Shown here: piece after piece, positions 1-64,000 of the stretch
How positions within the stretch are numbered: the stretch's first letter is position 1
Layout: each line of letters begins with the position of its first letter
From: Dromaius novaehollandiae
Taxonomy: Eukaryota > Chordata > Aves > Casuariiformes > Dromaiidae
Assembly (NCBI RefSeq): GCF_036370855.1
Contig: NC_088102.1
Span: 72,115,601-72,179,600 of the forward strand
Length of the DNA: 64,000 nt
Direction of reading: 5' to 3'
Made by a program: the position numbers and the translations under genes
The notes under the pieces: generated by a model
What the model was told of the DNA's origin: nothing
What the model saw: the letters and a program-made list of their open reading frames with translations, nothing else
The model's database searches: none

Positions 1-102
1 GCGCTTCTGCCTATATATTGCCCCCCCCACCACAGCAGTCTCTGGTGGCCCAGGAGGCGAGCGGGTGCTGGGGGCTGCACTGTGGGGCAGGAGGTGTTTG
101 GG
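1..102 (+). promoter_or_regulatory. Gene 1 core promoter and 5'UTR (cut by window edge)
   Basis: A TATA box (TATATAT) lies at 12-18, 91 bases upstream of the ATG at 103. The same spacing is seen at the TATA boxes of genes 2 to 5. The upstream GATA and inverted CCAAT motifs found in the other copies would fall before the window start. The rest is presumed 5'UTR. Confidence 0.6.
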
Positions 103-3100
103 ATGGCCACCATCAGCCAGCTCCTTGCCAGCGCACTGGGGCTGCTGCTGTGCGTGCAGCTCTGCAGGGGTGAGTGCCTGTGGGCTCCCCGGGGCTGGAG
201 CTGCCTGCCCTCATGCCGAGAGTGGGAGGCAGCCCTGGGGTTGGGGAGGCCACCGTGGGGCTGGGGTGGCCACCATGGGTCTGTGCGTGACCTGCTGGGA
301 GGGCTTCCTAGGGACACCAGTGGAGACACCCCACCCAGGCAGCCCTCGGGGACTCGCAGTGCCTGCGCTGCGCTGGGGACAGGGCTTATGCCAGTGGGGC
401 CAAACACTGAGCACATGTGGCAGGACATGTCCTCTGCTGTGTTCACCTTGCATCGGGTGCCGGACATTCAGGAGAATGTCCTGCAGTGCGCCGAGGCTTT
501 CCCCCCCAACAGCCATACATCGGGACCCAAAAGCCAGGCCCGCAGTGGGGAGTGGAGGCCATCAGGGCAGGGAACAGCTGTGGGACAGAGTCCCCCAGCC
601 AGCCTGGTAGGGCAGGCTGTGCCAGGTGCCCGTGGCACCATGCTGGGACTCCATGTCCTCCTTTGTGGTCCCACATGGGCACCCACAGGCACCGGGGAGC
701 TGCGACTGGTTAACGGAGGCAGCCGCTGCGCCGGTCGGGTGGAGATGAAGCACGAGGGCCAGTGGGGCACCGTGTGCAGCTATGACTTCGACTGGGATGT
801 CCGTGGGGCCTCCGTGGTCTGCAGGCAGCTGGGATGCGGCACCGTGGCCAGGGCCTCCCCGTACACCCCATTTGGGGCTGGGACTGGCCGGATTTGGCTG
901 CAACCCTTCTTATGCCGTGGCACTGAGACAGCGCTCCACAACTGCCCCCACTTCGGCTGGGGCCAGCACTACTGTGGCCATGACACAGATGTTGGGGTGA
1001 CGTGCTCAGGTGAGGGTTTGGGTGACCGTACTGTGGTGCAGCCCCTTGGCTGCTCACGGTTGGGAGCTGGCATGGCCATTACCAGGGACTTCCCAATGGG
1101 GACTGCCTGGGCACAGATGGGGTGCAGGAGTGGGCTGCAGTGCACCACACTCATGCCCTGAGGGCACCTCTAATGCAGATGCCGTGGAGCTGAGGCTGGT
1201 GAATGGAGGTGGTCCCTGTGCAGGCAGAGTGGAGGTGAAGCTGCGGGGCCAGTGGGGGACGGTGGCAGATGATGGATGGGACATGGAAGATGCCGAGGTG
1301 GTGTGTCAGCAGCTGGGCTGTGGCTCGGCCAAAAGCACACATGGCTGGACCTACTTTGGGAAAGCATCTGGACCAATTCATCTGGTTCGAGTTGACTGTC
1401 ACGGGGATGAATCTGCCCTCTGGGAATGCACTGTCCAGGGGTGGGGGCCATACACTGGCCCCCATGACTGGGATGTTGGCGTGGTCTGCCAAGGTAAGAG
1501 CTGTGGTGGTCACGGCCCAGGCTTTCTCGCAATTGGGGCCATCTGTGCCAGCACCATGGCTCTGGTGGCAGCCCCTCCACAACCCCCCAGCGTGTCCCAG
1601 GGACCCCCAAGAGATCCCAGACTCTCTCCTCCGGCAGGGTTTGTGCGGCTGGTTGGCGGAGACAGTGCCTGCTTGGGCCGCGTGGAGGTCAGGCAGGGCC
1701 GAGGCTGGGCCACCCTCTGCAAGGCCCACGTGGACCTCAACACCGCCCATGTCATCTGCAAGGAGCTGGGCTGTGGAGCAGCTCTGGCCATCACTGGGGC
1801 GGCACGCTTTGGGGCAGGAGCCGGGCCCATCTGGGACGGGGGCTTTGAGTGTGCAGGCAACGAATCCCTCCTGTCTGCCTGTGCCCGCAGGCTGCCCCAT
1901 GGCCAGGGCTGCACCCACACCAGTGACGCTGCCATCATCTGCTCCCGTAAGAGAGCAAGGCATGGGACAGAGGCTGCAGCGGGAGGCGGGGGAGACAGAC
2001 AGCAGGGACAGGGGTGCCCTGGGCAGGGACAGGGCAGGGAGGCTGCGGGCTGGCTTGTGGCAGTCCCTAGGGGCACGAAAAGGCAGCGGGGTGTGGGAGG
2101 CAGAGGGCTGCCATGCCTGCATGCCCCCACCATTGCAGAGCAGGGGACATGAGCCTTCATCTCCAGCGTCTTTTCTCCCTCCCAGCCTACACAGGCTTCA
2201 GGCTGGTGAACGGCAGCACAGAGTGCACAGGGCGGGTGGAGCTGGAGGCACGCGGCACCTGGGGCTCCCTCTGCGACGCCGGCTGGGACATGCCCGACGC
2301 CCAGGTGCTCTGCCACCACCTCGGCTGCGGCTTTGCAGCCTCTGTGCCTCGCAGAGTGTATTTTGGGACAGGGAGCGGCCCACTGTGGCAGGACACATTT
2401 CACTGCAGCGGGACCGAGTCCCACCTGGGAGAGTGCCCTGCCATGGCGCTGGGGACCCCCGCCTGCTCACTGGGCCACGCTGCCGCAGTCAATTGCTCAG
2501 GTGCGTGTGGGGCAGGTGGCGTCAGACAGGAGGGCCTGCTGTGGGGAGGGGACCCAGCACCCCAAATGGAGGGGTGCCCCTCCTTCTCACTGCCAGCAGG
2601 AGCTGTGGGGCACAGGGCCCATGTGGGGAAGCAGGGCCATGTCAGGGCAGGAGGAGGGCTGAGCCCACACACAGGGCAGCAGGCACATGGGCAGGAGGAG
2701 GGCAGTGGGGCCGTGCTGTCCCCCGGCAAGCCGTGGGGCTTCTTGGCACCCGACGGTCCCCACAGCGTCTCAGGACATCTCCCCTCTGTGTGGGGCCAGG
2801 TGGAACTGAACCCCTGCGGCTGGTGGACGGGGAGAGCCGCTGTGACGGGCGCCTGGAGGTGGCCCTGGGTGGGGCCTGGGGCCGAGTCCAGCAGTGGGAC
2901 GACAGCGGTGCCAGCGTGGTGTGCCGGCAGCTCCGGTGCGGCACGGTGCAGAAGGCCTACACCGCCCCAGTGCTGCAGCCAGGCTCGAGTCCCCTGGGGC
3001 TGAGCGGGCTCTGGTGTGCAGGCACGGAGACCCACCTGGCCCAGTGCAATGCCACGCTGCCCAGCGCCGTGCCATCGGGCCACACTGAGGAGGCGGTGGT

Positions 3101-6100
3101 TGTGTGCTCAGGTGAGTGTGCCAGGAAGGGCCCCAGGGTGCCGCAGGGGCCTGAGTGGCTGCCCCATCCCGGGCTGTCTCTGGCTGCAGGGAGCCGGCGG
3201 GTGCGGCTGGCAAGCGGCCCTGGGCGCTGTGCTGGGAGAGTGGAGGTCTACGTGCAGGGGACCTGGAGCCATGTCTGTGAGGATGCCTGGGACCTCTGGG
3301 ATGCCACCGTCGTCTGCCGCCAGCTGGGCTGCGGCAAGGCCCTGGCAGTGCCCGGCTCAGCCCGCTACGGCCGGGGCTCGGGGCCAGTGTGGCTGGGCGC
3401 TGGCGGGTGCTCTGGGGCCGAGGCGACACTCTGGGACTGCCCGGCCCCGGCCCCGGTTCCAGGGCAGCGTGGTTGCAAGCAGGGTGCTGGCGCAGCAGCC
3501 GTTTGCTCAGGTCAGTGGCATCCTCCACCGGGGCCAGAGGTAGCAGGGCTGTGGGACTGGCCGTGGTGCCAGCCCTCCCCACCGGCCTCCCTGACCAGCT
3601 CCCCACACCCTGGGCAGTCCCGGGGAGCGAGATGGTGCCTTTGCCCCACTGCCCCAGCGTGTCCGCTGCTTGGGGTGCTTCTCCTGGTGCCTCGGGGAGG
3701 TGGGTGGCGTGGTCGTAAGAGTGGGGGTGTTGCCCAGCCCTGGCTCAGCTGTGCCCCGCCCCGCTCATGCTATCCCCTTGCAGAGCTCACAGTCCTGCGG
3801 CTGGCGGGTGGCAGCAGCTGCACCGGGCGCCTGGAGGTCTTCTACAATGGGACGTGGGGCAGCGTGTGCGCCAATGGCACCAGCCCCGCCACAGCCGCCG
3901 TGGTGTGCCAGCAGCTGGGCTGCGGGGCCACGGGCCGACTGGCATCTGCCCCAGCAACCACACAGGGCTCAGGCCCTGCGTGGCTGGCCTGGGTGCAGTG
4001 CGAGCTGGGGACCGACTCCCTCTGGCACTGCCCCTCGGCACCCTGGCACCTGCAGCCCTGCGACTTCCCTGGGGACACCCACATCACATGTGACAGGGAC
4101 CCTGGCGGCACCAGAGTGACTCCCACGCCAGCCAGGGCAACTGGATGCCCAGACGGCACAGCTTGCACAGGTAGCTTTGCCAGCGCAGTGGCCCCAGGGA
4201 CCCTCCAGCTCGGGCTGGCGCAGCCCAGTGGAGGGGGAGCAGCTCTGGCAAGGAGACCCCAGCTGCCCGGGCACTGTCACCCCTCGGCTTCATGCAGGGG
4301 TTGGCCCTTTGGCCCAGGGGTGCCCTCCTTGGCCTCGCTGTCCTGCCAGCCACTCCCCTGCATCCCCCCATGCATCCACAGTGATGCAGGATGGGACAGG
4401 GTCCCCAGCCTCCCTCCAGCTCTGCCGTGTTTTGGTGTCCTCACAGGTGCCCACAGGAGCCCCGCGGGGGGTGCTGGGGCCATGCCAGTGCCCACCATCC
4501 TCTGCATCATCCTGGGGACCCTGCTCTGCCTGGCCCTGGGGGCTCTCGCCATGCAGGCATGGCGCACCATGGCTCAGCACAGAGGTGGGTCATGCCGGGG
4601 TTCTCCGGGGCTGAATCTACCAGGACGAGGCACCAGGGCAGAGCCAGTCAGGGCTGGGGGCCACTGATGGCTCCCGGGACTGCCTGGCCATGGCACGGCC
4701 CGGCTGCACAGGCTGGGGGCAGGCGTGGCGGTGGAGGCCAGGAGGCCAGTGCTGAAAGAGGGCAGGACGCGGCGCAGCACAAGGGCCAGGCAGGGGCACC
4801 AGAGCCACTCGGCAGATGGGGCACAGCAGTGGAGCTGGGCCACAGGGATATCGGGGGCACAGCTGGGGACCCCCACCATCCCATGTGCTGTGCCCATGGC
4901 CTGGGGTTATGGCTGCCCTTGCTTTCCAGGCCCTGGCAGAGCTGGGGACACAATCTCTGAGGCCGTCTATGAGGAGCTTGACTACACCCTGACGCCGGAG
5001 TACCAGGAGGTGCCCAGTGGCTCAGGTGCGTACACCCTGACTCCCGTGCTCGGGCCAGCCCAGCCCGGCGCCTCTTCCCGGGGAAGGAGGTCTCTGCGCT
5101 GAGGCCCCCACGCACCCGCTGCAGCAGCTGTGCTGGGAGCCCAGCCATGTGCTGGCCACGGGCAGCTGCAGTGCAGGTCTGTATCCTGGCCCCTCACAGT
5201 CCCCGCTGTGCGGTGAGGCTGTCCTGCCCAGGGTGCTGGCCAGGCCGTGGGACTGGGCAGCCTCTCCTAACGCCCCATCCTCCAGGCTCTCCATCAGAAG
5301 GCTCAGCAGCAAAGCTGCCGTATTACACCAGTGACAGTGTGGAGGTCAGCAGCCCCGCGACAGCAGCAGGTACGGGGCCGGAGTGCAGGGCCGTGCTGCA
5401 ACGCGCCCAGAGGTGCAGCCGTCATGCCACAGCCAGTGCCAGCAGGGGCCTCACATGGTGCCTGTGCAGCATGGCCACGTGGCCCTTGGTTATTTTCTGG
5501 GCCGACACTCATGGCTACGAATGAGCCTCTGGGCTGCTGGCTCCATCCGAGAGCTGGCAGCCCCATGCAGCAGGCCTGGCCCCCATGTCGGCACCCGCAG
5601 CTCCTTGGCCAGTGGGGGCTGGCACAACGCGACCCCTGCCCTGGCCTTCATTTCACTGCCCTGTCTGTTGCAGACACCCCTGCCCTGCCCAGGCATGGCC
5701 CCCCGGATGGGTATGATGATGCCGCGGCTGTCCTGCACCCAGGAGAGGCCGCTTCTCCAGGGTCGAGCGACGGAGATGTCTCCGAGGTCACGGTGCTGGA
5801 AGGTAAGAGGCACCACAGCCCATACAGCAGCACTGCCATTCCCAGCGCTGTGCCATCCCGCCGGGAGAGGTGGCTCCCCGTGCTCTATTGCGGCGGTGGG
5901 TGGTGCCTGGGCATGGCGGGGACCACTGGCCTGGACCTGGCAGCCGGGGGATGAAATGCCCCCTAGAGGCACCGGCCATGCTGTCCGCAGCGGGGAGCCG
6001 GCCCTCGCTGAGCCACCCGGAGCTGCCAGGAGCCACGACAGATGCACCAGCTTCAGCGCCCCGAGACATGGGCTACGACGATGTTGGTGTCAGTGGCCCC

Positions 6101-6115
6101 AGGACATCACTGTGA
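103..6115 (+). CDS. Gene 1: WC1/SCART/CD163-like receptor, seven SRCR domains, type I membrane protein
   Basis: Exons: 103-169, 689-1009, 1179-1493, 1638-1946, 2186-2500, 2800-3111, 3190-3510, 3784-4170, 4447-4584, 4930-5025, 5286-5369, 5674-5802, 5991-6115; all introns are phase 1 and GT-AG; 972 residues predicted. Residues 1-23 form a hydrophobic signal peptide. SRCR1 to SRCR7 each fill one exon (23-129, 130-234, 235-337, 338-442, 443-546, 547-653, 654-755). A Thr/Pro stalk follows to 782 and a transmembrane helix at about 797-821. The tail carries AVYEELDY (Tyr842, Tyr847), PDGYDD (Tyr902) and MGYDDVG (Tyr960). SRCR1, 3, 4, 6 and 7 have eight cysteines; SRCR2 and SRCR5 have six. Sequons occur in SRCR3, 4, 5 and 7. 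SRCR5 is two residues shorter than in other copies. By family knowledge this is a leukocyte surface receptor whose tail tyrosines are Src-kinase targets. Function and ligand are inferred only. From SRCR7 onward it is nearly identical to gene 4. Confidence 0.85.
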
Positions 6116-6345
6116 GCATGGTGGGGCCGCGCTGTGGCAGTCCCTGAGGACACACACGGTGCCATGGGGCTCTGCCCCCATGAGCCACAGGCCAACCACA
6201 GCAGGCATCGTCTGTCTCACTAATGGCCCACTCGGGCTGGCCAGGGACTATGGGCACCATGGAGATGTGCCTCCATCATCCCTGCTGCGCAGCCCTCCAG
6301 GCGCTGCATGAGTTTGTGCTTCCACTGTGCATTTCTCTCTCTTCT

Positions 6346-6351
6346 ATTAAA
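6346..6351 (+). terminator. Gene 1 poly(A) signal ATTAAA
   Basis: ATTAAA lies 231 bases after the stop codon, followed by an A-rich run. The same site in the same context follows genes 3, 4 and 5 and the second tail of gene 2. Confidence 0.65.
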
Positions 6352-6950
6352 AAAAATTAAAAAATGTTTGGAGCCTCGGCCCCAAGGTGAGGCCTTTGGG
6401 CACACTGCTGTATCCTCAGGGGTGGCTGGGGCGGACAAGGAGCATGTCCTGCTCAGAGTGAGCTCTGTTGCACATAGCCAGTAACTCTCCTGCCGGCCTC
6501 ACACGGCTCCAGTTAATCGCTGTTGCTGCTGCAGGTCTTTCGCCCGCACTGTCATACACTGGGATGTTACCATGCACGGCACCCTGACTACTGTGGCCCT
6601 CACCCGCCCCAGAGCAGCGCTGCACCAGGTCGACATTTGCCATTGCTGGTGGTGCACACTGCCCATGGCAGGGACTGCAGTGGAGCAAGCGTTGCTCTAT
6701 AGAAAGAGCCAAGCATGGGCAGCGCCGCCTGATGCAGCAGTGGTGGAGCAGCTGGCAGGCTTCCTCTCCTCGCTGGAGGTTTCCCTTGCTGTAAGGCAGG
6801 CCTGCAGCCCAAACACAAGGGCAGGACAACAGTGTGACAATTGGAGATGTCTTGGAGGGAGGCTATGGTCTGCCTTCCTGCCTGCCACCTAGTAAAAGAC
6901 CCCATCTGGGAGAGCAGGGCAGATGCTTTGTCTCCTTGATTGCAGGCATC
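6352..6950. other. 3' flank of gene 1, no gene seen
   Basis: This roughly 600-base segment follows every gene of the array (compare 20571-21081, 33423-34014, 47267-47769 and 59404-60004). Its open frames are not preserved between copies. I see no domain, RNA gene or splice-consistent exon. It is best read as array-specific 3' flank. Confidence 0.5.
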
Positions 6951-8395
6951 ACTGGGCACCAGTGAAAAGAGGCTGGCCCCATCCTCTTCACAAATTCCCT
7001 TCACATAGTTATACCCATCAATAGAGACCCCCCCGCCCTCAGGCTTCTCTCCTCCTCCATGAACAGGCCCAGCTCTCTCAGCTTTTCCTTGTATGATACA
7101 TATTCCCATTCCTTCAGCATCATAGGAGCCCTTTGCTGCACTCGCTCCAGGAGCTCCGTGTCTCTCTTGTCTTGGGGAGTCCAGAACTGCACACAGCACT
7201 CCAGACGTGGCCTCCCCAGGGCTCAGTAGAGGCAAAGGATCACCTCCCTCCACCTGCTGACAACACTCTGCCTAATGCAGCCCAGCATACCCTTGGCCTT
7301 CTTGGCCACAAGGGCACGGTGCTGGCTCACGGTCAGCTTGTTGTCCACCAGGCCTCCCAGGTCCTTCTCTGCACGGCTGCTTTCCAGCAGGTCAGCCACC
7401 ACCCTCTACTGCTGCAGTGGGTATTCCTCCCCAGGGGCAGGCCTCTGCACTTCACCTGATTCAGCTTCATGAGGTTCCCCTCTGCCCATCTCCCCATACT
7501 GTCGAGCTACCTCAGAAGGGCAGCACAGCCCTCTGGGGTATCTGCCACTCCTCTCAGGATCACCCTTGGATCATCAGCACACTTGCTGCAGGTGCACTCT
7601 GTCCCCTCATCCACGTCACTGAGGAAGAAGATGAACAGTACTGCACCCAGCATGGACCCCTGGCAGACACCGCCAGCTACAGGCCTCCAACGAGACTTTG
7701 TGCTGCTCATCACAATCCTCTGAGCTCTGCCAGACAGCCAGTTTTCAAGCCACCTCACTGTCTGCCCATCTAACCCACACTTCCTCAGCTTGCCTGTGAG
7801 GATGTGATGGGAGACAGCGTCCAAAGCCTTGCTCAAGTCAAGGGAGACAACTTGCCCTGCTCTCCCCTCATCTACCCAGCCAGGCGTCCCATCCTAGAAG
7901 GCTCTCACGTTGGTTAAGCATGATTTCCCCCTTTGGGAATCCACACTTGCTACTCTGGATCTGGAAAAGTCAGCCTCTCTTGAGGCTTTCTCCCTGCTCT
8001 CCAGGGCCTGGGATATGCGGAGGGCCCGTCTTTGCAGGAAAGACTGCAGCAAAGCAGCATTTAGGATCTCTGCCTTTCCAACATGCTTTGTCACCAGGGC
8101 CCTTTCCCCGGTCAGCAGTGAGCCCACAACTTCCCTTCTCCTCCTTTGGTTATTGATGGATTTAAAGAAGCCCTGCTTGCTTCACATCCCTCAACACATT
8201 AAACTCCAAAGGGGCCGGGGTCTCGGCCTGGACCTTTTGAGCCACATCCTTCCTACTCGGACAACATCCCTCTATTCCTCCCATGTTTCCTGAGGCTGGC
8301 TCCACACAAGCCCTGCCTCAGCTTTTGGCAGTTCTCCTTAAGCATGGTGTCAAACAGATGTCCCCTGGCATTGTAGTACTCTAAGAGTAGTTCAG
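6951..8395 (-). repeat. CR1 LINE fragment, antisense to the genes
   Basis: Read on the minus strand, this is the 3' half of an avian CR1 LINE. The + strand starts in the CR1 3'UTR (frame ending RLRELGLF-like). It then runs back into reverse transcriptase, with a frame at 7836-7507 reading DAVSHHILTGKLRKCGLD and RPVAGGVCQGSMLGAVLF. It ends in the ORF2 segment containing AEILNA and RISQALESREKAS. No continuous ORF2 is left, so it is dead. A near-identical copy lies at 47770-49082. Confidence 0.85.
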
Positions 8396-8461
8396 GAAAC
8401 CACAAGTGTAAGCCACACACATGCAGCCACAGGCAACAAGCAAGCCAACGCTGCTGTTACT

Positions 8462-8735
8462 GTGACACGGCTGTTTCAACCTCATGAAGAAGGACAAGCG
8501 CCACACACCACTGTGCTGCTGGGAGCTGCAGGGATGGGAAAGACAATGACAAGGAGGAAGATCACCATGGAGTGGGCAGGAGCAGTCCTTTATACACAGT
8601 TTGACTATGTTTTCTACCTCAACTGGAAAGAAATCAGCCCCACTACAGCAGGGAGTGCAGCACACTTGATTTCCAAGCTCTGTCATTGCCCCTACTTGGA
8701 CTCTTCCATCTGGGCTGGACCAGAAGTGCCTGGAG
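8462..8735 (+). pseudogene. NLRP-type NACHT domain fragment, copy 1
   Basis: The + frame from about 8462 reads like the start of an NLRP NACHT domain. It has LFQPHEEG and TTVLLGAAGMGKT (Walker A, 8522-8545), then RKITMEWAG, FDYVFYLNWKEIS and a helix ending at KLCHCP. NLRP proteins have the same order (TVVLQGAAGIGKT, ARKxMLDWA, FDYxFYINCRE). Walker B, the sensor motifs, the PYD and the leucine-rich repeats are not seen nearby, and the frame drifts into unrelated sequence. CR1 abuts it upstream. It is a relic of an NLR exon carried inside the SRCR array, retained also at 21975 and 49132. The open frame could persist simply because the copies are young. Confidence 0.7.
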
Positions 8736-10960
8736 CCTGCACTTGCACTCACTCCCCTGGCCTTCACAGTCTGGGTGGTTTTTTCCAGGCACAGCCCACA
8801 TGGACTCACGAGCCACCTGGGCCCTGCATGGCCAATGCCTTTTGCTCAGACAGCAAGCAGGTCCTGCAGCGTCCTAGTGGGATGCAAGTACGGAGTTGAA
8901 CTCTCTGGACTTGTGCACCCCCGAGCTAAAGAGAAACCTGAAACGAGAGCTCAAGGCCCCTGTGACCTTCTGCCCAACAAGAGCCGGCACAGAGCCTGGC
9001 TTGGGTCAGAATGGTTTGGGCTGGCCCTGTGGGACTCCTGCCACGTGCTTAACCCTGGCTCCCGTTCCCTGATTCAGAGCTGGAAAGCACTGAAACACAG
9101 ATATGGTTCACCTGAGCAGACACTGAGACAGGACAACCACAGTGTCCCTCTCTCGCCTGCACAGCCCTGGGTGCACCAGGGCTGCTTGGAGGCCAGTGTG
9201 GCAAACCCCATGAGCTGTGAGACTTTGGATACCTTCTGCCTCTTTTCCCCAGAAGCACCAGGGCAGTGAAAGCCATGGGCAGGGAGTGGGCATGGCAGCA
9301 GGGCTGTGGCCGTGCAGGCCCCCTGAGGTCGGATGCTGTGGGGCCGGGACAGTGTATCGCCATCGAGGTGGACCATGCCGTGTGGTCTCCGGTGGCAGTT
9401 CTTCTCTTTTTCTTGTTCGATTGAAAGACTGAACACATTGGGAGTAAAGGAAGAAACGTAGCAGGAGTTGGCTGCGCTCAAGGGAAGAAGGGAATTTTGC
9501 TACTGTCATACCGGTGGGGGAGGACGGTGGCATTATGGGTAGGCGTGCCTCAAAGGGAGGCCACGGCCTGTCTTCCTGCCTGCCACCAAGCGTTGGCCCC
9601 ATCCGAGACAGCAAGGCACACACTTTATGTCCGTGATTGGAGGCATCACCCACAAGGGGTACAAAGGAGGGTTGGGAAGAAAGCTGAAGGCATGTCTCTC
9701 AATGCTAAATATCCCTCTCTGGCTTCCCAACTGCTGCACTTTCATCTCTATAATCAGCTCACAGCTTTGGTACCTCCCTTGAATGTTCCGCCAGTTAAAC
9801 ACAGAAGGTCTACATGCTCAATGGTTACGCTGCATTAGTTTTCTATGCTGCTCTTTCCTCTCTATGTGGTCAGTGCATATGCTGCATGAGCTTTCTATGC
9901 CACTCTGGTCTCTCTGCAAGGCCTGCCGGCATTTGTACGCAGCCCATACCGGAATGCTGAGGTCTGACAAGCCCCTGCCGCTAGTCCACTTCCCGACGGC
10001 TTCTGTTGCTGTGACCTGCTACTCTTTCAACTAGGGAAGCAAGTAGCTATGCACTGAGCTTTGCAGCCAAGGTAGGATGTGTCCTGCGAGAGCCCTGACT
10101 CAGTTGCTGGTCTGCACCTCGTCCCTGGTGTCTGTACACAGTGGGAAAATCCCCACGCTGGGGCACTGGAGCTGTCTGTTGCACTGCAGCTGCAAAAAAT
10201 GTCCCCACGTGGCAGCTGAGCTTGCCTGGGCAGAGGAGGATTCCCACCAGCTGTGACGCAACTGTGGGCAGGTGCTGGCCACCCTCATCCCTGCCTTGGA
10301 AGGGGGTTCCGGGATGTTGGATGGAGGGTGCATTCCAAGGTGGAGCGAGGTGCTGGGAACTGCCCTGCCCTTGGGTGGGTGCTGCTGCCACAGCTTAGAG
10401 GAGGCCTGAGAGACCTGCAAGGCATTGCTGGGCTGAACTGCTTTGCTGGTACAGCCAGCCACGAGCACAGGTCCCCTTGACAACCAAATCCACCTAGCTA
10501 CCTACTGCAGATGCTGAAGCAGCCACCCTTCCAGGCGTTGTGTGGGAGGGAAACAAGGGGGCAGGGCTGGGGCCGTGCCTGATTCACTGGACCTGAAAAG
10601 GGCACAGACTGGAAGTGGCATCCTCCCATGTTCCCACTGCAGTCGGTGGGGAGAAACAGGCCATACAGGGGGGGAATGCAGGTGCAGGCTGGACTGAACC
10701 ATCCCGGGCGCTGTCTCCCTCTGCCCTCCCAGTTCTGCACCAGCACCTGCACTAGCAGGGAGCAGGGCCTGGCAGCTCGGCAGTGGCAGTGCAACCTCAG
10801 GCCAATGCCGCACAGGGTAAAGAAGCTCTTTGTGTCAGGAAGGCCTTGAAGTGGCCAGAGCTTTCCAGATCCTTTTGCCTTGGACTGAGGATTAAGTGCA
10901 TCTGCACAGGGCTGACAGCATGACACGACTGAAGCTGCCCTCCACTCTGCCTTGTGTTCA
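8736..10960. other. Inter-unit spacer, no gene recognised
   Basis: This 2.2 kb is shared with 22231-24420 and, in shortened form, with 37426-38860 and 49406-51070. Short open frames exist on both strands but shift between copies. One sub-segment near 9540-9660 resembles part of the 3' flank near 6840-6960, which suggests an old repeat. I can assign no function. Confidence 0.4.
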
Positions 10961-11530
10961 CGGAAGCACAGAAGCACGCAACGGCAGAGGTTGGAAGGGA
11001 CCTCTGGAGATCATTGTGGTCAATGCCCCTGCCCATGAGGGTCATCTAAAGCCCATCGCCCAGAACCCTATCCAGATGCCTCTGCAATGTCTCCTAGGAC
11101 GGAGACCCCACAATCTCCCCAGGAAACCTGTTCCCGGGCTCTGTCACACTCACAGGAAAGTTTTTCCCTCTGGGCAGACGGAACTTCCTGGGTTTCAGGT
11201 TGTACCCGTTGCCTCTCGTCCTATCGCTAGGCACCACTGAAAAGCTCTTGACACCCTCCCTTCAGATATTTATGCCCACTGATAAAGATCCCCCCACAGG
11301 CTTCCCTTCTCCACCATGAACAGGCCCAGTTCTCTCAGCCTTTCCGCGTGTGACAGATGCTCCCATCTCTTAAGCATCGTAGGAGCCAAATGGGCCTTGA
11401 CATTCCGAGCCCCATCCTTGCCTGCTTGGACAACATCCCTCCATTCCTCCCACATTTCCTGAGGCTGGCTCCACACCAGCCCTTCCTCAACCTTTCGCAC
11501 TTCTCCTTAACCATGGTGTCAAACAGGTGT
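10961..11530 (-). repeat. CR1 LINE fragment with internal deletion
   Basis: The + strand begins with the reverse complement of the CR1 3' end (GGTTGGAAGGGACC type), followed by the CR1 3'UTR. It then jumps directly to the start of ORF2: the minus-strand frame runs from EEWRDVVQAGKDGARNVKAHLA into ERLRELGLFMVEKG. Most of the reverse transcriptase is missing between them. The same deletion is present at 24421, 38861 and 51071, so it predates the array. Confidence 0.8.
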
Positions 11531-11627
11531 CACACAGCATTGGTGTGCTGTTAGAGTAGCCCTACTGATGAGGAGCTCCTAAGAAATCGAGCTCCCTTTC
11601 AAGCTGACTGTGCTTCCTCTTCGTTTA

Positions 11628-11678
11628 GATTACAAACAAAAATACAAAGCGCACATGACAAGACAGTTCCTGCAGGCA
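11628..11678 (+). pseudogene. FISNA-like exon start of an NLRP gene, copy 1
   Basis: After a pyrimidine-rich acceptor ending at TTTAG, 17 codons read DYKQKYKAHMTRQFLQ. NLRP3-type proteins open their FISNA domain with a DYRKKYRKYVRSRF-like peptide. The similarity is lost afterwards. The piece is short, so the call rests on position after an acceptor, motif spacing, and the presence of NACHT fragments in the same units. Confidence 0.4.
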
Positions 11679-12860
11679 GTTATGATTCTAATGCACTGCT
11701 GGACCCTCCTCTCCTGCCTGAGCCCTTTCCCTAAGCACAGCAGCCTGGGAGACCTTGTTGGCAAAGCTCCTCCTCCCTTCCTCCTCCTCTATGTGCCCTT
11801 TTTCACTGGAGTTCGGGCCAGCTTATCCAGGCCATCCTCCTGAGACATCAGCTCATCTCCTGAGCCTCACGACAGACCACTCTTGTGCTCGGCGGAGGCT
11901 CTCCTTCATTCCCTGCTGGCTGTGCTGCACTTAGGCAGATGCTGGGGAGGCAAAGCCCTACCAGTGACAACACCCATGCAGAGCGATATTCACCTGGGGG
12001 ATGTCCCCACTCCTACCCAAAATGTCCCAAATGACCAGCAGGCTCAAGGGAACCAACACCGGTCTCCCATATCCCTCAGATTTGTCCAAGAGCCTCTCAG
12101 TTGCTCTGGATTTGCTCCAGGTCTCTGTGGCACTGGCACTGCAAAGAGATACTGATACACAGAAGCCTAGCGTTATCATACTCTGAAATGCAGCTGGCTG
12201 AGCAGAAACAGAAGCAGGTGGTGAGATGCTGGCTGTTCAGCAGGCCCAGCAGATGCCTGTGCTCTGACACACAGCAGCACTCGGGCTGCTGCAGCTGCTT
12301 CCCCTTGGGGGCTGGTGTGCAGTGGGGGAACCACCTCCTTCCTGCCTCAGAACTGTGTGGGGTGAGTGTGGCAGTGTGGGAACTGTGGGGCTGAGGGGCA
12401 CAGGCCTGCAGGCAACTGGATAGCACCTCCATCTGCCCGCAAGCTGCTGTGAGGGGCCCAGGCCCTCCTGCCAATGTGCCATGGAGCCTGGGGCTGGGCT
12501 TGACTTGGTGCCACCCTGGAGCTTTCTAGCCCAGAGCCAGCCCCAGTGCCTGCCCCATGTGGAGGGCTGCAGTGCGGAGGGACCTGGTGCCAGAGGTCAG
12601 CCCCACAGCAGCAAGGAGGCTGCAGCAGATGCTGACCCCTGCAGAGGACAGTCCCTGTCAAGGAAGGGCTCTTGCCACACTCCCTGGCACAGTGTGACAC
12701 ACCCAGACCCATGCGGGCTCAGGCATAGGGAGGGCCCGCACACCCTGCACCCACTGCAGCACCCAGGCAGGGAGTCCTGCTCAGATCATCATCAGGCTCC
12801 CCACGGGGACAGCCAGGCAGGCACCCACCCACTGGTGGGGAGCGCGTGATGGCAGAAGTG
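11679..12860. other. Distal upstream region of gene 2
   Basis: This is present before genes 2 to 5 (compare 25936-26895, 39575-40765 and 51790-52975) and is well conserved from about 12180 onward. No exon with consistent phase was found. It is likely to hold distal regulatory sequence for the downstream gene, but I see no specific motif that proves this. Confidence 0.4.
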
Positions 12861-13104
12861 GAGCCGAGACGCATATATGGGCATGCACGGGGATGGAGAA
12901 GGTTGTTGGAGGCTGGGGCTCTGTCAGATGGGAGATAACCCTCCTGATAACATCTCAAAAGGTGCCTAATGCCGTTGATTGGCTGCCCCGGCAGCGGGGC
13001 CTGCGCTTCTGCCTATATATTGCCCCCCCCACCACAGCAGCCTCTGGTGGCCCAGGAGGCAAGCAGGAGCTGGGGACTGCAGCATTGGGCAGGAGGTGTT
13101 TGGG
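12861..13104 (+). promoter_or_regulatory. Gene 2 proximal promoter: GATA, GATA, inverted CCAAT, TATA
   Basis: AGATAA (12933-12938), TGATAA (12945-12950), ATTGG as an inverted CCAAT (12978-12982) and TATATAT (13014-13020) stand in fixed order upstream of the ATG at 13105. The same elements at nearly the same spacing precede genes 3, 4 and 5. Paired GATA sites suit haematopoietic expression (for example GATA3 in T cells). That is inference. Confidence 0.6.
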
Positions 13105-16100
13105 ATGGCCACCATCAGCCAGCTCCTTGCCAGCGCACTGGGGCTGCTGCTGTGCGTGCAGCTCTGCAGGGGTGAGTGCCTGTGGGCTCCCCGGGGCTGG
13201 AGCTGCCTGCCCTCATGCCGAGAGTGGGAGGCAGCCCTGGGGTTGGGGAGGCCACCGTGGGGCTGGGGTGGCCTCCATGGGTCTGTGTGTGACCTTCTGG
13301 GTGGGCTTCTCAGAGGCACCAGTGGAGGCACACCACCTGGGCAGCCCTCGGGGCCCACGGTGCCTGCACTGTGCTGGGGACAGGGTTTTTGCAGTGGGGC
13401 CGAACACTGAGCACATGTGGCAGGACATGTCCTCTGCTGTGTTCACCTTGCATTGGGTGCTGGACATTCAGGGGCTGGATATGGCCCTACCTTTCTTCAC
13501 ACCTGGTGTCCTGCAGTGCACCCAAGGCTTTTCCACCCACACAGCCATATGCCAGGGTCCAAAAGCCAGGCCCGCAGTGGGGAGTGGAGGCCATCAGGGC
13601 AGGGAACAGCTGTGGGACAGAGCTCCCTGGCCAGCCTGGCAGGGCATGCTACACCAGACAACACTGACACCATGCTGGGACTCCATGTCCTCCTTTGTGG
13701 TCCCACATGGGCACCCACAGGCACCGGGGAGCTGCGACTGGTTGACGGAGGCAGCCGCTGTGCCGGCCGGGTGGAGGTGAAGCACGAGGGCCAGTGGGGC
13801 ACCGTGTGCAGCTATGACTTCATCTGGGATGTCCGTGGGGCCTCCGTGGTCTGCAGGCAGCTGGGATGTGGCACCGTGGCAAGGACTTCCCCATACATGC
13901 CGTTCGGGGCAGGGGCTGGCCGGATTTGGCTGCAACCTTTTCTATGTCGTGGCAGTGAGACAGCACTCCACCACTGTCCCCACTACGGCTGGGGCCAGCA
14001 CTACTGTGGCCATGACACAGATGTTGGGGTGACGTGCTCAGGTGAGGGATCAGGATACTCTGCCAGGGAGCAGACCCTTGGCTGTGCGCAGTTTGGAGAT
14101 GGCATGGCTATGCCCAGGGACTTCCCAATGGGGACTGCCTGGGCACAGATGGGGTGCAGGAGTGGGGCTGCAGTGCACCACACTCACGCCCTGAGGGCAC
14201 CTCTAATACAGATGCTGTGGAGCTCAGGCTGGTGAATGGAGGTGGTCCCTGTGCAGGCAGAGTGGAGGTGAAGCTGCGGGGCCAGTGGGGAACGGTGGCA
14301 GATGACGTATGGGACATGGAGGATGCCGAGGTGGTGTGTCAGCAGCTGGGCTGTGGCTCGGCCAAAAGCGCCCATGACTCGACCCACTTTGGGGGAGGGT
14401 CTGGACCTACTCAACTGGCTCTTGTGGACTGTCGCGGGGATGAGTCTGCACTCTGGGAATGCACTGTCCCGGGATGGGGGCCATACCCTGGCCCCCATGA
14501 CTGGGATGTTGGTGTGGTCTGCCAAGGTAAGAGCCATGGGGTCCCTCCAGGCTGCCTCGCACTCAGGCCCCGCTATGCCAGCACCATGGTTATGGGGGCA
14601 GCCCCCCTGCAAGCCCCCAGCGTGTTCCAGGGACCCCCAAGAGACCCCAGACTCTCTCCTCCGGCAGGGTTTGTGCGGCTGGTTGGCGGGGACTGCACCT
14701 GCTTGGGCCGCGTGGAGGTCAGGCAGGGCCGAGCCTGGGCCACCCTCTGCAAGGCCCACGTGGACCTCAACACCGCCCATGTCATCTGCAAGGAGCTGGG
14801 TTGCGGAGCAGCTCTGGCCATCACTGGGGCAGCACGCTTTGGGGCAGGAGCTGGGCCCATCTGGGACGGGGGCTTTGAGTGTGCAGGCAACGAATCCCTC
14901 CTGTCTGCCTGCACCCGAAGGCTGCCCCATGGCCAGGGCTGCACCCACGCCAGCGATGCTGCCGTCATCTGCTCCTGTAAGAGAGCAGGGTACGGGGCAG
15001 AAGCTGCAGTGGGAGGTGCGGGGAGACGGGCAGCAGGGACAGGGGTGCCCAGGGCAGGGACAGGGTAGGGAGGCTGCGGGCTGGCTTGTGGCAGCCCCCA
15101 GGGGTGTGGGAAGGCAGCGGGGTGTGGGAGGCAGAGGGCTGCCATGCCTGCATGCCCCCACCATTGCAGAGCAGGGGACATGAGGCCTTCATCTCCAGCG
15201 CCCTTTTCTCCCTCCCAGCCTACACGGGCTTCAGGCTGGTGAACGGCAGCACAGAGTGCACAGGGCAGGTGGAGCTGGAGGCACGCGGCACCTGGGGCTC
15301 CCTCTGCGATGCCGGCTGGGACATGCCCGACGCCCAGGTGCTCTGCCACCACCTCGGCTGCGGCTTTGCCACCTCCGTGCCCCGTGGAGGGTGTTTTGGG
15401 ACAGGGAGCGGCCCGCTGTGGCAGGACACATTTCACTGCAGTGGGACCAAGTCCCACCTGGGAGAGTGCCCTGCCACGGTGCTGGGGATCCCTGCCTGCT
15501 CACCGGACCACGCTGCCGCAGTCAATTGCTCAGGTGCGTGTGGGGCAGGTGGCGTCAGACAGGAGGGCCTGCTGTGGGGAGGGGACCCAGCACCCCAAAA
15601 AGGAAGGGTACCCCACTCCCCCTACTGCCACCAGGAGCTGTGGGGCACAGGGCCCATCTGGGGAAGCAGGGCCATGTCAGGGCAGGAGGAGGGCTGAGCC
15701 CAGACACGGCAGCAGGCACATGGGCAGGAGGAGGGCAGTGGGGCCGTGCTGTCCCCCAGCATCCTGTGGGACTCCTTGGCACCCCACGGTCCCCAAAGAG
15801 CCTCAGGACATCTGCCCTCTGTGCGGGGACAGGTGGCACTGAACCCCTGTGGCTGGTGGATGGGGAGAGCCGCTGCGACGGACACCTGGAGGTGGCCCTC
15901 GGTGGGGCCTGGGGCCGAGTCCTGCCACAGCAGTGGGATGCCAGCAGTGCAAGCGTGGTGTGCCGGCAGCTCCAGTGCGGCATGGTGCAGAAGGCCTATG
16001 CTGCCCCAGTGCTGGGGCCAGGCTCGAGCCCCCTGGGGCTGAGCGGGCTCCGGTGTGTGGGCACGGAGGCTCGCCTGGCCCAGTGCAACTCCACGCTGCC

Positions 16101-19100
16101 CAGCGCCGCGCCGCCGGACCACGCCGAGGAAGCGGCAGTTGTGTGCTCAGGTGAGTGTGCCGGGAAGGGCCCCGGAACACTGTGGGGGCCCGAGCGGCTG
16201 CCCCAACCCAAGCTGTCTCTGGCTGCAGGGAGCCAGCGCGTGCGGCTGGTGAGTGGCCCTGGGCGCTGTGCTGGGAGAGTGGAGGTCTACGTGCAGGGGA
16301 CCTGGAGCCGCGTCTGCGAGGACACCTGGGACCTGTGGGACGCCGCTGTCGTCTGCCACCAGTTGGGCTGCGGCGAGGTCCTGGCAGTGCCCGGCTCGGC
16401 CCGCTACGGCCGGGGCTCGGGGCCGGTGTGGCTGGGTGCTGGCGCCTGCTCCGGGGCCGAGGCGACACTCTGGGACTGCCCAGCCCCGGCACCAGCCCCA
16501 GCCCTGGCCCCAGGGCAGCGTGGCTGTAAGGAGGGTGCTGGTGCGGCAGCCATCTGCTCAGGTCAGCACCGCGCTCCACCAGGGCCAGGGCCAGCGGGGC
16601 TGTGGGACCGGTTGTGGCATCAGCCCTCCCGACCGGCCTCCCTGCCCACCTCCCCACACCCTGGGCAGTCCGGGGAGTGAGACGGCACCTTCGCCCCACT
16701 GCCCTGCCGTGTCCACTCCTTAGGATGCTTCTCATGGTGACCCGGGGAGGTGGGCGGAGTGGCCGGGACAGCAGGGGTGTCGCCCAGCCCCGCCTGAGCT
16801 GTGCCTACGCCCCCATGCTACCCCCTTGCAGAGCTCACAGCCCTGCGGCTGGCAGGCGGCAGCAGCTGCACCGGGCGCCTGGAGGTCTTCTACAACGGGA
16901 CGTGGGGCAGTGTGTGCGCCAACGGCACCAGCCCTGCCACAGCCGCTGTGGTGTGCCAGCAGCTGGGCTGTGGGGCTGGGGGCCGGCTGTCACCTACACC
17001 CACAACCACACAGGGCTCAGGCCCCGCGTGGCTGGCCTGGGTGCAGTGCGAGCTGGGGGCCGACTCCCTCTGGCACTGCCCCTCGGCACCCTGGCAGCTG
17101 CAGCCCTGTGACTCCCCTGGGGACACCCACATCTTGTGCGACGGGGAGCCTGGAGGTACCAGAGCAACTCCCACATCAGCCACGGCAACCAGCTGTCCAG
17201 ATGGCACATCCTGCACAGGTAGCTCTGCCTGCACAGGGCAGCGCGGTGGCCCCAGGGATCCTCCAGCTCGGGGTGGTGCAGCCTCTCTGTCCCACCAGCC
17301 ACTCCCCTGCATCCCGCTGTGTGTCCACAGTGATGCAGCATGGGATATGGCCAGACTCCCTCCAGCCGTGCAGCTCGTGTCGGTGTCGTCGCAGGTGCTC
17401 ACAGGACCCACACGGCAGGGGCTGGATCCATGCCAGTGCCCACCATGCTCTGCATCGTCCTGGGCACCCTGCTCTGCCTGGCCGCGGGGACCCTCACTGT
17501 GCAGGCATGGCGTGCCATGGCTCAGCACAGAGGTGGGTTGTGCCGGTGGTCTCTGGGGCTGAAGCTACTAGGACGAGGCGTCAGGGCAGAGCCAGTCAGG
17601 GCTGGGGGCTGCTGATGGCTCCGGGGACTGCCTGGCCATGGGGCGGCCCAGCTGCACAGGCTGGAGTTGGGTGTGGCAGTAGAGGCCCGGAGGCCAGCGC
17701 TGAGCGAAGGCAGGACCCGGCGCAGGACAGAGGCCAGGCAGGGGTGCCAGAGCCACTCAGAGGATGGGGCAGAGCAGTGGAGCTGGGCCACAGGGTTATC
17801 GCGGGCACAGCTGGTGACCCCCTCCATCCCACATTCTGTGCCCACGGCCTGGGGTTACGGCTGCCCTTGCTTTCTAGGCCCTGGCAGAGCCACGGATGCA
17901 ATCTCTGAGGCCGTCTATGAGGAGCTCGACTACACCCTGACACCGGAGTACCAGGAGGTGCCCAGTGTCTCAGGTGCATGCACCCTGGGACAGGAGCTTC
18001 AAGTGTTCAGGCAACGAATCTCTCCTGTCTGCCTGCACCCACAGACTGCCCCATGGCCAGGGCCACACACTCGCACCGATGCCAGTGTTGTCTGCTCTCA
18101 TAAGAGCACGGAGCACGGGGAAAAGGCTGCAGAGGGAGGCACTGGGAGACGGGCAGTGGGGACAGGGGTGCCCTGGGCAGGGACGGGGCATGGAGGCTGT
18201 GGGCTGGCTTGTGGCACCCCCCAGGGGTGTGGGGAGGCAGAGGGATGCGGGAGGCAGAGGGCTGCAATGGCCTGGCAGGCCATGACTCCCAACAGCCCCT
18301 CCCTGGCCAGCCCGGCTCAGCCCAGTGCCTCTCCGTGGGGAGGGAGGTCCCTGTACTGAGGCCCCCACGCACCCGCTGCAGCAGCTGGGCTGGGAGCCCG
18401 GCCACGTGCAGGCCATGGGGAGCTGCAGCGCAGAGGCATCTCCTGGCCCTCCACAGTCACCGCTGTGTGGCAAGGCTGTCCTGCCCAGGGTGCTGGCCAG
18501 GCCATGGGTCCAGGCAGCCTCCCCTAACGCCCCATCCTCCAGGCTCCCCGTCGGAGGGCTCAGTGATGAAGCTGCCATATTGCACCTTCCACAATGTGGA
18601 GGCCACCAGCCCCGGGACAGCAGCAGGTACGGGGCCGGGGCGCAGGACTGTGCTGCGGTGTGCCCAGAGCTGCAGCCCTCTGAGGCAGCTGGTGCCAGCA
18701 GGGGCCTCACATGGTGCCTTGGCAGCATGGCCATGTGGCCCTCGGTTATTTTCTGGCCTGGCACTTGTGGCTGGGGACAAGTCTTGGGCTGCTGGCTCCA
18801 TTCGAGAGCTGGCAGCCCCATGCAGCAGGCCCTAACATTGGCACCCCCAGTTCCACAGCCAGTGGGGGCTGGCACAACGCGGCCCCTGCCCCCGCCTTTG
18901 TTTCACTGACCATCTGTCGCAGACAACCCTGCCCAGGCACGACCTCCCAGATGGGTACAATGATGCCGCGGCCACGCTGCGCCCTGGAGTGGCCCCTGCT
19001 CAGGGGCCGAGCAAGGAAGGTGTCTCCGAGGCAGTGGGGCTGGGAGGTAAGAGGCACCACAGCCTGCGTGGCAGTGCTGCTGTTCCCAGCACCGTGCCAT

Positions 19101-19360
19101 CCCACCAGGAGAGGCAGCTTCCCCGCGCTGTGCCGCAGTGGTGGGCAGCGTGTGGGCATGGGGGGGATCCCCAGGCGGGTCCTGGCAGCCAGGGGATGAA
19201 ACAGCCGCTACAGAAACTGGCCTTGCTGACCCCAGTGGGGAGCCCACCCTCGCTGAGCCACCTGGAGCTGCCGGGAGCTGTGACAAACGCCCTAGCCTCA
19301 GCGCCTGGGGACATGGGCTACGGCGACGTTGGCGTCAGCAGCCCCGGGACATCGCTGTGA
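13105..19360 (+). CDS. Gene 2: WC1/SCART-like seven-SRCR receptor with a damaged tail exon
   Basis: Exons: 13105-13171, 13721-14041, 14212-14526, 14668-14976, 15219-15533, 15833-16150, 16229-16561, 16832-17218, 17395-17532, 17878-17973, 18543-18626, 18923-19046, 19236-19360. Signal peptide, seven SRCR domains, stalk, transmembrane helix and the AVYEELDY exon are intact. Relative to gene 1, the third cytoplasmic exon has lost five bases near its start. Used as in other copies, it stops at 18961-18963 and gives about 907 residues without the GYDD motifs. A second AG at 18949-18950, in good context, would restore the frame and keep GYNDAA and MGYGDVG (about 967 residues). SRCR3 and SRCR4 each carry an extra cysteine (GGDCTC, GGCFG). 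SRCR6 has a longer Pro/Ala loop before its seventh cysteine. The SRCR part nearly equals gene 5. A second copy of the last exons follows at 19598-20333. Confidence 0.78.
17990..18270 (+). repeat. Inserted piece of SRCR3 exon plus following intron inside a tail intron
   Basis: About 280 bases copy the 3' part of an SRCR3 exon (FKCSGNESLLSACTHRLPHG) and the first part of the SRCR3-SRCR4 intron. They interrupt the intron between cytoplasmic exons 1 and 2. Gene 3 shows the uninterrupted intron (CACCCTGGG joined to CCTGGCAGG near 32090-32105). The piece lacks the exon start, so it should not splice as a domain. Gene 6 has the same insert at 62165-62446. Confidence 0.75.
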
Positions 19361-19597
19361 GCACGATGGGGCCACGCTGCAGCAGTCCCTGGGGATGCAC
19401 GTGGTGCCATGGGGCTCTGCCCCCACGCAGCCACGGCCCAGCCTCAGAGGGCGTTGGCTGCCTGATTGACCACCCACTCAGGCCTGCCAGGGCCTACGGG
19501 CACTGTGGAGATCTGCCTCCATCATCCCGCCAACACAGCCCTCTGGCCATGCCAGACTTTGTGTGTCCTTCCACTGTGCATTTCTCTCTTTTCTATT

Positions 19598-20333
19598 GTT
19601 CTCATGGCCGGGGCACAGGGCCATGCTGCCACGTGCCCGGAGGTGCAGCCCTCTGATGCAGCTGGTGGTCTCACGTGGTGCCTGGGCAGCATGGCCATGT
19701 GGCCCTCGGTTATTTTCTGGCCTGGCATTCATGGCTGAGGACTAGCCTCAGGGCTGCTGGCTCCATCCGAGAGCTGGCAGCCCCACACAGTGGGCCCCAA
19801 CATCGGCAGCCCCAGGTCCATGGCCAGTGGGGGCTGGCACAACGCAACGCCTGCCCCAGCCTGGGTTTCACTGTCCTGTCTGTTGCAGACACCCCTGCAC
19901 TGCTCTGGCACAACCCTCCCCAAACGGGTACGGTGATGCTGCGGCCGTGGTGTACTCAGGAGAGGCCACTGCTCCGGGACTGAGCAACGGAGATGTCTCC
20001 GAGCCGGCGGCACTGGGAGGTAAGAGGCGCCGCAGCCCACACAGCAGCGCTGCTGTTCCCAGCACTGTGCTGTCTGGCCGGGAGAGGTGGCTCCCCCGTG
20101 CACTTCCGCGGCAGTGTGCAGTGCCTGGGCACAAGTGGAGCCCCGGGCCTGGACCTGGCAGACGGGGGATAAAACGGCCCCTAGAGGTACCAGCCATGCT
20201 GTCTGCAGAGGGGAGCCGGCCCTCGCTGAGCCACCCAGAGCTGCCGGGAGCCGCGACAGATGCACCAGCTTCAGCGCCCCAAGACATGGGCTACGACGAT
20301 GTTGGTGTCAGCGGCCCCGGGACGTTGCTATGA
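19598..20333 (+). pseudogene. Duplicated last exons of gene 2
   Basis: Right where the poly(A) signal of the first tail should be (CTATT at 19593-19597), the sequence jumps back to the intron after cytoplasmic exon 2. It then repeats exon 3 (19889-20019, 131 bases, frame-shifting) and exon 4 (20209-20333, intact, ending in MGYDDVGVSG plus a short end and TGA). The first tail has no ATTAAA, so transcripts probably run through to the signal at 20565. Direct splicing from exon 18543-18626 to 20209-20333 would be in frame and yield a tail with an intact last exon. Confidence 0.7.
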
Positions 20334-20564
20334 GGATGGCAGGGCCACACTGCAGCAGTCCCTGAGGACACGCGTGGTGCCATGGGGATCTGCCCCCACG
20401 CAGCCACAGGCCAGCCACAGCGGGCATCGCCTGTCTCATTAACCGCCCACTTGGGCCAGCCAGGGACTATGGGCACCATGGAGATGGGCCTCCATCATCC
20501 CTCCTGCGCAGCCCTCCAGGCGCTGCCTGAGTTTGTGCTTCCACTGTGCATTTCTCTCTCTTCT

Positions 20565-20578
20565 ATTAAAAAAATAAA
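20565..20578 (+). terminator. Poly(A) signal after the second gene 2 tail
   Basis: ATTAAA (20565-20570) and AATAAA (20573-20578) follow the duplicated tail. This is the only good poly(A) signal I see downstream of gene 2. Confidence 0.65.
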
Positions 20579-21081
20579 AAAATGTTTGGAGCCTCGGCCC
20601 CAAGGTGAGGCCTTTGGGCACATTGCCGTATCCCGGGGGTGGCTGGGGTGGACACGGAGCACGTTCTGCTCAGCGTGAGCTCTGTTGCACGGACCAGTAA
20701 CTCTCCTGCCGGCCTCACACGGCTCCAGTTAATCGCTGTTGCTGCTGCGGGTGTTTTGTCCGCACTGTCCTAAGCTGAGACGCCTCCCTACATGGCACCC
20801 TGGCTGCTGTGGCCTGCACCCGCCCCAGAGCAGCGCTGCACCAGGTCGACATTCTCCATCGCTGCTGGTGCACACTGCCCACGTCAGAGACTGCCACAGA
20901 GCAAGTGCTGCTCTGCGGAAAGAGCCAAGCATTGGCAGTGAGGCCCGATGCAGCACTGGTGGAGCAGCTGATAGGCTTCCTCTCCTCGCTGGAGGTTTCC
21001 CTTGCTGTAAGGCAGGCCTGCAGCCCAAACACAAGGGCAGGACAATAGTGTGACAAGTGGAGATGTCTTGGAGGGAGGTTA
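20571..21081. other. 3' flank of gene 2, no gene seen
   Basis: Copy of the 3' flank seen at 6352-6950, about 90 bases shorter because the last part before the CR1 is deleted. The same deletion is present at 47267-47769. Confidence 0.45.
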
Positions 21082-21969
21082 TGACACATATTCCTGTCCC
21101 TTCAGCATCTTAGGAGCCCTTTACTGCACTCACTCCAGGAGCTCCATGTCTCTCTTGTCTTGAGGAGCCCAGAACTGCACACAGCACTCCAGACGAGGCC
21201 TCCCCAGGGCTCAGCAGAGGCACAGGATCACCTCCCTCCACCTGCTGACAACACTCTGCCTAATGCAGCCCAGCATACCCTTGGCCTTCTTGGCCACAAG
21301 GGCACGGTGCTGGCTCACGGTCAGCTTGTTGTCCACCAGGCCTCCCAGGTCCTTCTCTGCACGGCTGCTTTCCAGCAGGTCAGCCACCACCCTCTACTGC
21401 TGCAGTGGGTATTCCTCCCCAGGGGCAGGCCTCTGCACTTCCCTTGATTCAGCTTCATGAGGTTCCCCTCTGCCCATCTCCCCAGACTGTCGAGCTCCCT
21501 CGGAAGGGCAGCACAGCACTCTGGGGTATCAGCCACTCCTCCTGGTTTTTGATCATCAGCACACTTGCTGTGGGTGCACTCTGTCCCTTCGTCCACGTCA
21601 CTGAGGAAGAAGATGAACAGTACTGCACCCAGCAGGGACCCCTGGCAGACACCGCTAGCTTGCTAGCTACAGGCCTCCAACGAGACTTTGTGCTGCTCAT
21701 CACAACTCTCTGAGCTCTGCCAGACAGCCAGTTTTAAGCCACCTCACTGTCTGCTCCTCTAACCCACACTTCCTCAGCTTGCCTGTGAGGATGTGATGGG
21801 AGACAGTGTCAAAAGCCTTGCTCAAGTCAAGGGAGACAACTTGCCCTGCTCTCCCCTCATCTATCCAGCCAGGCATCCCATCCTAGAAGGCTGTCATGCT
21901 GCTTAATCCCTGCTTGCTGTCTTTCACATCCCTCAACACATTAAACTCCAAATGGGCCTTGACCTTTCG
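21082..21969 (-). repeat. CR1 LINE fragment
   Basis: Antisense CR1 from the 3'UTR into reverse transcriptase (minus frame with DEGTECTHSKCADD and RWAEGNLMKLN). Part of ORF2 is deleted before it abuts the NACHT fragment. It is shorter than its relatives at 6951 and 47770. Confidence 0.8.
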
Positions 21970-21974
21970 ACAAG

Positions 21975-22230
21975 CACCACACACCACTGTGCTACTGGGA
22001 GCTATGGAGATGGGAAAGACAATGACAAGGAGGAAGATCACCGTGGAGTGGGCAGGAGCAGTCCTTTATACACAGTTTGACTATGTTTTCTACCTCAACT
22101 GGAAAGAAATCAGCCCCACTACAGCAGGGAGTGCAGCACACTTGATTTCCAAGCTCTGTCATTGCCCCTACTTGGACTCTTCCATCTGGGCTGGACCAGA
22201 AGCACCTCTGCCTGGAGCCAGCACTTGCAT
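21975..22230 (+). pseudogene. NLRP-type NACHT domain fragment, copy 2
   Basis: Same fragment as at 8462 but truncated at its 5' end by CR1 sequence. The Walker A reads GAMEMGKT: the loose G-x4-GKT pattern is kept, but the Gly-Ala-Ala-Gly typical of NLRs is lost. The rest (RKITVEWAG, FDYVFYLNWKEIS) is unchanged. Confidence 0.68.
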
Positions 22231-24420
22231 TCACTCCCCTGGCCTTCACAGTCTGGGTGGGTTTTTCCAGGCACAGCCCACATGGACTCACGAGCCACCT
22301 GGGCCCCTGCATGGCCAATGCCTTTTGCTCAGACAGCAAGCAGGTCCTGCGGTGTCCTACGGGACGCAGGTATGGAGTTGTGCTCTCTAGACTTGTGCGC
22401 CCCCAAGCTAAAGAGAAACCTGAAACAATAGCTCAAGGCCCCTGTGACCTGCTGCCCCAACAAGAGCCGGCACAGAGCCTGGCTTGGGTCAGAGTGGTTC
22501 AGGTGGGCCCTGTGGGACTCCTGCCATGTGCTAGCCATGGCTCCCGTTCCCTGACTCGGAACTGGAAAGCACTGAACCACAGATGCAGTTCACCTGAGCA
22601 GACAGACAGGACAACCACAGTCTCCCTCTCTCGCCTGCACTGCCCTGGGTGCACCAGGGCTGCTTTGAGGCCAGTGTGGCAAATCCCAAAGTGAGCTGCG
22701 TGGCTCTGAGCCCCTTCTGATCTCTGTCACCTTTCCGCCGGCAGCCCCAGGACAGTAAAAGCCATGGGCAGGGAGTGGGCATGGCAGTAAGGCTGTGGCC
22801 GTGCAGGCTCCCTGAGGTCGGATGCTGTGGGCCTGGGTCAGTGTGTCACCATCGAGGTGGACCATGCCCTGCAGTCTTAGGTGGCAGTGAATACCTGGGG
22901 TCATTTTAGCAGTTCTTCTTTTCTTGCACTATTGAAAGATTGAACATATCGGGATTAAAGGAAGAAACACAGCAGGAGCTGGCTGCACTCAAAGGAAGAA
23001 AGGAATTTTGCTGCTGTCATACCGGTGGGGGAGGACGATGGCATTATGGATGGGGGTGCCTCAAAGGGAGGCTACGGCCTGCCTTCCTGCCTGCCACCAA
23101 GCGTTGGCCCCATCCGAGACAGCAAGGCACATGCTTTGTGTCTGTGATTGCAGGCATCACCCACAAGGTGCACAAAGTGGGCCTGGGAAGAAAACTGAAT
23201 GCACATCTCTCAATGCTAAATATCCCTCTCTGGCTTCCCAACTGCTGCACTTCCATCTCCATAATCAGCTCACAGCTTTGATACCTCCCATGATTGTCCC
23301 ACCAGTTAAACACAGAAGGTCTATGTGGTCAGTGCATATGCTGCATGAGCTTTCTATGCCACTCTTGTCTCTCTGCAAGGCCTGCCAGCATTTGTACGCA
23401 GCCCATACTGGAATGCTGAGGTCTGACAAGCCCCTGCCACTAGTCCACTTCCCGACAGCTTCTGTTGCTGTGACCTGCTACTCTTTCAACTAGGGAAGCA
23501 AGTGGCTATGCACTGAGGTTTGCAGCCAAGGTAGGATGTGTTCTGTGAGAGCCCTGACTCAGTTGCTGGTCTGCACCTCGTCCCTGCTGTCTGTACACAG
23601 TGGGAAAATCCCCACACTGGGGCACTGGAGCTGTCTGTTGTGCTGCAGCTGCAAAATATGTCCCCACGTGGCAGCTGAGCTTGCCTGGGCAGGGAGGGAT
23701 TCCCACCAGCTGTGAAGCGACTGTGGGCAGGTGCTAGCCACCCTCGTCCCTGCCCTGACAGAGGGCTCCCGGATGTTGGATGGAGGGCGCATTCTGAGGT
23801 GGAGCGAGGTGCTGGGAACTGCCCTGCCCTTGGGTGGGTGCTGCTGCCACAACTTAGAGGTGGCCCGAGAGACCTGCAAGGCACTGCTGGGCTGAACTGC
23901 TTTGCTGGTACAGCCAGCCACGAGCACAGGTCCCCTTGACCCCCCAGTCCACCTAGCTACCTACTGCAGATGCTGAAGCAGCCACCCTTCCAGGCATTGT
24001 GTGGGAGGGAAACAAGGGGGCAGGGCTGGGGCTGTGCCTGATTCACTGGACCTGAAAAGGGCACAGACCGGAAGTGGCATCGTCCCATGTTCCCACTGCA
24101 GTCGGTGGGGAGAAACAGGCCGTAAAAGGGAGAATGCAGGTGCAGGCTGGGCTGAACCATCCCGGGCGCTGTCTCCCTCTGCCCTCCCAGTTCTGCACCA
24201 GCACCTGCACTAGCAGGGAGTAGGGCCTGGCAGCTCGGCAGTGACATTACAACCTGAGGCCAATGCCGCACAGGGTAAAGAAGCTCTTTGTGTCAGGAAG
24301 GCCTTGAAGTGGCCAGAGCTTTCCAGATCCTTTTGCCTTGGGGTGACGTTTCAGTGCATCTGCACAGGGCCGACAGCGTGGCACGACTGAAGCTGCCCTG
24401 CGCTCTGCCTTGTGTTCACG
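22231..24420. other. Inter-unit spacer, no gene recognised
   Basis: Counterpart of 8736-10960, with indels scattered through it. Nothing coding is consistent with that copy. Confidence 0.4.
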
Positions 24421-24990
24421 GAAGCACAGACGCACACAACGGCAGAGATTGGAAGGGACTTCTGGAGATCATCGAGGCCAATGCCCCTGTCCATGAGGGT
24501 CATCTAAAGCCCATCGCCCAGGACCCTATCCAGATGCCTCTGCAATGCCTCCAAAGACGGAGACTCCACAGCCTCCCCGGGCAACCTGTTCCCGGGCTCC
24601 GTCACCCTCACAGGAAAGAAGCTTTTCCTTCTGGGCAGACGGAACTTCCTGGGTTTCAGGTTGTGCCCGTTGCCTCTCATCCTATCGCTGGGCACCACTG
24701 AAAAGCTCTTGACACCCTCCCTTCAGATATTTATGCCCACTGATAAAGATCTCCCCACAGGCTTCCCTTCTCCACCATGAACAGGCCCAGTTCTCTCAGC
24801 CTTTCCGCGTGTGACAGATGCTCCCATCCCTTAAGCATCATACGAGCCAAATGGGCCTTGACATTCCGAGCCCCATCCTTGCCTGCTTGGACAACATCCC
24901 TCCATTCCTCCCACATTTCCTGAGGCTGGCTCCAAACCGGCCCTTCCTCAGCTTTTCACAGTTCTCCTTAACCGTGGTGTCAAACAAGTG
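24421..24990 (-). repeat. CR1 LINE fragment with internal deletion
   Basis: Copy of the internally deleted CR1 at 10961-11530, with the same join between 3'UTR and early ORF2. Confidence 0.8.
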
Positions 24991-25088
24991 TCGCATAGGA
25001 TTGGTGTGCTGTTGGAGTGGCCCTACTGATGAGGAGCTCCTAAGAAATAAGGCTCCCTTTCAAGCTGACTGTGCTTCCTCTTGCTTTA

Positions 25089-25139
25089 GAGTACAAACAG
25101 AAATGCAGAGCACACACGATAAGAGAGTTCTTGCAGGCA
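25089..25139 (+). pseudogene. FISNA-like exon start, copy 2
   Basis: EYKQKCRAHTIREFLQ after a TTTAG acceptor. It is the same relic as at 11628, with Tyr changed to Cys. Confidence 0.38.
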
Positions 25140-25154
25140 AGCTTGATTCTCATG

Positions 25155-25935
25155 CACTGCTGGACCCTCCTCTCCTGCCTGAGCCCTTTCCCTAAGCACA
25201 GTGGCCTGGGAGACCTCACGGGCAAAGCTCCTCCTCCCTTCCTCCTCTTGTATGTGCCCTTTTTCACTGGAGTTCGGGTCAGCTTATCCAGGCCACCCTC
25301 CTGAGGCATTAGCTCATCTCCTGAGCCTCGCGACAGAGGCTTGTGCTTGCTGGAGGCTGTCCTTCATTCCCTGCATGGGAATGCCCTATCCAGACGCTTC
25401 TGCAATTTCTCCAAGAACAGAGATTCCACAACCTCCCCGGGCAACCTGTTCCAGGGCTTCCTCACAGGAAAGAAATTTTTCCTTCTGGGCAGACAGAACT
25501 TCCTGGCTCTTGATACCCTCCCTTCAAATATTTATACCCACTGATAAAGATCCACCCCCCCAGGCTTTTCTTCTCCACCATGAACAGGCCAAGCTCTCCC
25601 AACCTTTCCTCATGTGACTGATGTTCTCATCCCTTAAGCACCTTAGGAGCCAAATGGGCCTTGACCTTCCAAGCCCCATCCCTGCCTACTCGGATAAAAT
25701 CCTGATCCTCTTGCACTACTGGACCCTCCTCTCCTGCCTGAGCCCTTTCCCTAAGCACAGCAACCAGGGAGACCTTGTTGGCAAAGCTCCTCCTCCCTTC
25801 CTCCTCCTCTATGTGCCCTTTTTCACTAGAGCTCAGGCCAGTTTATCCAGGCCACCCTCCTGAGGAATCAGCTCATCTCCTGAGCCTCGCAACAGAGGCT
25901 TGTGCTTGCTGGAGGCTCTCCTTCATTCCCTGCTG
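25155..25935. repeat. Direct duplication enclosing a CR1 3'UTR piece
   Basis: A segment of about 220 bases (near 25155-25375) recurs at about 25712-25935. Between the two copies lies an antisense CR1 3'UTR piece (about 25378-25705). The other units hold only one copy here. The arrangement suggests unequal exchange through CR1 rather than a fresh LINE insertion, because the flanking repeat is far too long for a target-site duplication. Confidence 0.65.
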
Positions 25936-26895
25936 GCTGTCCTACACTCAGGTAGGTGCTGGGGAGGTTAAATGTGATGATCACAAAGGCAAAGCCCTGA
26001 CAGTGATGCCACCCACACAGAGCGATATTAAGCTGGGGGAGGTCTCCACTCCTGGCCAGACCGTCCCCTTGACCAGCAGGCTCAAGGGAACCAACACTGG
26101 TCTCCCATATCCCTCAGATTTGTCTGAAGAGGCCCTCAATCACTCTGGATTTGCTCCAGGTCTCTGTGGCACTGGCACTGCAAAGAGATACTGATACACA
26201 GAAGCCTAGCGTTATCGTACTCTGAAATGCAGCTGGCTGAGCAGAAACAGAAGCAGGTGGTGAGATGCTGGCTGTTCAGCAGGCCCAGCAGATGCCTGTG
26301 CTCTGACACAGAGCAGCACTCAGGCTGCTGCTGCTGCTTCCCCTTGGGGGCTGGTGTGCAGTGGGGGAACCAACTCCTTCATGCCTCGGCACTGCATGCG
26401 GCAAGCGTGGCTGCCATGGGGACTGTGGGGCTGAGGGGCACAGGCCTGCAGGCAGCTGGGCAGCACCTCCATCCGCCTGCAAGCTGCTGTGAGGGGCCCA
26501 GGCCCTCCTGCCAATGTGCCATGGAGCCTGGGGCTGGGCTTGACTTGGTGCCACGCTGGAGCTTTCTAGCCCAGAGCCAGCCCCAGTGCCTGGCCCATGT
26601 GGAGGGCTGCAGTGCGGAGGGACCTGGTGCCAGAGGTCAGCCCCACAGCAGCAAGGAGGCTGCAGCAGATGCTGCCCCCAGCACAGGACAGTCCCTGTCA
26701 AGGAAGGGCTCTTGCCACGCTCCCTGGCACAGTGTGACACACCCAGACCCATGCGGGATCAGGCATAGGAAGGGCCCACACACCCTGCACCCACTGCAGC
26801 ACCCAGGTGCGGAGTTCTGCTCAGATCATCATCAGGCTCCCCACGGGGACAGCCAGGCAGGCACCCACCCACTGGTGCGGTGCGTGTGATGCCAG
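25936..26895. other. Distal upstream region of gene 3
   Basis: Counterpart of 11679-12860. No gene seen. Confidence 0.4.
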
Positions 26896-27123
26896 AAGTG
26901 GAGCCGAGACGCATATATGGGCATGCACGGGGATGGAGAAGGTTATTGGAGGCTGGGGCTCCGTCAGATGGGAGATAACCCTCCTGATAACGTCTCAAAA
27001 GGTGCCTGATGCTGTTGATTGGCTCCCCTGGCAGCGAGGCCTGCACCTCTGCCTATATATTGCCCTCCCCACCACAGCAGTCTCTGGTGGTCCAGGAGGC
27101 AAGCAGGAGCTGGGGGCTGCACC
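26896..27123 (+). promoter_or_regulatory. Gene 3 proximal promoter
   Basis: AGATAA 26973-26978, TGATAA 26985-26990, inverted CCAAT 27018-27022, TATATAT 27054-27060. Order and spacing match genes 2, 4 and 5. Confidence 0.6.
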
Positions 27124-30100
27124 ATGGGGCAGGAGGTGTTTGGGATGGCCACCACCAGCCAGCTCCTTGCCAGCACACTGGGACTGCTGCTGTGCGTGCA
27201 GCTCTGCAGGGGTGAGTGCCTGCGGGCTCCCCGGGGCTGGAGCTGCCTGCCTTCATGTCGAGAGTGGGAGGCAGCCCTGGGGTTGGGGAAGACACGATGG
27301 GGCTGGGGTGGCCCCCATGGGCCTGTGTGTGACCTGCTGGGCAGGCTTCCCAAGGACACCAGTGGAGACACCCCACCTGGGCAGCTCTCGGACACTCGCG
27401 GTGCCTGGGGTGTGCTGGGGACAGGGTTTTTGCAGTGGGGCCAAACACTGAGCACATGTGGCAGTATGCATGCCCCACAGTTTTCCCCTTGCGTCAGGTG
27501 CTGGACATTCAGGGGCTGGATATGGCCCTGCCTTTCTTCACAGCTTGCATCCTGCAGTGCCCCCAGGGCTTTTCCACATACACGGCCATATGCCAGGGCC
27601 CAAGAGCCAGCCCCACAGTGGGGAGTGGAGGCCATCAGGGCAGGGAACAGCTGTGGGACATAGCCCCCTGGGCCAACCTGGCAGGGCAGGCTGCACCAGG
27701 CACCCGTGGCATCATGCGGGGGCTCCACATCCTCCTTTGTGGTCCCACATGGGCACCCACAGGCACCGGGGAGCTGCGACTGGTTGACGGAGGCAGCCGC
27801 TGCGCCGGCCGGGTGGAGGTGAAGCACGAGGGCCAGTGGGGCACCGTGTGCAGCTATGACTTCATCTGGGATGTCCGCGGGGCCTCCGTGGTCTGCAGGC
27901 AGCTGGGATGTGGCACCGTGGCCAGGACTTCCCCATACACCCCATTTGGGGCAGGGGCTGGCCGGATTTGGCTGCAACCCTTCTGCCGTGGCACCGAGAC
28001 AGCGCTCCACTACTGCCCCCACTATGGCTGGGGCCAGCACTACTGCGGACATGACTGGGACGTGGGGGTGACATGCTCAGGCAAGGGATTAGGTGACTGT
28101 GCTGGGGGGCAGCCCTTTGGCTGCGCGCGGTTGGGAGCCATTATGGCCATGCCCAGGGCCTCCCCACCAGGGACTCCCCGGGTGTGGGAGTGGCGCTGGA
28201 GGGCAGCACTCTCATGCCCTGAGGGCACCTCTAATGCAGATGCCGTGGAGCTGAGGCTGGTGAATGGAGGTGGTCCCTGTGCCGGCAGAGTGGAGGTGAA
28301 GCTGCGGGGCCAGTGGGGGACGGTGGCAGATAATGAATGGGACATGGAAGATGCCGAGGTGGTGTGTCAGCAGCTGGGCTGTGGCTCAGCCAAAAGCGCC
28401 CATGCCTGGACCCGCTTTGGGAAAGGGTCTGGACCAATTCATCTGGCTGTCGTTGACTGTCGCGGGGATGAGTCCGCCCTCTGGGAATGTACTATCAAGG
28501 GATGGGAGCTGTACAATGGAAGCCATGGCTGGGATGTTGGCGTGGTCTGCCAAGGTAAGAGCTGTGGCAGGCACGGCCCAGGCTGTCTCGCCCCCAGGGG
28601 CCACCTGTGCCAGCACCAAAGCTCTGGTGGCAGCCCCTCCACAACCCCCCAACATATCCCAGGGACCTCCAGGCGACCCCACACTCTCTTCCCCGGCAGG
28701 GTTTGTGCAGCTGGTCGGTGGGGACAGTGCCTGCTCGGGTCGTGTGGAGGTCAGGCAGGGCCGAGGCTGGGCAACCCTCTGCAAGGCCCACGTGGACCTC
28801 AACGCTGCCCATGTCATCTGCAAGGAGCTGGGCTGTGGAGCAGCTCTGGCCGTCACCGGGGCAGCACACTTTGGGGCAGGAGCTGGGCCCATCTGGGACG
28901 GGGGCTTTGAGTGTGCAGGCAACGAATCCCTCCTGTCTGCCTGCACCCGCAGGCTGCCCCATGGCCAGGGCTGCACGCACACCAGTGACGCTGCCATCAT
29001 CTGCTCCCGTAAGAGCGTGGGGTGTGGGGCAGAGGCTGCAGCGGGGGGCATGGGGAGACGGGCAGCGGGGACAGGGGTGCCCTGGGCAGGGACGGGGCAG
29101 GGAGGCTGCGGGCTGGCTTGTGGCAGCCCCCAGGGCATGGGGAGGCAGAGGGCTGCCATGCCTGTGTGCCCCCACCATTGTAGCTGCACAGGGCCTTTGT
29201 CTCCAGCACCCTTTCTCTCTCCCAGCCTACACGGGCTTCAGACTGGTGAATGGCAGCACAGATTGCACAGGGCGGGTGGAGCTGGAGGCACGCGGCACCT
29301 GGGGCTCCCTCTGCGACGCTGGCTGGGACGTGCCCGATGCCCAGGTGCTCTGCCACCACCTCGGCTGCGGCTTTGCCGCCTCTGTGCCCCGTGGAGGGTA
29401 TTTTGGGACAGGGAGCGGCCCGCTGTGGCAGGACACTTTTCACTGCAGCGGGACCGAGTCCCACCTGGGAGAGTGCCCTGCCATGGCGCTGGGGACCCCC
29501 GCCTGCTCACCACGCCACGCTGCCGCAGTCAATTGCTCAGGTGCGTGTGGGGCAGGTGGCGTCAGACAGGAGGGCCTGCTGTGGGGAGGGGACCCAGCAC
29601 CCCAAATGGAGGGGTGCCCCTCCTTCTCACTGCCAGCAGGAGCTGTGGGGCACAGGGCCCGTCTGGGGAAGCAGGGCCATGTCAGGGCAGGAGGAGGGCT
29701 GAGCCCAGGCATAGGGCAGCAGGCACACGGGCAGGAGGAGGGCAGTGGGGCCATGCTGTCACCCGGGATCCCATGGTGCTCCTTGGCACCCTGCGGTCCC
29801 CGCAGCACCTCAGGACATCTTCCCTCTCTGCGGGGACAGGTGGTGCTGAACCCCTGCGGCTGGTGGACGGGGAGAGCCGCTGCGATGGCCGCCTGGAGGT
29901 GGCCCTGGGTGGGGCCTGGGGCCGAGTCCTGCCACAGCAGTGGGATGCCAGCAGTGCCAGTGTGGTGTGCCGGCAGCTCCGGTGCGGCACAGTGCAGAAG
30001 GCCTACACCACCCCAGTGCTGGGGCCAGGCTCGAGCCCCCTGGTGCTGGGCGGGCTCCGGTGTGCGGGCACGGAGGCTCACCTGGCCCAGTGCAACGCCA

Positions 30101-33100
30101 CGCTGCACAGCACCGTGCCACCGGGCCACGTCAAGGAGGCAGCGGTTGTGTGTTCGGGTGAGTGTGCCGGGAAGGGCCCCGGGGCGCCGCGGGGGCCCAA
30201 GCAGCTGCCCCGACCCGAGTGGTCTCTGGCTGCAGGGAGCCAGCAGGTGCGGCTGGCGAGCGGCCCTGGGCGCTGTGCTGGGAGAGTGGAGATCTACGTC
30301 CAGGGGACCTGGAGTCACGTCTGCGAGGATGCCTGGGACCTCCGGGATGCCGCCGTCGTCTGCCGCCAGCTGGGCTGCGGAGAGGCCCTGGCAGCGCCCG
30401 GCTCGGCCCACTACGGCCGGGGCTTGGGGCCAGTGTGGCTGGGCGCCGGCGGCTGCTCCGGAGCTGAGGCAATGCTCTGGGACTGCCCAGCCCCATCCCC
30501 GGCCCCAGCCCTGGGGCAGCGTGGTTGCAAGCAGGGCGCCAGTGTGGCAGCCATCTGCTCAGGTCAGTGCTGTGCTCCACCAGGGACGAGTGCAGCGTGG
30601 CTGTGGGACCGGCAGTAGCGCCAGCCCTCCCCACCAGACTCCCTGACCACCTCCCCACACCCTGGGCAGTCCCAGGGAGCAAGATGCCGCCTTCACCCCA
30701 CTGCCCCAGCGTGTCCGTTTCTTGGCGTGCTTCTCTTGGAGCCCTAGGGAGGTGGGCGGGGTGACCGGGACAGCAGGGGTGTCTGCCCACGCCCGCCTGA
30801 GCTGTGGCCCCCCATTCTGCCCCCTTGCAGAGCTCACAGCCCTGCGGCTGGCGGGCGGCAGCAGCTGCACCGGGCGCCTGGAGGTCTTCTACAATGGGAC
30901 GTGGGGCAGCGTGTGCGCCAATGGCACCAGCCCCGCCACAGCCGCCGTGGTGTGCCGGCAGCTGGGCTGCGGAGCCACGGGACGGCTGGCATCTGCACCG
31001 GCAACCACACAGGGCTCAGGCCCCGCGTGGCTGGCCTGGGTGCAGTGTGAGCTGGGGGCCGACTCCCTCTGGCACTGCCCCTCAGCACCCTGGCAGCTGC
31101 AGCCCTGTGACTTCCCTGGAGACACCCACATCACATGTGACGGGGACCCTGGCAGCACCAGAGTGACTCCCACGCCAGCCATGGCAACTGGATGCCCAGA
31201 CGGCGCAGCCTGCACAGGTAGCTCTGCCTGCGCAGAGCAGCACGGTGGCCCCAGGGATCCTCCAGCTCCGACCAGCACAGCCCAGTGGAGGGGGAGCAGC
31301 TCTGGCAAGGAGACCCCAGCTGCTGAGCACTGCCACCCCTCGGCCTCATGCAGGGGTTGGCTCCCGGGCACAGGGGTGCCCTCCTTGGCCTCCCTGTCCC
31401 GCCAGCCGCTCCCCTGCACCCCCCCATGCATCCACAGTGATGCAGGACGGGACAGGGTCCCCAGCCTCCCTCCAGCTCCGCCGCATGTTGGTGTCCTCAC
31501 AGGTGCCCACAGGAGCCCCACAGCGGGTGCTGGGGCCATGCCAGTGCCCACCATCCTCTGCATCATCCTGGGGACCCTGCTCTGCCTGGCCCTGGGGGCT
31601 CTCGCCATGCAGGCATGGCGCACCATGGCTCAGCACAGAGGTGGGTCGCACCGGGGTTCTCCGGGGCTGAATCTACCAGGACGAGGCACCAGGGCAGAGC
31701 CAGTCAGGGCTGGGGGCCACTGATGGCTCCCGGGACTGCCCGGCCATGGGGCGGCCCGGCTGCACAGGCTGGGGGCAGGCGCAGCAGCGGAGGCCAGGAG
31801 GCCAGTGCCGAGCAGGGGCAGGACCCGGCGCAGCATGGGGGCCAGGCAGGGGCACCAGAGCCACTCAGCGGATGGGGCACAGCAGTGGAGCTGGGCCACA
31901 GGGATATCGGGGGCACAGCTGGTGACCCCCACCATCCCACGTGCTGTGCCCATGGCCTGGGGTTATGGCTGCCCTTGCTTTCCAGGCCCTGGCAGAGCTG
32001 GAGACACAATCTCTGAGGCCGTCTATGAGGAGCTCGACTATACTCTGACGCCGGATTACCAGGAGGTGCACAGTGGCTCAGGTGTGTGCACCCTGGGCCT
32101 GGCAGGCTGTGACTCCCAACGGCCCCTTGCTGGCCCAGCCTGGCCCGGCCTGGCACCTCTTTCTGGAGAGGGAGGTCTCTGCACTGAGGCCCCCACGCAC
32201 CCATTGCTGCAGCAGCTGGGCTTGAAGCCTGGCCACCTGCTGACCATGGGGAGCTGCAGCAGGGGGGTATCTCCTTGCCCTCCACAGTCCCCACTGTATG
32301 GCGAGGCTGTCCTGCCCAGGGTGCTGGCCAGGCCATGGGGCTGGGCAGCCTCCACTAACACCACATCCTCCAGACTCACCGTCAGAGGGCTCAGCAACGA
32401 AGCTGCCGTATTACACCGACAACAGTGTGGAGGCCAGCAGCCCTGTGACAGCAGCAGGTACAGGGCCGGGGTGCAGGGTCATGCTACCATGTGCCCAGAG
32501 ATGCAGCCCTTGCACCACAGCTGGTGCCAGCAGGGGCCACACGCAGTACCTGGAGCAGCATGGCCGTGTGGCCCTTGGTTATTTTCTGGGCCAGCACTCA
32601 TGGCCAGGGTCGAGCCTCCAGGCTGCAGCCTCCATCCCAGAGTTGGCAGCCCCACGCAGCGGGCCCCCATGTCAGCACCCCCAGCTCCGTGGCTGGTGGC
32701 AGCTGGCACAATGCAACCCCTGCCCCAGCCTTCGTTTCACTGCCCCGTCTGTCACAGACACCCCTGCCCTGTCCAAGCATGACCCCCCGGATGGGTACGA
32801 TGATGCCGTGGCCATGCAGCACCCGAGAGAGGCCGCTGCTCTGGGGCTGAGAGACGGAGATTTCTCTGAGGCAGCGGCGCAGGCAGGTAAGAGGCACTGC
32901 AGCCCGCGCAGCAGCCCTACCATACCCAGCGTCGTGCTGTCCCACCGGGTGAGGCTGCTCCCCTGCACTCTGCCGCAGTGGTGGGCCCCACGGTGGGGAG
33001 CCCCAGCCCAGGCCTGGCAGCCAGGGCATGAAACAGCCCCTACAGGCACCGGCCTTCCTGTCCCCAGTGGGGAGCCGGCCCTCACTGAACCACCCGGAGC

Positions 33101-33192
33101 CGCCGGGAGCCACAACAGACGCCCCAGCCTCAGTGCCCAAGGACGTGGGCTACGATGATGTTGGTGTCAGCGGCCCCAGGACGTCACTGTGA
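27124..33192 (+). CDS. Gene 3: WC1/SCART-like seven-SRCR receptor
   Basis: Exons: 27124-27211, 27763-28080, 28240-28554, 28700-29008, 29226-29540, 29840-30157, 30236-30562, 30831-31217, 31503-31640, 31986-32081, 32374-32457, 32758-32886, 33068-33192; 982 residues. An extra ATG at 27124 in strong context (ACCATGG) precedes the family start at 27145 and adds MGQEVFG in frame; genes 1, 2 and 5 lack it. SRCR1 has one codon less before its fifth cysteine (QPFCRG for QPFLCRG). Its donor is GC (28081-28082, CAG then GCAAGG), a rare but functional class. The tail is complete and open: AVYEELDYTLTPDYQEV, LPYYTDNSVEA, PDGYDDAVAM and VGYDDVGVSG. Cysteine pattern by domain is as in gene 1. It is the most regular copy in the window for tail structure. 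Confidence 0.85.
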
Positions 33193-33416
33193 GCATGGTG
33201 GGGTCACGCTGCAGCAGTCCCTGAGGACATGCGTGGTGCCGTGTGACTCTGCCCCCACAGAGCCACAGCCTGGCCACAGAGGAAATCGTCTGCCTGATTG
33301 ACCGCCTGCTTGGGCCTGCTGGGGACTACGGGCACTGTGGAGAACTGCCTCCATCATCCCTTCCATGAAGCCCTCCATGCAGCCTTCCATGTGTGTGCTT
33401 CCACTGTGCATTTTCT

Positions 33417-33422
33417 ATTAAA
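33417..33422 (+). terminator. Gene 3 poly(A) signal ATTAAA
   Basis: ATTAAA about 225 bases after the stop, in the same context as in gene 1. Confidence 0.65.
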
Positions 33423-34014
33423 AAAACCAAGAATTTTTGAGCCTTGGCCCCAGGGTCGGTGCTTTGGGCACGTTGCCATCTCCCAGGGGTGGCTGGGGCA
33501 GACACGAAGCACGTCCTGCTCAGCATGAGCCTTCTCGCGCAGAGCCAGTAACTCTCCAGCTGCCCTCACCCAGCTCTGGTTAATCACAGTCGCTGCTGCC
33601 GGTGTTTCGTCCACGATGCCCTACACCGGGATGCCTCCCCGCATGGTGCCCCAGCTGCTGTGGCCCACACCTGCCGTAGGGCAGTGCTGTACCAGGCTGA
33701 CATTTGCCATCGCAGGTGGGGCACACTGTCCATGGCAGGGGCTGCCATGGAGTGAGCACGTCATTGTGGAAAGAGCCGAGCATCAACAGCGCTGCCCGAT
33801 GCGGCCATGGTGGAGCAGCTGGCAGGCTTCCTCTCCTCACTGGAGGTTTCCCTTGCTGTAAGGCAGGCCTGCAGCCCAAACACAAAGGCAGGACAGTAGT
33901 GTTACAGGGGCAGACGTCCGAGAGGGAGGCTACAGTCTGCCCTCCTGCCTGCCAACAAGCACATGCCCCATATAGGAGAGGAAGGCACACACTTTGTCTC
34001 CTTCATTGCGGGCA
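33423..34014. other. 3' flank of gene 3, no gene seen
   Basis: More diverged copy of the 6352-6950 flank. It keeps the end segment before the CR1 that is deleted at 21081 and 47769. Confidence 0.45.
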
Positions 34015-35785
34015 TCATTGGGTACCACTGAAAAGAGTCTGGCCCCATCCTCTTCACACACTCCCTTCACATAGTTATACTAATCAATAAAAATCCCCCC
34101 ACTCAGGCTTCTCTCCTCCACCATGAACAGGCCCAGCTCTCTCAGCCTTTCCTCGCATGACACATGCTCCCGTCCCTTCAGCATCTTAGGAGCCCTTTGC
34201 TGCACTCGCTCCAGGAGCTCCATGTCTCTATTGTCTCGGGGAGCCCAGAACTGCACACAGCACTCCAGACGTGGCCTCCCCAGGGCTCAGTAGAGGCAAA
34301 GGATCACCTCCCTCCACCTGCTGACAACACTCTGCCTAATGCAGCCCAGCATACCCTTGGCCTTCTTGGCCACAAGGGCACAGTGCTGGCTCACGGTCAG
34401 CTTGTTGTCCACCAGGCCTCCCAGGTCCTTCTCTGCACGGCTGCTTTCCAGCAGGTCAGCCACCACCCTCTACTGCTGCAGGGGCAGGCCTCTGCACTTC
34501 CCTTGATTCAGCTTCATGAGGTTCCCCTCTGCCCATCTCTCCAGACTGTTGTGTCCACCAGGCCTCCCAGGTCCTTCTCTGCACGGCTGCTTTCCAGCAG
34601 GTCAGCCACCACCCTCTACTGCTGCAGGGGCAGGCCTCTGCACTTCCCTTGATTCAGCTTCATGAGGTTCCCCTCTGCCCATCTCTCCAGACTGTTGAGC
34701 TCCCTCGGAAGGGCAGCACAGCACTCTGGGGTATCAGCCACTCCTCTCAGGATCATCCTTGGATCATCAGCACACTTGCTGTGGGTGCACTCTGTCCCTT
34801 CATCCACATCACTGAGGAAGAAGATGAACAATACTGCACCCAGCAGGGACCCCTGGCAGACATCGCTAGCTACAGGCCTCCAACGAGACTTTGTGCTGCT
34901 CATCACAACCCTCTGAGCTCTGCCAGACAGCCAGTTTTAAGCCACCTCACTGTCTGCCCATCTAACCCACACTTCCTCAGCTTGCCTGTGAGGACGTGAT
35001 GGGAGACAGTGTCCAAAGCCTTGCTCAAGTCAAGGGAGACAACTTGCCCTGCTCTCCCCTCATCTACCCAGCCAGGTGTCCCATCCTAGAAGGCTCTCAC
35101 GTTGGTTAAGCATGATTTCCCCCTTTGGGAATCCACGCTCACTACTCTGGATCACTTTCTTAGCCACCACATGCTTGCCAGTGGTGTCCAGGATGAGCTG
35201 CTCCATCACCTTGGCAGGGATCGAGGTGAGGCTGCCCGGCGTGTACTTCCCTGCACCCTCCTTCTTGCCCTCGTGGAAGACTGGAGTGGCATTGGCTCTC
35301 TTCCAGGCCTCAGGCACCTCTCCTGATCTCCAGCACCTTTCAAAGAGGACTGAGAGGGGCCTAGCAAGGACCTTGGCCAGCTCGTCAGCACCCCTGGGGG
35401 CATGCCATGAGGGTGCATGGACTTGTGGATGTCCAGTTTGCTTCAGTGATCCCTAAGCCCATCCTCCTCCACCAAGGAAATGTCTTCCTCTCTTGAGGCT
35501 TTCTCCCTGCTCTCCAGGGCCTGGGATATGCGGAGGGCCAGTGTTCATGGGAATGACTGCAGCAAAGCAGCATTCAGGATCTCTGCCTTTTCCGTATGCT
35601 TTGTCACCAGGGCCCCTGCCCCAGTCAGCAGTGAGCGCACACTTTCCCTTCTCTTGCTCTGGTTATCGATAGATTTAAAGAAGCCCTGCTTGCTGTCCTT
35701 CACATCCCTCAACACATTAAACTCCAAAGGGGCCATTAACTTCCAAGACCCACTGCTGCCTACTCAGACAACATCCCTCTATTCC
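34015..35785 (-). repeat. Longest CR1 LINE fragment in the window
   Basis: Antisense CR1 from the 3'UTR through reverse transcriptase to mid ORF2. Minus-strand frames include SKALDTVSHHILTGKLRKCG-like, PEAWKRANATPVF, LTSIPAKVMEQLI and AEILNA. The reading frame is broken several times. It ends at the junction with the SRCR fragment at 35786. The block at 35035-35510 (PEAWK to HPHGM) is deleted from the other CR1 copies of the array. Confidence 0.85.
34407..34698. repeat. 146-base tandem duplication within CR1
   Basis: 34407-34552 is followed directly by a near-perfect copy at 34553-34698. Other CR1 copies in the array have one. It is a local slippage or exchange event private to this unit. 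Confidence 0.75.
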
Positions 35786-37002
35786 ACCAGGTTTGCTGTG
35801 GGCTGGCTTGCGGCAGCACCCAGGGCGTGGGGAGGCAGAGGGCTGCCATGCCTGCATGCCCCCATCATTGCAGAGCAGGGGACATGAGGACTTCGTCTCC
35901 AGCACCCTTTCTCCCTCCCAGCCTACACGGGCTTCAGACTGGTGAACGGCAGCACAGAGTGCACAGGGCAGGTGGAGCTGGAGGCGCACAGCACCTGGGG
36001 CTCCCTCTGCGATGCCGGCTGGGACATGCCTGACACGCAGGTGCTCTGCCACCACCTCGGCTGTGGCTTTGCCACCTCCGTGTCCCACGGAGGGTGTTTC
36101 GGGACAAGGAGCGGCCCGCTGTGGCGGGACACTTTTCACTGCTGTGGGACCGAGTCCCACCTGGGAGAGTGCCCTGCCATGGCGCTGGGGACCCCTGCCT
36201 GCTCGCTCGGCCATGTTGCCGCAGTCAATTGCTCAGGTGCGTGTGGGGCAGGTGGCGTCAGACAGGAGGGCCTCCTGGGGAGGGGGCCCAGCACCCCAAA
36301 AAGGAGGAGTGCCCCTCCCTCCCACTGCCAGCAGGAGCTGTGGGGCACAGAGCCCGTCTGGGGAAGCAGGACCATGTCAGGGCAGGAGGAGGGCTGAGCC
36401 CACACACAGGGCAGCAGGCACATGGGCAGGAGGAGGGCAGTGGGGCCGTGCTGTCCCCCGGCAAGCTGTGGGGCTCCTTGGCACCCTGCGGTCCCTGCAG
36501 CACCTCAGGACATCTCCCCTCTGTGTGGGGCCAGGTGGTGCTGAACCCCTGAGGCTGGTGGATGGGGAGAGCCGCTGTGACGGGCGCCTGGAGGTGGCCC
36601 TGGGTGGGGCCTGGGACCAAGGCCTGGCCCAGTGCAATGCCACACTGCACAGCTCTGTGCCACCAGGCCGCACCCAGGAGACGGCGGTTGTGTGCTCAGG
36701 CGCGTGTGCCGGGAAGGGCCCCAGGGCACCACAGGGGCCCGAGCAGCTGCCCCAGCCTGGGCTGTCTCTGGCTGCAGGGAGACGACAGGTGCGGCTGGTG
36801 AGCGGCCCCAGGTTCTGCCCCAGCAGAGTGGAGGTCTATGTCCAGGGGGCCTGGAGCTGCATCTGCAAGGACACCTGGGACCTCTGGGACGCCGCCGTCG
36901 TCTGCCACCAGCTGGGCTGCGGTGAGGCCTTGGCAGTGCCCGGCTTGGCCCACTATGGCCAGGGCTCTGGACCAGTGTGGCTGGGCACCGGCAGCTGCTC
37001 TA
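35786..37002 (+). pseudogene. Orphan SRCR4-SRCR5-SRCR6 fragment of the receptor family
   Basis: Starting inside the SRCR3-SRCR4 intron, this has an intact SRCR4 exon (35922-36236). SRCR5 (about 36535-36699) lacks roughly 50 internal codons, including cysteines 3 to 5, and has a GC donor. SRCR6 (from 36778) is cut at TGSCS near 37002, where CR1 resumes. There is no signal exon, transmembrane or tail nearby. CR1 sequence flanks both ends: the left copy ends and the right copy begins within the same general part of CR1 ORF2. This makes ectopic recombination between CR1 copies the likely origin. It is probably not a functional gene. Confidence 0.75.
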
Positions 37003-37425
37003 CAGGGCCTGGGATGTGGGGAGGGCCAGTCTTCACAGGAAAGACTGCAGCAAAGCAGCATTCAGGATCTCTGCCTTTTCTACATGCTTTGTCACCAGGG
37101 CCCCTGCCCCAGTCGGCAGCGGGCCCACAATTTCCATTCTCCTCCTCAATTACCAGTGGATTTAAGGAAGGCCTGCTTGCTGTCCTTCACATCCTTCAAC
37201 ATATTAAACTCCAAAGGGACCTCGGCCTGGACATTCCAAGCCTCATCCTTGCCTGCTTGGACAACATCCCTCTATTCCTCCCACGTTTCCTGAGGCTGGC
37301 TCCACACAAGCCCTGTCTCGGTTTTTGGCAGTTCTCCTTAAGCATGGTGTCAAACAGATGTCCCCTGGCATTGGAGTGCTCTAAGAGTAGTTCAGGAAAC
37401 CACAAGTGTAAGTCAGAGACTTGCA
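37003..37425 (-). repeat. CR1 LINE fragment right of the SRCR fragment
   Basis: Antisense CR1 ORF2 segment (minus-strand equivalents of AEILNA, KAHLEFNVLRDV and DVVQAG). It overlaps in content with the CR1 at 35510-35780, so the SRCR fragment sits between two copies of the same CR1 region. Confidence 0.75.
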
Positions 37426-38860
37426 GCCATGGGCTGGAGGTTTCCCTTGCTGTAAGGGAGACCTGCAGCCAAAACACAAGATGGAGATGTCTCAGAGGAA
37501 GGCTATGGCCTGCCTTCCTGCCTGCCACCAAGCGTTGGCCCCATCCAAGACAGCAAGGCACGCGGTTTGTGTCCGTGATTGGAGGCATCACCCACAAGGG
37601 GTACAAAGCGGGCCTGGGAAGAAAGCTGAATGCACGTCTCTCAATACTAAATATCCCTCTCTGGCTTCCCAACTGCTGCACTTCCATCTCTATAATCAGC
37701 TCACAGCTTTGATACCTCCCGTGATTGTCCCACCAGTTAAACACAGAAGGTCTATGTGGTCAGTGCATATGCTGCATGAGCTTTCTATGCCACTCTTGTC
37801 TCTCTGCAAGGCCTGCTGGCATTTGTATGCAGCCCATACCGGAATGCTGAGGTCTGACAAGCCCCTGCCACTAGTCCACTTCCCGACAGCTTCTGTTGCT
37901 GTGACCTGCTACTCTTTCAACTAGGGAAGCAAGTGGCTATGCACTGAGGTTTGCAGCCAAGGTAGGATGTGTCCTGCGAGAGCCCTGACTCAGTTGCTGG
38001 TCTGCACCTCATCCCTGCTGTCTGTACACAGTGGGAAAATCCCCACACTGGGGCACTGGAGCTGTCTGTTGTGCTGCAGCTGGGAAAAATGTCCCCACGT
38101 GGCAGCTGAGCTTGCCTGGGCAGAGAGGGATTCCCACCAGCTGTGATGCAACTGTGGACAGGTGCTGGCCACCCTCATCCCTGCCCTGGCAGAAGACTCC
38201 AGGATGTTGGATGGAGGGTCCATTCTGAGGTGGAGCAAGGTGCTGGGAATTCCCCTGCCCTTGGGTGGGTGCTGCTGCCACAGCTTAGAGGAGGCCTGAG
38301 AGACCTGCAAGGCATTGCTGGGCTGAACTGCTTTGCTGGTACAGCCAGCCACGAGCACAGGTCCCCTTGAGTCCCCAGTCCACCTAGCTACCTACTGCAG
38401 ATGCTGAAGCAGCCACCCTTCCAGGCATTGTGTGGGAGGGAAACAAGGGGGCAGGGCTGGGGCTGTGCCTGATTCACCGGACCTGAAAAGGGCACAGACC
38501 AGAAGTGGCATCATCTCATGTTCCCACTGCAGTCAGTGGGGAGAAACAGGCCGTACGGGGAGAGGGGGGAACACAGGTGCAGGCTGGACTGAACCATCCC
38601 AGGCACTGTCTCCCTCTGCCCTCCCAGCTCTGTAGCAGCACCTGCACTAGCGGGGAGCAGGGCCTGATAGCTCAGCAGTGGCATTACAACCTCAGGCCAA
38701 TACCACACAGGGTAAAGAAACCCTTTGTGTCAGGAAGGCCTTGAAGTGGCCAGAGCTTTCCAGATCCTTTTGCCTTGGGGTGACAATTAAGCGCATCGGC
38801 ACAAGGCCGACAGCGTGGCACGACTGAAGCTGCCCTGCGCTCTGCCTTGTGTTCACGGAA
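37426..38860. other. Shortened inter-unit spacer
   Basis: Counterpart of the 3' part of 8736-10960. The NACHT fragment and about 1 kb of spacer found in other units are missing here. No gene seen. Confidence 0.4.
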
Positions 38861-39420
38861 GCACAGAAGCACACAACGGCAGAGATTGGAAGGGACCTCT
38901 GGAGATCATCGCGGCCAATGCCCCTGCCCATGAGGGTCATCTAAAGCCCATCGCCCAGGACCCTATCCAGACGCCTCTGCAATGCCTCCAAAGATGGAGA
39001 CTCCACAATCTCCCCAGGAAACCTGTTCCCGGGCTCTGTCACCCTCACAGGAAAGAAGCTTATCCTGCTGGGCAGACGGAACTTCCTGGGTTTCAGGTTG
39101 TGCCCGTTGCCTCTCATCCTATCGCTGGGCACCACTGAAAAGCTCTTGACACCCTCCCTGCAGATATTTATGCCCACTGATAAAGATTCCCCCACAGGCT
39201 TCCCTTCTCCACCATGAACAGGCCCAGTTCTCCCAGCCTTTCCGCGTGTGACGTGCTTCCATCCCTTAAGCATCGTAGGAGCCAAATGGGCCTTGACATT
39301 CCGAGCCCCATCCTTGCCTGCTTGGACAACATCCCTCCATTCCTCCCACATTTCCTGAGGCTGGCTCCACACCAGCCCTTCCTCAGCTTTTGGCAGTTCT
39401 CCTTAACCATGGTGTCAAAC
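38861..39420 (-). repeat. CR1 LINE fragment with internal deletion
   Basis: Copy of the element at 10961-11530. Confidence 0.8.
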
Positions 39421-39523
39421 AGGTGTCACACAGCATTGGAGTGCTGTTAGAGTAGTCCTATTGATGAGGAGTTCCTAAGAAATCGAGCTCCATTTCAAGC
39501 TGACTGTGCTTCCTCTTGCTTCA

Positions 39524-39574
39524 GAGTACAAACAGAAATACAGAGCACACATGATAAGAGAGTTCTTGCAGGCA
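39524..39574 (+). pseudogene. FISNA-like exon start, copy 3
   Basis: EYKQKYRAHMIREFLQ after a TTCAG acceptor. This is the copy closest to the NLRP3-type FISNA opening. Confidence 0.4.
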
Positions 39575-40765
39575 AGCTTGATTCTCATGCACTGCTGGAC
39601 CCTCCTCTCCTGCCTGAGCCCTTTCCCTAAGCACAGTGGCCTGGGAGACCTCACGGGCAAAGCTCCTCCTCCCTTCCTCCTCCTCTATGTGCCCTTTTTC
39701 ACTGGAGCTCAGGCCAGCTTAGCCGGGCCACCCTCCTGAGGAATCAGCTCATCTCCTGAGCCTCGCAACAGAGGCTTGTGCTTGCTGGAGGCTCTCCTTC
39801 ATTCCCTGCTGGCTGCCCTACACTCAGGTAGGTGCTGGGGAGGTTAAATGTGATGATCACAAAGGCAAAGCCCTGACAGTGATGCCACCCACACAGAGCG
39901 ATATTAAGCTGGGGGAGGTCTCCACTCCTACCCAAAATGTCCCCTTGACTAGCAGGCTCAAGGGAACCAACACCAGTCTCCCATATCCCTCAGATTTGTC
40001 TGAAGAGGCCCTCAGTCACTCTGGATTTGCTCCAGGTCTCTGTGGCAGTGGCACTGCAAACAGATACTGATACACAGAAGCCTAGCGTTATCATACTCTG
40101 AAATGCAGCTGGCTGAGCAGAAACAGAAGCAGGTGCTGAGATGCTGGCTGTTCAGCAGGCCCAGTAGATGCCTGTGCTCTGACACAGAGCAGCACTCGGG
40201 CTGCCACAGCTGCTTCCCCTTGGGAGCTGGTGTGCAGTGGGGGAACCAACTCCTTCCTTCCCCGTCACTGCATGGGGCAAGCGTGGCTGCCATGGGGACT
40301 GTGGGGCTGAGGGGCACAGGCCTGCAGGCAGCTGGGCAGCACCTCCATCCGCCTGCAAGCTGCTGTGAGGGGTCCAGGCCCCCCTGCCAATGTGCCATGG
40401 AGCCTGGGGCTGGGCTTGACTTGGTGCTGCCCTGGAGCTATCTAGCCCAGAGCCAGCCCCAGTGCCTGCCCCATGTGGAGGGCTGCAGTGAGGAGGGACC
40501 ACAGCAGCAAGGAGCCTGCAGCAGATGCTGCCCGCAGCACAGGACAGTCCTTGTTGGGGCAGGGCTCTTGCAACGCTCCCTGGCACAGTGTGACACACCC
40601 AGACCCATGTGGGATCAGGCATAGGAAGGGCCCACACACCCTGCACCCACTGCAGCACCCAGGTGGGGAGTCCTGCTCAGATCATCATCAGACTCCCCAC
40701 GGGGACAGCCAGGCAGGCACCCACCCACTGGTGGGGTGCGTGTGATGGCAGAAGTGGAGCCGAGA
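39575..40765. other. Distal upstream region of gene 4
   Basis: Counterpart of 11679-12860. No gene seen. Confidence 0.4.
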
Positions 40766-40979
40766 CGCATATATGGGCATGCACGGGGATGGAGAAGGTT
40801 ATTGGAGGCTGGGGCTCTGTCAGATGGGAGATAACCCTCCTGATAACGTCTCAAAAGGTGCCTAATGCTGTTGATTGGCTGCCCTGGCAGCGGGGCCTGC
40901 GCTTCTGCCTATATATTGCCCTCCCCATAGCGGGGGCCTCTGGTGGCCCAGGAGGCAAGCAGGAGCTGGAGGCTGCACC
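40766..40979 (+). promoter_or_regulatory. Gene 4 proximal promoter
   Basis: AGATAA 40829-40834, TGATAA 40841-40846, inverted CCAAT 40874-40878, TATATAT 40910-40916. Confidence 0.6.
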
Positions 40980-43900
40980 ATGGGGCAGGAGGTGTTTGAG
41001 ATGGCCACCATCAGCCAGCTCCTTGCCAGTGCACTGGGACTGCTGCTGTGCGTGCAGCTCTGCAGGGGTGAGTGCCTGTGGGCTCCCCGGGACTGGAGCT
41101 GCCTCCCTTCATGTCGAGAGTGGGAGGCAGCCCTGGGGATGGGGAAGACACGATGGGGCTGGGGTGGCCCCCATGGGCCTGTGTGTGACCTGCTGGGCAG
41201 GCTTCCCAAGGACACCAGTGGAGACATCCCACCTGGGCAGCTCTCGGGCACTCGCGGTGCCTGGGGTGTGCTGGGGACAGGGTTTTTGCAGTGGGGCCAA
41301 ACACTGAGCACATGTGGCAGTATGCATGCCCCACAGTTTTCCCCTTGCGTCAGGTGCTGGACATTCAGGGGCTGGATATGGCCCTGCCTTTCTTCACAGC
41401 TCACATCCTGCAGTGCCCCCAGGGCTTTTCCACATACACGGCCATATGCCAGGGCCCAAGAGCCAGCCCCACAGTGGGGAGTGGAGGCCATCAGGGCAGG
41501 GAACAGCTGTGGGACATAGCCCCCTGGGCCCACCTGGCAGGGCAGGCTGCACCAGGCACCCGTGGCATCATGCGGGGGCTCCACATCCTCCTTTGTGGTC
41601 CCACATGGGCACCCACAGGCACTGAGGAGCTGAGACTGATTGATGGAGGCAGCCGCTGCGCTGGCCGGGTGGAGGTGAAGCACGAGGGCCAGTGGGGCAC
41701 CGTGTGCAGCTATGACTTCATCTGGGATGTCCGCGGAGCCTCCGTGGTCTGCAGGCAGCTGGGATGTGGCACCGTGGCAAGGACTTCCCCATACACCCCA
41801 TTTGGGGCAGGTGCTGGCCGGATTTGGCTGCAACCCTTCTTCTGCCGTGGCACCGAGACAGCGCTCCACCACTGCTCCCACTATGGCTGGGGCCAGCACT
41901 ACTGCGGACATGACTGGGACGTGGGGGTGACATGCTCAGGTGAGGGATTAGGTGACTGTGCTGGGGGGCAGCCCTTTGGCTGCGCGCGGTTGGGAGCCAT
42001 TATGGCCATGCCCAGTGCCTCCCCACCAGGGACTCCCCGGGTGTGGGAGTGGCGCTGGAGGGCAGCACTCTCATGCCCTGAGGGCACCTCTAATGCAGAT
42101 GCTGTGGAGCTGAGGCTGGTGAATGGAGGTGGTCCCTGTGCCGGCAGAGTGGAGGTGAAGCTGCGGGGCCAGTGGGGGACGGTGGCAGATAATGAATGGG
42201 ACATGGAAGATGCCGAGGTGGTGTGTCAGCAGCTGGGCTGTGGCTCAGCCAAAAGCGCCCATGCCTGGAGCCGCTTTGGGAAAGGGTCTGGACCAATTCA
42301 TCTGGCTGTCGTTGACTGTCGCGGGGATGAGTCCGCCCTCTGGGAATGTACTATCAAGGGATGGGAGCTGTACAATGGAAGCCATAGCTGGGATGTTGGC
42401 GTGGTCTGCCAAGGTAAGAGCTGTGGTGGTCACAGCCCAGGCTGTCTCGCCCCCGGGGGCCACCTGTGCCAGCACCAAAGCTCTGGTGGCAGCCCCTCCA
42501 CAACCCCCCAACATGTCCCAGGGACCTCCAGGCGACCCCACACTCTCTTCCCCGGCAGGGTTTGTGCAGCTGGTCGGTGGGGACAGCGCCTGCTCGGGTC
42601 GTGTGGAGGTCAGGCAGGGCCGAGGCTGGGCAACCCTCTGCAAGGCCCACGTGGACCTCAACGCTGCCCATGTCATCTGCAAGGAGCTGGGCTGTGGAGC
42701 AGCTCTGGCCATCACTGGGGCAGCACACTTTGGGGCAGGAGCTGGGCCCATCTGGGACGGGGGCTTTGAGTGTGCAGGCAACGAATCCCTCCTGTCTGCC
42801 TGCACCCGCAGGCTGCCCCACAGCCAGGGCTGCACGCACAGCAGTGACGCCGGCATCATCTGCTCCCGTAAGAGAGCAGGGCACGGGGCAGAGGCTGCAG
42901 CGGGGGGCATGGGGAGACGGGCAGCGGGGACAGGGGTGCCCAGGGCAGGGACGGGGCAGGGAGGCTGTGGGCTGGCTTGTGGCAGCCCCCAGGGCATGGA
43001 GAGGCAGAGGGCTGCCATGCCTGTGTGCCCCCACCATTGTAGCTGCACAGGGCCATCGTCTGCAGCACCCTTTCTCCCTCCCAGCCTACACAGGCTTCAG
43101 GCTGGTGAACGGCAGCACGGTGTGCGCAGGGCGGGTGGAGCTGGAGGCACGCGGCACCTGGGGCTCCCTCTGCGATGCCGGCTGGGACATGCCCGATGCC
43201 CAGGTGCTCTGCCACCACCTCGGCTGCGGCTTTGCTGCCTCCGTGCCTCGCAGAGGGCATTTTGGGACAGGGAGCGGCCCGCTGCGGCAGGACACATTTC
43301 ACTGCAGCGGGACCGAGTCCCACCTGGGAGAGTGCCCTGCCACGGCGCTGGGGACCCCCGCCTGCTCACTGGGCCACGCTGCCGCAGTCAATTGCTCAGG
43401 TGCGTGTGGGGCAGGTGGCGTCAGACAGGAGGGCCTGCTGTGGGGAGGGGACCCAGCACCCCAAATGGAGGGGTGCCCCTCCTTCTCACTGCCACCAGGA
43501 GCTGTGGGGCACAGGGCCCATCTGGGGAAGCAGGGCCATGTCAGGGCAGGAGGAGGGCTGAGCCCACACACAGGGCAGCAGGCACATGGGCAGGAGGAGG
43601 GCAGTGGGGTCGTGCTGTCCCCCGGCAAGCTGTGGGGCTCCTTGGCACCCCACGGTCCCCACAGTGCCTCAGGACATCTCCCCTCTGTGTGGGGACAGGT
43701 GGCACTGAACCCCTGCGGCTGGTGGATGGGGAGAGCCGCTGTGACGGGCGCCTGGAGGTGGCCCTGGGTGGGGCCTGGGGCCGAGTCCTGCCACAGCAGT
43801 GGGATGACAGCGGTGCCAGTGTGGTGTGCCGGCAGCTCCGGTGCGGCACGGTGCAGAAGGCCTACGCCGCCCCAGTGCTGCAGCCAGGCTCGAGTCCCCT

Positions 43901-46900
43901 GGGGCTGAGCGGGCTCCAGTGTGCAGGCACGGAGACCCACCTGGCCCAGTGCAATGCCACGCTGCCCAGCGCCGTGCCATCGGGCCACACCGAGGAGGCG
44001 GTGGTTGTGTGCTCAGGTGAGTGTGCTGGGAAGGGCCCCGGGGTGTCACAGGGGCCTGAGTGGCTGCCCCATCCCGGGCTGTCTCTGGCTGCAGGGAGCC
44101 GGCGGGTGCGGCTGGCAAGCGGCCCTGGGCGCTGTGCTGGGAGAGTGGAGGTCTACGTGCAGGGGGCCTGGATCCATGTCTGTGAGGACGCCTGGGACCT
44201 CTGGGACGCCGCCGTCGTCTGCCGCCAGCTGGGCTGCGGCAAGGCCCTGGCAGTGCCCGGCTCAGCCCGCTACGGCCGGGGCTCGGGGCCAGTGTGGCTG
44301 GGCGCCGGTGGGTGCTCCGGGACCGAGGCGACACTCTGGGACTGCCCGGCCCTGGCCCCAGCCCCAGGGCAGCGTGGTTGCAAGCAGGGTGCTGGCGCAG
44401 CAGCCGTTTGCTCAGGTCAGTGGCATCCTCCACTGGGGCCAGACGTAGCAGGGCTATGGGACTGGCCGTGGTGCCAGCCCTCCCCACCGGCCTCCCTGAC
44501 CAGCTCCCCACACCCTGGGCAGTCCCGGGGAGCGAGATGGTGCCTTTGCCCCACTGCCCCAGCGTGTCCGCTGCTTGGGGTGCTTCTCTTAGTGCCTCGG
44601 GGAGGTGGGCGGCGTGGTCATAAGAGTGGGGGTGTCTGCCCAGCCCTGGCTCAGCTGTGCCCCGCCCCACTCATGCTATCCCCTTGCAGAGCTCACAGTC
44701 CTGCGGCTGGCGGGTAGCAGTGGCTGCACTGGGCGCCTGGAGGTCTTCTACAATGGGACGTGGGGCAGCGTGTGCGCCAATGGCACCAGCCCCGCCACAG
44801 CCGCCGTGGTGTGCCAGCAGCTGGGCTGCGGGGCCACGGGCCGACTGGCATCTGCCCCAGCAACCACACAGGGCTCAGGCCCCGCGTGGCTGGCCTGGGT
44901 GCAGTGCGAGCTGGGGACCGACTCCCTCTGGCACTGCCCCTCGGCACCCTGGCAGCTGCAGCCCTGCGACTCCCCTGGGGACACCCACATCACATGTGAC
45001 AGGGACCCTGGTGGCACCAGAGTGACTCCCACGCCAGCCAGGGCAACTGGATGCCCAGACGGCACAGCTTGCACAGGTAGCTTTGCCAGCGCAGTGGCCC
45101 CAGGGACCCTCCAGCTCGGGCTGGCGCAGCCCAGTGGAGGGGGAGCAGCTCTGGCAAGGAGACCCCAGCTGCCCGGGCACTGCCACCCCTCGGCTTCATG
45201 CAGCAGTTGGCCCTTTGGCCCAGGGGTGCCCTCCTTGGCCTCGCTGTCCCGCCAGCCACTCCCCTGCATCCCCCTATGCATCCACAGTGACGCAGGATGG
45301 GACAGGGTCCCCAGCCTCCCTCCAGCTCTGCCGTGTTTTGGTGTCCTCACAGGTGCTCACAGGAGCCCCACAGCAGGTGCTGGGGCCATGGCAGTGCCCA
45401 CCATCCTCTGCATTGTCCTGGGCACTCTGCTCTGCCTGGCCCTGGGGGCCCTCGCTGTGCAGGCATGGCGCGCCATGGCTCGGCACAGAGGTGGGTCGCA
45501 CCGGGGTTCTCCGGGGCTGAATCTACCAGGACGAGGCGCCAGGGCAGAGCCAGTCAGGGCTGGGGGCCACTGATGGCTCCCGGGACTGCCCGGCCATGGG
45601 GCGGCCCGGCTGCACAGGCTGGGGGCAGGTGCAGTGTTGGAGGCCAGGAGGCCAGTGCCGAGCAGGGGCAGGACGCGGCGCAGCATGGGGGCCAGGCAGG
45701 GGCACCAGAGCCACTCAGCGGATGGGGCACAGCAGTGGAGCTGGGCCACAGGGTTGTCGGGGGCACAGCTGGTGACCCCCACCATCCCATGTGCTGTGCC
45801 CATGGCCTGGGGTTATGGCTGCCCTTGCTTTCCAGGCCCTGGCAGAACTGGGGACACAATCTCTGAAGCTGTCTATGAGGAGCTCGACTATACTCTGACG
45901 CCGGATTACCAGGAGGTGCCCAGTGGCTCAGGTGCGTACACCCTGACTCCCGTGCTCGGGCCAGCCCAGCCCGGCGCCTCTTCCCGGGGAAGGAGGTCTC
46001 TGCGCTGAGGCCCCCACGCACCCGCTGCAGCAGCTGTGCTGGGAGCCCAGCCATGTGCTGGCCACGGGCAGCTGCAGTGCAGGTCTGTATCCTGGCCCCT
46101 CACAGTCCCCGCTGTGCGGTGAGGCTGTCCTGCCCAGGGTGCTGGCCAGGCCGTGGGACTGGGCAGCCTCTCCTAACGCCCCATCCTCCAGGCTCTCCAT
46201 CAGAAGGCTCAGCAGCAAAGCTGCCGTATTACACCAGTGACAGCGTGGAGGTCAGCAGCCCCGCGACAGCAGCAGGTACGGGGCTGGAGTGCAGGGCCGT
46301 GCTGCAGCGTGCCGAGAGGTGCAGCCGTCATGCCGCAGCCAGTGCCAGCAGGGGCCTCACATGGTGCCTGTGCAGCATGGCCACGTGGCCCTTGGTTATT
46401 TTCTGGGCCAACACTCATGGCTAGGAACGAGCCTCTGGGCTGCTGGCTCCATTCGAGAGCTGGCAGCCCCATGCAGCAGGCCCAGCCCCCATGTCGGCAC
46501 CCGCAGCTCCATGGCCAGTGGGGGCTGGCACAACGCGACCCCTGCCCTGGCCTTCATTTCACTGCCCCGTCTGTCGCAGACACCCCTGCCCTGCCCAGGC
46601 ATGGCCCCCCGGATGGGTATGATGATGCCGCGGCCGTGCTGCACCCGGGAGAGGCCGCTTCTCCAGGGTTGAGCGATGGAGATGTCTCCGAGGTCACGGT
46701 GCTGGAAGGTAAGAGGCACCACAGCCCATACAGCAGCACTGCCATTCCCAGCGCTGTGCCATCCCGCCGGGAGAGGTGGCTCCCCCGTGCTCTATTGCGG
46801 CGGTGGGTGGTGCCTGGGCATGGCGGGGACCACTGGCCTGGACCTGGCAGCCGGGGGATGAAATGCCCCCTAGAGGCACCGGCCATGCTGTCCGCAGCGG

Positions 46901-47022
46901 GGAGCCGGCCCTCGCTGAGCCACCTGGAGCTGCCAGGAGCCACGACAGATGCACCAGCTTCAGCGCCCCGAGACATGGGCTACGACGATGTTGGTGTCAG
47001 TGGCCCCAGGACATCACTGTAA
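40980..47022 (+). CDS. Gene 4: WC1/SCART-like seven-SRCR receptor
   Basis: Exons: 40980-41067, 41619-41939, 42099-42413, 42559-42867, 43085-43399, 43699-44016, 44095-44415, 44690-45076, 45353-45490, 45836-45931, 46192-46275, 46580-46708, 46898-47022; 981 residues. Like gene 3 it has an upstream in-frame ATG (40980, ACCATGG) before the family start at 41001. All splice sites are GT-AG, phase 1, and every exon is open. The 5' half is nearly identical to gene 3 (SRCR1 to SRCR3), while SRCR6 to the 3'UTR is nearly identical to gene 1, so the gene is a mosaic. SRCR4 differs at its first cysteine region (STVCAG). Tail motifs are AVYEELDYTLTPDYQEV, PDGYDDAAAV and MGYDDVGVSG. Read-through of the donor at 45932 would add GAYTLTPV and a stop, as in gene 1. 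Confidence 0.85.
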
Positions 47023-47252
47023 GCATGGCGGGGCCGCGCTGTGGCAGTCCCTGAGGACACACACGGTGCCATGGGGATCTGCCCCCATGAGCCACAGGCC
47101 AACCACAGCAGGCATCGTCTGTCTCACTAACGGCCCACTTGGGCCGGCCAGGGACTATGGGCACCATGGAGATGTGTCTCCAACATCCCTCCTGCGCAGC
47201 CCTCCAGGCGCTGCATGAGTTTGTGCTTCCACTGTGCATTTCTCTCTCTTCT

Positions 47253-47266
47253 ATTAAAAAAATAAA
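47253..47266 (+). terminator. Gene 4 poly(A) signals
   Basis: ATTAAA 47253-47258 and AATAAA 47261-47266, about 230 bases after the stop. Confidence 0.65.
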
Positions 47267-47769
47267 AAAATGTTTGCAGCCTCGGCCCCAAGGTGAGGCC
47301 TTTGGGCACATTGCTGTATCCCGGGGGTGGCTGGGGTGGACAAGGAGCATGTCCTGCTCAGAGTGAGCTCTGTTGCATGGAGCCAGTAACTCTCCTGCCG
47401 GCCTCACATGGCTCCAGTTAATCGCTGTTGCTGCTACGGGTCTTCCGCCCGCACTGTCCTAAGCCGAGATGCCTCCCTACATGGCACCCTGGCTGCTGTG
47501 GCCCTCACCCGCCCCAGAGCAGCTCTGCACCAGGTTGACATTTGCCATTGCTGGTGGTGCACACTGCCCACGTCAGAGACTGCCAGGGAGCGAGCACTGC
47601 TCTGCGGAAAGAGCCAAGCATTGGCAGTGCTGCCCAATGCAGCACTGGTGGAGCAGCTGGCAGGCTTCCTCTCCTCGCTGGAGGTTTCCCTTGCTGTAAG
47701 GCAGGCCTGCAGCCCAAACACAAGGGCAGGACAATAGTGTGACAAGTGGAGATGTCTTGGAGGGAGGTT
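47267..47769. other. 3' flank of gene 4, no gene seen
   Basis: Copy of the standard 3' flank with the same end deletion as at 20571-21081. Confidence 0.45.
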
Positions 47770-49082
47770 ATGACACATATTCCTGTCCCTTCAGCATCTT
47801 AGGAGCCCTTTGCTGCACTCACTCCAGGAGCTCCATGTCTCTCTCGTCTTGGGGAGTCCAGAACTGCACACAGCACTCCAGACGTGGCCTCCCCAGGGCT
47901 CAGTAGAGGCACAGGATCACCTCCCTCCACCTGCTGACAACACTCTGCCTAATGCAGCCCAGCATACCCTTGGCCTTCTTGGCCACAAGGGCACAGTACT
48001 GGCTCACGGTCAGCTTGTTGTCCACCAGGCCTCCCAGGTCCTTCTCTGCACGGCTGCTTTCCAGCAGGTCAGCCACCACCCTCTACTGCTGCAGCGGGTA
48101 TTCCTCCCCAGGGGCAGGCCTCTGCACTTCCCTTGATTCAACTTCATGAGGTTCCCCTCTGCCCATCTCCCCAGACTGTCGAGCTCCCTCGGAAGGGCAG
48201 CACAGCCCTCTGGGCTATCAGCCACTCCTCCTGGTTTTCGATCATCAGCACACTTGCTGTGGGTGCACTCTGTCCCTTCGTCCACGTCACTGAGGAAGAA
48301 GATGAACAATACTGCACCCAGCAGGGACCCCTGGCAGACATCGCTAGCTACAGGCCTCCAACGAGACTTTGTGCTGCTCATCACAACCCTCTGAGCTCTG
48401 CCAGACAGCCAGTTTTCAAGCCACCTCACTGTCTGCCCATCTAACCCACACTTCCTCAGCTTGCCTGTGAGGATGTGATGGGAGACAGTGTCCAAAGCCT
48501 TGCTCAAGTGAAGGGAGACAACTTGCCCTGCTCTCCCCTCATCTACCCAGCCAGGCGTCCCATCCTAGAAGGCTCTCACGTTGGTTAAGCATGATTTCCC
48601 TCTTTCGGAATCCACACTTGCTACTCTGGATCTGGAAAAGTCAGCCTCTCTTGAGGCTTTCTCCCTGCTCTCCAGGGCCTGGGATATGCGGAGGGCCGGT
48701 CTTTGCAGGAAAGACTGCAGCAAAGCAGCATTTAGGATCTCTGCCTTTCCAACATGCTTTGTCACCAGGGCCCTTTCCCCGGTCAGCAGTGAGCCCACAA
48801 CTTCCCTTCTCCTCCTTTGGTTATTGATGGATTTAAAGAAGCCCTGCTTGCTTCACATCCCTCAACACATTAAACTCCAAAGGGGCCGGGGTCTCGGCCT
48901 GGACCTTTTGAGCCCCATCCTTCCTACTCGGACAACATCCCTCTATTCCTCCATGTTTCCTGAGGCTGGCTCCACACAAGCCCTGCCTCAGCTTTTGGCA
49001 GTTCTCCTTAAGCATGGTGTCAAACAGATGTCCCCTGGCATTGTAGTACTCTAAGAGTAGTTCAGGAAACCACAAGTGTAAG
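47770..49082 (-). repeat. CR1 LINE fragment
   Basis: Antisense CR1, near-identical over most of its length to 6951-8395, but beginning slightly further into the 3'UTR. Several breaks in reverse transcriptase. Confidence 0.85.
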
Positions 49083-49131
49083 CCACACACATGCAGCCAC
49101 AGGCAACAAGCAAGCCAACGCTGCTGTTACT

Positions 49132-49405
49132 ATGGCACGGCTGTTTCAACCTCATGAAGAAGGACAAGCGCCACACACCACTGTGCTGCTGGGAGCTATG
49201 GAGATGGGAAAGACAATGACAAGGAGGAAGATCACCGTGGAGTGGGCAGGAGCAGTCCTTTATACACAGTTTGACTATGTTTTCTACCTCAGCTGGAAAG
49301 AAATCAGCCCCACTACAGCAGGGAGTGCAGCACACTTGATTTCCAAGCTCTGTCATTGCCCCTGCTTGGACTCTTCCATCTGGGCTGGACCAGGAGTGCC
49401 TCTGC
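49132..49405 (+). pseudogene. NLRP-type NACHT domain fragment, copy 3
   Basis: Same extent as copy 1 (LFQPHEEG onward) but with the GAMEMGKT Walker A of copy 2, and Ser for Asn in FYLSWKEIS. The mix of features fits exchange between units. Confidence 0.7.
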
Positions 49406-51070
49406 CTGGAGCCAGCACTTGCACTTGCTTCCCTGGCCTTCACGGTCTGGGTGGTATTTTTTGACAGGCACAGTCCACATGGACTCACGAGCCACCTGGG
49501 CCCTGCATGGCCAATGCCTTTTGCTCAGACAGCAAGCAGGCCCTGCGGTGTCCTAGTGGGATGCAAGTACGGAGTTGCACTCTCTGGACTTGTGCACCCC
49601 TGAGGTAAAGAGAAACCTGAAACGAGAGCTCAAGGCCCCTGTGACCTTCTGCCCAAACAAGAGCTGGCACAGAGCCTGGCTTGGGTCAGAGTGGTTTGTG
49701 TGGGCCCTGTGGGACTCCTCCCATGTGCTTAACCCTGGCTCCCGTTCCCTGATTCAGAGCTGGAAAGCACTGAACCACAGATGTGGTTCACCTGAGCAGA
49801 CACTGAGACAGGACAACCAAAGTCTCCCCCTGTCACCTGCACTGCCCTGGGTGCACCAGGGCTGCTTGGAGGCCAGTGTGGCAAACCCCGTGAGCTGTGA
49901 GGCTTTGGATACCTTCTGCCTCTTTTCCCCAGAAGCACCAGGGCAGTGAAAGCCATGGGCAGGGAGTGGGCATGGCAGCAAGGCTGTGGCCGTGCAGGCC
50001 CCCTGAGGTCAGATGCTGTGGGGCCGGGACAGTGTGTTGCCATCGAGGTGGACCATGCCGTGTGGTCTCAGGCGGCAGTGAATACCTAGGGTCATTTTAG
50101 CAGTTCCTCTCCTTTTCCAGCTTGATTGAAAGATTGAACACATTGGGATTAAAGGAAGAAACGCAGCAGCAGTTGGCTGCACTCAAGGGAAGAAGGGAAT
50201 TTTGCTGCTGTCATACCGGTGGGGGAGGACGGTGTCGTTATGGATGGGGGTGCTTTGAATCTCCATGCTCAGGCACACTAGATGCCTGTTGTGCTGCAGC
50301 TGGGGAAAAATGTCCCCACGTGGCAGCGGGGCTGTCTGGGCAGGGAAGGATTCCCACCAGCTGTGAAGTGACTGTGAGCAGGTGCTGGCCACCTTCGTTC
50401 CTGCCCTGGCAGAGGGCTCCCGGATGTTGGATGGAGGGTGCATTCCGAGGCGGAGCGAGGTGCTGGGAACTGCCCTGCCCTTGGGTGAGGGCTGCTGCCA
50501 CAACTTAGAGGAGGCCCGAGAGACCTGCAAGGCATTGCTGGGCTGAACTGCTTTGCTGGTACAGCCAGCCACGAGCACAGGTCCCCTTGACCCCCCCAAT
50601 CCACCTAGCTACCTACTGCAGATGCTGAAGCAGCCACCCTTCCAGGCGTTGTGTGGGAGGGAAACAAGGGGGCAGGGCTGGGGCCGTGCCTGATTCACTG
50701 GACCTGAAAAGGGCACAGACTGGAAGTGGCATCCTCCCATGTTCCCACTGCAGTCGGTGGGGAGAAACAGGCCATACAGGGGGGGAATGCAGGTGCAGGC
50801 TGGACTGAACCATCCCAGGCACTGTCTCCCTCTGCCCTCCCAGTTCTGCACCAGCACCTGCACTAGCAGGGAGCAGGGCCTGGCAGCTCGGCAGTGGCAG
50901 TGCCACCTCAGGCCAATGCCGCACAGGGTAAAGAAGCTCTTTGTGTCAGGAAGGCCTTGAAGTGGCCAGAGCTTTCCAGATCCTTTTGCCTTGGACTGAG
51001 GATGAAGTGCATCTGCACAGGGCTGACAGCATGGCACGACTGAAGCTGCCCTGCGCTCCGCCTTGTGTTC
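49406..51070. other. Inter-unit spacer, no gene recognised
   Basis: Counterpart of 8736-10960 with a deletion of about 0.6 kb near 50260-50290. The flanks on both sides match unit A. Confidence 0.4.
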
Positions 51071-51640
51071 AAGGAAGCACAGAAGCACGCAACAGCAGAG
51101 GTTGGAAGGGACCTCTGGAGATCATTGCGGTCAATGCCCCTGCCCACGAGGGTCATCTAAAGCCCATCGCCCAGGACCCTATCCAGATGCCTCTGCAATG
51201 TCTCCTAGGTTGGAGACCCCACAATCTCCCCAGGAAACCTGTTCCCGGGCTCTGTCACACTCACAGGAAAGTTTTTCCCTCTGGGCAGACGGAACTTCCT
51301 GGGTTTCAGGTTGTGCCCGTTGCCTCTCGTCCTATTGCTAGGCACCACTGAAAAGCTCTTGACACCCTCCCTTCAGATATTTATGCCCACTGATAAAGAT
51401 CCCCCCACAGGCTTCCCTTCTCCACCATGAACAGGCCCAGTTCTCTCAGCCTTTCCGCGTGTGACAGATGCTCCCATCTCTTAAGCATCGTAGGAGCCAA
51501 ATGGGCCTTGACATTCCGAGCCCCATCCTTGCCTGCTTGGACAACATCCCTCCATTCCTCCCACATTTCCTGAGGCTGGCTCCACACCAGCCCTTCCTCA
51601 ACCTTTCGCACTTCTCCTTAACCATGGTGTCAAACAGGTG
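51071..51640 (-). repeat. CR1 LINE fragment with internal deletion
   Basis: Almost identical to 10961-11530, at an offset of about 40.1 kb. Confidence 0.8.
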
Positions 51641-51738
51641 TCACACAGCATTGGTGTGCTGTTAGAGTAGCCCTACTGATGAGGAGCTCCTAAGAAATCA
51701 AGCTCCCTTTCAAGCTGACTGTGCTTCCTCTTCGTTTA

Positions 51739-51789
51739 GATTACAAACAAAAATACAAAGCGCACATGACAAGACAGTTCCTGCAGGCA
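51739..51789 (+). pseudogene. FISNA-like exon start, copy 4
   Basis: DYKQKYKAHMTRQFLQ, identical to copy 1 at 11628. Confidence 0.4.
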
Positions 51790-52975
51790 GTTATGATTCT
51801 AATGCACTGCTGGACCCTCCTCTCCTGCCTGAGCCCTTTCCCTAAGCACAGCAGCCTGGGAGACCTTGTTGGCAAAGCTCCTCCTCCCTTCCTCCTCCTC
51901 TATGTGCCCTTTTTCACTGGAGTTCGGGCCAGCTTATCCAGGCCATCCTCCTGAGACATCAGCTCATCTCCTGAGCCTCACGACAGACCACTCTTGTGCT
52001 CGGCGGAGGCTCTCCTTCATTCCCTGCTGGCTGTGCTGCACTTAGGCAGATGCTGGGGAGGCAAAGCCCTACCAGTGACAACACCCATGCAGAGCGATAT
52101 TCACCTGGGGGATGTCCCCACTCCTACCCAAAATGTCCCAAATGACCAGCAGGCTCAAGGGAACCAACACCGGTCTCCCATATCCCTCAGATTTGTCCAA
52201 GAGCCTCTCAGTTGCTCTGGATTTGCTCCAGGTCTCTGTGGCACTGGCACTGCAAAGAGATACTGATACACAGAAGCCTAGCGTTATCATACTCTGAAAT
52301 GCAGCTGGCTGAGCAGAAACAGAAGCAGGTGGTGAGATGCTGGCTGTTCAGCAGGCCCAGCAGATGCCTGTGCTCTGACACAGAGCAGCACTCGGGCTGC
52401 TGCAGCTGCTTCCCCTTGGGGGCTGGTGTGCAGTGGGGGAACCAACTCCTTCCTTCCCCGTCACTGCATGGGGCAAGCGTGGCTGCCATGGGGACTGTGG
52501 GGCTGAGGGGCACAGGCCTGCAGGCAACTGGATAGCACCTCCATCCACCCACAGGCCACTGTGAGGAGCCCAGGCCCTCCTGCCAATGTGCCATGGAGCC
52601 TGGGGCTGGGCTTGACTTGGTGCCACCCTGGAGCTTTCTAGCCCAGAGCCAGCCCCAGTGCCTGGCCCATGTGGAGGGCTGCAGTGCGGAGGGACCTGGT
52701 GCCAGAGGTCAGCCCCACAGCAGCAAGGAGGCTGCAGCAGATGCTGCCCCCTGCAGAGGACGGTCCCTTTCAAGGAAGGGCTCTTGCCAGGCTCCCTGGC
52801 ACAGTGTGACACACCCAGACCCATGCGGGCTCAGGCATAGGGAGGGTCCGCACACCCTGCACCCGCTGCAGCACCCAGGTGCGGAGTCCTGCTCAGATCA
52901 TCATCAGGCTCCCCACGGGGACAGCCAGGCAGGCACCCACCCACTGGTGGGGTGCGCGTGATGGCAGAAGTGGAG
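51790..52975. other. Distal upstream region of gene 5
   Basis: Near-identical to 11679-12860. No gene seen. Confidence 0.4.
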
Positions 52976-53216
52976 CCGAGACGCATATATGGGCATGCAC
53001 GGGGATGGAGAAGGTTATTGGAGGCTGGGGCTCCGTCAGATGGGAGATAACCCTCCTGATAACATCTCAAAAGGTGCCTAAAGCCGTTGATTGGCTGCCC
53101 TGGCAGCGGGGCCTGCGCTTCTGCCTATATATTGCCCTCCCCACAGCGGGGGCCTCTGGTGGCCCAGGAGGCAAGCAGGAGCTGGGGACCGCAGCATTGG
53201 GCAGGAGGTGTTTGGG
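52976..53216 (+). promoter_or_regulatory. Gene 5 proximal promoter
   Basis: AGATAA 53045-53050, TGATAA 53057-53062, inverted CCAAT 53090-53094, TATATAT 53126-53132. Confidence 0.6.
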
Positions 53217-56200
53217 ATGGCCACCATCAGCCAGCTCCTTGCCAGCGCACTGGGACTGCTGCTGTGCGTGCAGCTCTGCAGGGGTGAGTGCCTGTGGGCT
53301 CCCCGGGGATGGAGCTGCCTGCCCTCACGCTGAGAGTGGGAGGCAGCCCTGGGGTTGGGGAGGCCACCGTGGAGCTGGGGTGGCCACCATGGGTCTGTGC
53401 GTGACCTTCTGGGTGGGCTTCTCAGAGGCACCAGTGGAGGCACACCACCTGGGCAGCCCTCGGGGCCCACGGTGCCTGCACTGTGCTGGGGACAGGGTTT
53501 TTGCAGTGGGGCCAAACACTGAGCACGTGGCAGGACATGTCCTCTGCTGTGTTCACCTTGCATCGGGTGCTGGACATTCAGGGTCTGGATATGGCCCTAC
53601 CTTTCTTCACACCTGGTGTCCTGCAGTGCACCCAAGGCTTTTCCACCCACACAGCCATATGCCAGGGTCCAAAAGCCAGGCCCGCAGTGGGGAGTGGAGG
53701 CCATCAGGGCAGGGAACAGCTGTGGGACAGAGCTCCCTGGCCAGCCTGGCAGGGCATGCTACACCAGACAACACTGACACCATGCTGGGACTCCATGTCC
53801 TCCTTTATGGTCCCACATGGGCACCCACAGGCACTGGGGAGCTGCGACTGGTTGACGGAGGCAGCCGCTGCGCCGGTCGGGTGGAGGTGAAGCACGAGGG
53901 CCAGTGGGGCACCGTGTGCAGCTATGACTTCATCTGGGATGTCCGTGGGGCCTCCGTGGTCTGCAGGCAGCTGGGATGTGGCACCGTGGCAAGGACTTCC
54001 CCATACATGCCGTTCGGGGCAGGGGCTGGCCGGATTTGGCTGCAACCTTTTCTATGTCGTGGCAGTGAGACAGCACTCCACCACTGTCCCCACTACGGCT
54101 GGGGCCAGCACTACTGTGGCCATGACACAGATGTTGGGGTGACGTGCTCAGGTGAGGGATCAGGATACTCTGCCGGGGAGCAGACCCTTGGCTGCGTGCA
54201 GTTGGGAGATGGCATGGCTATGCCCAGGGCCTCCCCACTGGGGCCTGCCCAGGCACAGATGGGGTACAAGAGTAGAGCTAGAGTGCAGCACCCTCATGCC
54301 CTGAGGGCACCTCTAATACAGATGCTGTGGAGCTCAGGCTGGTGAATGGAGGTGGTCCCTGTGCAGGCAGAGTGGAGGTGAAGCTGCGGGGCCAGTGGGG
54401 AACGGTGGCAGATGACGTATGGGACATGGAGGATGCCGAGGTGGTGTGTCAGCAGCTGGGCTGTGGCTCGGCCAAAAGCGCCCATGACTCGACCCACTTT
54501 GGGAGAGGGTCTGGACCTATTCAACTGGCTCTTGTGGACTGTCGCGGGGATGAGTCTGCACTCTGGGAATGCACTGTCCCGGGATGGGGGCCATACCCTG
54601 GCCGCCATGACTGGGATGTTGGTGTGGTCTGCCAAGGTAAGAGCCATGGGGTCCCTCCAGGCTGCCTCGCACTCAGGCCCCGCTATGCCAGCACCAGGAT
54701 TATGGGGGCAACCCACCTGCAAGCCCCCAGCGTGTTCCACAGACCCCCAAGAGACCCCAGACTCTCTCCTCCGGCAGGGTTTGTGCGGCTGGTCGGCGGG
54801 GACGGCGCCTGCTCGGGCCGTGTGGAGGTCAGGCAGGGCCGAGGCTGGGTCACCCTCTGCAAGGCCCACGTGGACCTCAACACCGCCCACGTCATCTGCA
54901 AGGAGCTGGGTTGCGGAGCAGCTCTGGCCATCACTGGGGCAGCACGCTTTGGGGCAGGAGCCGGGCCCATCTGGGACGGGGGCTTTGAGTGTGCAGGCAA
55001 CGAATCCCTCCTGTCTGCCTGCGCCCGCAGGCTGCCCCATGGCCAGGGTTGCACGCACAACAGCGACGCTGCCGTCATCTGCTCCCGTAAGAGAGCAGGG
55101 CGTGGGGCAGAAGCTGCAGCGGGAGGCGCGGGGAGACGGGCAGCAGGGACAGGGGTGCCCAGGGCAGGGACAGGGTAGGGAGGCTGTGGGCTGGCTTGTG
55201 GCAGCCCCCAGGGGTGCGGGAAGGCAGCGGGGTGTGGGAGGCAGAGGGCTGCCATGCCTGCGTGCCCCCACCATTGCAGAGCAGGGGACATGAGGCCTTC
55301 ATCTCCAGCACCCTTTTCTCCCTCCCAGCCTACACGGGCTTCAGGCTGGTGAACGGCAGCACAGAGAGCACAGGGCAGGTGGAGCTGGAGGCACGCGGCA
55401 CCTGGGGCTCCCTCTGCGATGCCGGCTGGGACATGCCCGATGCCCAGGTGCTCTGCCACCACCTCGGCTGCGGCTTTGCCGCCTCCGTGCCCCGTGGAGG
55501 GTATTTTGGGACAGGGAGCGGCCCGCTGTGGCAGGACACATTTCACTGCAGCGGGACCGAGTCCCACCTGGGAGAGTGCCCTGCCATGGCGCTGGGGATC
55601 CCTGCCTGCTCGCCGGACCACGCTGCTGCAGTCAATTGCTCAGGTGCGTGTGGGGCAGGTGGCGCCAGCCACAAGGGCTTCCTGGGGGGAGGGGACCCAG
55701 CACCCCAAAAAGGAAGGGTACCCCACTCCCCCTACTGCCACCAGGAGCTGTGGGGCACAGGGCCCATCTGGGGAAGCAGGGTCATGTCAGGGCAGGAGGA
55801 GGGCTGAGCCCAGGCATAGGGCAGCAGGCACATGGGCAGGAGGAGGGCAGTGGGGCCGTGCTGTCCCCCAGCATCCTGTGGGACTCCTTGGCACCCCACG
55901 GTCCCCACAGAGCCTCAGGACATCTCCCCTCTGTGCGGGGACAGGTGGCACTGAACCCCTGCAGCTGGTGGACGGGGAGAGCCGCTGTGACGGGCGCCTG
56001 GAGGTGGCCCTACGTGGGGCCTGGGGCCGAGTCCTGGCACAGCAGTGGGATGCCAGCAGTGCCAGCGTGGTGTGCCGGCAGCTCCGGTGCGGCACGGTGC
56101 AGAAGGCCTATGCTGCCCCAGTGCTGGGGCCAGGCTCGAGCCCCCTGGGGCTGAGCGGGCTCCGGTGTGTGGGCACGGAGGCTCGCCTGGCCCAGTGCAA

Positions 56201-59158
56201 CTCCACGCTGCCCAGCGCTGTGCCGCCGGACCATGCCGAGGAAGCGGCAGTTGTGTGCTCGGGTGAGTGTGCCGGGAAGGGCCCCGGAACACTGTGGGGG
56301 CCCGAGCGGCTGCCCCAACCCAAGCTGTCTCTGGCTGCAGGGAGCCAGCGCGTGCGGCTGGTGAGTGGCCCTGGGCGCTGTGCTGGGAGAGTGGAGGTCT
56401 ACGTGCAGGGGACCTGGAGCCGCGTCTGCGAGGACACCTGGGACCTGTGGGACGCCGCTGTCGTCTGCCACCAGTTGGGCTGCGGCGAGGTCCTGGCAGT
56501 GCCCGGCTCGGCCCGCTACGGCCGGGGCTCGGGGCCAGTGTGGCTGGGTGCTGGCGCCTGCTCCGGGGCCGAGGCGACACTCTGGGAATGCCCAGCCCCG
56601 GCACCAGCCCCAGCCCTGGCCCCGGGGCAGCGTGGCTGTAAGGAGGGTGCTGGTGCGGCAGCCATCTGCTCAGGTCAGCACCGCGCTCCACCAGGGCCAG
56701 GGCCAGCGGGGCTGTGGGACCGGTTGTGGCATCAGCCCTCCCGACCGGCCTCCCTGCCCACCTCCCCACACCCTGGGCAGTCCAGGGAGTGAGACGGCAC
56801 CTTCGCCCCACTGCCCTGCCGTGTCCACTCCTTAGGATGCTTCTCATGGTGACCCGGGGAGGTGGGCGGAGTGGCCGGGACAGCAGGGGTGTTGCCCAGC
56901 CCCGCCTGAGCTGTGCCTACGCCCCCATGCTACCCCCTTGCAGAGCTCACAGCCCTGCGGCTGGCAGGCGGCAGCAGCTGCACCGGGCGCCTGGAGGTCT
57001 TCTACAATGGGACGTGGGGCAGTGTGTGCGCCAACGGCACCAGCCCTGCCACAGCCGCTGTGGTGTGCCAGCAGCTGGGCTGTGGGGCTGGGGGCCGGCT
57101 GTCACCTACACCCACAACCACACAGGGCTCAGGCCCCGCGTGGCTGGCCTGGGTGCAGTGCGAGCTGGGGGCCGACTCCCTCTGGCACTGCCCCTCGGCA
57201 CCCTGGCAGCTGCAGCCCTGTGACTCCCCTGGGGACACCCACATCTTGTGCGACAGGGAGCCTGGAGGTACCAGAGCAACTCCCACATCAGCCACGGCAA
57301 CCAGCTGTCCAGATGGCACATCCTGCACAGGTAGCTCTGCCTGCACAGGGCAGCGCGGTGGCCCCAGGGATCCTCCAGCTCGGGGTGGTGCAGCCTCTCT
57401 GTCCCGCCAGCCACTCCCCTGCATCCCGCTGTGCGTCCACAGTGATGCAGCATGGGACATGGCCAGACTCCCTCCAGCCGTGCAGCTCGTGTCGGTGTCG
57501 TCGCAGGTGCTCACAGGACCCACACGGCAGGGGCTGGATCCATGCCAGTGCCCACCATGCTCTGTATCGTCCTGGGCACCCTGCTCTGCCTGGCCCTGGG
57601 GACCCTCGCTGTGCAGGCATGGCGTGCCATGGCTCAGCACAGAGGTGGGTTGTGCCGGTGGTCTCTGGGGCTGAAGCTACTAGGACGAGGAGTCAGGGCA
57701 GAGCCAGTCAGGGCTGGGGGCTGCTGATGGCCCTGGGGACTGCCTGGCCATGGGGCAGCCTGGCTGCACAGGCTGGGGGCAGGCGTGGCAGTGGAAGCCA
57801 GGAGGCCAGTGCTGAGCGAAGGCAGGACCCGGCGCAGCACAGAGGCCAGGCAGGGGCACCAGAGCTGCTCGGAGGATGGGGCAGAGCAGTGGGGCTGTGC
57901 CACAGGGTTATCAAGGTCACAGCTGGTGACCCCCACCATCCCATGTGCTGCTCCCACAGCCTGGGGTTATGGCTGCCCTTGCTTTCCAGGCCCTGGCAGA
58001 GCCATGGACGCAATCTCCGAGGCCGTCTATGAGGAGCTCGACTACACTCTGATGCCGGAGTACCAGGAGGTGCCCAGTGGCTCAGGTGCATGCACCCTGA
58101 CTCCCGTGCTCAGGCCAGCCCAGCCCGGTGCCTCTTCCTGGGGAGGGAGGTCTCTGCACTGAGACCCTCACGCACCCATTGCTGCAGCAGCCGGGCTGAG
58201 AGCCCGGCCACGTGCTGACCATGGGAAGCTGCAGAGCAGGGCTGTATCCTGACCCCTCACAGTCCCCGCTGTGTGGCGAGGCTGTCCTGCCCAGGGTGCT
58301 GGCCAGCCTTTGAGGCTGGGAAGCCTCCCCTAATGCCCCATCGCGCAGGCTCGCCTTCAGATGGCTCAGTGACAAAGCTCTCGTATTACACCAGTGACAG
58401 CGTGGAGGCCAGCAGCCCCACGACAGCAGCAAGTACAGGGCTGGGGTGCAGAGCCGCAACCCTCGCGCCGCAGCCGGTGCCAGCAGGGGACTCACATGGT
58501 GCCTGGGCAGCATGGCCACGTGGCGCTCAGTTATTTTCTGGGCCGGCACTCAAAGCTGGGGCCGCACCTCCTGGCTGCTGACTCCATCCGAGAGCTGGCA
58601 TCCCAATGCAGCTGGCCCCCATGTCGGCACCCGCAGCTCCATGGCCAGTGGGGGCTGGCACTACACGACCCCTGCCCTGGAACTTCATTTCACTGCCCTG
58701 TCTGTCGCAGACACCCCTGCACTGCCCAGACACGACCCCTTGGACGGGTACGACGATGCCACGGCCGTACAGCACATGGGAGAGGTCGCTGCTCCGGGGC
58801 CGAGCGAAAGCGATGGAGATGTCTCCGAGGTGGCAGCACTGGGAGGTAAGAGGTGCCGCAGCCCACACAGCAGCACTGCCCTTCCCAGCGCTGTGCCATC
58901 CCGCTGGGAGAGGCGGCTCCCCCGTGCTCTACCACGGTGGTGGGCAGTGCCTGGGCACAGGGGGAGCCCTGGCCCTGGCCTGGCAGCCGGGGGAAGAAAC
59001 GGCCCCTAGAGGCACCAGCCATGCTGTCCCCAGTGCGGAGTCCATCCTCGCTGAGCCACTTGGATCTGCCGGGAGCTGCGACAGATGCACCAGCCTCAGC
59101 ACCCCGGGATGCGGGCTATGACGATGTTGGTGCCAGCGGCCCCGGGACATTGCTGTGA
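53217..59158 (+). CDS. Gene 5: WC1/SCART-like seven-SRCR receptor lacking a cysteine in SRCR4
   Basis: Exons: 53217-53283, 53831-54151, 54322-54636, 54778-55086, 55329-55643, 55945-56262, 56341-56673, 56944-57330, 57507-57644, 57990-58085, 58349-58432, 58711-58845, 59034-59158; 980 residues, all open. From the promoter to the transmembrane exon it tracks gene 2; its tail is the intact type. SRCR4 reads STESTGQVE where every other copy has STECTG, so cysteine 1 is lost and its partner cysteine 4 (HHLGCG) is left unpaired. The donor after exon 58349-58432 is AA before GTACAG instead of AG, which also changes the junction residue from Asp to Asn. Cytoplasmic exon 3 is two codons longer (PSESDGD). 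Tail motifs are AVYEELDYTLMPEYQEV, LDGYDDATAV and AGYDDVGASG. Confidence 0.83.
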
Positions 59159-59393
59159 GGACGGCAGGGCCACACTGCAGCAGTCCCTGAGGACACGCGT
59201 GGTGCCATGGAGCTCTGCCCCCACGCAGCCACAGGTCAGCCACGGCAGGCATCGTCTGTCTCATTAACTGCCCACTTGGGCCGGCCAGAGACTATGGGCA
59301 CCATGGAGATATGCCTCCATCATCCCTCCCACGCAGCCCTCCAGGCGCTGCCTGAGTTTGTCTGTGCTTCCACTGTGCATTTCTCTCTTTTCT

Positions 59394-59403
59394 ATTAAAT
59401 AAA
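59394..59403 (+). terminator. Gene 5 poly(A) signals
   Basis: Overlapping ATTAAA (59394-59399) and AATAAA (59398-59403). Confidence 0.65.
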
Positions 59404-60004
59404 AATACAAATAAAAGAATATTTGGAGCCTTGGCCCCAAGGTGAAGGCTTTGGGCACATTGCCGTATCACCAGGGGTGGCTGGGGCAGAAACGGAGCAT
59501 GTCCTGCTCAGTGTGAGCCCTGTTGCACAGAGACAGGAACTCTCCTGCCGGCCTTGCACGGCTCCAGTTAATCACTGTTGCTGCTGTGGGTCTTTTGCCC
59601 ACGCTATCCTACACGGGGATGTTGCCCTGCACAGGGCCCCAGCTACTGTGACCCACACCTGCCCCAGAGCAGCGCGGCACCAGGTTGACATTCACCACTG
59701 CTGGTGGTGCACACTGCCCATATCAGGGACTGCCATAGAGCGAGTGCTGCTCTGTGGAAAGAGCCAAGCATGGGCAGCGCCGCCCGATGCAGCAGTGGTG
59801 GAGCAGCTGGCAGGCTTCCTCTCCTCACTGGAGGTTTCCCTTGCTGTAAAGCAGGCCTGCAGCCCAAACACAAGGGCAGGACAACAGTGTGACAAGTGGA
59901 GATGTCTTGGAGGGAGGCTATGGTCTGCCTTCCTGCCTGCCAACAAGCAAAGCCCCCATCTGGGAGAGCAGGGCAGATGCTTTGTCTCCTTGATTGGAGG
60001 CATC
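59404..60004. other. 3' flank of gene 5, no gene seen
   Basis: Full-length version of the standard 3' flank, most like 6352-6950. Confidence 0.45.
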
Positions 60005-60463
60005 ACTGGGCACCAGTGAAAAGAGTCTGGCCCCATCCTCTTCACACACTCCCTTCACATAGTTATACTAATCAATAAAAATCCCCCCACTCAGGCTTCC
60101 CTCCTCCACCATGAACAGGCCCAGCTCTCTCAGCCTTTCCTCGCATGACACATGCTCTCGTCCCTTCAGCATCTTAGGAGCCCTTTGCTGCACTCGCTCC
60201 AGGAGCTCCATGTCTCTCTCATCTTGAGGAGCCCAGAACTGCACATAGCACTCCAGACGTGGCCTCCCCAGGGCTCAGCAGAGGCACAGGATCACCTCCC
60301 TCCACCTGCTGACAACACTCTGCCTAATGCAGCCCAGCATACCCTTGGCCTTCTTGGCCACAAGGGCACAGTGCTGGCTCACAGTCAGCTTGCTGTCCAC
60401 CAGGCTTCCCAGGTCCTTCTCTGCACGGCTGCTTTCCAGCAGGTCAGCCACCACCCTCTACTG
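60005..60463 (-). repeat. CR1 LINE fragment cut at a recombination junction
   Basis: Antisense CR1 3'UTR and the end of reverse transcriptase, stopping at CCCTCTACTGC. All other copies continue through reverse transcriptase at that point. Here it is joined to receptor-gene sequence. Confidence 0.8.
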
Positions 60464-60897
60464 CATGGACAGACACTCCTGCCCTGCCCAGGGACTACAT
60501 CCTAGATGGGTACAATGATGCCGTGGCCACGCTGCACCCCGGAGCGGCCCCCGGTCAGGGGCCGAGCAAGGAAGGTCTCCGAGGCAGCAGGGCTGGGAGG
60601 TACGAGGCACCACAGCCTGCGTGGCAGTGCTGCTGTTCCCAGCACCGTGCCTTCCCATCAGGAGAGGCAGCTCCCCCATACTGTGGGGCTAACCACCCTG
60701 ATCATCTCCCCACACCCTGAGCAGTCCTGGGCGGGGGGGGGGGGGGGAGAGCACCTTTGCCCCACTGCCTCGAGGTGTCCGCTCCTTGGGGTGCTTCTCT
60801 TAGTGCCCCAGGGAGGTGGGCGGAGTGGCCAGGACAGTGGGGGTGTCTGCCCACGCCCGCCTGAGCCGTGCACCTGCACCATGCTGCCCCCTTGCAG
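60464..60897 (+). other. Chimeric junction: tail exon 3 piece joined to the SRCR6-SRCR7 intron
   Basis: From about 60464 the sequence is a 5'-cut cytoplasmic exon 3 (LDGYNDAVA-like, ending at 60599 before GTACGAGG) plus the start of its downstream intron. Near 60690 it switches to the end of the SRCR6-SRCR7 intron. A run of 15 G lies at 60733-60747. The tail exon piece is upstream of SRCR7, out of normal order, so this is rearranged DNA and not part of a working gene. Confidence 0.7.
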
Positions 60898-63537
60898 AGC
60901 TCACAGCCCTGCGGCTGGCGGGCGGCAGCAGCTGCACCGAGCGCCTGGAGGTCTTCCACAACGGGACGTGGGGCAGCGTGTGCGCCAACGTCACCAGCCT
61001 CGCCACAGCTGCTGTGGTGTGCCGGCAGTGGGGCTGAAGGGCCACAGGCCGGCTGGCATCTGCCCCCGCAGGCACACAGGGCTTGGGCCCCGCATGGCTG
61101 GCCTGGGTGCAGTGTGGGCTGGGGACCGACTCCCTCTGGCACTGCCCCTCGGCACCCTGGCAGCTGCAGCCCTGTGACTCCCTCGGGGATATTCACACCA
61201 TGTGTGATGGGGAGCCTGGCAGCACCAGAGGGACTCCCACATCAGCCATGGCAACCAGCCGCCCAGATGGCACAGACGGCATAGGTACCTCTTCCCGCGC
61301 AGAGCAGCACGGTGGCCCCAGGGACCCTCCAGCTCCGGCCAGCGCAGCCCAGTGGAGGGGGAGCAGCTCTGGCAAGGAGATCCCAGCTGCCTGGGCACTG
61401 ATACCCCTCGGCCTCATGCAGGGGTTGGCCCCCAGGCACAGGGGTGCCCTCCTTGGCCTCCCTGTCCCTCCTGCCACTCCTCTGCACCCCCCGTGCATCC
61501 ACAGTGATGCAGGATGGGACAGGGTCCTCAGCCTCCCTCCAGCTCTGCCGCGTGTTGGTGTCGTCGCAGGTGCCCACAGGAGCCCCACAGCGGGTGCTGG
61601 GGCCATGGCAGTGCCCGTCATCCTCTGCATCATCCTGGGGACCCTACTCCGCCTGGCCCTGGGGGCCCTCGCCGTGCAGGCAAGGCGCGCCATGGCTCGG
61701 CACAGAGGTAGGTCGTGCCGGGGGTCTCTGGGGCTGAAGCTACCAGGAGGAGGCGCCAGGGCAGAGGCTGTCTGGGCTGGGGGCTGCTGATGGTTCCTGG
61801 GACTGCCTGGCCACGGGGCGGCCCAGCTGCACAGGCTGGAGGTGGGTGTGGCAGTAGAGGCCCGGAGGCCAGTGCCGAGCAGGGGCAGGACCCAGCGCAG
61901 CACGAGGGTCAGGCAGGGGCGCCAGAGCCACTCGGTGGATGGGGCAGAGCAGTGGAGCTGGGCCACAGGGTTATCGCGGGCACAGCTGGTGACCCCCACC
62001 ATCCCACATTCTGTGCCCACGGCCTGGGGTTACGGCTGCCCTTGCTTTCTAGGCCCTGGCAGAGCCACGGATGCAATCTCTGAGGCCGTCTATGAGGAGC
62101 TCGACTACACCCTGACACCGGAGTACCAGGAGGTGCCCAGTGTCTCAGGTGCATGCACCCTGGGACAGGAGCTTCAAGTGTTCAGGCAACGAATCTCTCC
62201 TGTCTGCCTGCACCCACAGACTGCCCCATGGCCAGGGCCGCACACTCAGCACCGATGCCAGTGTTGTCTGCTCTCATAAGAGCACGGAGCACGGGGAAAA
62301 GGCTGCAGAGGGAGGCACTGGGAGACGGGCAGTGGGGACAGGGGTGCCCTGGGCAGGGACGGGGCATGGAGGCTGTGGGCTGGCTTGTGGCACCCCCCAG
62401 GGGTGTGGGGAGGCAGAGGGATGCGGGAGGCAGAGGGCTGCAATGGCCTGGCAGGCCATGACTCCCAACAGCCCCTCCCTCGCCAGCCCGGCTCAGCCCA
62501 GTGCCTCTCCGTGGGGAGGGAGGTCCCTGTACTGAGGCCCCCACGCACCCGCTGCAGCAGCTGGGCTGGGAGCCCGGCCACGTGCAGGCCGTGGGGAGCT
62601 GCAGCGCAGAGGCATCTCCTGGCCCTCCACAGTCACCGCTGTGTGGCAAGGCTGTCCTGCCCAGGGTGCTGGCCAGGCCATGGGTCCAGGCAGCCTCCCC
62701 TAACGCCCCATCCTCCAGGCTCCCCGTCGGAGGGCTCAGTGATGAAGCTGCCATATTGCACCTTCCACAATGTGGAGGCCACCAGCCCCGGGACAGCAGC
62801 AGGTACGGGGCCGGGGCGCAGGACCGTGCTGCCGTGTTCCCAGAGTTGCAGCCCTCTGAGGCAGCTGGTGCCAGCAGGGGCCTCACATGGTGCCTTGGCA
62901 GCATGGCCATGTGGCCCTCGGTTATTTTCTGGCCTGGCACTTGTGGCTGGGGACAAGTCTTGGGGCTACTGGCTCCATTCGAGAGCTGGCAGCCCCATGC
63001 AGCAGGCCCCAACGTTGGCACCCCCAGTTCCACAGCCAGCGGGGGCTGGCATAACGCGGCCCCTGCCCCCGCCTTTGTTTCACTGACCATCTGTCGCAGA
63101 CAACCCTGCCCAGGCACGACCTCCCAGATGGGTACAATGATGCCGCGGCCACGCTGCACCCTGGAGTGGCCCCTGCTCAGGGGCCGAGCAAGGAAGGTGT
63201 CTCCGAGGCAGCGGGGCTGGGAGGTAAGAGGCACCACAGCCTGCGTGGCAGTGCTGCTGTTCCCAGCACCGTGCCATCCCACCAGGAGAGGCAGCTTCCC
63301 CGCGCTGTGCCGCAGTGGTGGGCAGCGTGTGGGCATGGGGGGGATCCCCAGGCGGGTCCTGGCAGCCAGGGGATGAAACAGCCACTACAGAAACTGGCCT
63401 TGCTGACCCCAGTGGGGAGCCCACCCTCGCTGAGCCACCTGGAGCTGCCGGGAGCTGTGACAAACGCCCTAGCCTCAGCGCCTGGGGACATGGGCTACGG
63501 CGACGTTGGCGTCAGCAGCCCCGGGACATCGCTGTGA
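60898..63537 (+). pseudogene. Gene 6: 5'-truncated copy with nonsense in SRCR7
   Basis: Recognisable exons are SRCR7 plus stalk (60898-61284), transmembrane (61570-61707), and cytoplasmic 62053-62148, 62719-62802, 63100-63223 and 63413-63537. There is no promoter, signal exon or SRCR1 to 6. In SRCR7 the conserved LGCG has become W-G-stop (TGA 61035-61037). The helix has an Arg in its middle (GTLLRLALG). Cytoplasmic exon 3 has the same five-base loss as gene 2. From about 61800 onward it is nearly identical to the gene 2 tail, including the SRCR3 insert. A dead member, but one that could donate sequence by gene conversion. Confidence 0.8.
62165..62446 (+). repeat. SRCR3 exon/intron insert, second occurrence
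   Basis: Same insert as at 17990-18270, at the same intron position and with the same ends, so it was copied together with the gene 2-type tail. Confidence 0.72.
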
Positions 63538-63774
63538 GCACGATGGGGCCATGCTGCAGCAGTCCCTGGGGATGCACATGGTGCCATGGGGCTCTGCCCC
63601 CACGCAGCCACGGCCCAGCCTCAGAGGGCGTTGGCTGCCTGATTGACCACCCACTCAGGCCTGCCAGGGCCTACGGGCACTGTGGAGATCTGCCTCCATC
63701 ATCCCGCCAACACAGCCCTCTGGCCATGCCAGACTTTGTGTGTCCTTCCACTGTGCATTTCTCTCTTTTCTATT

Positions 63775-64000
63775 GTTCTCATGGCCGGGGCACAGGGCCA
63801 TGCTGCCACGTGCCCGGAGGTGCAGCCCTCTGATGCAGCTGGTGGTCTCACGTGGTGCCTGGGCAGCATGGCCATGTGGCCCTCGGTTATTTTCTGGCCT
63901 GGCATTCATGGCTGAGGACTAGCCTCAGGGCTGCTGGCTCCATCCGAGAGCTGGCAGCCCCACACAGTGGGCCCCAACATCGGCAGCCCCAGGTCCATGG
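63775..64000 (+). pseudogene. Start of the duplicated last exons after gene 6 (cut by window end)
   Basis: At 63774 the poly(A) region breaks off (CTATT then GTTCTC) and the intron before cytoplasmic exon 3 begins again, exactly as after gene 2 at 19597. The window ends before the second exon 3. Confidence 0.65.

Follow-up and report, generated by a model that had tools for sequence, protein, structure and literature searches.

A tandem array of SRCR receptor genes in the emu, probably of the WC1/CD163c-alpha (SCART) branch

The closest described avian system is that of the chicken, in which at least 18 WC1/CD163c-alpha-like genes (GgCD163_1 to _18) were reported and a link with gamma-delta T cells was proposed (Herzig 2010, PMC2906472). 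Receptors of the WC1/CD163c-alpha (SCART) type carry the cytoplasmic motif Y-(Q/E)-(D/C/E)-(I/L), of which a YEEL-type version is common to the chicken family members; in WC1, phosphorylation of YEEL is required for the potentiation of T-cell activation (PMC2906472). Since that paper already has both the chicken genes and the proposed gamma-delta link, the suggestion of a shared WC1-like system in birds is not new, and the kind of gene described here is known. The emu genes differ in their copy number, in lacking the usual last SRCR domain (d'), in a frameshift that affects the tail of 6 of 25 copies, and in the occurrence of similar ectodomains on different tails.

Our results concern a window of 64,000 nucleotides of the emu (Dromaius novaehollandiae), with five near-complete gene copies, and 20 further copies fetched from the same genome. 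The window belongs to a tandem array of genes for type I transmembrane receptors, which we consider likely to be members of the WC1/CD163c-alpha (SCART) branch of the group B SRCR proteins. They would act as T-cell co-receptors, and their number would have grown by crossing over.

Gene copies and their shared exon plan

The five genes are arranged head to tail, all on the plus strand, each with 13 exons (E1, D1-D7, TM, T1-T4) and phase-1 introns. The encoded protein starts with a signal peptide; seven SRCR domains follow, then a transmembrane helix and a tail from four exons that contains AVYEELDY. Every SRCR domain occupies one exon of phase 1 with a length divisible by 3, and the window copies are 82.8-93.2% identical in protein.

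103-6115, plus strand: gene copy c1, 13 exons, open, 972 aa in the spliced reading; exons E1 103-169, D1 689-1009, D2 1179-1493, D3 1638-1946, D4 2186-2500, D5 2800-3111, D6 3190-3510, D7 3784-4170, TM 4447-4584, T1 4930-5025, T2 5286-5369, T3 5674-5802, T4 5991-6115
13105-19360, plus strand: gene copy c2, 13 exons, with ectodomain, TM, T1 and T2 open and a frameshift in T3 that leads to an early tail stop, 907 aa; exons E1 13105-13171, D1 13721-14041, D2 14212-14526, D3 14668-14976, D4 15219-15533, D5 15833-16150, D6 16229-16561, D7 16832-17218, TM 17395-17532, T1 17878-17973, T2 18543-18626, T3 18923-19046, T4 19236-19360
27145-33192, plus strand: gene copy c3, 13 exons, open, 975 aa, with a GC donor at D1 (28081); exons E1 27145-27211, D1 27763-28080, D2 28240-28554, D3 28700-29008, D4 29226-29540, D5 29840-30157, D6 30236-30562, D7 30831-31217, TM 31503-31640, T1 31986-32081, T2 32374-32457, T3 32758-32886, T4 33068-33192
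41001-47022, plus strand: gene copy c4 (the template), 13 exons, open, 974 aa; exons E1 41001-41067, D1 41619-41939, D2 42099-42413, D3 42559-42867, D4 43085-43399, D5 43699-44016, D6 44095-44415, D7 44690-45076, TM 45353-45490, T1 45836-45931, T2 46192-46275, T3 46580-46708, T4 46898-47022
53217-59158, plus strand: gene copy c5, 13 exons, open, 980 aa; exons E1 53217-53283, D1 53831-54151, D2 54322-54636, D3 54778-55086, D4 55329-55643, D5 55945-56262, D6 56341-56673, D7 56944-57330, TM 57507-57644, T1 57990-58085, T2 58349-58432, T3 58711-58845, T4 59034-59158

Broken copies and remnants lie among and beyond these genes:

35922-37000, plus strand: broken copy with D4 35922-36236, D5 with an internal deletion 36535-36699, and a partial D6 36778-37000
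60898-63537, plus strand: broken 3' half copy with D7 60898-61284 (in-frame stop), TM 61570-61707, T1 62053-62148, T2 62719-62802, T3 63095-63223 (by homology), T4 63413-63537
19889-20333, plus strand: extra tail remnant downstream of c2, with T3 19889-20018 (containing a stop) and an open T4 20209-20333
17985-18097, plus strand: D3 exon fragment within c2, between T1 and T2
62160-62273: second D3 exon fragment, likewise between T1 and T2, within the broken 3' half copy

The two intronic pieces are 79.8% and 81.6% identical to D3 positions 194-307, and the start region of T3 in the broken 3' half copy is identical to that of c2. An SRCR core pattern that misses many domains had 16 matches on the plus strand and none on the minus strand of the window, and tRNA and Rfam elements were also absent from the window.

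Exon mapping and spliced translation agree with the preliminary description, which had recognised five near-complete genes and two broken copies in tandem. The gene models, together with Pfam and hydrophobicity for c4, likewise uphold the plan of 13 phase-1 exons, seven SRCR domains, transmembrane helix and tyrosine tail that it had put forward. Its statement that all exon ends fall on splice sites and agree in length between copies holds in part. GT/AG was found at 594 of the 600 splice dinucleotides of the 25 copies, a count in which the 24 of c4 had been set on GT/AG sites by hand and the other 576 were placed by homology, with T3 acceptors assigned to a nearby CAG. Exon lengths, however, vary in D1 (318/321), D5 (312/318), D6 (321/327/333) and T3 (124/129/135), and c3 has its GC donor. 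Ectodomain dN/dS was 0.24, versus 1.52 and 1.65 in two wrong frames, which points to purifying selection on the ectodomain; because of these values and the splice count, the exon pattern is not due to chance. In T1 dN/dS was 0.20, and the mean was at most 0.36 in every exon.

Open frames from end to end were found in 19 of the 25 copies, four of five in the window and 15 of 20 fetched from the genome, the latter count after a check of the T3 acceptor. Two of these 19 (L043 and L049) have lost the D3 donor GT. The tail is frameshifted in T3 in six of the 25 copies, one of which is broken in the ectodomain too. In c2, the frameshift in T3 (exon 12) makes the tail read DNPAQARPPRWVQ up to its stop, and in L045 and L050 a 5-base deletion in T3 falls at the position known from the c2 type.

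SRCR domains, tyrosine tail and family kinship

Pfam found seven SRCR matches (PF00530) in c4 and, at E <= 0.001, no family in this protein besides SRCR and the related SRCR_2. Past residue 30 of c4, mean hydrophobicity over 21 residues peaks in the TM exon (2.44). The TM exon and the YEEL tail were present in all 25 copies read, as were YEELDY and YQEV, and the longer AVYEELDY noted in the preliminary description was confirmed in 24 of them (for instance in T1 of c4, at 45836-45931 on the plus strand, together with YQEV). The tail spans ~150 residues with the tyrosine motifs YEEL, YQEV, YYTS, GYDDA and GYDDV; YREM is absent from the translated tails.

The domains were compared with 11 reference domains, CD163 and DMBT1 domains among them, a set outside which the diagnostic a and n domains of WC1 and SCART lie. 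D7 joined CD163 SRCR8 (100/99 and 100/100 in two trees), D3 joined SRCR5 (91/81 and 83/82) and D4 joined SRCR6 (92/89 and 88/90), so that D3, D4 and D7 keep the CD163 order of their partners. The tree tool warned that the D3-SRCR5 join and the placement of SRCR8 involve long branches and are possibly false, and D3 scored only one bit higher with SRCR5 (108 bits) than with SRCR7 (107). D6 was placed weakly (87/65) in one tree and split between CD163 SRCR7, SRCR9 and DMBT1 in the second; it scored 106.6 bits against SRCR7, 101.1 against the best chain of DMBT1 and 97.9 against SRCR9. D1 and D2 are weakly near CD163 SRCR1-3 (D1 near SRCR1/3), and D5 has no CD163 partner in the trees. The eight group B cysteines are kept in five of the seven domains, while C2 and C7 are both missing from D2 and from D5 in all 25 copies. 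Some domains of the platypus family also lack cysteines, including C2 with C6 and C7 (PMC2906472).

D7 is an e-type domain, and the membrane-proximal d' is absent. An overlooked d' exon between D7 and TM is excluded, as the intron of the five window copies measures 176-285 bp, too short for an SRCR exon of ~310 bp. The d' domain occurs in 'most' molecules of the WC1/CD163c-alpha family, and is hence typical rather than defining (PMC2906472). Judged by their sequences, the genes are best read as WC1/SCART-like, in line with the kinship first proposed. The pairing of D3, D4 and D7 with CD163 SRCR5, 6 and 8, the YEEL tail and the four tail exons agree with it; the missing d' and an N-terminal domain that is not the most variable speak against a close copy of WC1.

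DMBT1 has CUB and zona pellucida domains, and LOXL proteins have a lysyl oxidase domain. The genes might instead encode epithelial or secreted pattern-binding proteins of these types, a grouping named in advance as evidence against WC1 kinship. Indeed, D2 and D5 scored best with DMBT1 among the 11 references (60% and 43% identity). Yet D3, D4 and D7 pair with CD163, a transmembrane exon and tyrosine tail were found in all 25 copies read, and in c4 Pfam found neither a lysyl oxidase domain nor CUB or zona pellucida domains. This reading is disfavoured and extremely improbable.

PIT54 is an avian haemoglobin binder. It was the next different protein after CD163, which headed the PDB matches, as would be expected if the emu proteins were macrophage-type scavenger receptors like CD163A, or were related to PIT54 but bound to the membrane, and cleared haemoglobin or debris rather than serving as T-cell co-receptors. 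That ranking is partly set by the number of domains per chain, however, and no WC1 chain was among the matches. The CD163A plan comprises nine SRCR domains, including h-i-j-k domains, and a YREM tail, versus seven SRCR domains and a YEEL tail here. Moreover, no CD163A-type k domain was found in chicken, and the YREM tails of CD163A have no significant identity with WC1-type tails (PMC2906472). A scavenger role of this kind seems very unlikely.

Copy number, exchange and the growth of the array

The cluster runs on past both ends of the window, across 72.09-72.61 Mb of its contig. This 77.9 Mb contig (C5), which also carries RAG1, holds at least 37 stop-free copies of the D7 exon across 511,521 bp; besides the one in the broken 3' half copy, the array has three further D7 copies that are interrupted by a single TGA. 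Some copies are mosaic: L043 is 98.5% like c5 in D1-D3, yet 99.3% like L042 in TM-T4.

Part of this number might be an assembly artefact, with two haplotypes placed in tandem, which would be compatible with WC1-like kinship. Blocks recur at constant offsets (79,870; 64,942-64,943; 188,985 bp), and all seven pairs of them are 99.54-99.98% identical over ~8 kb, as such an artefact would produce. However, two adjoining blocks of one shared order differ by one ~14.9 kb unit, the other fetched copies are 92.1-99.3% like the window in their best alignments, and the longest copy-to-copy alignments inside the window reach at most 96.5%. We give the artefact a small chance.

Possibly, although we doubt it, the amplification was mostly passive: few copies would be expressed, and their number would stem from unequal crossing over within a block rich in GC and in repeats instead of repertoire selection. 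This, too, is compatible with the preferred reading. It fits the high protein identity of the window copies, the low dN/dS of all exons and the broken frames in six copies; keratin genes of the same genome also form large tandem arrays. It fits less well with 19 open copies of 13 exons (L043 and L049 minus the D3 donor GT) and with purifying selection across copies, as judged from the wrong-frame controls.

With the WC1-like reading, the identity pattern suggests that unequal crossing over, of ~13.8 kb units and of larger blocks, enlarged the array. Exchange between copies would keep them alike and place similar ectodomains on different tails. Each protein is predicted to have seven extracellular SRCR domains, a short stalk, one helix and the tail. 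By analogy with WC1, the SRCR string may bind microbial or host surface ligands. Once recruited to an activating receptor, which would probably be the gamma-delta T-cell receptor, the protein would be phosphorylated at the tyrosine of YEEL and so strengthen the signal of that receptor.

A bolder and unlikely proposal is a paired-receptor system, in an array that would rank among the largest known of WC1-like type. Exchange between copies would join near-identical ectodomains either to full tails or to tails that end after YEEL/YQEV, owing to the 5-base T3 deletion at one and the same position in six of 25 copies. One ligand could then have two signalling outcomes.

Comparison with known systems

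The emu array resembles the chicken GgCD163 genes in its multigene expansion, SRCR receptors, transmembrane helix (in part of the chicken ones) and YEEL-type motif. Emu D4-D7 match the chicken cassette c-n-d-e-d' by position, d' excepted. The emu layout has seven SRCR domains with e next to the membrane; the chicken genes are known by description, and one of the 18 may share this layout. At least 37 stop-free D7 copies compare with at least 18 chicken genes, and nine chicken SRCR genes map to microchromosome 16 (PMC4988538), versus the RAG1 contig in emu.

Bovine WC1 (PMC3511184, PMC5949365) is likewise a group B SRCR multigene array with domain 1 in a single exon and YEEL, and the type I WC1 tail has four exons, as in emu (PMC3511184). 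Similar ectodomains on different tails are also in print, for WC1-4/7 versus WC1-9. In contrast, cattle have 13 genes, with 11 or 6 SRCR domains ending in d' and the N-terminal a domain as the most variable. In emu, mean dN was 0.038 in D1, 0.059 in D2 and 0.055 in D5 (15 of 25 copies).

Mouse SCART1/2 (CD163c-alpha), compared by description, share the Y-(Q/E)-(D/C/E)-(I/L) motif, but number two genes. Human CD163 (PDB 9nb5, 8xmk and others) shares the SRCR5, 6 and 8 pairings, yet it has nine SRCR domains and a YREM tail, and is one gene across eutherian mammals (PMC2906472). Cattle, chicken and platypus have many WC1-like genes, mouse and human one or two. A long array of similar copies with purifying selection and mosaic tails offers a clean setting in which to ask whether selection sees copy number, ectodomain type or tail type.

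Gene copies and extent of the array

The five gene copies of the window (c1–c5) all have the same orientation, and each consists of a signal peptide exon (E1), seven SRCR exons (D1–D7), a transmembrane exon (TM) and four cytoplasmic tail exons (T1–T4), with phase-1 introns. Exon models were placed by hand on c4 and mapped to the other copies, after which each boundary was checked, and Pfam recognized seven SRCR domains in c4. This bears out the 13-exon architecture of the preliminary description. Four copies are open to the stop (c1, 972 aa; c3, 975 aa; c4, 974 aa; c5, 980 aa), while a frameshift in T3 ends the c2 product early, at 907 aa. A simple SRCR pattern matched the window 16 times on the plus strand and 0 times on the minus strand. 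The two broken copies described earlier were also recovered, plus a tail remnant. These and other features of the window are:

19889-20333: tail remnant
35922-37000: broken copy
60898-63537: broken 3' half copy (last fragment)
8462-8817, 21971-22299 and 49132-49496: NACHT-domain relic, intergenic, split between frames
34406-34697: exact tandem duplication of 146 bp (2.0 copies, 100% match), either very recent or an assembly effect
60071-60457 (minus strand): fragments in the intergenic unit, which we take to resemble the tail of CR1 reverse transcriptase

The NACHT relic (PF05729, 6.7e-9 in L060, at L060:1353-1685) was co-duplicated with the receptor genes.

A search of the genome (1.468 Gb, 271 contigs) with the D7 exon revealed at least 37 full-length stop-free copies and at least four with one TGA, plus pieces, at C5 72,093,616-72,605,523; these counts are lower bounds, because 150 of 853 candidates were scored. 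The window occupies C5:72115601-72179600 of this region. Measured between the outermost D7 starts, the 37 stop-free copies span 511,521 bp, and their median spacing is 13,781.5 bp. In the 4 kb read at either flank, array-type sequence still predominates, and hence the array edges lie beyond the sequence read. RAG1 is located on C5 as well; in chicken, RAG1 lies on chromosome 5.

Other repeated genes were encountered elsewhere in the genome:

C5:77.55 Mb, C8:0.25 Mb, C9:35.87 Mb, C10:30.16 and 30.26 Mb, C48:0.50 Mb, C86:0.19 Mb: second SRCR gene set, 50-51% identical to D7, with near equal scores
C6:44.59-44.63 Mb: separate tandem SRCR array of equal-score matches mostly 2.46 kb apart, perhaps one long many-domain gene
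C32:1.15-1.45 Mb (2.4 Mb contig): dense SRCR cluster on both strands
C10:25.76-26.20 Mb, C22:5.28-5.49 Mb, C2:168.47-168.59 Mb: large tandem Keratin arrays with many equal scores

All seven D7-like matches listed for the second set contain one internal TGA, where the alignment may overrun the exon end. Its C5 copy sits ~0.37 Mb short of the contig end, and its C8 copy is 0.25 Mb into the contig, positions that suggest subtelomeric spread. Pfam Keratin, the avian keratin family, had at least 150 matches (150 of 211 candidates scored); these, like the CR1-like fragments, are in keeping with an avian genome.

Family placement and domain layout

In a PDB search with the ectodomain, CD163 was the best match; the matches included neither a WC1 nor a SCART chain. 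We built one tree of D1–D7 with CD163 SRCR1-9, DMBT1 and CD5L, and a second that left out SRCR4 and CD5L and kept three array copies. Both paired D3 with SRCR5, D4 with SRCR6 and D7 with SRCR8. D1 and D2 fell near SRCR1-3, D5 stood alone, and D6 paired weakly with SRCR7 or was unplaced; the tree tool raised a long-branch flag at SRCR5 and SRCR8. The BLAST scores are partly against the family call, as DMBT1 scored highest for D2 and D5, and D3 favoured SRCR5 over SRCR7 by one bit. The WC1/SCART-like family proposed in the preliminary description is partly supported, through the pairing of D3, D4 and D7 with CD163 domains. We regard a WC1/CD163c-alpha (SCART)-like co-receptor as the probable reading of the array, and put it no higher because the cassette comparison relies on three of four domains, with a long-branch warning.

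By position, D4–D7 correspond to c-n-d-e of the chicken cassette c-n-d-e-d', without the d' domain. The cassette of the chicken CD163c-alpha-like genes reported in PMC2906472 ends in d', whereas the array genes end at e. Human CD163 has SRCR9 after its e-type SRCR8, whereas in the window copies an intron (176-285 bp) and then the TM exon come after the e-type D7.

Twenty of the 32 stop-free copies outside the window were modelled, so that with the window copies the analysis covered numbers 1 to 25 of the 37 as they lie along the array. Cysteines C2 and C7 were both missing from D2 and D5 in 25/25 copies. Group B SRCR pairing joins C2 with C7, and therefore one whole disulphide is gone from these domains. 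In 19 of the 25 the frame is intact from the start to the stop codon, although L043 and L049, which belong to these 19, have no GT at the D3 donor. Five others (c2, L045, L050, L051, L056) are open through T2 and have a 5-base deletion at a common T3 position; L046 combines this deletion with an ectodomain stop at residue 345. Splice sites were GT/AG in 594/600 cases, the remainder being four GC and two AT donors. YEELDY is present in all 25 copies, and GYDDA and GYDDV are altered in four c2-type copies (c2, L046, L051, L056). Cell type, ligand and signalling we infer by homology: the protein would most likely be a co-receptor whose SRCR string binds ligand and whose YEEL tyrosine serves to strengthen an activating receptor.

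Duplication, exchange and selection

Among copies separated by a constant offset, all seven pairs were 99.54-99.98% identical across ~8 kb.

Pairs at constant offsets (79,870; 64,942-64,943; 188,985 bp)
L041/L047
L042/L048
L043/L049
L045/L050
L046/L051
L052/window
L053/window

An eighth pair, L039/L044, had 97.9% identity and another offset. The seven near-identical pairs might be haplotypes assembled in tandem, but recent block duplications are more likely.

Array copies are mosaics. Over window positions 10148-17987 c2 is 96.5% identical to c5, but over 17281-19823 it is 96.3% identical to the last fragment, and L043 joins D1–D3 of c5 type to a tail of c1 type. Consequently, different tails carry similar ectodomains. 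A piece of D3 exon lies in the T1-T2 intron of both c2 (17985-18097) and the last fragment (62160-62273), which links their tails by descent.

We estimated dN/dS for 15 of the 25 copies, dropping ten that were each close to a kept copy (L046-L053, L056, L057); for T3, c2 was set aside and L045 retained. The ratio was 0.24 for D1–D7 (wrong-frame control: 1.52 and 1.65) and 0.28 for the tail; for T1+T2+T4 it was 0.26 in the right frame and 1.67 and 0.90 in the wrong frames. The mean per exon never exceeded 0.36. This purifying selection, with the low protein diversity between copies, points to dosage, or to a modest variation in ligands, more than to a repertoire that is strongly diversified.

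Comparison with known arrays

Chicken has at least 18 such genes according to Herzig 2010 (PMC2906472), who reported WC1-type a domains in seven of them and, with one exception, a tyrosine motif of WC1 type in every CD163c-alpha-like tail. The same paper hypothesized that arrays of such genes serve gamma-delta T cells. Nine SRCR genes are reported from chicken chromosome 16 (PMC4988538). Among the titles and abstract openings listed by our literature searches, none describes a bird array of this size. Cattle have thirteen WC1 genes (PMC3511184), and the same source cites a Southern-blot estimate of >50 in sheep; therefore, we do not claim the present array as the largest. In bovine WC1, WC1-4/7 and WC1-9 are noted to carry different tails on similar ectodomains (PMC3511184), as do copies of this array.
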